Of a DNA stretch of 64,000 nucleotides, positions 1 to 64,000 are shown one piece after another; within the stretch, counting starts at the first letter, position 1; each line of letters opens with the position of its first letter. Where the stretch lies: assembly GCF_026914265.1 (NCBI RefSeq), contig NC_069135.1:62548738-62612737 (forward strand), read 5' to 3'. The notes beneath the pieces are model-generated. The model did not search any database, was not told the DNA's origin, and saw only the letters and a program-made list of their open reading frames with translations. Source of the stretch: Mya arenaria (lineage: Eukaryota; Mollusca; Bivalvia; Myida; Myidae). The position numbers and the translations under genes were made by a program.

Positions 1-640
1 GAATATGTTTAAATCAAGACTGTATATTGTACTCATGGTTTACTTTTATCCACTTTCATTTATTTTCGAAGCTATTTTTAGTTATTCTAAAAAAGCCTGC
101 GTTTAAATGTATATTAGCACGAAGATTAATTGGATTCAATTTTTTAAATACGAGATGCGTTTTATATTATAACAGTACACTTTGTAAAGGACAGAAAGAA
201 TTGCACTGCGTTCGAGCCATTTATTATATGAGGGTGAGTTAGATGAATTAGCGAGGAATACAGGTATATAAAGATATAACAATCACATATATTTTACATT
301 TAATTGAACAAAATGTAAGGATTTCAAAGGCACATCACAAGGCAAAATTCATAAATAAAATAATGAAATCTATTTACTAATGAATGATAATAATTCAAGA
401 TGAAAACATAATCGTACCATTACCAGAACAACTTTATTAGAATCGGGTTTTCTTTTGTTTTAAGTTATATACAATGTTACATCATTCAGCAATGTAATGC
501 AAATTAGGTACTAATGAGTTTATAAACAATCAAGGTTGGTTAATAAGTTAGCTAAACAAAATGTTAAATGGGTTGCATGTACAATGACACTATGTTTTTG
601 ACATTTAACACTTGTTTGTAATATCATCGTCATTCGTCAT
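1..640. repeat. Left part of unit 1; block also present in unit 2 and elsewhere
   Basis: This non-coding AT-rich stretch lies 3' of gene A. It is recognisable again at about 34,855-36,120 beside gene C and, more weakly, at about 31,500-31,950. Shared landmarks are the words around 'cactttcatttattttcgaag', 'ccatttatt' and 'ttgaacaaaatgt'. In unit 2 the block is itself duplicated (about 34,975-35,360 and 35,365-35,760). It probably includes 3' UTR of gene A: the minus strand reads AATAAA at 433-438. No coding frame is supported. Confidence 0.6.
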
Positions 641-686
641 CTCGCCCATGTTCATATTCTTTTTCGGAAAGTGTGAAAGAAGTTTC

Positions 687-2582
687 TCAGCTGAAGATAT
701 ATAGATTGATTTATTTGTTAGAACTTAACGATTAAGAGTTTGCATTAATATGTATTTCAAATGCAAGAACAATACAACAGGTTTGAAATGAATGTAATGA
801 CATATTGTAGCGTTGAAGCATTTCACATACGTACATTAATAGTTTAAATCAGTGGGATTGCATCGTGTTTAGTCGTTTAGACGTCCGTTGAGATTTTAAT
901 TACTACTATAAATCGTTATCAAAACGTAAAAAGACACTCACCAATGGTCAAGTCTTCCGCAGGGTCCGCATGCTTTTTCTTGCGGAACGCAGCCGCCTTT
1001 TGAGCCATCGAACACCTCGCCAACCGCACATTTCACCGTGCCAATATATTTTCCTCCCTGGCAACGCACGTATCGGTCACATCGCCCAAACTCATCCTGA
1101 TGGAATCCGTCTACTTTTGTACCGCACTCGGGCATCATTCCCCCGTGTTCTCGAGGAATCATATCTAATGAAACGCATTCGTTTTTTTTCCGCATGGAAC
1201 AATTGTGTTCGGCCATTTTCGTCAGCTTGGCATCTCTCCTCTTTGATCGTGCGTTCTTTGTAGCATACGGCGTAGAATGGACTCCAAGGTTTTACTGGAT
1301 GAACGTTTATTCCGTCAGGTTTGCCCACACAGCTTGGAAGGTCGACACTGCAGGGTCTACAGTGGGCAACGGGACACTGGTTGGATCTGTATTGGCCTGA
1401 AGTACAACAAAATACAAACTATTTTTCAGGAGTTAGGGTGTATTATATAAATAATATTATTGGGTGCTGGCCAGAACTTCTGGAATCTACTAGGTGCCGA
1501 AAATTTAGAGTTGCATCAATTTATGATATATGTTGGTGTTCAAAGTGTAATTACCAATGCATTTTGGCTGTTGAATTTCTATATTTCAAACAAAGTTTGA
1601 TAGGTCAACTTACATCCATCCTTGAACTCTGTCCTGCTACCACATTTTACATTCTCAAAATGGCCACACTGTTTGGTCTCAGTGTTGAACATCTGTGGGT
1701 AGGGACATTCAACAAGGTGTTGCTCGAAGAACCTGGGAATCCCATGTGTGTAACGGACACTGCAATTGTAGAAGGCTTGACATTCCGTGGGGTGTGGGAA
1801 CACGCCTCCGAACATGTTGCATCGTTCCTCTGGGCTAAGAGGCCCTGGAAAGTAAAACTAATTTTTAGCAAATTGATTCATAAAACAGGATTTATGTGTA
1901 AACTTTCGGCTACTGAGCTTGTTTCTTTATTTTTTCATATAATAATTAATATCTTTAAAGATGCATGATATACTCTTCTATACATTATTTGCCAAGAGTA
2001 GTTTTCAACCGAGGTATTTGCATAAAATAAATGTTAATTGGAATTAATTTGCTGTTTTCATTTTCGTATTCATTTATTTAAACTAAAGTATTAACTTTTT
2101 TCGACATAAAATTCACTCTTCAGTATAAATAATGCTTTATGTGTTCTATTTATAAAGACTATATAAATTATTTACTATATAAACTGATGTACATGTTTAG
2201 CAATTGTACACTTTGGCATGCTTTTTGAAAACACATACTTAGGAAAATCATACAATGTCAGACAATACAAACACCAGCGCTAGAACTTACCTAGGTCAGG
2301 CAGCAAGGGCATGTGGCCACCGCTTCCTTCTGTTGTTTTCTTGCAGTCATCATACATTGAACCTTTGGGAACACAAACGTTTGCGCTGGAGCTGAACACC
2401 GATCTAGGAGGACAAGGCGGCATCTCGACTTTTTTCCCAAACACGCACATGAAGAAGCCCGTACAGTCGGCCTTTCCGATGATCTGAAATATACCCGGGG
2501 TGCATTGCACGTGTTCGTCGTGGCCAGCAATGACCAATGTTGCGGCGACCAAAGCATACAACGATGTTGTGTATCCAATCAT
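687..2582 (-). CDS. Gene A: secreted four-module CBM14 (peritrophin-A-like) chitin-binding protein, frameshifted in exon 3
   Basis: Type-I member of the family, probably a secreted chitin binder for extracellular matrix, shell or gut lining (role inferred from the domain). Exons on the minus strand are 2291-2582, 1614-1844, 942-1396 and a last exon starting at 690. Exon 1 encodes a hydrophobic signal peptide (residues 1-20) and CBM14 module 1 (six Cys, about 27-80). Exon 2 encodes module 2 (six Cys). Exon 3 encodes a degenerate module 3 and module 4. Introns start GTAAGT and phases are 1,1,2. Exon 3 has an A8 run at about 1181-1188 where genes B and D have the codons for EKNEC. The extra base throws module 4 out of frame, although the rest of the exon is preserved. 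The gene is therefore either a fresh pseudogene or a homopolymer error in the assembly. An unspliced reading of exon 3 would stop at 938 after DHW. Closest relative is gene C. Confidence 0.82.
1880..1965 (+). repeat. Partial copy of the ~190-bp dispersed element in intron 1 of gene A
   Basis: The segment around 'ggctactgagcttgtttc' matches the 3' half of the dispersed element seen whole at 60,928-61,118. The same fragment sits at the same place in gene C (about 37,350-37,440), so it entered before the unit duplication. It lies antisense to the gene. Confidence 0.55.
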
Positions 2583-2749
2583 TGTTTCGCTATAAGGTTT
2601 GAGTATTATAGTTGGAAGTCATGTATGAAATAAAATGAACAATTGAATTATGTTTTCTATCAACGTTTTCTCACACACTGTTTGTTAAAAGGATGTAGTC
2701 CTAGTAAAAGTAAGCTTATTTTCGATTAAAATCTTTGTCAATGCGTAGT

Positions 2750-2870
2750 TAGAGAATGGTTTGAATGTTAAAGATGCGACTTTATATAGAAATTTTCGAC
2801 AACCTTTAGGCGGCGGGGCTTCCTGGCGCGGTTAACACACGCTCTTAAATTAATGACGTAGGCGCATAAC
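2750..2870 (-). promoter_or_regulatory. Gene A promoter
   Basis: Reading the minus strand toward the gene: TACGTCA (2854-2860), a GC-rich box containing CCCCGCC (about 2810-2818), then TATATAAA (2781-2788). The TATA box is about 200 nt before the start codon, as in genes B, C and D. A start site about 30 nt past the TATA box would give a 5' UTR of about 170 nt. The element order is conserved in all four genes. Confidence 0.7.
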
Positions 2871-5830
2871 TTGAGTAGGAAATTGTAATTTAATTTTCGT
2901 GGCCCTGTCAGTTAACTTAGTGTTTCAACAATGTTTATTATATTATAATGATAATTAAGTCGTAATCGTAAAAATGTGTCACTTATTTGTTTCAAGTCAT
3001 TTGTAACGTAATGTTGACATGCTCATTGAGAGACTAGAAATATTTAAATATGTTTTTAAATAATTAAATTAGTTGCTAAATGGTTGATACTTTAACGCCG
3101 TCGTGGTTTTGTACAGTTGTAAATTTTGCCTTATAAAGAGACGGTTTGAAGGTAGCATCACCCGATCATACACTTTGTATTGTATTGTATCTTTTTTTAA
3201 AACATCAGTATTTAAAGACAAACAAATAAACGATAAGGAGATAATATCGACTGTTTTGAAAAGACGATTTCATGTTTCACAAATTCTTACCTCCCATTTC
3301 TTTCGTAAACAAGAAATACGAAATTGCGAAATATGACTTTTCGAAGAATCGATTCTGATTAGATACAGATGAAGCCACTATTTGACTGAATATATTTCAT
3401 TGTCAGGGTGTTTATGCGAAGTCTTGTATTGTTCTTGTTTGTATAGACAGTTTATTAATACTTTGAAAAACATTTTCTGATGTTTATTTTGTCCTTCTCC
3501 GATGTTTGTGTAGAAATAATATATTACTGTATAGTCCTTTTCCGATGTTTGTGTGGAAATAATATTATTGTATAGTTCTTTTCCGATGTTTGTATATTTT
3601 TTCTGTTGTTTATACATTATTTATTTGCTAATGGTTTCCTGATATTTAGGAAATATAAGCTTAAATACATACACATTAAAAACACCTACTTAATTTTCCA
3701 GCTTAATTTATTTTTAGAGGTATTTCTAACAGTAGACATACGCAAGAATAAAACAGAAATCACGTTGAATCGTTTTGATATAAGCATTAGACCTTGTAGG
3801 AAATTGTGTATCACGTGAGAAACAAATAGCGGAAATCAAAGGCGAAGTTAAAATTCCAACCCTATAAAGATAACCTCTGAATAGCGAGCTATTACCGGGC
3901 GTAAACGTCATTATGGAGCATTAGCAATACATTCCACACGAATCGAGGCATGAGTATAAAAACGTACAGTTACATCATTTCTATGTTAAACAATGCATAA
4001 TTAAATTACGAAGATTATGATATCTGACAGCAGTGTGAGGTGATACAATGTGATTAGTTATCGTACCAGTGAATGTAAGAAATATTAATAAAATGCGCAA
4101 ATAATTTAAATCTAACACGTTATTTATTTACCAACAAAATTAAATGCATGTTAATCGTCATGGTAAACACAACGACAGTCAGAGAAGGGTTCTTTCGAAA
4201 AATGTCTTAAATCACCATGCGGTTCCAATACGACAAACTATTGCCAATACTTTGGAGATAAAACCATTTGAATCATGATTTGATATTTCGAGAAACCACA
4301 AAACATTCACCTTCTAAAGTTAAGTGTCTAAGGCGGCTAAGGTGTCTAGCTCATGTGAATTAATGGTTCATGTGGCAACGCAAATTTGCAAGTCATTTCC
4401 TTGTAAAAATGCTTAGGGTTTGTGTAGGAAAACTTGACCTCAATAGTTTGAACATCATGCTTAAGGTCAATATAATAGTAGTGACAATTTATACAACGGA
4501 AAATGAAAGTCTCCGGTGTTAGGATGGTTTATCATACTTTCATTGAGGACACCACCGCTTAGCTGAGAAGCTGATAATGTGGCCTTCGCAAGTATAGAAA
4601 TGTTTGCTGTTGAAAGATTAAACAAAAAATATCTATATTTGATTTTCGTAAGTAATGGATGCTGATAAAATATGGTTAATAATCGGAACAATGACTGTAA
4701 AAATATAGATAAACTGCGTAAATGTTTTTACAAAATATAATTTGCAATTGCTAAAAAAAATAACCACATGTTTATCATTTTGGTTATGACAACGACAGTC
4801 AAAGAAATGTAATTTTGCACAATTGTCTATAATTTTCATATGACAAACTATTGCCAATACTTTTGTAGCTAAACAAAATTGAATCATGGTTTGATATTTT
4901 AAGAAACCACAGACCATTCCCTGCCTTTGTTAAGTAAAGTGGCGATGACGGATTATGTGTTGAGTTCATGCGATTTGATTGTAGTAATATTGTTAATGTA
5001 GCAACGCGAATTTGCAAGTCATTTCCTTGTAAAAATGTTTAGGGTTTGTGTAGAAATACCCCAATTGTGTGAACACCAAGCCTAAGGTCAATGCTATTGT
5101 ATTGACAATTTGTAAAACATAACGTGAAAGTTTTCGGTGTTAGGATGATTTATTGTACTTTCATTAAGGTCTTTACCGCGCCTCAGCTTAGACGCTGATA
5201 AGTGGCCTTCATAAGTATAAATATGTTTACTATGTGAAGACAAAACAAATAAAACGAACCTATGTCGTGACAAATTTCTTCCTGTTTCTTTTTGCTTTTA
5301 GACTTCCATTCTATTTAATTAAGATTTCCTATAATGCAGTTGAATTTAATTCGATTCAGGGATGTTAAATGGAGCTAATTTACTGTATGCATAGACGCCA
5401 GTTGTATCCTTTTCTGTGGTAGTAATTGTTATATTGTTTTAGTTGTATTGCACACTTACAAATGGTTTATAAAATATTCAAACAAGGTGATTATTTAAAA
5501 ATGTCATGTGGAATTTAATAATTTTCCGTTTCAACTAGTTGTTCCGTTTTGCTTGCAAAATGCGGGGAAAGATAATTGGGTGAAAACGATTTTGAAATGT
5601 AATTTCATTGGTTTTACGAAATTCCTCCGTGATCTTTAGATTTTGTATTTTTCTTGTCTTATGACACCTTGCGAAACAAACATAGGTCGACCACATTATA
5701 TTACACCATACTATTTCAATGCAAACTTTATGTGCAAGGCTAGAAGGTAACGATTCATTGTCTTGCTTCAATGCACAATAACAAAAATAACATAATATAC
5801 ATCAAATGATATGGCCAAAAATTCAACCAC
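2871..5830. other. Intergenic DNA without a recognisable gene; internal 0.6-kb tandem duplication
   Basis: No supported coding region. About 3,490-3,600 holds three 40-43-bp tandem copies built on 'ccgatgtttgtg'. About 4,090-5,250 is a direct duplication with a spacing near 625 bp; the word 'tttgcaagtcatttcc' occurs at 4,384 and again near 5,010, followed both times by 'ttgtaaaaatg'. The same pair occurs in unit 2 (about 42,840-43,990), so it predates the unit duplication. Confidence 0.6.
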
Positions 5831-6490
5831 CAAACCCTGCACATTGTTACATTCCAGTTGCCACCTTAAAGCACACAACACATAGAGTTTTCAAAGGGGT
5901 TTAGACTGGGGTTATCGCCTTCAAACACTCAACACACACCGTTAACACTGGGTTATCCACCTTTGAACACTCAAAACACAAGGTATACACTAGTGTTCGC
6001 GCTTTAAAACACTAAACACACATCGTTTACAACACACTCTGATTATACAGGGGTTTCCACCTTTCAACTCACAACACGGAGCGTTAACATCACACACCGC
6101 TAACAGTGGGGTTTGCACATTACAACAATAAACACGCAGTGTTAAACACAATGGTTTCCGACATTAAGCTTTAAACACGTAGCGTTATCAACACACATCG
6201 CTGACACTGGGGGCCTTGAAACTCTTAACACCCCGCACTTACACGGGGGTTTCCGCCTTGGCACTCAATACGAAGCGCTGATACCGGCGTTCACGCCTTG
6301 AGTCACTTAACACGCAACACTAACACTTAAAACACAGCGCTTACACTTAACACATAGCTCTTACACTAAAGCATCCAACTTGAAACACTCAAACATATAC
6401 TTACACTGTGGTTCAACACATATCTTTTACATTGGAGTTTACACATTGAAACATTCAAAACATAGCGTTCACAATGGGGTTCCCGCCTCC
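5831..6490. repeat. Degenerate ~55-60-bp minisatellite, unit 1 (unexpanded)
   Basis: Diverged tandem copies of a unit of the form 'ttgaaacactcaacacac' plus spacer plus 'acactggggtt'. Only about one copy of the 'ttttcaaaggggtt' monomer (about 5,890) is present here. Its counterpart in unit 2 (44,560-47,690) carries about 34 near-identical copies. Confidence 0.75.
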
Positions 6491-7974
6491 GGGTTTATAG
6501 CAAAAAAATTAAAGGGTACTGACCAGATATTTATAAACCAAAGCAATCATTTGCTGTAAGTAGCCCAATGTCTTTTTTAGTGACCACGCCCCAACCCGAA
6601 ACACATGAAAACACCCGGAAATTTGTACAGTTATGGGTATTACATTTAGGTGTCTGTTATCATCGATCAGATCGATCAGATCTCAGATCAATTGATATTT
6701 ACATTTTTTTTTATTTTTTGATCTGTCAAAGCATGTGCGGTGCGGCCCATTTTTGGAAACATCCCTAATTGGCAGTTAGTCAATGAACAAACACAAGTTT
6801 TCTGGCACCATTGCAATATACAGTGGGTACAGACATTTCTTAAAATAGGCCTGTATGTACTTATAAATCCAAGAACAGTTTATATCAGAATGTATGAATT
6901 TGATACGTTCTTGTCTTGTTCTTAATCTAACAAAATTTGTGTAACATTCATTCAATTTTAAGTGAATGGAAATTTTATGTTTGCATTTCCATCTTCCTTA
7001 ATTGATGTCATGGGGAAATGGTTTGAGTGCAATGCAGCTCATATCCTTTTTAATATTTCGACCTTTGAATTAATGTGGAATTCGATAAATTGTCTTCGTA
7101 TAAAGATGACTAGTTTTGCACGTTTGACTTCATGGGTGTCAGATTGTCAAATGAGCCACTAATAGATTAACGTTGTCATTGCATAATTATCAAAGTGAAG
7201 TATCAGCATTTAGACGCTTACGTCCATTTTTTGACCTTCAAAATGAAAGACAAACTTTTTACATGCCTTTACTTAGTGATGGCGCGAATATCGAATATAA
7301 TCGAAATATTTTTGATTGAAAGCGAAAATCGGCGAAATCGTTTTTGATAATCCATAATCGATCATCATCGAACAACTTTTTTTACTTAAAAACAAAAAAA
7401 TACACGTCGTGTACAAAGAGTTGAATCATTACAATATATAGTCAAATTGGTGTTATAAATGTACATTTTTTATTTTTTTATTTTATATGTTAGGCCATCT
7501 TTGACATATACTTGACTGGAAGATTGTTTTAACTATCATGAACATTAACTGTATTTGAGTAAAATTTAGATGCATGAAAATCGTTGCTCATTTTGATTCG
7601 ATTAGCGAATATGGAATTGTTCCGTTAAATACTACCTTTACCACGAGGTAATGCCGCGTTTTGACGTTGAATATGTTGTGATGTACAATTATGTAGTTCA
7701 GGGAATCCTCATACACAGCTAATACTTTTGTTTGTGAGTTGTACTGTACTTTAATATTGATTCACTAGGGGATGGTCGGGAACACTTTTATTAACCATAA
7801 CCCGACGAATCTAGTACTACCATCCAATCATTCGTGTTGTATTATGTTTGTTTATGTCAGCCTTCACACTCTTGTGACACTTGATATGACAAACGATCAA
7901 AATGTTATCTAAATGTACTTGTTTTTGTTTCAGACAAATTTGTCACCTAGCGGTGCTTCTTTTAATTGGTACAG
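6491..7974. other. Intergenic DNA, colinear with 47,700-49,310
   Basis: No gene seen. It contains a GATC-rich quasi-palindrome at about 6,660-6,695 and a CGA/TCG-rich patch at about 7,285-7,375 that may be an eroded transposon end. Divergence from the unit-2 copy is visibly higher than around 13 kb. Confidence 0.5.
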
Positions 7975-8215
7975 GTATATCAAGTATCAATGGACCCGGT
8001 GCAGTATTAATGGACCTTATGAAATGTCCGTATAATAAACATGTAGAAGCCCGTCGTTTGTAAGGTATCGTGAACATATGAAAAATCAGTGTGATAAACC
8101 AGTACAAGCCCGCCCGTTCAAAGCAATGTTACAATATAAATGACCAGTTTGATAAACCTGTACAAGCCCACAGTTGAATAGCAACCTGACAATTATTAAT
8201 ATTCAGTAAGATAAG
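7975..8215. repeat. ~57-bp tandem repeat, about 4 copies
   Basis: Diverged copies of a monomer containing 'tgataaacctgtacaagccc'. The matching array in unit 2 (49,310-49,690) has about six or seven copies. Confidence 0.65.
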
Positions 8216-10019
8216 TTTATTTCTGTTTTAGTGTAATTTAATGCATGTTAAATTTGACAAATGTTTTTGCTGAGAATCAGTTTAATTGACAGATGATTAT
8301 ATGTTAATTAAAATGAAGTTAAGTAGATTGATTAGGTATTGTATGATATCGATGTGGTTAGATCATGTGATGCTTGCAACGTTTCCTTTTAAGTTTTTAC
8401 CTTTATACTCCCATAACAAAGACCTCTCCAGCATTTCAAGTATCCGAGACATGTTTTGCCTTTGTTCGAAGAATTAAGTTATCAAGATAAAGTTAAATTG
8501 ATTTGAGCATGTTCCATGTAATGATTGTTTTGACATTATAGCGTGGAATTAACATTCATCGCATATAAAAACTATTGCGTTTCAAAAATAATAGGACTCG
8601 ATGTCGCTTAATTAACAAAAACACTTGTAATCCATTTGTTGAATTGAGTTCCTAGTAGCACTCGGACGTTGACTTATACATACATGGGAATATACAATAA
8701 CTTTGATCATATATAACATTTAAAAATCATATAAATAAATTTTGAGTTAAAATAGTTTACCTGTTCTTCCAGAAATCGTATTCTTTGATAAAATAAATTT
8801 AGGTAGCAAATAAAATTTGCTTACACAAGATAATACTCATTTACAAAACAATCAGCTTGAATAATGCTAAATGGCGACCCAAACATTCGATCATATTCAA
8901 ATTACTACAATGATTTTTCGTATAAAATTATCATATAAATTTCGATCTGTTCACTCAAACGCCTAACGCCTATAATTAAAACACACTACCTACATGACAT
9001 AACATCAAGGACCACACCGTATTTGGGCACTTCCACTTCTGCACCATATAATCATGAAGAATGTATTCCACAAATACATCGTTGTTGACAAATTGTCGGT
9101 AGTTTGGAACACAGTTAAGCAATACGCAACGAATTGGTTGATTCCTATTCGTCTAAAAGACTTTTTAAATTTTTATCGTACATGTATATGCTTTCTAAAT
9201 CAAGTAGTAAGATACTTTACGATTGTAGGAGCTCGAATATTGTTTTACAAGATTAAACAAAAATAACTTCATTGAATAATGTTTACATCAATTGTTTTGC
9301 ATCGACTTAAGTGTTTCAATATGGCGTATAACCTTTTTTGTGATAGAATACTGCAGGAATCATTATTGATCGTCTGATTCCTATTTTGTTTTTGAGGAAC
9401 CAACAATCAATCATATTTGTCTATCGCTATGGTTCATATGCTAATTACAACACATACGTTTTTATTCAATTTTTATCATCAAAGAACCTGTCACAACTCA
9501 GTCTCATGCATCAAAGAAGCCAGGTGAGCCTTAATGATATCAAATGGCGATGTTGCATTCTTATAGATGAATAAGTAATTGATAACAATTCTTAGAAACG
9601 GTGCGTTATAGTGCACAACCTTCTTTGTCATAGCAACTTTCCATATGTGCTTTAATTGATAAAGAGATATGACATAGTTTAGATTGACTGTTGGTTTGTT
9701 ACAACCCAAGGAAGTTAAATATACATAGAATACGCTGTATATGCTTTAGTTTGCAATGCGAAGGGGCATTGTTTAGATTGACCTTTTTATTTGTTGTTAT
9801 AAACGAACACATTTATATACATAGAGTACGCAGTGTAGGAATTGCGTTCGTCACATCATGTCACATCGTCGCGTCCATGAAAAATATTGTATCGCATGAA
9901 GCTTCAAAAGATTCGCACCCATACTCCTGAAACTTACCAATATTGGTTATAAAGGAGTATTGCACCAATTGTCATGAAACTACATAGGAATGTTGGTAAG
10001 CATGAATATTGCACCCATC
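8216..10019. other. Intergenic DNA, no gene recognised
   Basis: Colinear with about 49,735-51,590 of unit 2, except that the counterpart of 8,237-8,500 is inverted and partly duplicated there. Short open frames here are not preserved in the other unit. Confidence 0.5.
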
Positions 10020-10720
10020 ATCATGTAATTTCAAAGGAATGTTAGACAGCATAGGAAATTATTCGTCTGCAATTTATCTAACATGTCACTCGCTCTAGCA
10101 AGTGTTCAAGTGGTATCTGTAGATATTTATCACTTCTTTAATAGCTCAATGTAATATTGTCAGCATAGGAAACTACAAGTGAAATTCTTGTGACATTTCA
10201 CTCGCTCTAACAAGTGTGCAAGGCGCGTCTGGGGATATTGATCACATCTTGAACAGTCCAAAGTAATGTTGTCAGCATAGGAAATCCTACATCTTCAATT
10301 AATGTGACATTTCACTTGCTCTTACAAGTGTTAAATCGGCATCTAGGGTGATTTATCACATCTTATATAGCTCATATTTGCGTTGGTCATCGTAGGAAAT
10401 TGTACATTTTCAACTTGTATGTCAGTTCACTCGCTTAAGCAAGTTTCAAGCGGCGTCTGGAGGTATTCCTTACACCTGTGATAGCTCCTAGTAATGTTGG
10501 TAAGCGTGAGAAATCGTACATCAGCAATTTGTGTGACAGTTCATTCGCTCTTACAAGTGTTAAGGTGGTATCTTGGAATATTTATCACATCTTTAATAGC
10601 TCAGTGTAATGTTGGTCAGCATAAGAAATGGTACATCTTTAATTATTGTGACATTTCACTCGCTCAACAAGTGTTCAAGTTACCACTGGGGATATTTATC
10701 ACATTTGTGATAGCTCTCGT
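10020..10720. repeat. ~113-bp tandem repeat, about 6 copies
   Basis: The word 'cactcgctct' or close variants recurs near 10,088, 10,200, 10,313, 10,429, 10,543 and 10,657. Each is followed by 'aagtgttcaag', 'tatttatcacat' and 'agctca' in the same order. Unit 2 has only about two copies (51,590-51,880). Confidence 0.75.
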
Positions 10721-12536
10721 TTTCTATAATTTAAAGACTAGAATGCTGTGTGTTGACACAGTAGCAACGCATTTCTAGATTTTCTTGCAAACTTTTAAAT
10801 AATACATCATAGGGCGCTAGTTTGTCAATCTTATAGAAAAAGCATGTTGAAATGCTAATGCCGTAATGGCGACAAACGTAGGCATGAATATTTTATTTGT
10901 TTTGTGCACATTTTTGTAATTAAGAAATGTTTAACACAGAGTGTAATTTAAATTTAAACGCTTGTGTATCTAGGTGGTGGAGATATTTACAAATGTGATG
11001 AGCAATTTTCTTTTCTTCGGATGTTTGCTTTTTAAATTAATTAGCATACTGTTTTAAGCTATTTCCGTTTCCAATGAAGTACGTTAATGCACAGTTTAAG
11101 TTCAAATGTACTCCAATATTTATAATATATGAATGTGGTTATACTTTAATACTGAACAATTGTAAATCGCATGGGGGTGACTCCCTGATTCACCAGCAAA
11201 TGTTAAAAATTGCTACATTATTCATGTTACAGGTTATATAATGTTCTGGAATATAAAATATTTATGAAAACGAAACAACAAATAAACTTCTTAAAGGTCT
11301 TGAAAACAAAATCAAAATAAGTTATTCCTCGACCGAATTTAGCTTAAATTAATCCAAAATTTGTATGTATAATGTAATTTTCGTCATTTGTTTTACATGC
11401 TATGAATAAGCAAGCAATACCCTGTCAAATGATACCAAATTAAATGGGGGTCACTAGACATCAACATTTTACTTGATTGACAATATAGCTATCAGCTAAC
11501 TAGCGTACTGGTGGATAGGTGACTGCATGTTTTATAGCATGTGTAAATCAATAGATTTATATTAACAAGTTCAAAGGGAGAAAAGTTAAAGATATTATGC
11601 CGTGAATACAATGAGCATAAATTACAAAGCAGGAAACGATATCCTTTATTTTATTAGTTTGAACGAATGAAGGAGGAACATGGTCTATATCTCAACTAGA
11701 TTTAACATTAGATCTTTATCTTTATCTAAGATGTAATTTTAGACACGACATGTTAGATATATTGGATATGAAGTTATTTGAATATGTGCGGTCGACAACT
11801 CATTCATCATAAGTGAAGGCAAGAGTATAAATAAAACAAAATCTTAAATTTATTGTAAATTGTTGTTTGTGGTTATGTTAAGCAAGTTAAAATTGTTATG
11901 TAGTGGTGTAAGAAAAATAAACTATGATTTAACAGATTCCAAGTAGTTAATAACTGATGCAATGACTTCCTGAATAAAATCATGATAGAGATTGAAATGG
12001 GCTTCCGCAAATACAAATTTATGATCATTGTACTTATGAAGAACTTGGTTCATACTAAGTCGATAACTTGTTTAATACTTCTTTTATTTTTAAGATAATA
12101 ATACAATAAAATACACAGGGACAAGCCCACTTGTCTTTCATTTCTTTCTTTAGCTACTAAGTGGTCAAAATGCCACAGCGTTTATTTTCATTGGAGCTTC
12201 ATTACCGTTACCAGCAGGTGTCGATTAGATATTCTGAGAATAGTTGGAATAGTTAATCGCTTAAGCATATACAAAGAATGACACTAAGACTTGAGTTATA
12301 AGGATCTGCCTTTTGCTAAACTAATACGATACTTAGTACCATCGAAGAACAATAGGCAACGGCTCAGGACAACCGCTAACGGCTATTTTAAGTAGTGTCC
12401 AGAAATAAGTTTAATTTAATACCTTGTTTACTAAAATCTTATTAAAGGGGTTTGGTCTAATTAATTTTGACGTCACTGAAACTATTGATGGACACGCTCC
12501 TTTTTGTGGCGATAGCCAGTAAAATACTTTGGTTAT
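10721..12536. other. Intergenic DNA, no gene recognised
   Basis: Colinear with about 51,880-53,768. Near 12,140 unit 2 has about 150 extra bases (about 53,237-53,385). I see no coding region, RNA gene or clear transposon here. Confidence 0.5.
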
Positions 12537-12934
12537 TGTCACGTGAGATTAAATTTATCACATGATATCGTTAAACTATTAAGGGGAATTAGGAACACTT
12601 CTGAATGGTCAACTACAATGGGTGCCAATAAGGGAGTATAAAACCTTATTTTTGAAGGTCGAGAGGTAGTCTGTTTCTGGTTAGGATTCTGAAAGTCGAA
12701 AATGTAATTGATTTTAAATCTTCAGATCTACGGACCGAGTTGAGGCAGTCGTCTGCCTGATTTTGATCTGAGAGTCAGCTTTGCTCTCGTTTAATAGAAC
12801 AAATTAATTGGCAACTAAGAAATAATTAATTGCTAACAATAAAATATGCAAAATCGGACGTGGTTGTTTTGACTTTATTAGTATACGGTTGGACGGCTTA
12901 GTGTATAGCAAGGAAATGGAGTGAGGGTGTTACA
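12537..12934 (+). mobile_element. Possible solo LTR or promoter-like block (fossil)
   Basis: A 0.4-kb block with CCAAT (12,625-12,629), TATAAAA (12,637-12,643), a short GAGAG/CTCTC hairpin near 12,770-12,790 and AATAAAA (12,838-12,844). It begins TGTCAC and ends TGTTACA. This order resembles a Ty3-type LTR, but I see no convincing target duplication and no internal element. It could instead be the core promoter of an unrecognised host transcript. It occurs in both units (partner about 53,766-54,154), so it predates the duplication. Confidence 0.25.
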
Positions 12935-13099
12935 TACGTGTATATGAATAAACAATCACGGAAGTGTGCTTCACCCTCCTTTTAAGGTAACTTGATAATC
13001 GCAAACATCAATATGCATATAGAAGCATCATACTTCTTTTAATCCTAATGATTTAAATGTCAAGGTAAAGGTTTGTAGTTTTCGATAAGATTAATATGT

Positions 13100-13176
13100 C
13101 GAAGCAATAACTCTGTTGGTAGCGCTTCTCGCTAATAATCTGTCGATCGATGGTTCTAGTCCTACCCGGTGCATTT
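13100..13176 (+). repeat. Degenerate tRNA-like SINE head
   Basis: The segment has an A-box-like 'ttggtagcgc' and a B-box-like 'ggttctagtcctac' at tRNA-like spacing. It does not fold as a good tRNA, so it is read as the head of an old tRNA-derived SINE. The same head lies at about 54,337-54,411 in unit 2. Confidence 0.45.
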
Positions 13177-13404
13177 TAACATACAAGTTAAATGGTATAA
13201 ATGAACGCCAATCATGTGTAGCTGTTACAAAAATTGTTCCAATGCCGAGACTCTTGAAAGTGAAATCGTCTACCTTTTGTAAAAATATACATATACAAGC
13301 ATGATTCTCGGGCAATCTGTAAAATCATGAAGTCAATAAAAACACTCCCATACAGAGACAACTAAAATACAGGTTATTAAAGAGTAAATTGTACCGCGGA
13401 AAGT

Positions 13405-13539
13405 ATGGAGTGTAACGGAAGAAAATACCTTGGCTGCCGAGGATGTTTAATAATGAGCGTTGGTATTTTATTCCTTATAGCCATAATTCCTTTACGACTA
13501 TTTTACGAAGGAAAAAAAGTAAATCGTGATTCTCATTAA
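13405..13539 (+). CDS. 44-codon ORF, single-pass membrane-protein-like; possible first exon
   Basis: I do not recognise this ORF. It encodes a short Cys- and Lys/Arg-containing N-terminus, one hydrophobic segment (about residues 14-30, SVGILFLIAIIPLRLF) and a short polar tail. Its DNA is identical, base for base, to 54,637-54,771 in unit 2, within a 186-bp identical stretch. 'GTAAAT' after the EGKK codons could be a splice donor, which would make this the membrane-anchor exon of a longer gene, but I cannot find downstream exons. A TATA box lies 0.77 kb upstream. It may also be chance. Confidence 0.3.
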   Translation: MECNGRKYLGCRGCLIMSVGILFLIAIIPLRLFYEGKKVNRDSH

Positions 13540-16179
13540 ACATAATTTCGTTAAATAGAATGAAAACTCCAAATGTAAATATGACACAAATTATAACCAA
13601 AGAAATATATTGAGCGCAGCCAAATCTTATGTGGAGTAACTTGTTCGAAAAAGCACTTTAAATTGTGTGGCGTCATATTGTAACGTAATACAAATTTTGC
13701 AAATGATCTCGTTGACGTGTTAGACGATGTTTGATGAGTTGCAAATGGACAAAAAACTCAATGTTCAGAAAGGAATTTATTATTATCCTATTAAATCATA
13801 TTTTATTTTACAATAAATTCATAGATATTGATTTGGTCAAGATTATCCAAACTTGTTAATGAATGGACAATATTTATGTAGAATAAGTATCAACCAATCA
13901 AATCATTTCAATATAAATACTTGCCAAAAGGTAACCTGCGGATAATGTATCGAAATAACCTATGGAAAATAACCCGTGGACAACATGACTAATTTGTCAA
14001 CAGATAACCAGGTTTATACAATTGGCTGCCAAAGTACACATACCTGGATTATGTAAACCTCAAAAAATGTAGTTCACACGTTGCTTTTGGAAAAAAATGT
14101 ACATTCAATGTACGAAGTTACCTCTGCAGAACTCGTTTTCGTAGACAACGTGATAATATTATGTTTGCTTAAACTTTTGTTTGAAGTGTATATAAATAAT
14201 CAATTCGCTTCATCGATGTACATCCTGGTTATTAACAATTTGATCAAGTGCATATATGTCATAACACTTGTTCTAAATAAATATTGTTCCTTAATTTGTA
14301 CAAATCAATGGATTCACTTTTATGGCCACCCATCGTTCAAATGATATTCCATAAGCCGCTGGTGGTAAATCAGCCTGCAAGGAAATGATCTTACGGTGGT
14401 GCAATTTTTAAATTTGTTCAAAAATAAAATAGCTGTTTTCAGTACATATCCCCACTTTAAAGCAACATATATTAATAAAAACACAAAATTATCTTGTAAG
14501 AAACGGTTGCTTTATCAAAAAATATGTTAATACATAAGTCGCAAAGATTCTAAATAATCTGGACTGAATGGCTAAAACTGATTTCCTGATTTCCTGAAGT
14601 TCATTCACAAAAATATTTCTTGTTTTTCAGACTGTCAACATGTTTTGAAAGTAATGGCCGCTAAAAGGTCATAAGGAATTGTTGAAATTTATACTGTAAA
14701 AAAGGATGGCCGAATTTGAAATATTTTCAGATCAATATATATATTTTAACCTCTGTCAAAGTTGTTCAACCCGTCGCTTATTATCAAAGGTATGGTCGAC
14801 GACCAGTTGCTTGAGGGCGGTAACCCTGTACGGACGTTGTTGAAGCTTCATTTTTTTAAAAAAAACATTCGCCAAAAGGCGAGCTATTTTACGTACATGA
14901 TTTTGTGAAAACTTTATAAATCTTTGTTATAGATACTATTATATGAATTTATTTAAGCAATTCTCAACCAGAGCAAATACTTGGAAATCTATAAACGGAA
15001 TGAAAATGTGTACTTTCCTCTTTTAACATTTATGCAATGCTTTTCACACTCGATTACCCTAAATAATAGTCAAAATGTATATGCATGAAACACTTCTTGT
15101 TAGCTGTTACTCATGGGGTCGTGAACAGTGAGCCTACCATTTATGTCAGTGAAAGTCTTAATCAATCTAAGAAATGATCACATTGCTCATTTATTCATCA
15201 CTCCTCTTCAATTTACTGATGTTGTAGATTTAAAAAGAAGAGACAAATCATTGATGAGTGCTGAATGGAGTGTTTTTATAGATCAAAGCCCTGAGTAAAA
15301 TATAGTACTATAATATAGGTTTTAATTGAAACATGTTGAAGAGAGAGTAGGATGATGAGACAAACTTCTAAAATGATAACGAGCACTATAAGATATGCTA
15401 TTATTTATGTTTCATAAACATGGTTGTAAATTTAAAGTTTCAATTTTGTTTGTCTCTCGGCATTTCAGCAAATCCGGTCGGTAAATAAACCACAGCGGGC
15501 GATAGTGACGATGGATTAAATGAGTGCACAAAGAAAGATAATTAAATTAAACGAGTTTCGCTGTTTTATTAAAAATAAAATAAATGGATTTCAAATTCAC
15601 TGCACATAGCAAAATCATTGATAGTATAACGATTTTACACAATCTGTTTTCAAATAATGTTTCATATTTCATGTTTTTATTATGCATCGTATTAAAATAT
15701 ATAGTGTTTTAAATATCTTATTCTGTTCTGATTTTCACACCATCTGATAAATGTCAGCTAACGTTTCACTTTACTTGAATCACTGTCCATGCTGCATACA
15801 TTGATAGATAAGGTATTATTTAAGATTATATCCGAACTAATATAAATATCACAGAGTTAAAGAGGCACACTTTCAATGATTGATACATTCGGGCAAACTT
15901 ATAAAACAAACATTTTACATGACGAAATATACATAAACGTCGGGAAATAAACATTTTCTCATAAAAATGAAACTAAAATGAATGCTCAAAATTTGGCAGA
16001 TTTTTAGAAGGCTCATTGGAACAATCTGTTAAAATATCACGTTCAATTTAGCAAATGTTATCACGAGACCTTACGTAACGTGATCACGTCCTTAATGAAA
16101 ATCACAGCTAATGATGGTCTTGGCGATTCCTGACTTCGTCTTTCTTTATATCGTTTTCACCATCATACAAGCAACTTGT
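13540..16179. other. Intergenic DNA; left part unusually conserved between units
   Basis: 13,540-14,330 matches about 54,772-55,560 with long identical runs of roughly 85-115 bp. From about 14,400 the similarity drops. No coding frame is conserved: the open frame at 14,081-14,344 is disrupted in the other unit. The part nearest 16,180 is probably 3' UTR of gene B. Confidence 0.5.
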
Positions 16180-17964
16180 TTAGCTGAAAAACGTAAAACA
16201 GGTGTAATTATCATAACGTTATGGCATAGTTTATAATTATATTTATTTGCAAGAATTGACAAGAATAAGAGCATAGTTTTAAACACTATATTTGCAAACC
16301 ACTGTAGATTGGTATGAACATGGATGTTTATCTGCTGTTTTGTTTAATGTCAGTGCTCATCTTGACCAAATAAACATAAAATTAGCTTTTACCTTTATAT
16401 AGTTATCAAACACCTAATGTTGAATGTACCACTAAAGGGAAAAACTATGTTAGCATAATTACCAATGGTCGAGTTTCCCACAGGGTCCACATGCTTTTTC
16501 TTCCGGAACGCATCCGCCTTTCGTGTCATCGAACGCTTCTCCAACAGCACATTTAATCGTGCCAATGTATTTCCCTCCCTGACAATGAACGTAACGATCA
16601 CATCGTCCGAAATCGTCCAGATAAAATCCGTCTACTTTCGTACCGCACTCGGGCATCATCCCGCCGTGTTCTCGAGGAATCATATCCAATGAAACGCATT
16701 CGTTCTTTTCCGGATGGAACAACTGTGTTCGGCCGTTTTCGTCAACTTTGCATCGGTCTTCCTTGACTGTGCGCTCCTTGTAACAAACGACGTAGAATGG
16801 GGTCCATAGTTTGACTGGGTGGACGTTAATTCCGTCACGTTTACCTTCACAGCTTGGTAGGCGGACGTTACAAGGAATACAATGGGAACCGCCGCACATA
16901 TTGCTTTTGTATTGACCTGAGGAAGACAGAATCATATGATCGTTTTTTTTATGGAGCCCAAGAAATAAGTTTGCTATTTAAAGTTTAGTTTATCCAAATT
17001 ATTGAGGTTTACCAGGTAGGGCTTTTTTTCGAACTAAAATATTAAATATACTATTTTATTTCTAACCATGAATACATAAACATATGCCAACTTACACCCA
17101 TCCTTGAATTCCGTCCTGGTTCCACATTTGACATTCTCAAAATGGTCACATTGTTTGGTCTCTTTGTTGAACAGCTGAGGGTAGGGACATTCAACAAGGT
17201 GTTGTTCAAAGAATCGGGGAATCTCTGGAGTGTAACGGACACTACAGTTGTAGAAGGCTTGGCATTCGGTTGGGTGGTGGAACACGCCATTACCGTCCCT
17301 GTTACATCGTTCCACTGGACTAAGGTGCCCTGAAAAGCACATATGATTGTTCTCAACTGGCTTAAACCTTCATATATATTTTATGCCTTTAACGCATTCG
17401 GTGGGCTGCAGCCACAACCAAATGATTATTACAATGGACTTGTATTTTCCATGTGTGAATTAATTCATTTATATTGAATTAAATTATTCGAAACCAATAA
17501 TAGGTAATGTGTAATGAGTTTGAGGACACTCCTAACTATCTCCTAATTTGATATAAACGAGCTGCAAGTCGACTCTTGTGACTAATGTTCGAATAAAATT
17601 CTCTATTAGGGGATCAACAGACAACAAGAAAAAACAAAATCTTATGTGAATAGCAAAATCGTTAGAGCTCACCTTGATCTGGCGATTCGGTTATGTGGCT
17701 GCCGCTTCCATCGGTTGTTTTCTTGCAGTCATCGTAAATAGAACTTTTAGGAACACAAACGTTAGAGCTGGAGCTGAACACAGAGCCAGGAGGACAAGGT
17801 GGCATCTCAACGGGATTCCCGAACACACACAAGTAGTAGCCGGTACAGTCGGCCTTTCCGATGATCTTATATTCACCCGGGGTGCATTGCACGAGTTCGT
17901 TTTGGCCAGCAGCGACTAATGTTGCGGCGGCCAAAGCATACAACGCTGTGATATATCCAATCAT
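16180..17964 (-). CDS. Gene B: secreted four-module CBM14 (peritrophin-A-like) chitin-binding protein, intact
   Basis: Type-II member, 327 residues. Exons on the minus strand are 17673-17964, 17096-17329, 16463-16916 and a last exon whose only codons are at 16180-16183. Signal peptide is about residues 1-20. Module 1 has Cys 27, 40, 46, 57, 70, 80. Module 2 has Cys 106, 120, 126, 145, 158, 166. A Cys-rich linker (176-198) leads to module 3, which is degenerate (Cys 198, 220, 231, 249). Module 4 has Cys 266, 281, 287, 298, 311, 318. Aromatic residues expected in CBM14 are present (Y43, Y44, F123, Y124, Y284). Donors are GTGAGC, GTAAGT and GTAATT; acceptors end TTTCAG or CCTCAG. Splicing the last intron replaces Trp-stop by Cys-stop and gives an even number of cysteines (28). 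Binding to chitin is inferred from the family. Closest relative is gene D. Confidence 0.88.
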
Positions 17965-18119
17965 TGTTTTGCTATCAATAACGTTTTGTTTAGTATATTA
18001 CAGTTTATGAATTATACCGGAATATATAAATGCTTTTAATATTGTAAAGCATGTAATTTTAATGCTTTTTCAAAAGTACAGTCCTCGATATAGTAAGCCT
18101 AGCTTTGCAATAATACTTC

Positions 18120-18255
18120 TCAATCTTCGATTTGAGAATGGCTAAAAGTTGTAGGATGCGAGTATATATAGTTGTTCGTAAACCGCACGTAGGCGGGTCT
18201 TTGTAGCATGCCTAGCAGGTTTAATATTTGCTCTTGGCTTTATGACGTATTTGCA
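18120..18255 (-). promoter_or_regulatory. Gene B promoter
   Basis: Minus strand order: TACGTCA (18,243-18,249), a palindromic GCATGC within 'tagcatgcctagca' (about 18,206-18,220), a CCCGCCTACGTG box (about 18,186-18,197) and TATATATAC (about 18,162-18,170). The TATA box is about 200 nt from the start codon. Gene D has nearly the same sequence. Confidence 0.72.
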
Positions 18256-18715
18256 AAACTTCAACAAAAAATGAAAATGCATTAACTTATGTTAATGGCT
18301 CATGTTTAAGTAATGCTTATTTAAATAAAATACTTTAATTAAGACGTTTTCCGTAATTGTTTCGGTGCATTTAAGGATAATAAATTTTAAATTTAACCAC
18401 TTGACTCGTTAATATCTGTTATCAAATACGGAACATTATAAGATGGTTTTGTATTGTTCTACATTATGCCTTTAAAGGAAGTTTGGTGATAATTTGATAC
18501 TTATTGAATCTGCTGTAATGTCAACCTCTATCCCACGTAGTGTATATACTGTTATATACAATGAGATACCAATTTTTCCTGTTTAAAACAAACAACAATC
18601 TTCCTTATTGATTGTTCCAAAAATATTCGAGTTATCATATTTCAACATTCCTCTGCTAAATTGTTTGGGTTTTATTTCTTTGTGATGCTTTATTAGTAAC
18701 AATGTTAAGTTATAA
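18256..18715. other. Upstream flank of gene B, no gene
   Basis: Colinear with about 59,515-59,985 upstream of gene D. No coding region is supported. Confidence 0.5.
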
Positions 18716-19700
18716 GTTCACCTCGTTGGCGCAAGGGGGACCCCCGTTCACTCGGTGGAGGACATAAAACATAATACAGTAACATACATCAGACATTGTG
18801 AACGGGAACACCGTACACTGGTGGACGAACATTAAAACATAATACAGCAACACACACCAGACATTGTGAACGGGAACACCGTACACTGGTGGACGAACAT
18901 TAAAACATAATACAGTAACACACATCAGGTGTTGTGAACGGGAACACCGTACACTGGGGGACGAACATTAAAACATAATACCGTAACACACACCAGGCAT
19001 TGTGAACGGGAACACAGTACACTGGTGGACGAACATTAAAGCATGATACAGTAACACACACCAGGCATTGTGAACGGAAACACCGTACACTGGGGGACGA
19101 ACATTAAAACATAATACCGTAACACACACCAGACATTGTGAACGGGAACACCGTACACTGGTGGACGAACATTAAAACATGATACAGTAACACACACCAG
19201 GCATTGTGAACGGGAACACCGTACACTGGTGGACGAACATTAAAACATAATACCGTAACACACACCAGGCATTGTGAACGGGAACACCGTACACTGGTGG
19301 ACGAACATTAAAACATGATACAGTAACACACACCAGACATTGTGAACGGGAACACCGTACACTGGGGGACGAACATTAAAACATAATACAGTAACACACA
19401 CCAGACATTGTGAACGGGAACACCGTACACTGGGGGACGAACATTAAAACATGATACAGTAACACACACCAGACATTATGAACGGGAACACCGTGCACTG
19501 GGAGACGAACATTAAAACATAATACCGTAACACACACCAGGCATTGTGAACGGGAACACCGTGCACTTGGGGACGAACACCGTGCAACTTGGGTTGGATA
19601 TTAACATAATAAAGTAACACACACCAGGCAGTGTAAAGGAAACTTGCAAATTTGGATTCACATTAAAACATACTATAGTAGCACACACCAGGCAGTGAAA
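18716..19700. repeat. 68-bp minisatellite, about 12 copies, expanded in unit 1 only
   Basis: The word 'gacgaacatt' recurs at 18,824, 18,892, 18,960, 19,028, 19,096 and onward every 68 bp to about 19,573. The monomer includes 'cattgtgaacgggaacacc' and 'gtacactggtggacga'. Copies differ by a few bases; the last ones near 19,580-19,700 are decayed. Unit 2 has only about 1.5 copies (59,985-60,105). Confidence 0.92.
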
Positions 19701-19989
19701 AGAAAATGGTAATAAATGAATAAATAAATTTCGGTTTTCCACACAGGAATGCGCTTAGAAACAGAGGTTCACTGGGGGTGTTGAACAAATTTATGAGTAC
19801 TGGGTTTGTCCCTGTCGTTATAATTGTATAATTGTAAAGGTAACATAGACTTAACAAACTGGAGTTCAGGCCAATAACTCAGACTTGTGATCACCAGAAA
19901 ATGTCCCATTTATTCATTTAGAACAGCACCGACGAAACCAAAACAACAATTCATTAAACATTAAGCATATTGTCAAATTGCCATTTAGT

Positions 19990-20877
19990 CATTAATTAAT
20001 TTTATTGAGTGGGTTAATTAAAAGGTTGCGCATGCGCGCTGGGAAGTAAAGCGACATTTCGCCCTCAACACGAGAACACGCTCGAACTGTTAATTGTTAG
20101 AAAGACGCAAATAAAAATAGAGCTTTGATATTGTCACAACTATGAACTAGACCAGTTTAGTAAACTGTTATTTCGAACCTTACAACTTATCAATAAGATA
20201 CTCAGCGACATATTAACTAGACCCTCATCGAAAACTGTTAGTTCAGACCTTACAAATTATCAGAACGAGAGTTAGTTTAAACTTTATTTGATTTTACAAC
20301 GATTGTGAAACAAGCTATTGCAACTTATATTAATCACTCTCGTTGGCACGATGTTGCGCGAGAGTGTGGTCTTGTGTTGTGGTGGAAACCGGAGTACCCG
20401 GAGAAAACCCACTTGTCCGGCTTGGTGACCACTAACCAAACTCACATGCGCCCAGGCCGGGAATCGAACCCGGGTCGCCTTGGTGATAAGCGAGTGCGCT
20501 AACCACTGCGCTAACCGAACAACGAGAATTACACGATTATGAACTAGACCAGTAAAGTAAAATATTACTTTGGACCTTACACATCGCCACTAGGAAACGA
20601 ACTGGATTATGAACTAAACAAGGAAAGGAAGCTGTTATTTCTAACATTCGCTATTAACACAATAATACCGAACCGGATTATGATCTTGACCAGAATATTA
20701 CACTTTTAGTTCGGAGCTTACAAATTGTCACAACGGTACGTAACTGGTCATTCAAGATTGAAATTACTAAACCATCATCGTTAACTGTTAGCTTGGACAA
20801 GTCGCCAATACGATAAAAATTGGGTTATGAACTAAACCAGAATAATGTCTTTTTGGACGTTAAGTGTCCATACACTT
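19990..20877. repeat. Old ~70-75-bp degenerate satellite, left part
   Basis: From about 20,100 the sequence is a chain of diverged copies of a unit with 'aaccagtatagtaaactgtt', 'tcggaccttacaaattgtc' and 'acgatacgtaccgg'. It resumes after the LINE at 27,077-27,840 and exists without LINE and SINE at about 60,370-62,065. Copies are too diverged for recent amplification. Confidence 0.65.
20275..20520 (-). mobile_element. tRNA-derived SINE with 11-bp target duplications
   Basis: Read on the minus strand, the head (20,520 to about 20,450) has an A box 'tagcgcagtggttagcgc' and B box 'gggttcgattccc'. A core with 'tctccgggtactccggttt' follows (about 20,410-20,380); similar cores are common in invertebrate SINEs. 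The tail is AT-rich. Flanks are 20,264-20,274 (aacgagagtta) and 20,521-20,531 (aacgagaatta), one mismatch apart. Unit 2 has the uninterrupted site near 60,750-60,775. The SINE therefore inserted after the unit duplication, or was lost from unit 2 by a precise event, which is unlikely. Confidence 0.88.
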
Positions 20878-21212
20878 TTTTTTTTCTTTTTTTTTTTCCT
20901 CAAACTTTTTTTTATTCAACAATCAATATGCATTTTACATTTCATAGTAAATCGTTACATAATACAAAACTTAAAAGCATGACATACCAAAGCAGTTAAT
21001 TTACGTACCAGTAATCAGTAATAATTAAAATACTACGAATGTACATATAAACCAAGAACGACTGAAAAAAGGGAAAGAAGGGAAGAGGAAGAGAAAAAAA
21101 ATATCATAGACCATGCATGTGATAAAGAAATATTTGTTTATATGATACATTGTATTATTCTTTTGTTTGTAAAACTTGAAATCTGAAAAGTGTAGTTACA
21201 AGAACAAATTTC

Positions 21213-24200
21213 TTACAATTGCACAATCATTTTCAAATTTATCTTAAATATTTGAATTTTAAAAATGTTCCATGCTAACTGAAGGCTATTTTTGAAACCA
21301 ATTACTGTTGGAACAAACTTTTTTCTTTCACACAGAAAAATAAATTTCTTATATACTAATAAAAGTATATCAAATTTGAAATTTTTGTTTCCAGAACAAT
21401 ACAAACATACTGTTAATGACAATACTTGAGTCATTAATTTTCAACTTATGTACCATATCCTGCAATACCGGCTGTATTTTATTGCAATCCCAAAAGAGAT
21501 GTAAAAGAGTTTCTTCATGGCATTCACAAAAGGAGCAAATATCATTTTCAACCAGCTTCATTTTATATAATAATGAATTTGTTGGTAATATTCTATGAAG
21601 AACTCTTAATTGTAACCATTGAATATAAGAATCTTTTGTACACTTAAATACACAACTATAGACATTTTTCAAATTAATATAGACATTTTCATATTGTAAT
21701 AACAATTTGTGTTGACTTGTTGGAATTTCATTATTATTAACAAAGATTTTATTTATTATTAACAAAGATTTTATATAGAAATCGGTTTACATTTTCTTTT
21801 GTCAAAATTGGGTTTATAAAAGTGTTCATACATGGGTTACTACATTCTAAAAAGTTAAAGTCATTAAGCACAAATTTAGAATGCCTCATATAGGCCTTTA
21901 TCGCAGAAATTAATCCATTATAGTGTAGGAAGTTGACCTTGTTATCAATTATTGCTTCAATTTCCATCAGGCAATACATATTTCCATTGGCATTAAAAAC
22001 ATCTTTCACACAACGTAATCCCTTATTGTATAGGGTATGAATAAATACATAATTTCCATTACCAAACTTGTGGTTGTAAAATAATGGCATATGCATAAAT
22101 TGATTAACATTGTCTATACAAAACTTATCTATGTATAACATATATGCATTAATAACATCTTTCCAGAATGTGTTTGACATCTTTTGACAAATAATTTCAC
22201 AGACTTTCATTCCACAATTCAACAATTTTTTTACATCAAATAATACAGACATTAATTTAAAGCATTTACTTTTTTCCATTTAATATACAATTTCTAATCC
22301 ATTTTATCTTTAAGCTATACATATAACTTGTAACATCAATCATATTAATACCCCCTTCTGGAAAATCTTTTTTTAAAATGGTACTCTTAATTTTTGCTTT
22401 TCCATTCCACACACACTCAAGGAATAAATCATCATTTAACTCTTTAAGAAAATCATTTGTTGAATTTGGTAAACTTATGAAAAGGTGTGTAAATAATGGA
22501 AGTAAAATTGACTTAACTACCGTAAGCCTGCCAATTGGTGTGAGTTTCCTTTTTTCCAATACATAATGCTGTTTTTAACTTTTAACAATTTTTCATCAAA
22601 ATTTATCTTACCCATTTGATTTAAATCCACATTAAAATGTAACCCAAATAATTTGAATCTCGTATCTCCCCATGACAGTTTAAATTTTGTTTTTATGGAT
22701 CGTGATGAGTATTTTAGTGGTCCTATCCAAACTAATTTGGTCTTATCATAATTAACTTTAAGCCCTGATAATTGTGAAAATTGATACAACAAATCTACCA
22801 CCGTTCTCACTGTTTCCTCAGTACCATCTAATAGAAGAGATGTATCATCAGCAAATTGTGAGATCTTATATTCCTCACCATCAATAACAATACCTTTTAC
22901 AGTTTCATTGTTTCTTATCATAATTGCCAGAATTTCAGAACATAAAATAAACAAATATGGAGAAATAGGGTCCCCTTGTCTACATCCTCTTCCTATCTTA
23001 AAAAACTCAGACAGGTGTCCATTTAATTTGATCGCAACTTCAGTATTATACATAAAAATTCTTATCCATTTTTTAAACATATCACCATAATTGAACAGTG
23101 ACAAAGTCTTTTCAATAAATTTAAAAGATATGGAGTCAAACGCCTTTTCATAATCAATCAACATCACTAGGCCAGGAATTTTTTTTATCATCGCATGTTT
23201 TCATAATATCATACAACAATTTTGTGTTTTCACTTATATTTCTACCTTTAATGAATCCTGTTTGATCTTTTGAAACTAAGGTATCTAAAACATTTTTCAA
23301 TCTGTTGGCTATACTTTCTGAAGCTATCTTGTAAATAACATTTAAAAGAGTAATAGGTCTCCAATTCTTCAAAAACTGTTTAGACTTACCGTCTTTTGGT
23401 ATACATACACTTGTTCCCAATTTGATAGTTCTAGAAAATGAATTAGACAAAAACGCATGATTAATCGCTCTTAAAATAAACTTTCCAATATCTTTCCAAA
23501 ACATTTTATAAAAAATTACGGTAAAACCATCACAACCAGGACTTTTATCATTTTTCATTTGTTTGACAGTATCTGGAACCTCTTCATATGTTAAAAGTCC
23601 CTCTAAAGAGTGTGACTGCTAATTGTTAAGTACATTATAGTTGCAATTAAGTTCAGTTTGTATATCAAAGTCACATGGTAAATTTTCCTTATAGAAATTA
23701 TTATAAAAATTATAGGCTTCTTTCAAAATTTCCTCTTGTTCCAAAATATAAGAGCCATCTTCTTTTTCAATAAATGGTATATGCTTATCAGCAATAGTTC
23801 TTTTTTCTAAATTGCAAAAATAAGTAGAAGCCTTTTCTCCATTTTCAATCCAATTTGCCCTAGATCTCATTACAAATCCTTTAAGTTTATTGTTTCTTAA
23901 TTCACTTAGCTCTGTCTCTAAAATAAGTAGTAGATCTTTATTAGTATCCCAAAGATATTTTTGTAGTTCTAAAATATCATGCAGCAACTTTTCCTCTTGT
24001 CTATTTCTCTCTTTTGATTTATAACTAGCATACGATATAGTTTTACCTCTAATTTCCATTAACATAGTTTCTAGAAATAATTCATCATTTATTACAAATT
24101 GTATTTCTGATCTGTCCATTTTAACACAGCATTACAATCATATACTGGAACACAATATTGTAAAATAATCTCATTAATTTACATTTACAATGTTTAAATA

Positions 24201-24980
24201 ATCCATTTGAGATAAAAGTGAGTTATTAAATTTCCAAAGGCCCTTGCCATGCTTAGCTTTTGAAAAACATAATTCTTAAACAATAATTGAATGATCAGAT
24301 TTGTAGCAAATATCTGTATCACACTTTCTAACATAATTCACCATATTATCTGTGATCAAAAAAAAATCCAGTCTACCTTGCTGAAATGTGTTCAATCTCC
24401 TCCATGTATAATTTCTAGTATCACCATGTAATTCTCTTTATGTATCTAACAAGCCTCTATCTGACATGATGTTTAACAATCTCTTTCTAGCTCTAACATT
24501 ATTATTTATAGATTTGTAATTCTTATAGTCCAACTCTGGATTTAGCACTAAATTATAATCTCCACAAATTATATACTTATCTACATTATTAAATGTATCT
24601 ATTTTATCAAAAATCATATTAAAGAAATTAGGATAGTCATTGTTTGGTGCATATATTTTAGCTAACAAGAAAACCATATCATTGTACAATAATTAAATCA
24701 TAACAAAATTTCCACTATTATCTTTTACTACATTACAAATTTTCACATTCAAATTTTTCCAAATGAAAATAGCGACTCCTCTAGCATTAGATTTACCATG
24801 ACTAAAAAAAACATTCTCCATTCCATTCTGAATATATTGTTGTCTCCTGCTCATTTGTAAAATGTGTTTCCTGAATACAGGCTATATCAACTTTTTTTTC
24901 TTTGAGTAAATTTAATCAAGGCGTTTTTTAGTATTGTTAAGCCCGCAGCAATTATAAGAATACACTATTAAATTAGACAT
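21213..24980 (-). pseudogene. LINE ORF2: endonuclease, reverse transcriptase, C-terminal zinc knuckle; defective
   Basis: Starts at an ATG at 24,980 followed by an endonuclease start (YSYNCCGLN). Further endonuclease motifs are IQETH (near 24,870), GDYN (near 24,560), YTWRR (near 24,400) and SDHS (near 24,290). The reverse transcriptase lies at about 23,560-22,520, with DYEKAFDS, GCRQGDPISPYLF and the catalytic FADD (near 22,850). Near the C-terminus a C-x2-C-x8-H-x4-C knuckle lies at about 21,540-21,490. The frame changes several times: in A/T homopolymers near 24,895, 24,808, 23,182, 22,555 and 22,268, and at a 22-bp tandem duplication at 21,731-21,774. In-frame stops also occur, for example near 24,438. 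The reading frame is nevertheless traceable over its full length. Confidence 0.88.
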
Positions 24981-25773
24981 CAGTATATGTTTTGTCTACA
25001 TACTCATTCAGACATCTATAATAAGTGTAACTACATTTTATAACAATGAACTCAACAAACATTTTTATGTAAAAAATATTCATACATTGCATGTTAAAAC
25101 TTACAACAAAAAGGAACATAAACAAAAGGGCAAATTTGAAAACTCAAGTTTTCACTTATTACAAAGAACTATGTGTATATTATTTACATGAACATAACTT
25201 ATAAAAAATTTAATGACTTAAATACAGTCCAAACTTAAAGGTCATTATGAATGACAAAAACTTATCAACACCTGATAATTGCAGTAAATAACATTTCTTC
25301 ATACAATATATTGAATAAAGGATCAAGTATTTAACAATATGGCAATCACTGACCGATCACATGGCAACATTTACCTGTTGGGGTTGGGTTTTAGTTGCAA
25401 AAATACGTTAGTTTTTATCAACGGTAAAAAGTATATATATCTAACAAAAACATTTCTTGTTAACGATATATGACATTAAATCTATCATCTTGAAAGTAGT
25501 TTTTCACTCCAGGGTCTGATGAGAGAGAACCAAAAAGCACCATTAAATTACTAATGTATGCATAACAGATATCTTAAATACTTTAAACCTGAAGCTTCCC
25601 CGGCAGTCCTTGGATGAAATAAATATCGATGAAGTATATACCTTTAAAACAACATGAAAAGGGCATCAGACCAGAAAATGATTTTGAAACAAATTTAAAA
25701 AAAAGGAAGACATTTTCAGATATAACTAGGTCAGTAGAGTAATAATAAAAAAAGAATAAGCTCAGATATAGCT
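24981..25773 (-). other. Long spacer between LINE ORF1 and ORF2
   Basis: Nearly 0.8 kb without a convincing frame. The 64-codon frame at 25,583-25,777 overlaps the end of ORF1 and has low-complexity hydrophobic content; I do not accept it as a gene. The spacer is long for an L1-type element, where the ORFs are usually close together. Confidence 0.55.
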
Positions 25774-26692
25774 TCATTTTTGGCCCCGCTTCATTCTTAA
25801 ATCGGCAATTTTCTCATTTATATCATCATAAATATCAAATTTAACACGCTCTTGTTCGCGGGTCTGTCCATAAACTGATCCATTGAAACACCAGCCAGTC
25901 TCTATTTGGTCGTGGTCATAAAGTCTGTTTATCAGGATGGTGTTGCGGCGTGTTACGTCATCTGTTACACGGTGCCCTGATGACCTAAGTTCCTTTCTCT
26001 TTCTCATGACACGGTTTTTTACACTAGTGTTTATGGTTTTAACGATAACCGGCCTTATCCCACCCCCTCTGGTTGGTAGTCGGTGTATCGCCAGGATCTC
26101 GTCCCTACGAATCATCGCGGTACCCTCACCCTTCAGAATCTCGCCCACTTTCTCGACAAGCTTGTCCTCCGTCTCACCCCGCTCCTCACTTACTGCCATC
26201 AACTTAAAATTTGTTTTCCGTGAGTATTGTTCATTTTGATTTGCCATCTTAATTGCATCTCTGCTTCTTATTTCGTTAAATGGTGCTCTTTCTTTGAGGT
26301 CGTCAATTTGCTTTTGGAACTTTTGGGTGGTGGTTGATATCTGCAAGTTGCTTTTTATCAAAATCTAAGGACTCAATGTTATCATGAAACTGTTTACATT
26401 GTTCTTGTATCTGCTCTGAGACTTCTTTTTGGAGTTTTACTTCGAGAGATTTCATTATTGTAGTGACTGTCCCGGTGATCAATTTTTCAATGTCGTCTTT
26501 TTTCATTATATCATCTCACAGTTTAGTTATTTCACCTGAGATTTCATCAAGATGTATGTTAATGGCAGTTATATCACCCACACTTTCGTTGCCCACCTCC
26601 GAAAATGATCTTTTATTTGGTGGTTCTGACTGTACTTTTCCTTTAATTGTCTGTTTTGATTTCAGCGGTTGGGTTTGATTTTTCCCACTCAT
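25774..26692 (-). pseudogene. LINE ORF1: L1-like nucleic-acid-binding protein; defective
   Basis: About 306 codons from ATG at 26,692. The N-terminus is Lys/Ser-rich and a coiled-coil-like region follows (about 26,500-26,300). The rest resembles the RRM and C-terminal domain of L1 ORF1 proteins: YSRKTNFKL, then IHRLPT...RPVIVK, then VTDDVTRRN. One in-frame TGA (about 26,516-26,518) and one frame change at an A5 run near 26,360 break it. In the L1 family this protein coats the element's RNA. Confidence 0.8.
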
Positions 26693-27076
26693 GTTGATTT
26701 TTCACTTAAGAGTTTTGACCTTCAAAGTGTCCACTTTATCGGTATGTAATCCTTGATCTCTAATCCCATGTAACACTGTCTACATTTGTATAGCACACTG
26801 CCTCAGGTGTTGGTAGTTTTCATGTATTCCAGGTATTTGAATTACTCAGGTGTGAAAAAGACAAAGAAAATTAACATTTCTCCTTTTTTCTTCTCACTTG
26901 TAAAACTTTTTTAATTTAATTTTTCATATACACAAAGCCTGACTTCTAAGAAACATATCTATATAAAAATTGTCAAGTAAATCCATTTATTTCCCATGTA
27001 ATAAGTGAAAAACTTAAAGAGAAAATTTTCACACCACCATTATCCTGTGTTACTATCCCTTCATGTCCATACACTT

Positions 27077-27840
27077 AGCCAGATCAGTAAACTGTTACTT
27101 TGGAAGTTACATGGTGATTAACTTAGCAAGAATAATATGTTATTTCTAACTTTACAAATTATCACTACGATATGTACCGGGTTGGGAACTAAATCAGAAT
27201 AGTAAACTATTATTTTGGATGTTACGTGGTGATGATTTTAACCTGTAAAGTAAACTGTTTGTTTGAACCATACTAATTGTCGCTACGTTACCTACAAGGT
27301 TATTAATTTAACCGGTATTGCAAACTGTTAGTTCGGATTATACAAAGTGTTACTATGATTAGTTCTTTACAAGTGAATTACTTGTCACAGTAAACTGTTT
27401 ATTCGAACCATAACAATTGTCATTACGATCTTTTCCGGATAATGAACTTAACCAGCATAGTAAATTATTAGTTTGGACCTTTACATTTTCACTACCATAA
27501 GTACAGCGTTATGAAATAGACCATTCTAGTAAACCGTCGTTCGTATCTGACAAACTGTGACTACGTTACAAAGCGGGTGATTAACTTAACGAAGATGTAC
27601 ATGACCTTACAATACGATACGTAAAGGGTACTTAAGTTAATCAGCACAGTTAAACTGTTAGTTCGGACCATACAAAATATGACTACGATATGTACATGGT
27701 GATACTGCTGGTTAAGATCATTCAAATCGTAACCATGTTACGTTACGAGAGATTAACTAAACAAGCAAAGTAAACTGTTTGTTCGGACCATACAAATTGT
27801 CACTATGATTTGATCCGGCTGATGATCTTCACAAGCCAAG
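27077..27840. repeat. Old ~70-75-bp degenerate satellite, right part
   Basis: Continues the 19,990-20,877 repeat beyond the LINE. Typical words are 'agtaaactgtt', 'tcggaccatacaaattgtc' and 'actacgata'. The counterpart in unit 2 ends near 62,065. No gene. Confidence 0.65.
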
Positions 27841-28040
27841 TAAACATACCTAGTTTTTTATTTATAGTATGCATGTAATGTGCTGTTTGTGGAGTTTTGT
27901 GCTGTTGTTCCATGTTTCTTGTTTGAGATGTTTTGTTTTTGTGTTCTATGACTTTGGCTTTTATCCTGTGTCATGAAACGGAGTTTATGCTTAAACTTTT
28001 GGCAACTGAGCTTCTTTCTGTAGTTTTTCACGTAAGTATT
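27841..28040 (+). mobile_element. ~190-bp dispersed element, copy 1
   Basis: Begins 'taaacatacctag' and ends near 'cacgtaagtatt'. Inside are 'gtgctgtttgtggag', 'ccatgtttcttgtttg' and 'gtttctgtagtttttc'. It shares all of these with 41,884-42,083, 60,928-61,118 and 62,065-62,267. The last is the same insertion in unit 2. It has no ORF and no obvious terminal inverted repeats, so its class is unknown. Confidence 0.75.
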
Positions 28041-28880
28041 GGTAGGTTGACGTTGACCAGTAGATGAACCTGTCCAACTTAATCTGAGAGCGTAAAATGC
28101 TACGGTAAATGACTGATGAACACTTGGGCCTAGAAACCTCAAACTTTGTAGGTAGCTTAAACATCACTAGGGGATGACCTTTATTTTAAATGGATACCAG
28201 GATTAAATTCTATAAACACGAGATAGCCATCCACTTATTTCATTCACCAAAAAGTTATCCAGTGCTAGTTATTTTGTTTATTCTCTTTAACATACAAGCT
28301 TTCTGTTTTCGTACATATTTTCTATTCTAGGTTTTCATTGAAATATTGAATTATGTTCAATATTACCCAAGAATCTAAATTAAAAGTACAACAGATCTTA
28401 GTTGACAACAATTCCATCTAGCAGTGAATTACCATTTTTGTGTTTAAACCTTACCCTTTAAGATGGTAGCGATCAATATTATCAAACTGCATGGGGAGGT
28501 CGTCTTCCGAACATGTTATATACTAAAAACTTTCTCTCCATATATGCCCAAATACTAATGGCCTTCTGTCCAACGATGTCGTTCGGGGGCACCTGTCACA
28601 TTCCAGTGACAGGTTTTATTTCGAAATTATAGTCTGTCGTGTAATCTTTTCATAAGAGAGCTAACGCCACATACGCAAATTCAATGAACGTAACCATAGA
28701 TTCTTGGAAAGAGATCTATTTTCTGACACGAAATACATGTTCAGCTTTGAACAAATAAATGTACAACAAAGTATTAAACGTTTTTCACTAGACTTCGTGA
28801 GTTTGATAAAAAAAAGCACAAACAAACATTACAAAATAAACAACAAACATGTAAACGGTTTATTTAGGCATTTCATAGTT
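28041..28880. other. Intergenic DNA with a perfect hairpin
   Basis: Colinear with about 62,268-63,085. It contains the hairpin CCTGTCAC-attcca-GTGACAGG (about 28,590-28,611). No gene recognised. Confidence 0.5.
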
Positions 28881-29868
28881 GGTTGTTGAGTGGACACAGC
28901 GATACCAGCTCAGAGCATGTCTAAGTTGGTCGTTGAGTGGACACATCGATACCAGCTCAGTGCATGTCTAAGTTGGTCATTGAGTAGACACAGCGATATC
29001 AGCTCAGTGCATGTCTAAGTCTAAGTTGGTCGTTGAGTGGACACAGCGATACCAGCTTAGAGCATGTCTAGGTTGGTCTTTGAGTGGACACAGCGATACC
29101 AGCTCAGAGCATGTCTTAGTTGGTCGTTGAGTGAACACAGCGATACTAGCTCAGTGCGTGTCTAAGTTGGTCGTTGAGTGGACACAACGATACCAGCTCA
29201 GAGCATGTCTTAGTTGGTCGTTGAGTGGACACAGCAATACCAGCTCAAAGCATGTCTTAGTTGGTCGTTGAGTGGACACAGCGATACCAGCTTAGAGCAT
29301 GTCTACGTTGGTTGTTGAGTGGACACAGCGATACCAGCTCAGAGCATGTCTTAGTTGGTCGTTGAGTGGACACAGCAATACCAGCTCAGTGCGTGTCTTA
29401 GTTGGTCGTTGAGTGGACACAGCGATACCAGCTCAGAGCATGTCTACGTTGGTCGTTGAGTGGACACAGCAATACCAGCTCAGAGCATGTCTTAGTTGGT
29501 CGTTGAGTGGACACAGCAATACCAGCGCAGAGCATGTCTACGTTGGTTGTTGAGTGGACACAGCGATACCAGCTCAGAGCATGTCTAAGTTGGTCGTTGA
29601 GTGGACACAGCGATACTAGCTAAGAGCATGTCAACGTTGGTCGTTGAGTGGACACAGCGATACCAGCTCAATGCATGTCTAAGTTGGTCGTTGAGTGGAC
29701 ACATCGATACCAGTTCAGAGCATGTCTAAGTTGGTCGTTGAGTGGACACAGCGATACCAGCTCAATGCATGTCTAAGTTGGTCGTTGAGTGGACACAGCA
29801 ATACCAGCTCAGAGCATGTCTAAGTTGGTCGTTGGGTGGACACAGCGATACAAGCTCAGAGCAACGCT
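28881..29868. repeat. 47-bp minisatellite, about 21 copies, expanded in unit 1 only
   Basis: The monomer is built of 'gttgagtggacacagcgata', 'ccagctcagagcatgtct' and 'aagttggtc'. The array is nearly homogeneous. Unit 2 has a single copy at about 63,087-63,130, and a decayed copy lies near 36,055-36,105. Confidence 0.93.
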
Positions 29869-30075
29869 AAGATGGATCCAAACTGGCGATTCATCACTCC
29901 GCTTTTTCATAAGATTTACTGCGGCAAGTGTGAAAATAGTTAACACAGCTGTAAATATATAAATAGTTTTAACTGTACATAAATATAGACGTTTGCGAAC
30001 CACTGGTAGGCGGGGCTTTCCAGCATGCCTAGCATCGTTAATATGCGCTCCTACTTAATAACTTTAGTATAAGAT
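29868..30075 (-). pseudogene. Relic of a peritrophin-like gene: exon 1 scrap and promoter
   Basis: 'ctggcgattc' at about 29,882-29,894 matches the end of exon 1 in genes B and D. The middle of exon 1 is gone. Upstream, 'aaatatag' and a GGCGGGGC box (about 30,008-30,017) plus 'agcatgcctagca' follow the family promoter. The TGACGTA site is not kept; the corresponding place near 30,058-30,065 reads 'aataacttta'. Its partner in unit 2 is 63,130-63,335, so the relic predates the unit duplication. Confidence 0.6.
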
Positions 30076-32150
30076 ATGACGAGATGAATGCTTGATTTAA
30101 CTACCGCTCCCTTAATCTACTGCTTCAGTATTGCTCATTATAACTGATAAGAACAAATAGAACGTGTTTGACATTTGTTTCAATGCGTTTAAGGATATAG
30201 ACATATTCCTTCAACAATCGACGTGTTAATACCTTTTTAAAATTTAATTTGAAACATAGTTATGTACTATACATTAAATATAAATATATGGTTCTTCGCA
30301 GTATTAAGTTTTGTCTTGTAAGGAAAACACCGGTTGTATCATGAGAATATTTTTTATCAAATTTCAACATTAATCCCACACAAACCAATGTCATTGGTTT
30401 CTAAATTGATATTTTTATTTGCATGTTTTAAGTGTTTAACCGCAGTTTCAAAAAAAAAGTGCAATTTTGCACATGAAAAGCACAAGCTACCTTCTGACAA
30501 TAACATCATCAACAAACCATCAACGTAAGTTACAGCAGCGGCATCTGCAGCATTACCAACAACAACACCAAAAATAACAACAGTGATTTTTACAATATTG
30601 ATATATTCAGACAAGATTTATATTTCGTTTGACAAAATAACTGTGCCGATTCTTATCATACAAGGTATGATTCATTTTCTGCATATTTACTTTTAACAAG
30701 GTTAATTCATAATCCGTGTGAGACTCGGTATCAATTTACACAAGGGTTCTTGCTTGATTGGAAATAAACTGATGTGAAATCGAAAAATGTGCATATCTTT
30801 CTTCAAATTCGACAGTGAAAATACAACACACCGTATCGCATGAATTACGCTACTATGGTATAAGTAAACGTACTTAAAGTATATATTGTTAAATAATTTA
30901 TAAACATATCCGTGTGTAGCACTCAACACTGCTACTCTGCTGATATGGATATAAATACTGTTTTTGAGACATAACATATGTTTGCATCAATATTCATATG
31001 AACAACTACAGAAACAAGCTCAGTAGCCATCATAATGGCACAGGGTAGACGCCAAAGACATTTAACACAAATACAAAATACCACAAACAAGAAATATGAA
31101 ACAACAACATAAAACTCCACAAAAAGCACGTTGACTATGGTAATATGTGCTCTGTGAATGAACTTGCTCATGTGATAACCGTTGCACAAAGTGTTTGTTT
31201 TTGTTCCAAAATAAATATGGGCGTCCCAGGTTCTACTTCCTGCATAGCGTATGTGAGTTTAGTTGGTTAAAATGGTTGTCACCAAGTTTCCTCGACAACA
31301 AAATACTAACATAGCTCTCTCCTACAAAATCATGCCAACCAAAATGACTTGAAATAAAGATTAAACTAAAATACAAAACACAAAAAATGTGAAAGAATTA
31401 ATGCTTGATTGTTGTCCATTCTTTTTTATCAATAAATAGAATATATTCTAGCTAACTACCAACAAACCATCTTTTATATGTATATTTGCACAAAAAGTAG
31501 TACAATTCACTCTCCTTGTCTCTGATTTCGACCAATTCGTGCTACAGGTTAATATGAAAATACAAGTTGCGTTTAATATTTTGTAACTTGTAAGGATGGA
31601 AAGGTTGGTCCTGCGTAATATCCATTTATTGTATACAGTTGACTTTCATGGACATGTGCGGAGTAAAATTTAGTATGAACAGGTAATAGATATGTAATTT
31701 AATTTATTGAACAAAATGTGTGGATTTCTAAGGCACTGAACATACATATAATAATGAAATTCTATTTACATATAAATGAACATAATTCATGGTTTATATA
31801 CGAGAGTAACATTATCATATTAAAGATCAACAACTTCATCATATGCATGTTTTCTTCTATTCAAACTTTTATTATATCAATCAGCTATGTAATACGAATT
31901 GGATAACTTATGTTACTAGTTTATAAACAATTTGGTTATTAAGATAGATATATATTAATTGAGAGTTTGCAACATTGACGAGGCTGCATGGACATTATAA
32001 AAATGTAATTGAACACTAATTTGCGTTATATGTAGCACAGAGCTAATATTTAGTTTTACTAAGGATGTGATGAAGGCTCATCTAAGTTGGATTTCTTATG
32101 TGTCTGTGTTCAAAATATTATAATCATTGCGATTAGGATATATGTTTTTA
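30076..32150. other. Intergenic DNA without a gene
   Basis: 30,076-30,720 is colinear with 63,335-64,000. From 30,720 on, the counterpart lies beyond the window. About 31,500-31,950 repeats the block found at 1-500 and 34,975-35,760. It holds the dispersed-element fragment at 30,989-31,130. Confidence 0.5.
30989..31130 (-). mobile_element. ~190-bp dispersed element, diverged minus-strand copy
   Basis: The reverse strand reads 'tttttgtggagtttt', 'atttcttgtttgtgg', 'tgtctttggcg', 'ggctactgagcttgtttc' and ends in 'gaatattg', in the same order as the other copies. It lacks the TA-rich 5' start. Confidence 0.65.
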
Positions 32151-32159
32151 AATAGATGT

Positions 32160-32420
32160 ATAATACGCCAACTTACATTCATTCTTGAACTCCGACCTGA
32201 TTCCACATTTTACTTTCTCGAAATGTCCACACAACGGTTGACGCTTGAGCTGAACAAAGAGCCAGGAGGACAAGAACACGTACAGTCGGCCTTTCCGATG
32301 ATCTTATCTTTCCGATGATTTTATACCCGGGGTGCAATTCACGAGCGCGTCATTTCTAGCACTGACCAAAGATGCGGTGGCCAAAGTTTACAAGGCTTTT
32401 CTTTGTGCCGCTCTTTGAAA
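32160..32420 (-). pseudogene. Collapsed peritrophin-like pseudogene
   Basis: 32,170-32,233 matches the 3' end of exon 2 including its GTAAGT donor (compare 17,091-17,155). It runs straight into exon 1 sequence (32,245-32,400: 'gagccaggaggacaag', 'cagtcggcctttccgatgat', 'cccggggtgca'). Intron 1, most of exon 2 and part of exon 1 are missing, and a short tandem repeat of 'tttccgatgat' is present. A family-type promoter follows at about 32,570-32,610. This is a fifth gene that has died. Confidence 0.82.
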
Positions 32421-32564
32421 TTAACGTATTATATTTCACAGCCGTGTATGAAATCAATTGAAAATTCATTTTCAGTTTTATTTCTTAATAATGTCTAGAA
32501 TAATGTTTTTTAAAATGGTATAATCCTCGGTATAGTACGCCTAGACTTGATTCTTCAAGTTGGA

Positions 32565-32660
32565 AAATGCTAGTATATGAACGTTTGCGGACCTAGGGTT
32601 GGCGGGGTTTTCTAGCAGGATTTGCATCGTAAATATGCGCTCTTCATTTATAACGTCGAT
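32565..32660 (-). promoter_or_regulatory. Orphan family promoter of the collapsed pseudogene
   Basis: 'agtatatg' (about 32,572-32,579), then a GGCGGGG box (32,601-32,607). The TGACGTA position reads 'ataacgtcg' (about 32,650-32,658), so the site is eroded. Confidence 0.6.
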
Positions 32661-34449
32661 GCATCACAAATAAAAAACATATTTTAGTACCGTCCACATT
32701 AATATATTGCTTCAAGTTAATTATATTAATAAAGAATAAAACATGTGGTTTGCACTTGGCATGTTCATATCTGTTTTAATGTAACTTGAAACGGGGCAAT
32801 GTTTAATACATGAATCATACATTATAATGCAGTTCAGCAAACTTTGAACGCAATAAAAACTGTTTGCCTTATAAGGAGAAGAAAAGAAAAAGTAGCACAC
32901 ATCAGACGTCGTTAAATATGGAAATACAAATCACCACAACGTAATTTAAATGGTAAAATAGGTTATCAACATAATAAAACTGTTATCGGCGCAGAGTTAC
33001 TATATTGTTGCCATTTAATTGATATTCAACTACTGTCAATATCTTCGACAAAACATTAAAACCGATTCAAGGAAATGACTTCAAACATAATTTGCATTTC
33101 GTAAATTACGCATTCTCAATAACATTAAACAAAGATATTTGTGTGTACATTTATCACTTTAGACGAACCTGTTATGTTTTCTTATTTCACAAAATGTCCT
33201 TGATCGAACTTTATTGTTTAATATATTCACATTTACTTTTAAGTCATACTGAGGCCAAGTGATGCAATACACTATCAACGTTATTTGTTCCTATACTGTT
33301 ATCGTACTGTTTCCAATGTTGCAACATTATGGTGTTATATTTACATTCGGTTTATCCTTTGTATACATAAAACTTGACATGCATATGGTATAACCCACAT
33401 GGGATTATGACGGCATTGTTAATTTTAGATTGCGATCGGATTGGATAAGAGGGACGTCATTTAACCAATGTTATACGACTTAACAAATTTCAACTACTTT
33501 TTATACAAACAAATGTGGTCGGTTACATTTCTTTATGAAGTAATACTAAGTTGCAATTGATACTGTTAATTTTTAATCGTAATAAAAAATATACCACACT
33601 GCATTCATACACCATAAACGCAAGTGAAAATGCGATCAATGTTTAGAAAAAGTACACATATATTTATATTGTTAACAAAACGAGATTGTACAGTTACCTC
33701 ATCTATATAAGAACAAAAAGAATAAATGAATTAATGCCTTTTTCGCACTTACCATCTACATGCATTTCACATTATTAATACAATTTCATCTGCTTAGTCG
33801 GCGTTCTTCCGTATAAGTCTTGATAAACACCTGTTTGAGTTTGGTCTGTTTTTTATAATCATCAACATAGCTTGAGATTAGTTTTACAGGTATTTAAATA
33901 TTTTGCAATAAAAAAGTATAATGTTTTAGGTGATAAACATCAAAACGGTTAAAGAATGGACTTTTATTCCCAAATAAGAGGTGCCACAATTAATACTGTT
34001 GTTTTAATTTATCGGAAAGGATCAATAAATATCGAAAAAATGGTTCTTTTTAAGGGTACCGTGTTTAATTGAATAGAAAGACGCAGAAAACACGGAATGT
34101 TCTGCCTTATGATACGTTTGTTGATTACTGTGTATAGGACCAACCAGTCATTTAATGTGTGCGATTTCAACTATTAAATACACGGTTAAAATGTTGTTAT
34201 CAATAATTAATATTTTCCAATAAATGCATTGTTTAGTAAGTAGTTAAAGGTTTATCGCTCAAATTTTAGGTTCCTTATGCATTTTTATGTATCGATTGTT
34301 AAAACGAGTATCACTTTAAATATTTGTTTTACTTTCAGAATATATGAATATGGAACCCAATATTTACGTTGAAAATTCTTTTAGCATTAAAGACATCCCG
34401 AAGAATGAAATAAGAGAAGATCCTAAGAATTAAGACAAATCAAACATCC
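32661..34449. other. Intergenic DNA, nothing recognised
   Basis: AT-rich sequence without a coding frame of note. Its unit-2 counterpart would lie to the right of the window. Confidence 0.45.
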
Positions 34450-34665
34450 CACAAGATACTGTTGTCCGTCTAGCGCACTCACTTCTCACAAAGCCTAATA
34501 AAGCCTATAATAGTTTGATTCCAGGCTTGAGTGTTTGTATTTTTCATTGGTGGTCACCATACCGGCCAATTCTGTTTTCCCCGAGCACTCTAATTTCTCC
34601 AAAAACACAAGACCTCACTTTCGCTCAACATCATGACAACCAGAGTGTCTTAGTACATATATATA
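34450..34665 (+). mobile_element. Old copy of the tRNA-derived SINE
   Basis: The order of words matches the SINE at 20,520-20,275 read on its own strand: 'tagcgcactcacttctcac' (head), 'gtttgattccaggc' (B box), 'ggtggtcacca', 'ttttccccgagcactct' (core), 'acacaagacc' and 'caacatcatgac'. Many substitutions show it is much older. It lies just left of the junction between the two units. Confidence 0.7.
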
Positions 34666-34849
34666 ACTTTCTTACACCAAGAAAACAAACATCTATATTG
34701 GACACCTATCAAAACATTAAAACATGTTAAGGGGATATTGCATGATTGTTGTACATTCTTTTGTATCTATGACTTGTTTCGACTACGATATATTAATGTT
34801 TTAATGGCGGAAGATATATAATTCAAAGTTTGTTACCCTTGATTAAGTA

Positions 34850-36157
34850 CAAATCTTGACTGTATAATGTATTCTTGGTGTACTTTTATCCACTTTCATT
34901 TATTTTCGAAGATATTTCTTGATATTCTAAAAAACATAGACCTGGTTTTAAATATACATTTGCAGGAAAAGTAATAGGATTCGATTTAAGGTGTCTCTGA
35001 TTTGGACCAATTCGTGTTACAGGTCATGAAAATACAAGTTACGTTTTATAATATAACAGGACACCTTTTAAAAGGACAGGAAGGTGTGAACTGCGTTCTA
35101 GCCATTTATTGAATACGGTTGGGCTTGATGGATTAGCGAGGGATTCAAATAGGTATATAATGATAATACAAATCTCATATACTTTGCATTTTATTGAACA
35201 AAAGGTGTGGATTTCAAAGGCAAAACAAGGCAAAATTCATCAATAAAATAATGAAAATCTTTTTACAAATGAAAGATTATAATTCATGATTAAAGCATAA
35301 TCGCACAATTATTTAAATCGTGTGTTCTTTTGTTTAAACTTATATAATGTCATTCAGCTAGGATTCAATTTTTATAAAATAGCAGTTGCGTTTTATATCA
35401 TAAGAGGACACTCTTTAAAGGACAGAAATAGTTGCACTGTTTTCTAGCCATTTATTATATGAGGGTCAGCTAGGTGGATTAGCGAGGATTTCAGGTATAT
35501 AAAGATAATAAAAATCACATATATTTTGCATTTTATTGAACAAAATGTAAGGATTTCAAAGCCTCTTCACAAGGCAAAATTCATAAATAAAATAATGAAA
35601 ATATATTTACAAATGAATGATCATAATTCAAGATTTAAACATAATCGTACCATTATCAGAACAACTTTATCAGATTTGGGCTTTCTTTTGTTTAAAGTTA
35701 TATACAATGTAACAGCATTCAGCTATGTAATGCAAATTGGGTACTAATGAGTTTATAAACAATCAAGGTTGGTTAATAAGTTAGCTAAACAAAATGTTAA
35801 AGGAGTTGCAGCATATAGGGGGCTGCATGTACAGTGACACTATGTTTCTGACATTTAACACTCGTTTGTAAGATATATGTCACAGAACTAACGACACATG
35901 TAAATTTAATGAACAGGCTAGGTGCATACATGTATAAAATAAATATTCAATAAAGTACAGAAACTTAATCAATAGTCATCATGAGTTTGGTAAAACATTA
36001 ATAGAACACAAAAAAACCCCACAAAAGTAGTTGGTTGGTATTGAAATGTTTAAAGTTGGAAGTGGAGCAAACACAGCGAAATCAACTCAGAGCAACACTT
36101 TGCTGTCTTTAACATGTCTTATCCATATTCTTTTTCGGAAAGTGTGAAAGAAGTTTC
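34850..36157. repeat. Left part of unit 2, with internal ~0.4-kb tandem duplication
   Basis: Corresponds to 1-690. Two direct copies, about 34,975-35,360 and 35,365-35,760, each contain the words around 'ccatttatt', 'gattagcgagg' and 'cattttattgaacaaaa'. A decayed 190-bp-type element (minus strand) lies at about 35,941-36,035 and a decayed 47-bp monomer at about 36,055-36,105. Confidence 0.6.
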
Positions 36158-38049
36158 TCAGCTGAAAATATATAGATTGATTTATTTGTTACAACTTAAC
36201 GATGATCAGTTTTCATTAATATGTATTTCAAATGCAAGAACAATAAAACAGGGTTGAAATATATTTATTGACATATTGCAGCTTTGAAGCACTTCACATT
36301 CGTACCTTAAAAGCTTAAATCAATGGGATTGCATCGTGTTTAGACGTTAAGACGTGCGTTGATATTTTTACAACGACTATAAATCGTAATCAAAACATAT
36401 AAAGACACTCACCAATGGTCAAGTTTTCCGCAGGGTCCGCATGCTTTCTCTTGCGGAACGCAGCCTTCATTTGTGCCATCGAATACCTCTCCAACCGCAC
36501 ATTTTACCGTGCCAATATATTTTCCTCCCTGAAAACGAACGTATCGGTCACATCGCCCAGATTCATCCTGATAGAACCCGTCTACTTTCGTACCGCACTC
36601 AGGCATCATTCCCCCGTGTTCTCGAGGAATCATATCTAATGAAACGCATTCGTTCATTTCCGGATGGAACAATTGTGTTCGGCCATTTTCGTCAGCTTGG
36701 CATCGCTCCTCTTTGATCGTGCGTTCTTTGTAGCATACGGCGTAGAATGGACTCCAAAGTTTTACTGGATGAACGTTTATTCCGTCAGGTTTGCCTACAC
36801 AGCTTGGAAGGTCGACACGGCAGGGTCTACAGTGGGCAACGGGACACTGATTGGATCTGTATTGGCCTGAAGTACAGCAAAATACAAGTTTTTTCAGGAG
36901 TTGGGTTGTATTATATGAATACTGAGATTGGGTGCAGATTAAACTTCTGGAAACTACTAGCTGCCGAAATTTTAGAGTTGCATCAATATATGATATATGT
37001 TGGTGTTCAAAGTGTTATTTCCAATGCATTATAACTATTGAATTTCTATATTTCAAACAAAGTTTGATAGGTCAACTAACATCCATCCTTGAACTCTGTC
37101 CTGCTTCCACATTGTACATTTTCAAAATGGTCACACTGTTTGGTCTCAGTGTTGAACAACTGTGGGTAGGGACATTCAACAAGGTGTTGCTCGAAGAACC
37201 GGGGAATCCCATGTGTGTAACGGACACTGCAATTGTAGAAGGCTTGACATTCCGTGGGGTGTGGGAACACGCCTCCGAACATGTTACATCGTTCCTCTGG
37301 ACTTAGAGGCCCTGGAAAGTAAAACTATTTTTTACCAAATTGACTCATAAAACAGGGTCTATGTTAAAACTTTCGGCTACTGAGCTTGTTTCTTTAGTTT
37401 TTCATATAACAATTAATATCTTTAAAGATGCATGATACACTCTTCTATACATTGTTTGCCAAGAGTAGTTTTCAACCGATGTAGCCGCATAGAATAAATG
37501 ATAATTAGAATGGATTTGCTGTTTTCATTTGCGTATTCATTTATTTAAACCAAAGAGTTAAGTTTTTTCCATATAAAAATCACTCTTCAGAATAAACAAT
37601 GCTTTATGTGTTTCTATTTATAAAGATTATATAAACTATATACTATATCAACTGATATACATGTTTAGCAAGTGGACACTTTGGAATGCTTTTAGAGAAG
37701 AAATACATAGGAAAGGATAAAATATCAGACAATACAAACACCAACACTAGAACTTACCTAAGTCAGGCAGCACTGGCATGTGACCTCCGCTTCCTTCTGT
37801 TGTTTTCTTGCAGTCATCATACATTGAACCTTTGGGAACACACACGTTTGCGCTGGAGCTGAACACCGATCTAGGAGGACAAGGCGGCATCTCGACTTTT
37901 TTCCCAAACACGCACATGAAGAAGCCCGTACAGTCGGCCTTTCCGATGATCTGAAATACACCCGGTGTGCATTGCACGAGTTCGTCGTGGCCAGCAATGA
38001 CCAAAGTTCCGGCGACCAAAGCAAACAACGCTGTTGTGTATCCGATCAT
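36158..38049 (-). CDS. Gene C: secreted four-module CBM14 chitin-binding protein with a lost cysteine
   Basis: Type-I member, 326 residues. Exons on the minus strand are 37758-38049, 37081-37311, 36413-36866 and a last exon with codons at 36158-36161. Phases are the same as in A, B and D. The start is the ATG at 38,049, matching the family signal peptide; an in-frame ATG 31 codons upstream would bury the signal peptide. All frames are open. The exon-2 donor is GTTAGT instead of GTAAGT. In module 4 the third conserved Cys (Cys287 of gene B) is Phe: RYVRF against RYVRC in gene A. That should break one disulfide of the CBM14 fold. Exon 1 and 2 products differ from gene A at few positions. Confidence 0.88.
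37345..37440 (+). repeat. Partial ~190-bp dispersed element in intron 1 of gene C
   Basis: Same fragment and position as in gene A (1,880-1,965), with 'ggctactgagcttgtttc' and 'tagtttttcatat'. Confidence 0.55.
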
Positions 38050-38214
38050 TGTTTCTCTATTAAGTTGAGTATTATAGTTGGAAGTTGTGTATAAAATAAA
38101 GTGAAAATCTAAATTATGTTTTCTATCAACGTTTTCCAACACAATGTTTGTTGAAATAATATTGTCCTAGTAAGAGTAATTTTTTTCGGTAAAATTACTT
38201 GTCAATGCTCAGTT

Positions 38215-38330
38215 AGAGAATGGTTTGAATGTCTAAGATGCGAGAATATATAGAAATTTGCGACCACCTTTAGGCGGGGCTTTCTGGCGCAGTAAACACG
38301 TGCTCTTGAATTAATGACGTAGGCGCATAA
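38215..38330 (-). promoter_or_regulatory. Gene C promoter
   Basis: Minus strand order: TACGTCA (38,315-38,321), GCCCCGCC box (about 38,273-38,281), TATATATTC (about 38,244-38,252). The TATA box is about 200 nt from the start codon. Layout as in gene A. Confidence 0.7.
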
Positions 38331-39109
38331 CTTTAGTAGGAAATTGTAATCGACAGGAATTTAATTTTCTTGGCCCTGTCAATTAGCTTAGCGTTTCAAC
38401 AATGTTGATCATGTTATAATGACAATTAAGATGTGTTTGTAAAAATGTGTCATTCATTTGTTTTAAATCATTTGTAACATGTTGACATGCTCATTAAGAA
38501 GGAAGAATAATTGAAATAATGTTTAAATAGTAATCAAATTAATTGCAGCAATTTTTGATACTCTAACGCCATCGTGGTTTTAAACAGTTGAAGGTTTTGC
38601 CTTATAAGGAGAGGGTCTGAAAGTAGATGAGCATTCCCCAATCATACACTTTGTTGGTAATTATAAATTTTTGAAAAAAGATGATTTTTAAATTTTGAAG
38701 ACGAACAAATAAACAATAAGGAAATAATATAGTCTGTTTTGAAAAGACGATTTCATGTTTCACAAATTCTTACATTTTTTTCTCAAAAAAAAAGAAACAC
38801 GAAATTGTGAGGCGTGTCTCTGTGATTAATCAATTCTGATTTACGACATATGAAGCCACTATCGGACTGAATACACGTCATAGCTATGGTGTTTTTATAT
38901 TGTTCTTGTTTGTATAGATTTTTTATTACTTTGAAGTCTTTTTTGTAGAGTTATTTTCTGTTGTTTGTAGAGTCATTTTTGTAATTATGTAGTCAATTTC
39001 TGTTGTCTTTTACCTATTTATGTTTTTTTTGTAAAATCATTTTCTGTTGGTTGTACATGCATAGTCTTTTTCAGTTGTTTGTTGTCAATTTAGGTTGTTT
39101 ATTTGTTAT
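38331..39109. other. Upstream flank of gene C
   Basis: Colinear with about 2,870-3,640. 38,930-39,100 holds loose TTTCTGTTGTTTGT-type repeats. No gene. Confidence 0.5.
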
Positions 39110-42100
39110 TTCTTCAAAAGAGTTCAGATCCTTAACTCTTATAAAGAATGACTAGATTTGTTAAAGGAGATATTCACTATATTCACTATTTCCACGATTA
39201 AGACACTTTTAAACTAAATTATAAGCAAATATTTACTCTTTGTTACAACTTTCTTTTTTAAGCTTTTCTGAGATATAAACGCATCTTTCTTTTACGGATC
39301 ACATAGCTTCAATGCCCTCACTTATTTAGTATTATTTGTAAAAACGTCAAGAAGGTAGAGTTTGAACGTTATTTTGAGCATTTCAATCAAACCTTTGTAA
39401 TATTTGATTGAGATTTGTTGGGTTTTTTTTCAGCAGGACACAATCAATGAATGGACATTGTTAGCGCATATCTATAAAACAGTGTGATGGTTTAAAGAAA
39501 GTTCGTAAAATTAAAATGTTTTCAGCAGGTAGTTGGGCAGATAGATTAAATGAATTACTTGGATTTTATTTAAACCGTAGATATAAAGGCAATGTTTTGA
39601 AGAGTACTTGCCTTCTAGTTTTTAAAGAAAAATTCCTGAAACAAACTATAGGGTTGAATATAGCATCCTTTCATAACTAAGCTGTCAGTCCTTTGATTTT
39701 ATGAATATTTTGCTAATTCATGTTATCTTAAAACCGTTTTTGGCTGACTCGGAGTGTTTTGGCATTTCTTCAAATATTTTACAAAATAGGTAATCATTTG
39801 GAAGAAAAGATTAGCTAATATATGTCTCTTTTATTTTTAATAATGTTTTTTTATTTGTTCCCAGTTTTAGTACAATGATGCTTTTTATTATGAAACTCTA
39901 TGATCACACAGTTTTAAACCTTTTATTTTATAAGGCAGACTGTGTGTGATGCTCATAGTTTCAAACAATGACTGCATCGTTTCTTTGAAAAGTTTTTGCA
40001 TTAGGTGCTTTAAATTGCATTCCTCTGTCTGCAGATAGAGTTGGGCTCTCTAATCATAGAAGTACTTGGGGTTTACCTATAGGTTTATTTTTATTTGTTT
40101 TATTATTAAGTTTCCTCAAGTTAATGCATACTTTGGTAAGATTTACCTTTTACGTTTTTTAGACTGTAGGCCGCTAGGCATGCAGACTTTTATAACCGTA
40201 TCTCGGAAATCGCATCGGCAGATCGACATAACATTTTTAATTTTTAGCGAATTAATGCGCGCACGGGCGTATCAACCCCAGTGCGGTTAGAACTGCAGTG
40301 GCCACCGACCTAATTTACAATAACATTTACATGGAAAATACCTAGTAAGCAATCTGCTCTAATTGCTACGGACTGCGATCTGCATATTTATTAGCTTGCT
40401 ATAAATTGCGCTGTAAGGAGTCTTCAGTCTATGTTATGCGGTTAATATAGTTTGAAAAAGATGCGTTTTGCGTAATATAACGCAATTGATATATATTTTG
40501 ATATCGGCGAGTTACAGATCGCAATAAAGAAAAGCAGAATCCGCAAATAGTAGCAAAATGAACGCGTACTGAATCAAATAAATACATGTATTGTATACCT
40601 GTGTTTAGATTTTGCTTCTGCCGATAACCGATACTATCTACATGTACATTGTAGTTAAGAATAGAATGTGGGTCATCGCATTCGTACAGGTTTATTCCCC
40701 GGAAATAAACTCTGAGAAGTCGTTAAAAGACGGAAAAATATGGATCGTATTATGATGCAATTAAGTGCTAATTAGGCGTAAGATATCAAACCATAATGTT
40801 TTAAATGAAATTATGATACTTCGTTTTATCCTACAATCAGTTTTTTTCATAAGTATAATTTCTTTGTTTTAAATGGCCTAAATCGGCTATTACTTTAATT
40901 TTTTTTATTGAGATTGTTAGTTTTTAATTGTGCTTGTAAAATCTTGTGTAACTACATACAAACAACCTTTTAACCTATTACTAAATGAATATCATACACT
41001 TTTACAATTCAAATCAAACCGCGTAAAGCGTTCACATGCTATCGACCTGCTTCAATTTTTGACATAGTCATGGTATGCCGAATGAAACGGAAAGTATGTG
41101 AATAGTTCTTAGTTTGTCTCAGTAAGTTCAGTCCAATATCTTGAGCATGTAGCATAATGCATATGCATATCTAAAAACACAACTGATATAAACTCTTCAT
41201 TTTGTCCACAAGTGACATATGTTTAGGGCATTATTAAGATACATGTACATAAAGCATACAGGGAAGAAATAGTAGGTGGGTGATTCGACCTGAGGTATTT
41301 GGCGTTGTAGAAAGAAGTCTTAAGCATAAACCGAATTAATATGTCCAATGCATTTTGTTGGGATGCATTTGGTTAAGCTGGCATACCCTGTTAGTAAATT
41401 AAATACGACTCAAGTCAAGTTTGAAGTGTAGAGAAGGGTTACTAAAAATTCCTTAATGCTTTATCCGTGGCAGTGCATTGTATATGAAACAAAAGCTCCA
41501 GATAAGGTTTTATATGCTATTGAGTATTACTCCATACCTTATAACCAACAATATGGCGTATTCCACATTTCAAGTGACTTATACTTCATGATCTCGTTGA
41601 GAATCAACATTAAACTCTAAAAGTGTTTGCGAAGGAAATTATGAGCGAGCATATACTATCTTTAGATGTTTATGTTTATAAATATGTTTAACAATTACAT
41701 GCTTTAGAAGATTGACTATACTCACAAAACGTTGCAGGCCGAAAGCCATTCAACGCTTTAAGCGCTTTGATCTTTATTTAGGATTGTTGGGATAAGAGTG
41801 AGGTTTGTGCACTTAAACTTGTTTAAAACCCAGTAAATTTACATTTTACTGACCGTTCCAAGGCAGTACCTAACAATCCTTGATAAACATACCTAGTTTT
41901 TATATATAGTATGTGTGCACTGTGCTGTTTGTGGAGTTTTGTGCTGTTCTTCCATGTTTCTTGTTTGTAATTTTTTCTTTTTATGTTATATGTTTTTGGC
42001 GTTTACCCAGTGCCATTAAACCGGGTTTATGTTTAAACTTTTTGCTACTGAGCCTTGTTTCTGTAGTTTTTCGCATAAATATTGTCTCACTCGCTTACAA

Positions 42101-42365
42101 TGTACTACAGTCAAACTGAATTGGATCTAACGATTCGCATACTTGTTTTTGTGGAAAGTCGCATACTTATCATTTTACATTATGTTCGTGGTAAAATTGT
42201 CTGTATTAAATAATTTTAGTTATACGTGTCCATCTTTATTTTTTGGTTAATATTGAATAGTAATAAATAATGAATTGCTTCGAATATGAACATCTTGGTT
42301 TTATGTGTGTATGAATTATGTATTTATATATCGTATATATTTACACATCATTGGATAGCATTTGT
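39110..42365. other. 3.2-kb segment present only in unit 2
   Basis: Unit 1 passes directly from the counterpart of 39,100 (about 3,630) to that of 42,370 (about 3,640). No protein-coding frame is convincing. One dispersed-element copy lies at 41,884-42,083. It may be an insertion of an unrecognised non-coding element in unit 2 or a deletion from unit 1. Confidence 0.6.
41884..42083 (+). mobile_element. ~190-bp dispersed element, copy 2
   Basis: 'taaacatacctagtttttat' to 'gcataaata', with the internal words 'gtgctgtttgtggag', 'ttccatgtttcttgtttg', 'aaaccgggttt' and 'tgtttctgtag'. It lies inside the 3.2-kb unit-2 segment. Flanks do not show a clean duplication. Confidence 0.75.
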
Positions 42366-44560
42366 ATGTGATATTTAGGAAATATAAGCTTAAATACATA
42401 AACATTGAACACCTATTGAATTTTCAAGATTAATCTATTTTTAGAGGTATTTCTAACAGTTGACAAACGCAAGAATGAAAAAATAAGAAATCATGTTGAA
42501 TCGTTTTTGATACAAGCATTAGACCTTGTATGGCCTTCCAGGAAATTGTGTATCACGTGAGAAAAAAAATAGTGGAAATCAAAGGCGAAGTTGAAATTCC
42601 AATCCTATAAAGATAACCTCTGAATAGCTAGCTATTAACAGGCGTAAACGTCATTGTGAAGCATTAGCATTACATTCCACAAAAATCGAGGCATGAGTAT
42701 AAAAACGTCAAGTTATATCATTTCTATGTTAAACAATGCATAATAAAATTACGAAGATTATGATTTTTGACAGCAGGGTGAGGTGATACAATATGATTAA
42801 TTATCGTACCAGTGAATGTAAGACATATCAATAAAATGCGCAAATGGTTTCAATTTAATACCTTATTTTGAATTTATTTGCCAACAAAATTAAATTCATT
42901 TTTAACTTATTCGTCATAGTAAACACAATGACATTGACAGCCAGAAAAGTGTTATTTCGAAAAATGTCTTAAATCATCTCGCGGATTCAATACGACAGAT
43001 TAAATCATTTGAATCATGGTTTGATATTTTGAGAACCACAAAACCTTCCATGCCTTCTAATGTTAAGTTTCTAAGGCGGCTAAGGTGTCTAGCTCATGTG
43101 ATTTAATTGTTATAAAAATGTTCATGTAGCAACGCAAACTTGCAAGTCATTTCCGTGTAAAAATGTCTAGGGTTTGTGTAGGAAATACTTCACCTCAATT
43201 GTTTGAACATCAAGCTTAAGGTCAATGTTATGTAGTGACAACGGAAAGAGAAAGTCCGGTGTTAGAATGGTTTATCATACTTTCTTTGAGGTCCCCACCG
43301 CGCCTGAGCTAAGAAGCTGATAATGTTGCCCTCACAAGTATAAAAATGTTTGCTATGTGAAGATTAAACAAAAATACCTATATTTGACTTTCGTTAGTAA
43401 TGGATGTTGATAAAATATGGTTAGTAATCGTAACAATGGCTGTAAAATATAGGTAAACTGCGCAAATGTTCTTATAAAATACATTTTGCAATTGCTAAAA
43501 AATAACCACATGTTCATCATAACGGTAAAGACTACGCCACTTGGAGAAATGTTATTTCGCAAAATTGTCTTTAATTTTGATATGAAAAATTATTGCCACT
43601 ATTTTGGGAGCTAAACATTTTTGAATCATGCTTTGATATTTTGAGTAACCACACACCATTACCTGCCCTTCATAAGTAAAGTTGCTAATGTGGCTAAGGT
43701 GTTGGGTTCATGTGATTTGATTGTAGTAATATTGTTCATGTAGCAACGCAAATTTGCAAGTCATTTCCTTGTAAAAATGTTCAGGGTTTGTGTAGGAAAT
43801 ACCTCAATTGTTTGAACATCAAGCTTAGGGTCAATGCTGTTGTATTGACAATTTGTAAAACACAACGTGAAAGTTGCCGGTGTTAGGAAGATTTATCAAA
43901 CTATCATTGAGGTCTTTACCGCGCCTGAGCTAAGACGCTGATAAGTCGGCCTTCATAAGTATAAAAATGTTTGCTATGTGAAGATAAAACAAATAAAACG
44001 ATCCTATGTCGTAACAAAATTCTTCCTGTTTCTTTTTGCCTTTAGACTTCCATTTTATTTAATTAAGATTTCCTATAATGCAGTTGAATTTAATTCATTT
44101 CAGGGATGTTTAATGGAGCTAATATACTGTATGCATAGAAGCAAATTGTATCCTTTTCTGTGGTAGTGATTGTTGTATTTCTTTTAGTTGTATTGCATAC
44201 CTACCAATGGTATATGAAACGTTTAAACAAGGGGATTATTTAAAAATGTCATGTGGAATTTTATAATGATTAGTTTCAACAAGTTGTTCCGTTTTGCTTG
44301 CAAAATGCTTGGCAAATAATAATTGGGTGATAAAGATTTTGATATGTAATTTCATTCGTATTATGAAATTCCCCCGTGAGCTTTAGATTTTGTATTTTTC
44401 TTGTCTAATGACACCTTCCGCAACAAACATAGGTCGACCACATAATATGACACCATACTATTACAATAAAGTATGAACCAGGTCAGTAGGTTAACGATAT
44501 GAGGTCTTGCTTAAAAGTACAACAACAAAAGTAATTTAATATACATCAAAACAGGCGGCT
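42366..44560. other. Intergenic DNA with the 0.6-kb tandem duplication
   Basis: Colinear with 3,640-5,830. The two direct copies are about 42,840-43,400 and 43,400-43,990, with a spacing near 613 bp. No gene. Confidence 0.55.
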
Positions 44561-44599
44561 TAACATAACACAACCACCATACATCGCACAATGTAACAT

Positions 44600-46445
44600 T
44601 CTAGTTTCCACCTTAAAACACTCAACACACAGAGTTTTCAAAGGGGTTATGACTGGGGTTTGCGCCTTCAAACACTCAACACATAGACTTTCCAAAGGGG
44701 TTAAGGCTGGGTTTGCGCCTTCAAACACTCAACACATAGACTTTTCAAAGGGGTTAAGGCTGGGGTTTGCGCCTTCAAACGCTCAACACACAGAGTTTTC
44801 AAAGGGGTTATGACTGGGGTTTGCGCCTTCAAACACTCAACACATAGACTTTTCAAAGGGGTTAAGGCTGGGTTTGCGCCTTCAAACACTCAACACATAT
44901 ATTTTCAAAGGGGTTATGACTGGGGTTTGCGCCTTCAAACACTCAACACATAGACTTTTCAAAGGGGTTAAGGCTGGGTTTGCGCCTTCAAACACTCAAC
45001 ACATAGACTTTTCAAAGGGGTTAAGGCTGGGTTTGCGCCTTCAAACACTCAACACACAGAGTTTTCAAAGGGGTTATGACTGGGGTTTGCGCCTTCAAAC
45101 ACTCAACACATAGACTTTTCAAAGGGGTTAAGGCTGGGTTTGCGCCTTCAAACACTCAACACATAGACTTTTCAAAGGGGTTAAGGCTGGGTTTGCGCCT
45201 TCAAACACTCAACACACAGAGTTTTCAAAGGGGTTAAGGCTGGGTTTTCGCCTTCAAACACTCAACACATAGACTTTTCAAAGGGGTTAAGGCTGGGTTT
45301 GCGCCTTCAAACACTCAACACACAGAGTTTTCAAAGGGGTTAAGGCTGGGTTTGCGCCTTCAAACACTCAACACATAGACTTTTCAAAGGGGTTAAGGCT
45401 GGGTTTGCGCCTTCAAACACTCAACACACAGAGTTTTCAAAGGGGTTATGACTGGGGTTTGCGCCTTCAAACACTCAACACACAGAGTTTTCAAAGGGGT
45501 TAAGGCTGGGTTTGCGCCTTCAAACACTCAACACATAGAATTTTCAAAGGGGTTAAGGCTGGGTTTGCGCCTTCAAACACTCAACACATAGACTTTTCAA
45601 AGGGGTTAAGGCTGGGTTTGCGCCTTCAAACACTCAACACACAGAGTTTTCAAAGGGGTTATGACTGGGGTTTGCGCCTTCAAACACTCAACACACAGAG
45701 TTTTCAAAGGGGTTATGACTGGGGTTTGCGCCTTCAAACACTCAACACATAGACTTTTCAAAGGGGTTAAGGCTGGGTTTGCGCCTTCAAACACTCAACA
45801 CATAGACTTTTCAAAGGGGTTATGACTGGGGTTTGCGCCTTCAAACACTCAACACATAGACTTTTCAAAGGGGTTAAGGCTGGGTTTGCGCCTTCAAACA
45901 CTCAACACATAGACTTTTCAAAGGGGTTAAGACTGGGGTTTGCGCCTTCAAACACTCAACACATAGACTTTTCAAAGGGGTTAAGGCTGGGTTTTCGCCT
46001 TCAAACACTCAACACATAGACTTTTCAAAGGGGTTATGACTGGGGTTTGCGCCTTCAAACACTCAACACATAGACTTTTCAAAGGGGTTATGACTGGGGT
46101 TTGCGCCTTCAAACACTCAACACATAGACTTTTCAAAGGGGTTATGACTGGGGTTTGCGCCTTCAAACACTCAACACATAGACTTTTCAAAGGGGTTAAG
46201 GCTGGGTTTGCGCCTTCAAACACTCAACACACAGAGTTTTCAAAGGGGTTATGACTGGGGTTTGCGCCTTCAAACACTCAACACATAGACTTTTCAAAGG
46301 AGTTAAGGCTGGGTTTGCGCCTTCAAACACTCAACACATAGACTTTTCAAAGGGGTTAAGGCTGGGTTTGCGCCTTCAAACACTCAACACACAGAGTTTT
46401 CAAAGGGGTTATGACTGGGGTTTGCGCCTTCAAACGCTCAACACA
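44600..46445. repeat. 53/54-bp minisatellite, about 34 copies, expanded in unit 2 only
   Basis: The word 'cgccttcaaac' recurs about 34 times from 44,663 to 46,427. Two monomer types alternate irregularly. One has 'cacagagttttcaaagg' with 'ttatgactggggtt' (54 bp). The other has 'catagacttttcaaagg' with 'ttaaggctgggtt' (53 bp). Near-identity among copies points to recent expansion. Unit 1 has about one such monomer near 5,890. Confidence 0.95.
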
Positions 46446-47690
46446 CACCGTTTACACTGGCGGTATCCACCGTTGAACACTCAACACACGAGGTATACAC
46501 TAGCGTTCGCGCCTTTAAACACACAGGGTTTACAACACATGCCGCTAAGACAGGGCTTTCCACCTTACAACTCTCAACACGAAGCGTTTAAATCACACTC
46601 CGCTTACACTGGGGTTTGCACATTACAACACTAAACACGCAGTGTTACAACACACATCGCTGACACTGAGATTTCCGCCTTGAAACACTCAACACACAGC
46701 GCTAACACAATGGTTTCCTGGTTGAAGCTTTAAACACGTAGAGTTTACAACACACATCGCTGACACTGGGATTTGCGCCCTGAAACACTTAACACACAAC
46801 GGTTAAACACACATCGGTGACACTTCGGTTACCGCCTTGAAACATTGAAGACACAACGGTTACAACACAATTCGCTGACACTGGGGTTTTCGCCTTGAAA
46901 CATAGAACACACAATGATAACAACACATATCGCTGACACTGGGGTTGCCGCCTTGAAACTCTCAGCACACGACGGTTACAGAAAAAATATCGCTGACACT
47001 GGGGTTTTTGGCCTTGGAACACTCAACGCCAAACGTTTACAACACACATCGCTGACAATGGGGTTTTCGCCTTGAAACACTCAACACCATACGTTTACAA
47101 CACACATCGCTGACACTGGGGTTTCCGCCTCGAAACTCTCAGCACACAACATTTACCACACACATCGCTGACACTGGGAATTTTCGCCTTGAAACACTCA
47201 ACGCACACCGCTTATACTGGGGTCTCCGCCTTGAAACACTCAACACACATCGCAGACACTGGGGGTTTCGTCTTGAAACACTCAACACACATCGCAGACA
47301 CTGGGGGTTTCGTCTTGATACACACAACGCTTACACTGGGGTTTCCGCCTTGGAACACTCAACACACAACGCTTATACTGGGGTTTCCTCCTTGAAACAC
47401 TCAATAACAACGCTTATACTGGGGTTTCCTCCTTGAAACACTAAACACAACACGCTTATACCGGTGTTCCCGCCTTGAGTCACTTAACACATAACACTAA
47501 CACTTAAAACACAGAGCTTACACTTAACACATAGCAAAAACACTGGAGCATCCGGCTTGAAACATTCAAAACATAGCGTTTACATTAGGGTTACTGCCTT
47601 AAAACATTTAACACATATATTTTACACTGGAGTTTCAACATTGAAACATTCAAAACATAGCGTTCACAATGGGGGAACTTCCCGCCACCG
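46446..47690. repeat. Diverged ~58-bp minisatellite flanking the expanded array
   Basis: Copies of a unit with 'ttgaaacactcaacacac', 'acaacacacatcgctgacac' and 'tggggttt'. It matches the unexpanded unit-1 tract 5,930-6,490 in kind but is longer. It looks like the ancestral array from which the 53/54-bp type arose. Confidence 0.8.
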
Positions 47691-49309
47691 GGCTTAGAGC
47701 ATATCTGAACATTTATTTAAAATCGTATTGACCGGATATTTATAAACTAAAGCAATCATTTGCTGTTAGTAGCTCAAGGCCTCGAGACCACGCACAGTAG
47801 CTTAAAGCTTTTTTTTAAGTGACCAAGCCCAGTAGCTCAAGGCTTTTCTTTAAGTGACTACGCCCCCCCCCACCACACACACACACAAAACACCCGGGAA
47901 TTCGTACAGTTATGGGTACTGGTCCTAAACTTGATGGCATTTTGATGTCTGTTATCATCGATCAAATCTCAGATCAATTAATATTTACAGTTTTTTCATT
48001 GATCTGCCAAAGCCAATGCGGTGCAGCCCTTTTTTGAAACATCCCTAATTGGCATTTAGCCAATAAACAAACACAAGTTTTTTGGCACCCGGCAATAGAC
48101 AGTGGGTTCAAAGCTGGAAATTAACCACCCAGACATTTCTTAAAATAAGTCTGTATGAACTAATATGTCCAAGAACAGTTCATATCAGAATGTATGTAAA
48201 TGACACGTTCTTGTTTTGTTTTATATCTAACCAAATTTGTGAAACATTCATTCAGTTTTAAGTGAATGGAAATCATATGTTTTCATTTCCATCTAACTGA
48301 ATTGATGTCATGGGGAAATCGTCTAGTGCAATGCAGCTCATATCCTTTTTAATATTTCGGCTTGAAGTAATGTGGAATTCGATAAATTGTCTTTGTATAA
48401 AGATGACTTGTCCCGCCTGTTTTGACTTCGAGGTTGTCAGATTGTCAAACGAACCACTAATAGATTAACGTTGTCATTGCATAATTATAAAAGTGATGTA
48501 CCAGCATTTAGACGCTTACATCCAATTGTTGTCCATCAAAATTGTAAAATAACTTTTTATAATGCCTTTACTAAGTGATGGAATCGAACATATTCGAAAT
48601 ATTGTCGATTGACAGCGAACATCGGCGAAATCGATATTTTTAATCCAACTTTTTTTTACTTAAAATCAGAAATTTTCACGTGGTTCAAAAAGTGTTGAGT
48701 CATAACAAAATTTAGCCAAATTGGTGCTTTAATGTTCATTTCTTTATCTTGTCACCTTATATGCTCGGCCAGCTTTGACATATAATTGACTGATAAATAA
48801 TTGAAGATAACATGAACATAAGCTGTATTTGAGTCACAATTTTAAGCATAAACATTCATTTTCTGTTATTTCCGATCAAATAGTCGATTACTGTTGCACA
48901 TTTTGATTCAATTAACGAACATAAAATTGTTCCGTTTATTAAATTCTAACTTTACCACGAGGTAAAGCCGCGTTTTGACGTAAGAACTGTTTTGATGTTT
49001 AAACGTATAATAATGTAGTTCATGAAATCCTTATACACAGCTCATACTTTTGTTTGTGAGTTGTACAGTACTTTAATATTCATCCACTAGGGCATGGTCG
49101 GGAACAGTTTATTATGCGTAACTCGACCAATCCCGGACTACCTTCTAATCATTAGTGCTGTTTTATGTTTCGTATATGACTGCCATCACACGCTGTCTCA
49201 CATGATATGACAAACGATCAAAATGTTTTCTAAATGTACTTGTTTTTGTTTCAGACGACATTGTTACCTAGCGGTTCTTCTTTTAATTGGTACAGGTATA
49301 TCAAGTATC
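47691..49309. other. Intergenic DNA with small tandem repeat
   Basis: Colinear with 6,490-7,970. 47,765-47,865 holds three short copies of 'agtagctcaaggcttttct' plus 'gtgaccacgccc', then a C-run and (CA)n; unit 1 has one copy near 6,557-6,595. No gene. Confidence 0.55.
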
Positions 49310-49690
49310 AATGGATCCGGTGAAATATAAATGAACCTTATGAAATGTCCGTATAATAAACCAGCACAAGCCAGTCGTTTCTAAAAGCAATGTGACACTA
49401 TTAATAATCAGTATGATAAACCTGCACAAGCCCGCCTTTTTAAAGCAATGAGTTATGAATGCTCAGTATGATAAACCTATACAAGCCAGCCGTTTAAAGA
49501 GCAACGTCACAATATTAATTATCAGGATGATAAAGCTGTACAAGCCCGCCCTTTCATAGCAATGCTACAATATGAATGGTCAGTATGAAAAACCTGTACA
49601 ATAACATCAGTATGATAAACACGCTCAAGTCCGCACTTTTATAACAACCTGACAAAATGAATATTCAGTATGATAAATATTTTATCATGT
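49310..49690. repeat. ~57-bp tandem repeat, six or seven copies
   Basis: Copies contain 'atgataaacctgtacaagcc'. Partner of 7,975-8,215. Confidence 0.65.
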
Positions 49691-49734
49691 GCGACAGTCG
49701 CACGCTACTTGTAATAAAGAAGACTGTTTACTGA

Positions 49735-50100
49735 CAATTTAACTTTTTCTTAATCACATTATTCTTCGAACAAAGAAAATACTTGTCTCGGATACTTGAA
49801 ATGCTGGCGACGTTGGCGACAAAGGAAACGTTTGCAAGCATCACATGATCTATCCACATCGATATCATACAATACCTAATCAATCTAATTCACTTCATTT
49901 TAATTGACAAATAATTATCTGTCAATTAAACTGATTTCAGCAAAGACATTTATTAAATTCAACATGCATTAGCAGGTTAGTGGTTAGATCAGGTGATGCT
50001 TGCAAACGTTTCCTTTGTCGCCAATGTCGCCAGCATTTCAAGTATCCGAGACAAGTATTTTCTTTGTTCGAAGAATAATATGGTTAAGAAAAAGTTAAAT
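49735..50100. repeat. Fold-back inverted duplication, unit 2 only
   Basis: The left arm (about 49,735-49,868) is the reverse complement of the right arm (about 49,980-50,100). Check words are 'aaatgctggcgacgttggcg' on the left and 'cgccaatgtcgccagcattt' on the right. The loop, about 110 bp, is also reverse-complemented relative to unit 1 (8,237-8,365). Unit 1 has a single, non-inverted copy. Confidence 0.88.
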
Positions 50101-51589
50101 TGATTTGAACATGTTCCATGTAATGATTATTTTGACATTATGGCGTTGAATTAACATTCATCGCATATATCAACTATTGTTGTTCAAAAATAATAGGACT
50201 CGATGTCGCTTAATTGACAAACAAATTGAAATTCATGCGTTGACTTGAGTACCTGGTAGCACTCGGACATTGATTTATACATACATGGGAATATACAATA
50301 ACTTTGATCATATATAACATTCAAAAATCATAAAAAGAAAAATTTGAGTTAACACTAGTCTACCTGTTCTTCCAGAAATTGTATTTTATGATATCAATAA
50401 TTTAGGAAGCAAATAAATTTTGCTTACACAAATTAACAGTCATTTACAAAATCATCATATTGAATAACGCTAAATGCCGACCCAAACAATCGACCATATT
50501 CAAATTACTACTATTATATTATTTATAAAATTATTTTATAAATTTCACTCAAACACCTAACGCCAAACGTATATTATAATTAAAACACACAGCCTACTGG
50601 ATATAACATCAAGGACCACGCCGTATTTGGGCACTGCCACTTCTGTAGCATATGCATCATGAATAATGTATTCCACCCATAAACACCAGTGCATTTGCAA
50701 TATAGACTTCCATATTTTATTGCATTTGTGACATCGTTGTTTTACAAGTTGTTGGTATTTTGCACCACAGTTAAGCAATATGCAATCGAATTTTTATTCT
50801 TATTCGTCTTAAAGACTTTTTAAATTTTCATAGCACATTTGTTTGCTTTCAAAATTAAGTAGTTAGATACTACAAGATCGTAGAAACTCGTATATATTTC
50901 TACAAGATTAAACAAAAAGTACTTCATTGTTTTAATCTGGCGTATAACCCTTTTTGCGGTTGGACATAGAAGGTCGAGCATTTGATAAAATTTGTATAAA
51001 ATTCGTTTGATTAGTCGTGCATTGTTTTGTTGCATGATATAATACTGAAGGAATTATAATCGATTGTCTGACTCCTATTTTGTTTATAAAGAAACCAACA
51101 ATCAATCATATTTGCTCTCGCTGTGGTTCATATTGTAAGTACAACACATACGTTTTTATTAAATTTTGAGCATCAAAGAAACCTGTCACAACTCAGTCTT
51201 ATGCAACAAAGAAGTTAGGTGAGCCTTAATCAGATCAAATGGCGTTGTTGCATTCTAATAGGTGAATGAGTAATTGATGAGTTCTTAGAAACGGTTCGTT
51301 AAAGTGCACACCCTTCGTTGTCATAGGTACTTTTCATATATGCTTTAATTACTAAAGAGAAAGGGCATTGTTTAGATTGATTTTTTATTGTATTTTGAAA
51401 TTAACCAAGACAGTTATATAAATACACATTTAGAAAGCAGTAAAGGAATTGCGTCCGTCACGTCATGTCACTTCGTCGCGTCCATGAAAAATATGTCTCA
51501 TGTAGATTTGCACCCATGCTCCTGAAACTCATCAATGTTGGTAAGCATGAGAATTGCACCCAGTCTCATGCAACCTCATAGCAATGTTG
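50101..51589. other. Intergenic DNA, colinear with 8,490-10,020
   Basis: No coding frame is conserved between the two copies. Nothing else recognised. Confidence 0.45.
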
Positions 51590-51880
51590 ATCAGCATAAG
51601 AAATCGTTCATCTGCAATTTATATTACATGTCACTCGCTCTAGCAAGTTTTCAAGTGGCGTTTGTGGATATTAATCACGTCTTTGATAGCTCAATGTAAT
51701 GTTGGTCAACAATTAAAACTGTACACCTGCAATTTATGCGTGCGAAACTGTACATCAGCAATTTGTGTGACATTTCACTCGCTCTTACAATTGGTCTGAC
51801 AAAAATACAATTCCTGCGTCTAAGCGGCATCTGTGGGGTACTTATCACATCTGTGATAGCTCTATTTTCTTTATCCCCAA
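51590..51880. repeat. ~113-bp tandem repeat, about 2 copies
   Basis: 'cactcgctct' occurs near 51,633 and 51,777. Partner of the six-copy array at 10,020-10,720. Confidence 0.65.
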
Positions 51881-53765
51881 TACTAGAATGTTGTGTTTTG
51901 ACACATTAGCGACGCATTTCTAGCTGTTCTTTGCAAAATTTTAAATAATAGGGCGCTAGTTTGTCAATCTTATAGAAAAACACATGTTGAAATGCTAATG
52001 GCTACATTTTATGTGTTTTGTGCACAATTTTGTAATTAAAGAAATGGTTAACGCAAAGTGTAATTTAAATTTAAACGTTTGTGTATCTAGGTGGAAGAGA
52101 TATTTAGAAATGTGATGATGAGTTTTCTTTTTTCTGAATGTTATCTTTTTAAATTAATTGGCATACTATTTTAAGCTATTTCCGTTGCCAATGAAGTACT
52201 TTATGCAGAGTTTAAGTTAAAATGTACATATAAATGTGGTTTAGTTTTAACACTGATCAATTGTAGATCGCATGGAGGTGACTCCCAGATTCACCAGCAA
52301 ATGTTAAAAATTGCTGCATTATTTATGTTATAGGTTATATTATGTACTGGAATATTAAATATGTATGCAAAACGGATCAACAAATTAACTTTTAAGGTCT
52401 GGCTAAAAATCCAAATAGGTTTTTCCTCGACCGATTTAAGTTTAAATAAACCCAAAATTTGTATGTATAAAGTAATTGTCGTCATTTGTTTTACATGTTA
52501 TGACTCAGCAAGCAATACCCTGTCAAATGATACCAAACTTATATGGGGGTCACTAGGCATCAACATTTTACTTGATTGACAATATAGCTATCAGCTAACT
52601 AGCGTACTGGTGGGTTTGCGACTGCATGGTTTATAGCATGTGTAAATCCATAGATTTATATCACCAAGTTCAAAGGGAGAAAAGATATTATGCCGTGAAT
52701 ACAATGAGCATAAATTACAAAGCAGGAAACGATATCCTTTATTTTATTAGTTTGAACGTATGAAGAAGGTACATGGTATATATCTCAACTAATTTTAACA
52801 TTAGATCTTTATCTTTAGCTAAGATGTAATTTCAGACACGACAGGCTAGATATATTGGATATGGAGATAAGTTATTTGAACATGTGCGGTCGACAATTCA
52901 TTCCATCATTAGTGAAAGCAAGTGTATAAATAAAACAAAATCTTTAATTTATTGTAAATTGTTGTTTGTGGTTATGTTAAGCAAGCTAAAATTGTTATGT
53001 AGTGGTGTAAGAAAAATAAAATATGATTTAACTGATTCCAAGTAGTAAATATCTGATGCGATGACTTCCTGAATAAAATCATGATAGACATTAAAATCGG
53101 CTTCCGCAAATACAAATTTATGATTATTGTACTTATGAAGAACACGGTATATATAAAATTGATAACTTGTTTAATACCTCTTTTATTTTTAAGATAATAA
53201 TACAATAAAATATACAGGGACAAGCCCACTTGTCTTTAAATCAATTATGAATCCTGTTAAGAAGCAAAAGTCATGGACACAAACGGCACTGAACGTCAGA
53301 CACAAACTTGCACCACACACTTACTCCACAAACAGAGCAATGACTCCCGCCAATATTCATCGCTGTTAAGTTTATCACTTCTTTCTTTAGCCACTAAGTG
53401 GTCAAAATGCTATAGCGTTTATTTTCATTGGAGCTTCATTACCGTAACCAGCAGGTGTCGATTTGATATTCTGAGAATAGATGGAATAGTTAATCGCTTT
53501 AGCATATACAAAGAATGACACTAAGACTTGAATTATAAGGATCTGCCTTTTGCTAAACTCATATGTACTTGGTACTATCGAAGAACAATCGGCTACTGCT
53601 CAGGTCAACCGCTAATGGCTGTTTTAAGTACTGTCCAGAAATAAGTTTAATTACCTTGTTTACTAGAGTCCTATTAAAGGGGTTTGGTCTAGTTAATTTT
53701 GACATCACTGAAACTATTGATTGACAAGCTCCTTTTTGTGACAATAGCCAGTAAAATACTTTGGT
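51881..53765. other. Intergenic DNA with a ~150-bp unit-2-specific stretch
   Basis: Colinear with 10,720-12,536. Bases about 53,237-53,385 have no match in unit 1, where 'cttgtcttt' joins 'ttctttctttagc' directly. No gene. Confidence 0.5.
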
Positions 53766-54154
53766 TATTGTCACATGAGATTAAATGTATCACATGATAT
53801 CGTTAAACTATTAAGGGGAATTAGGAAACACTGAATGGTCAACTACAATGGGGGCCAATAAGAGAGTATAAAACCTTATTTTTGGAGGTCGAGAGGTAGT
53901 CTGTTTCTGGTTAGGATTCTGAAAGTCGAAAATGTAATTGATTTTAAATCTTCAGATCTACGGACCGAGTTGAGGCAGTCGTCTGCCAGATTAAGATCTG
54001 AGAGTCAGCTTTGCTCTCGTTTAATAGAACAAATTAATTGGCAACTAAGAAATAAATAATTGTTTACAATAAAACTTGTAACAGCGGACGTCGTTGTTTT
54101 GACTCTATTAGTATACGGTTGAACGGCTTAGTATATAGCAAGAAAATGGAGTGA
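53766..54154 (+). mobile_element. Possible solo LTR or promoter-like block, unit-2 copy (fossil)
   Basis: Same TATAAAA (53,867-53,873), CCAAT and AATAAAA (54,068-54,074) order as 12,537-12,934. Very similar to that copy. Confidence 0.25.
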
Positions 54155-54336
54155 GGGTGTTACATACGTGTATATGAATAAACAATCACGGAAGTGTGCT
54201 TCACCCTCCTTTTAAGGTAACTTGATAATCGCAAACATCAAGATGCATCTAGAAGTATCATACTTCTTTTAATCCTTATTATTTAAATGTCAAGGTAAAG
54301 GTTTGTTATTTTCGATAAGATTAATAAGTCGAAGCA

Positions 54337-54411
54337 ATAACTCAGTTCGTAGCGCTTCTTGCTAATAATCTGCCGATCGATGGTTCTAGTCATACCCGGT
54401 GTATTTTAACA
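54337..54411 (+). repeat. Degenerate tRNA-like SINE head, unit-2 copy
   Basis: A-box-like 'gttcgtagcgc' and B-box-like 'ggttctagtcatac'. Partner of 13,100-13,176. Confidence 0.4.
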
Positions 54412-54636
54412 TACAAGTTAAATGGTATAAATGAACGCCAATCATGTGTAGCTGTTACAAAAAATGTTCCAATGCCGAGACTCTTGAAAGTGAAATCGTC
54501 TACCTTTTGTAAAGATATACATATACAAGCATGATTCTCGGGCTATCTGTAAAATCATGAATAGTCAATGAAAACACTCCCCTACAGAGACAACTAAAAT
54601 ACAGGTTATTAAAGAGTAAATTGTACCGCGGAAAGT

Positions 54637-54771
54637 ATGGAGTGTAACGGAAGAAAATACCTTGGCTGCCGAGGATGTTTAATAATGAGCGTTGGTATTT
54701 TATTCCTTATAGCCATAATTCCTTTACGACTATTTTACGAAGGAAAAAAAGTAAATCGTGATTCTCATTAA
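54637..54771 (+). CDS. 44-codon membrane-protein-like ORF, identical unit-2 copy
   Basis: Identical in DNA to 13,405-13,539, with the same hydrophobic segment and the same possible donor. Function unknown. The surrounding block is also well conserved, so identity of this short ORF alone is not proof of coding. Confidence 0.3.
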   Translation: MECNGRKYLGCRGCLIMSVGILFLIAIIPLRLFYEGKKVNRDSH

Positions 54772-57448
54772 ATATAATTTCGTTTACAAGAATGAAAACT
54801 CTAAATGTAAATATGACACAAATAATACCCAAAGAAATATATTGAGCGCAGCCAAATCTTATGTGGAGGAACTTGTTCGAAAAAGCACTTTAAATTGTGT
54901 GGAGTCATATTGTAACGTAATACAAATTTTGCAAATGATCTCGTTGACGTGTTAGACGATGTTTGATGAGTTGCAAATGGACAAAAAACTCAATGTTCAG
55001 AAAAGAATTTATTATGATCCTATTAAATCATATTTTATTTTACAATAAATTCATAGATATTGATTTGGTCAAGATTATCCAAACTTGTTAATGAATGGAC
55101 AATATTTATGAAGAATAAGTATCAACCAATCAAATCATTAAAATATAAATACTTGCCAAAAGGTAACCTGCGGATAATGTATCGAAATAACCTATGGAAA
55201 ATAACCCGTGGACAACATGACTAATTTATAAACAGATAACCAGGTTTATACAATTGGCTGCCAAAGTACACATACCTGGATTATGTAAACCTCAAAAAAT
55301 GTAGTTCACACGTTGCTTTTTGAAAAAAATGTACATTCAATGTACGAAGTTACCTCTGCAGAACTCATTTTTGTAGACAACGTGATAATATTATGTTTGC
55401 TTAAACTTTTGTTTAAAGTGGATATAAATAATCAATTCGCTTCATCGATGTATATCCTGGTTATTATCAGTTTGACCAAGTACATATATATATCATAACA
55501 CTTGTTCTAAATAAATATTGTTCATTTATTTGAACGAAGCAATGGATTCACTTTTATGGCCACCCATCGTTCAAATGATACTCCATAAGCCGCTGGTGGT
55601 AAATCAGCCCGCAAGGAAATGATCTTTGGGTGATGCAATTTTTAAATTTGTTCAAAAATAAAATAGTTGTTTTCTGTGCATACCCCCACTTTGAAGCAAC
55701 ATATATTAATAACAACACACAACTATCTTGTAAGAAACGGCTTGCTTTATCAAAAAAATATGTTAATACATCAGTCGCAAAGATTCCAAATAATCTGGAA
55801 TGAATGGCTTAAACTAATTTCCTGATTTCCCGAAGTTCATTCACAAACATATTTCTTTTTGTTCAGACTGTCAACATGTTTTGAAAGAAATGGCCGCTAA
55901 AAGGTTGAAAATTATACTGTAAAAAAGGATGGCCGAATTTGAAATATTTTCACCCCAATATTCTATATTTTAACCTCTGTCAAAGTTGTTCAACCCGTCG
56001 CTTATTATCAATATAACGACCACCAATTGCTTGGAGGCGGTAACCCTGTACGGAGGTTGTTGAAGCTTCATTTTTTTTAAATAACATTCGCCAAAAGGAG
56101 AACTATTTTACGTACATGGTTTTGTGAAAACTTGTGAAATATATTTATAATAATAATATTAATATTATATAAATTTATGTGTTCCTGAAGCAAGTCTCAA
56201 CCAGAGCAAATACTTGTGTTTTTTTATTTCTGCACTAACTATTTTGTAAAGATGAAATTGAATGGCAATCTATAAAAGGAATGAAAATGTGTACTTCCGT
56301 GTTTTAACTTTATGCAATGGTTTTCACACTCGATTACCCTAAATAATAGTAATCATGTATATGCATGTGAAACATTTCCTGTTAGCTGTTACTCATGGAG
56401 GCGTGAGCAGTGAGCCTACCATTTATGTCAATGAAAGTCTAAATCAATCTAAGAAATGATCACATTACTCATTTATTCATCACTCTTCTTCAATTTACAG
56501 ATGTAGTAGATTTAAATAAAAGAGACAAATCATTGATGAGTGCTGAATGGAGTGTTTCCATAGATCAAAGCCCAAAGTAAAATATATAAGTTTTAATTGG
56601 AAAGTGTTGAAGAGAGAGAGTAGGAGGATGAGACAAAGTTGTAAAATGATATCAAGTACTATAAGATATGCTATTATTTATGTTTCATTAACAAGGTTGT
56701 AAAAGTTTGTATGTCCGTTTGCATTACAGCAAATCCGGTCGGTAAATAAACCTCAGCGGGCGATAATGGCGATGGATTAAATGAGGGCACGAAGAAAGAT
56801 AATAAAATTAAACGAGTTTCGCTGTTTTATTAACAATAAAATACATGGATTTCAAATTCACTGCACATGGAAAAATCATTGATAAAAATAACGATTTTAC
56901 ACAATCTATTTTTAAATTATGTTTCATATTTCATAATTTTATTATGCATCGTATTAAAATATATAGTGTTATAAATCTCTTATTCTGTTCTGATTTTCAC
57001 CCCATCTGATAAATGACAGCTAACCTTTCACTTTACTTGAATCATTGTCCATGCTGCATATATTGATAAATATAGTATTATTTAAGGTTATATCCGAATT
57101 AATATTAATATCACAGAGTTAAAGAAGCACACATTCAATGAATGTTACATTCGGGCAAACTTATAAAACAAACATTTTACATGATGAAATATACATAAAC
57201 GTCGGGACTCAATAGTTGAATCAATAGTTTTCTCATAAAAATGAAAACAAAATGAATGCTCAAAATTTGGCAGATTTTTTAAAGGCTCTTTGGAACAATC
57301 TAATATCACGTTCAATTTAGCAAATGTTATCACGAGACCTTACGTGACGTGATAACGTCCTTAATGAATATCACAGCTAATGATGGTCTTGGCGATTCCT
57401 GACTTCGTCCTTCTTTATATCGTTTTCACCATCATGCAAGCAACTTGT
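54772..57448. other. Intergenic DNA, colinear with 13,540-16,179
   Basis: Strongly conserved to about 55,560, less so after. No gene seen. The right end is probably 3' UTR of gene D. Confidence 0.45.
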
Positions 57449-59223
57449 TTAGCTGAAAAACGTAAAACGGGTGTAATTGTCATAACGTTAAGGCATAATT
57501 TATAATTATATTCATTTGATAGAATTGATAAGAATAAGAGCATAGTTTTAAACACTATATTTGCAAACCACTGTAGATTAGTAAGAACATAGATGTTTTA
57601 TCTGCTCTTTTGCTTAATGTCAGTTATCGCCTTGTCCAATTAACAATAAAATTAGCTTGTATATTTATATAGTTATCAAACACCTAATGTTGTATGTACC
57701 ACTAAAGAGAAAAACTATTTTAGCATATTTACCAATGGTCGAGTTTCCCACAGGGTCCACACGCTTTTTCTTCCGGAACGCATCCGCCTTTCGTATCATC
57801 GAACGCTTCTCCAACAGCACATTTGATCGTGCCAATGTACTTCCTGCCCTGGCAATGAACGTAACGATCACATCGTCCGAAATCGTCCAGATAAAACCCG
57901 TCTACTTTCGTACCGCACTCAGGCATCATTCCTCCGTGTTCTCGAGGAATCATATCCAATGAAACGCATTCGTTCTTTTCTGGATGGAACAGCTGTGTGC
58001 GGCCGTTTTCGTCAACTTTGCATCGGTCCTCCTTGACTGTGCGCTCCTTGTAACATACGACGTAGAATGGGGTCCAAATTTTAACTGGGTGGATGTTTAT
58101 TCCGTCACGTTTACCTTCACAGCTTGGTAGGCGGACGTTACAAGGAATACAATGGGAACTGCCGCACATATTGCTTTTGTATTGACCTAAGGAAGACAGA
58201 ATCATTTGATCGTTTGTTTTGATTATGAAGCCCATGAAATGAGGTCGTAATTTAAAAAAAAGATAGTCCCAGTAATAAGATATACCAAATAGAGATGTAT
58301 TCGAACTAGAATGTTAAATATTTTTTTTATTTCTAACCACGAATACATAATCATATGCCAACTTACAGCCATCCTTGAATTCCGTCCTGGTTCCACATTT
58401 GACATTCTCAAAATGGTCACATTGTTTGGTCTCTGTGTTGAACAGCTGAGGGTAGGGGCATTCAACAAGGTGTTGTTCAAAGAATCGGGGTATTTCTGGT
58501 GTGTAACGAACACTACAGTTGTAGAAGGCTTGGCATTCGGTTGGGTGGTGGAACACACCATTACCGTCCCTGTTACATCGTTCCACTGGACTAAGATGCC
58601 CTAAAAAGCAAATATGATTGTTCTCAACAGACTTATAACCTTAATACACTATATATTTTATGCCTTTAACGCCTTCTGTGGGCTGCAGCCACAGCCAAGC
58701 GAATATATATTACAATGGGTTTGTGTTTTCCGTGTGTGAATTAATTAATTTATATTGAAGTAAAATATTTTTAAACAAATAATGAGTTATGTGTACATAA
58801 TTTTGAGAATGCTCCTTACTATCTCCGTGCTGCTGGTCGACTCTTTTACTCATGTTTGAATTAAATTCTCTATGAAGGGATCAACAGCAAACAAGAAAAT
58901 AAAAGAGAATAAAAACATCGTTAGAACTCACCTTGATCGGGCGATTCTGTTATGTGGCTGCCGCTTCCATCTGTTGTTTTCTTGCAGTCATCGTAAATAG
59001 AACCTTTAGGAACACAAACGTTCGAGCTGGAGCTGAACACAGAGCCAGGAGGACAAGGTGGCATCTCAACGGGATTCCCAAACACACACAAGTAGTAGCC
59101 GGTACAGTCGGCCTTTCCGATGATCTCATATTCACCCGGGGTGCATTGCACAAGTTTGTCTTGACCAGCAATGACCAAAGTTGCGGCGGCCAAAGCATAC
59201 AACGCTGTGATGTATCCGATCAT
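57449..59223 (-). CDS. Gene D: secreted four-module CBM14 (peritrophin-A-like) chitin-binding protein, intact
   Basis: Type-II member, 327 residues. Exons on the minus strand are 58932-59223, 58367-58600, 57733-58186 and a last exon with codons at 57449-57452. Signal peptide is about residues 1-20. All module cysteines listed for gene B are present, including Cys287. In module 4, GG after that Cys is GR. Donors are GTGAGT, GTAAGT and GTAAAT; acceptors end TTTTAG, CTTAG and TTTCAG. Frames are open throughout. It differs from gene B at five of the 97 exon-1 residues and only a few in exons 2 and 3, so both type-II copies look functional. Role is inferred as in gene B. Confidence 0.88.
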
Positions 59224-59379
59224 TGTTTCGCTATAAAAATTGCGTTTTGTTTTGTATATTACAGTCTATGAATTATACCGGAAAATATAAATGCTTTTAA
59301 TATTGTAAACCATGTAATTTAATGCTTTTTCAAAAGTACAGTCCTCGATATAGTAAGCCTAGCTTTGCTTTAATACTTT

Positions 59380-59512
59380 TAAATCATTGATTTGAGAATA
59401 GCTTAAAGTTGTAGGATTCGAGTATATATAGTTGTTCGTAAACCGCATGTAGGCGGGTCTTTGTAGCATGCCTAGCAGGTTTAATATTTGCTCTTGGCTT
59501 TATGACGTATTT
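59380..59512 (-). promoter_or_regulatory. Gene D promoter
   Basis: Minus strand order: TACGTCA (59,503-59,509), the GCATGC palindrome (59,466-59,471), CCCGCCTACATG box (about 59,446-59,457), TATATATAC (about 59,422-59,430). The TATA box is about 200 nt from the start codon. Confidence 0.72.
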
Positions 59513-59984
59513 GCAAAACTTTAACAAAAAACGAAATGCATTAACTCATGTTAATGGCTCACGTTTTAGTAATGCTTGTTTAAATGAATTACTTTAATTA
59601 AGACGTGTTTCGGATTTGTTTCGGTGCATTTAAGGATAATGAAATTTAAATTTAACCACTTGACTCGTTAATATCTGTTATCAAATACGGAACGTTATAA
59701 GATGGTTTTGTATTGTTCTACATAATGCCTTTAAGAGAGTTTGGTGATAATTTGATATTTATTGAATCTGCTTTAATAATGTCAACCTTTATACCGCAAA
59801 GTGTAGTAAAAACTGTTATATACAATAATGAGTTACCGTTCTTTTTCCTGATTGACAAACAACAACCTACCTTATGTATTGTTTCAAATATATTAAAGAT
59901 ATCATATTTCATAATTCCCCTGCTGAATTTGTTAGGTATCATTTCTTTATGATGCTTTATAATTAGCAATGTTGGGTAATAGGT
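59513..59984. other. Upstream flank of gene D, no gene
   Basis: Colinear with 18,256-18,715. Nothing coding. Confidence 0.45.
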
Positions 59985-60105
59985 TCGTTTTGGCGGCGGG
60001 AACAACGTACACTCGGGGACGAACATAAAACATTATACAGTAACACACATAAAGCACTGTGAACGGAGAACACCGTACACTGGGGGGCGCACATTAAAAC
60101 AGTAA
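59985..60105. repeat. 68-bp minisatellite, about 1.5 copies (unexpanded)
   Basis: Contains 'cgggaacaacgtacactc', 'ggacgaacat', 'cagtaacacacat' and 'accgtacactgggggg'. Partner of the 12-copy array at 18,716-19,700. Confidence 0.8.
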
Positions 60106-60369
60106 ATTGTCACATTTATTCATTTGGAAAAGCACCGACAAAACTGAAACTATCATTAACCATTAAACATTATGCAGATTGTCAAATATCCATTTAGTCA
60201 TTAAATAGTTTTATTAAATGGATTAAGTAAAAGGTTGTGCATGCGCGCTGGCTAGTATAGCGGTATTTCACCATGGACACGAAAAGAACATGCTCGGTCG
60301 GCCCTATTAAGAAGTAAGAAGGACGCAAATTAACTATGATGAAGTGTAAGTTATAGCTTTAGTATTGGC

Positions 60370-62064
60370 ACAACTATGCACCGCATGGTTTAAAAAGGAA
60401 TGTAAACGAGAACGAGATTTCTATTGGAAATAACATGTTTGACCCTTTAAATTGTCTCAGCGATACGTACCGGCGAGTCTAAGAGATAAAAATACTAAAC
60501 GAACATCAAAACGGAAAGTTCGGACGTTACCATAATCACTTCGATGCGTACCGGCAGATGAGAGAAATAAAAATGTTAACACCTTAAACTGTGAGTTTGG
60601 ACGTGGCAAATTTTCGATACGATAGGTACAGAGTAACGATTTAAACCAGTTTTATAAACTGTAAGTTCAGACTTGAGAAAGAAATCACTAAGATACTTAG
60701 CGCGCTATTAAGTAGACCGATATAGTTAACAGTTAGTTCAGACCTTACAAATTATCAGTACGAGAGTTACACGGCTATGAACTAGACCAGTATAGTAAAA
60801 TATTACTTTGGACCTTACACATCGTCACTAGGATACAAACTGGATTATGAACTAAACTAGGAAAGAAAGCTGTTATTTTTTACGTTAAAAATTAACACTA
60901 TAACACCGAACCGGATTATCAACTTGATAAACATACCTATTTTTTATATATACAGTATGCATGAACTGTGCTGTTTGTGGAGTTTTGTGCTGTTCTTCTA
61001 TGTTTCTTTTTTTGTGATTTTGTGTTCTATGTCTTTGGCGTTGCCCAGTGCCACTAAACCGGGTTTATGTTTAGACTTTTTGCTACTGAGCTTGTTTCTG
61101 TAGCTTTTTGCATAAATATTGACCAGGATATTACACTTTAGTTCGGAGCTTACAAATTGTCGTTACGGTACGTAACTGGTCATGCAAGATTGAAATTACT
61201 GAACCATCATCGTAAATTGTTAAGTTGGACAAGTTGCCAACACGATAAACTGTAAGTTCCAACCTTACAAATTATTACTAGGATACGTACCGGGCTAGAA
61301 ACTAAACCAGAGTAGTAAACTATTACCTTGGACGTTACATGGTGATGAAATAAGCAAGAATAGTATGTTAGTTCTAACTTTACAAATTATTACTACGATA
61401 TGTACCGGGTTGGAAACTCAACTGGAATAGTAAACTGTTATTTTGGACGTTACGTGGCGAGGAATTTAACCAGTAAAGAAAACTGTTAGTTTGAACCATA
61501 TTAATTGTCGCTACGTTATCTACAGGGTTATTACTTTAATCGGTATTGCAAACTGTTAGTTCGGATCATACAAAGTGATACTATGATTAGTGATTTACAA
61601 GTGACTTACTTAACCAGCATAGTAAACTGTTTATTCGGACGATAAAAATTAGTTACTACAATCTTTTCCGGAAAATGAACTAAACCAGCATAGTAAACAA
61701 TTAGTTTGGACCTGTATATTTTCACTACGATAAGTACAGCGTTATGAACAAGACCATTCTAGTAAACCGTCGTTCGTTTCTGACAAACTGTGACTACGTG
61801 AGGTGTGACCAAGATTTACAACTTAGGACCTTACGATACGATACGTAAAAGGTACTTAAGTTAACCAGCACAGTTAAACTGTTAGTTCGGACCATACAAA
61901 TTGTGACTACGACACGTACGTTGTGATACTACTACTTCGAATCATTCAAATCGTAGCCATGTTACATTACGAGAGATAAACTAAACAGGCAAAGTAAACT
62001 GTTTGTTTGGACCATACAAAGTGTCACTACGATTTGATCCGGGTGATGGTCTTAACAAGCCAAG
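60370..62064. repeat. Old ~70-75-bp degenerate satellite, unit 2
   Basis: Chain of diverged units with 'aaccagcatagtaaactgtt', 'gttcggaccatacaaattgt' and 'actacgatacgtac'. It lacks the LINE and SINE of unit 1 but contains the 190-bp element at 60,928-61,118. Confidence 0.65.
60928..61118 (+). mobile_element. ~190-bp dispersed element with 4-bp target duplication
   Basis: Starts 'taaacatacc' and ends 'gcataaata'; flanked by TTGA at 60,924-60,927 and 61,119-61,122. Unit 1 has the empty site 'cttgaccag' at about 20,685-20,692. This fixes the element's ends and size (191 bp). No ORF and no clear inverted termini. Confidence 0.82.
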
Positions 62065-62267
62065 TAAACATACCTAGTTTTTTTTATATATAGTATGTAT
62101 GCAATGTGCTGTTTATGGAGTTTTGTGCTATTGTTCCATGTTTCTTGTATGAGATTTTCTGTTTTTATGTTCTATGTCCTTGGCATTGACCCTGTGCCAT
62201 TAAACCGGGTTAATGTTTAAACTTTTGGCTACTGAGCTTGTTTCTGTAGTTTTTCACGTAAATATTA
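62065..62267 (+). mobile_element. ~190-bp dispersed element, copy shared with unit 1
   Basis: Same insertion point as 27,841: both follow 'acaagccaag' and both run into 'taggttgacgttgaccag'. It therefore predates the unit duplication. Confidence 0.75.
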
Positions 62268-63085
62268 GTAGGTTGACGTTGACCAGTAGATGAACCTGTC
62301 GAACTTGATCTGAGTGCGTAAAAGGCTACGGTCAATGACTGATGAGCACTTGGGCCTAGAATCCTCATACTTGGTAGATAGCTTAAACATCACCAGGGGA
62401 TGACCTTTATTTTAAATGGATACCAGGAGTTAAATTCTGTAAACACGAGAAAGCCATCCTCCTATATCATTCACCTAAAAGTTATCAAGTGCTAGTTAAA
62501 AAATTCTTCACTCTCTCTAACATACAAGCTTTCTTTTTTCATACCATTTTTTTCCATTCTAGGTTTTCATTGAAATATTGAATTATGTTCAACATTGCCC
62601 ACGAATTTAAAATAAAAGTACATATTTGAGTTAACAACAATTCCATAGCAATGACTTACCATTTTTGTCTTCATACCTTACTCTTTAAAATTGTAGCGAT
62701 CAATAATATATAACTGCATTGGGAGGTCGTCACCCGAACATGTTATATACTAAACGCTTTCTACAAAATGCCTAAATACTAATTGCCTTCTGTCCAACGA
62801 AGTCTTTAAGGGGCATTTGTCACATTCCAGTGACAGCTCCTGTTTTTTCGAAATATAGTCTGTTTTGTAATCATTTTTATCAGAGAGCTAACGACACATA
62901 CGCAAATTTAATGAACGTAACCATATATTCGTGGAAAGAGACACGAAATGTTCAGCTTAGTACAAATAAATGTACAACAAAGTATTAAACTTTTTCACTG
63001 GGCGTCGTAAGGTTTATAAAAAAACTGCACAAACAAACATTACAAAATAAACAACAAACATGTATACAGTTAATTTAGGCATTAC
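62268..63085. other. Intergenic DNA, colinear with 28,041-28,880
   Basis: No gene. The GTCAC-attcca-GTGAC hairpin core is kept at about 62,819-62,835, but its outer stem pairs have decayed. Confidence 0.45.
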
Positions 63086-63086
63086 T

Positions 63087-63130
63087 TAGTTGGTCGTTGA
63101 GTGGAAACAGCGATACCAGCTCAGGGCAAC
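63087..63130. repeat. Single 47-bp monomer (unexpanded)
   Basis: 'ttggtcgttgagtgg', 'cagcgataccagctcag'. Unit 1 has about 21 copies at this position. Confidence 0.8.
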
Positions 63131-63335
63131 ACTAAGATTGATCTTAACTGGCGATTCGTCACGCCGCCATTTTTCATAAGATGTACTGCGGCAAGTGTGA
63201 AAGTAGTTTACACAGCTGTACATATATAAATAGTTTTAATTGTACAAAAATATAGACGTTTGCGGACCACTGGTAGGCGGGGATTTTTAGCATGCCTAGC
63301 ATCGTCAATATGCGCTCTTACTTAATTACTTTAGT
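63131..63335 (-). pseudogene. Relic of a peritrophin-like gene: exon 1 scrap and promoter, unit-2 copy
   Basis: 'ctggcgattcg' (about 63,149-63,159) is the exon 1 end. 'aaatatag' and GGCGGGG (about 63,276-63,282) plus 'agcatgcctagcatcg' are the promoter. The TGACGTA position reads 'aattacttta'. Partner of 29,868-30,075. Confidence 0.6.
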
Positions 63336-64000
63336 ATAGGATATGAAGAGAAGAATGCTTGATTTTACTACCGCTCCTATTAATCTATTGCTTCAGTATT
63401 GCTCATTATAACTGATAAGAACAAAAAGTACGTGTTCTATCTTCGTTTCAATGCATTTAAGGATACAAATATTTTTCAATCGACGTGTTAATACATTTTT
63501 AAAATTAAATTTAAAACACTGTAATGTCTTTTACATTAATCATAATTAAATATGTGGTTATTCGCAGTTTTAAGTTTTGTCTTGTAAGGGAAACACCGGT
63601 TGTATCATGACGATAATATTTTAAGTTGTTTCAAAAGTCAACATTAATCCCACACAAATCATTGTCAATGTTTTATAAATTGATAACTTGATTTGCATGT
63701 TTCAAGTGTTTGACCGCAGTTTCAATAAAAAAGTGCAATTTTGCACATGAAAAGCACAAGATACCTTCTCACAATAACATCATCAACAAACCACCAACAC
63801 CAACCACCACTAAGTTACAGCAGCGGCATCTGCAGCATTAGCAGCGACACCACCAATAATAACAGCAATGATAATACCAATATTAATATATTCAGAAAAA
63901 AACTATCTTTCGTTTGACAAAATGACTGTGCCGATTCTTGTCATACAAGGTATGATTCATTTTCTATATATTTACTTTTAACAAATTTAATTGATAATTG
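63336..64000. other. Right edge: intergenic DNA, colinear with 30,076-30,720
   Basis: No gene. A short run of CAC/AAC trinucleotides lies near 63,790-63,870. Unit 2 continues past the window. Confidence 0.45.

Follow-up and report, generated by a model that had tools for sequence, protein, structure and literature searches.

Does the last intron of a gene family in Mya arenaria exist so that its proteins can end in either of two residues, or is it an ordinary intron whose unspliced spelling happens to include a stop codon? The question arises from a window of 64,000 nucleotides (C14:62548738-62612737), the whole stretch of DNA analyzed here, which holds four minus-strand genes of the family, A to D, each with three main exons whose ends were read directly. 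An earlier note had pointed out that exon 3 ends in TGG followed by TGA or TAA, which also forms a GT donor after TG, and that an acceptor followed by C and a second stop codon lies downstream; it proposed an intron that only decides between Trp-stop and Cys-stop. The features are listed below, with a slash for the splice cut.

687..2582, minus strand: gene A; exon 1 at 2582-2291, exon 2 at 1844-1614, exon 3 at 1396-942, intron 3 at 941-691, exon 4 from 690 (C), stop TGA at 689-687
16180..17964, minus strand: gene B; exon 1 at 17964-17673, exon 2 at 17329-17096, exon 3 at 16916-16463, intron 3 at 16462-16184, exon 4 from 16183 (C), stop TAA at 16182-16180
36158..38049, minus strand: gene C; exon 1 at 38049-37758, exon 2 at 37311-37081, exon 3 at 36866-36413, intron 3 at 36412-36162, exon 4 from 36161 (C), stop TGA at 36160-36158
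57449..59223, minus strand: gene D; exon 1 at 59223-58932, exon 2 at 58600-58367, exon 3 at 58186-57733, intron 3 at 57732-57453, exon 4 from 57452 (C), stop TAA at 57451-57449
691..941, minus strand: intron 3 of gene A, phase 2, TTG/GTGAGT ... TATCTTCAG/CTGA, 251 bp
16184..16462, minus strand: intron 3 of gene B, phase 2, TTG/GTAATT ... GTTTTTCAG/CTAA, 279 bp
36162..36412, minus strand: intron 3 of gene C, phase 2, TTG/GTGAGT ... TATTTTCAG/CTGA, 251 bp
57453..57732, minus strand: intron 3 of gene D, phase 2, TTG/GTAAAT ... GTTTTTCAG/CTAA, 280 bp
32163-32396, minus strand: degraded remnant of a further family member, with pieces of exons 1 and 2
21749-26361, minus strand: open frames that resemble fragments of a LINE-type element encoding reverse transcriptase, so named on the basis of a FADD motif that we take to mark such enzymes

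By their junctions, the first two introns are in phase 1 and the third is in phase 2. Exon 3 of all four genes ends in ...GACCATTG/GTRA, giving TG/G-TGA in A and C and TG/G-TAA in B and D, and a CAG acceptor lies 251-280 bp past exon 3, followed by C and a stop codon (ATATCTTCAG/CTGA in A, ATATTTTCAG/CTGA in C and CGTTTTTCAG/CTAA in B and D). Read without splicing, the proteins end in ...DHW-stop; read with splicing, they end in ...DHC-stop. The description given in the earlier note is thus accurate for these genes, and its four junctions (942/690, 16463/16183, 36413/36161 and 57733/57452) are exact to the base. Two of the genes have peculiarities elsewhere. Exon 3 of gene A is frameshifted by a difference in the length of a T-run, its close relatives L005 and L007 being intact; this is either a damaged copy or an assembly error, and the intron 2 donor of gene C is GTTAGT.

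The comparison was extended to the entire genome (1.216 Gb, 18 contigs), in which exon 3 of gene B found at least 88 matches. The family set consists of the 47 places that reach the C-terminal end of exon 3, A to D included, with 45 on C14 and two on C10; every other match is a fragment of one of these copies, an incomplete hit or a more distant one. For the 43 copies outside the window, flanking DNA was used as well, and all relatives compared come from a single genome. The 46 copies with an acceptor represent 44 distinct sequences over the exon 3 end, the intron and the start of exon 4. An exon 3 tree of 43 copies, from which the damaged L040, L042 and L043 and the acceptor-less L041 were excluded, separates 21 copies with a GTGAGT donor from 22 others by a branch with 100/100 support. 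A literature search of titles and abstract openings found no published description of this gene family, which does not prove its absence.

Two arrays on C14, at 60.04-60.48 Mb and 62.16-62.62 Mb, look duplicated, in that the order L006-L007-L001-L010-L002-L009 parallels L008-A-B-C-D-L004. In the tree, A is the partner of L007 (and L005), B of L001, D of L002 and L008 of L006; gene C clusters with L004 and L009 and not with L010. The paired arrays are either a segmental duplication or unmerged haplotypes. Another copy, L030, is nearer to B-type queries in exons 1 and 2 (85-91%) and carries B-type splice ends, and its exon 3 is A-type, a mosaic that suggests conversion or recombination between the clades.

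One alternative is that there is no third intron at all, and that the protein truly ends in DHW while the downstream acceptor and C-TRA arose by chance. What speaks for it is that TGG is followed by a stop triplet in every copy: TGG-TRA stands at the end of exon 3 in 47 of 47, out of frame in L041. TAG never follows TGG, however (0/47), and since TAG would be an equally good stop codon that breaks the donor, its absence argues against reading the site as a plain protein end. The donors themselves comprise 21 GTGAGT, 13 GTAAAT, 11 GTGAAT and two GTAATT. All 47 agree with the consensus at 6-7 of 9 positions, as compared with 5-7 of 9 for the intron 2 donors (46/46 copies) and 7-9 of 9 for the intron 1 donors in the 34 copies found, which were sought with a consensus pattern. 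The intron 3 donor is thus about as good as that of intron 2 and weaker than that of intron 1.

In 46 of the 47 copies there is an acceptor whose next base turns the TG of exon 3 into a Cys codon. The sequence after it reads C-TAA in 23, C-TGA in 21 and T-TCA in two, so that TG/C plus a stop codon is spelled in 44 of 47 and TG/T with loss of the stop in L038 and L039. The acceptor triplet is YAG in all 46 (41 CAG, five TAG), and the preceding 12 bases hold at least eight pyrimidines in 45 of the 46 and seven in the remaining one. On both contigs the TG/ split keeps its position and phase, in 46 of the 47 copies overall. Intron 3 measures 215-293 bp in 44 copies and 438-439 bp in both C10 copies, where the sequence confirms the acceptor of L012 and inspection by eye located that of L011. 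In the broken copy L041, the conserved acceptor is absent and the downstream DNA differs.

Introns 1 and 2 of the family also served to train a position-specific score for acceptors, which was discarded as over-fitted (40 distinct, closely related sites): in many copies it preferred other AGs to the conserved acceptor, and that of gene A fell outside the best three. The score did, however, point to the acceptor of L012. Five copies (L024, L026, L027, L028 and L029) have a second good acceptor about 135-138 bp past exon 3, before the main one, which gives C-TGA in four of them and CTGC in L028.

Could such an arrangement persist by chance or by shared descent alone? In an order-1 Markov test of four downstream regions (those of A, B, L028 and L030; 4000 resamples per region), an acceptor followed by C-TRA within +180 to +300 was seen in 0.18-0.40% of resamples. 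Genes A and B represent the two main clades, and their identity is 0.85 in exon 3; in introns 1, 2 and 3 it is 0.66, 0.60 and 0.63, with shuffled values of 0.65, 0.63 and 0.65, and in the first 120 bases of exon 4 it is 0.55, with a shuffled value of 0.60. Between some clades a weak residual similarity in intron 3 remains (B and L028, 0.70 with 0.64 when shuffled; B and L011, 0.76 with 0.70), which means that the copies are not fully independent. The donor, the acceptor and C-TRA appear to have outlasted their surroundings, which is what functional splice sites, and a coding Cys followed by its stop codon, should do. Because the splice ends and C-TRA are kept where the introns of A and B are at the level of shuffled sequence, it is very probable that intron 3 is genuine and under selection and that the protein ends in Cys. 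To attribute to chance an acceptor with C-TRA in 44 of 47 copies, and TG/T in two more, across clades with barely alignable or non-alignable intron interiors would be difficult, and we regard an intronless, Trp-ending gene as highly improbable.

The cysteines of the protein bear on the same question. The gene D protein matches CBM14 (Pfam PF01607) in three stretches, with 84.2 bits (cut-off 22.1) and an E-value of 6.6e-24, and the family products are putative chitin-binding CBM14 proteins. Spliced proteins of B and D end in ...CGPCGKLDHC. In gene B, the CBM14 match of exon 3 stops nine codons short of the exon end, which places the CGPC Cys outside the six-Cys domain. This tail Cys is invariant in 33 aligned exons (of the 47; eight broken and six duplicate ones were left out), and the damaged copy L042 has Ser in its place. 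A disulfide between the terminal Cys and the CGPC Cys is the most likely arrangement, judging from these patterns. An AlphaFold model of exon 3 (mean pLDDT 56.6, with residues 149-151 below 50) is too weak in the tail to speak to such a bond, and the only PDB hit found by sequence was weak (E 0.089) and was set aside.

As for the number of cysteines, full-length spliced models were obtained for 19 copies, the other 28 being broken or missed by a simple junction search. In 16 of the 19, the spliced protein has 28 Cys; without the last one, these 16 would hold an odd number (27), which again argues against a protein ending in Trp. L003 has 29, the extra one standing in its leader (MIGC...). A count of 27 is found in L008 and in gene C, which lack the same domain Cys (gene C has Phe at this site). 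The earlier note had counted 27 and 28 Cys for gene B and reasoned that the terminal Cys would turn an odd number into an even one. The spliced product of gene B, 327 aa long, indeed has 28, hence 27 with a terminal Trp, and that of gene D also has 28. Among A to D, however, the argument is limited to these two genes, since gene A is frameshifted and gene C is short of one domain Cys (27 spliced, 26 unspliced).

Two copies separate the Cys from the length of the protein. In L038 and L039 the junction reads TG/T TCA, by which Cys is kept through another codon while the stop is lost and a tail of 25 residues is added. The equal length of both readings, pointed out earlier for the four window genes, thus holds in 44 of the 46 acceptor-bearing copies but not in these two, and it is the Cys, not the equal length, that is the constant. 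A possible reading frame after the Cys-stop, inspected by eye in a few copies, was dropped because it is interrupted at different places.

The alternative closest to the original proposal is regulated retention of intron 3, with a purpose for both endings: in the Trp form the tail Cys would stay unpaired and could serve, for instance, in cross-linking or dimerization, and the Cys form would close the tail. The equal length of the two readings in 44 of 46 copies fits this idea, although several of these copies are broken elsewhere; the same equality, however, follows automatically from a GTRA donor and a stop codon right after the split codon, and with L038 and L039 the equal-length alternative is not conserved family-wide. 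The donors on the side of gene B (GTRAAT and GTAATT) lack G at +5, and as they are weak at this position and intron 3 donors are weaker than intron 1 donors in general, some retention is conceivable. Against this stands the comparison with intron 2, whose donors match the consensus no better.

In 27 of 46 copies (15/21 A-side, 12/25 B-side), intron 3 itself contains AATAAA, which could end a retained transcript. This signal is missing in 19 of 46, gene D among them, its place differs by group, though some close relatives share one (position -25 relative to the acceptor in A, C, L004, L005, L007 and L009), and the intron DNA is rich enough in A and T to contain it by chance. We therefore rejected intronic AATAAA as a sign of a retained isoform, given that its position varies between copy groups. 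Neither the weak +5 base nor the intronic AATAAA is common to the whole family, and regulated retention seems to us very unlikely. A narrower version confines partial retention to some tissue and to the B/D-type clade (GTRAAT or GTAATT), where one gene would secrete Cys-closed and free-thiol Trp forms of equal length; it strikes us as slightly less probable still. A form that is both retained and regulated would amount to a one-residue redox switch made by splicing, if true, but nothing found requires one.

Downstream of the acceptor, AATAAA occurs within 900 bases in 45 of 46 copies. In 21 of 46 copies, a block around AATAAA located 317-643 bases past the acceptor aligns to that of gene B well above shuffles; these are 21 of the 25 B-side copies, B itself counted, the exceptions being L011, L012, L040 and L042. 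No A-side copy has a poly(A) region that aligns to that of gene B clearly above shuffles.

The explanation we favor is that intron 3 is an ordinary phase-2 GT-AG intron that splits the final Cys codon and is, with a high degree of probability, removed constitutively. From the splice signals, the Cys that they yield and the even number of cysteines in most full models, all of which are observed, we infer both the splicing and its constitutive nature, as well as the disulfide. The intron would split the last codon as TG/C, the final exon would hold a single coding base followed by the stop codon and the 3' UTR, and the terminal Cys would pair with the CGPC Cys just past the CBM14 domain of exon 3. 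The Trp-stop would then be the spelling of the unspliced RNA only: G/GTRA in phase 2 reads NNG-TRA, and because TG stands before the cut, a standard GTRA donor in this phase gives TGG-TRA. The notion that the intron exists to choose between two endings is accordingly unsupported by the data, as the Trp ending is a by-product of the donor. There is also a practical warning for annotation, in that an open reading frame called on genomic DNA would end these proteins in Trp, missing the tail exon with its one coding base and the likely last disulfide partner.

In a wider context, the family shares with the secreted, chitin-binding CBM14 (peritrophin-A) proteins the three CBM14 stretches seen in gene D and a six-Cys match in exon 3. 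It differs from them in the CGPCG...DHC tail, which adds two further Cys after the last domain, and in the opening part of exon 3, where a Cys-rich stretch stands without a family assignment. The intron, for its part, follows a published rule: according to PMC2809761, phase-2 introns with a GT(A/G)A donor start with TAA or TGA as their first full codon, so that retention stops translation at once. Intron 3 has this first codon in common with them. Unlike in the usual phase-2 GTRA introns, it is the last codon of the protein that is cut here, and retention would swap one residue rather than truncate the product.
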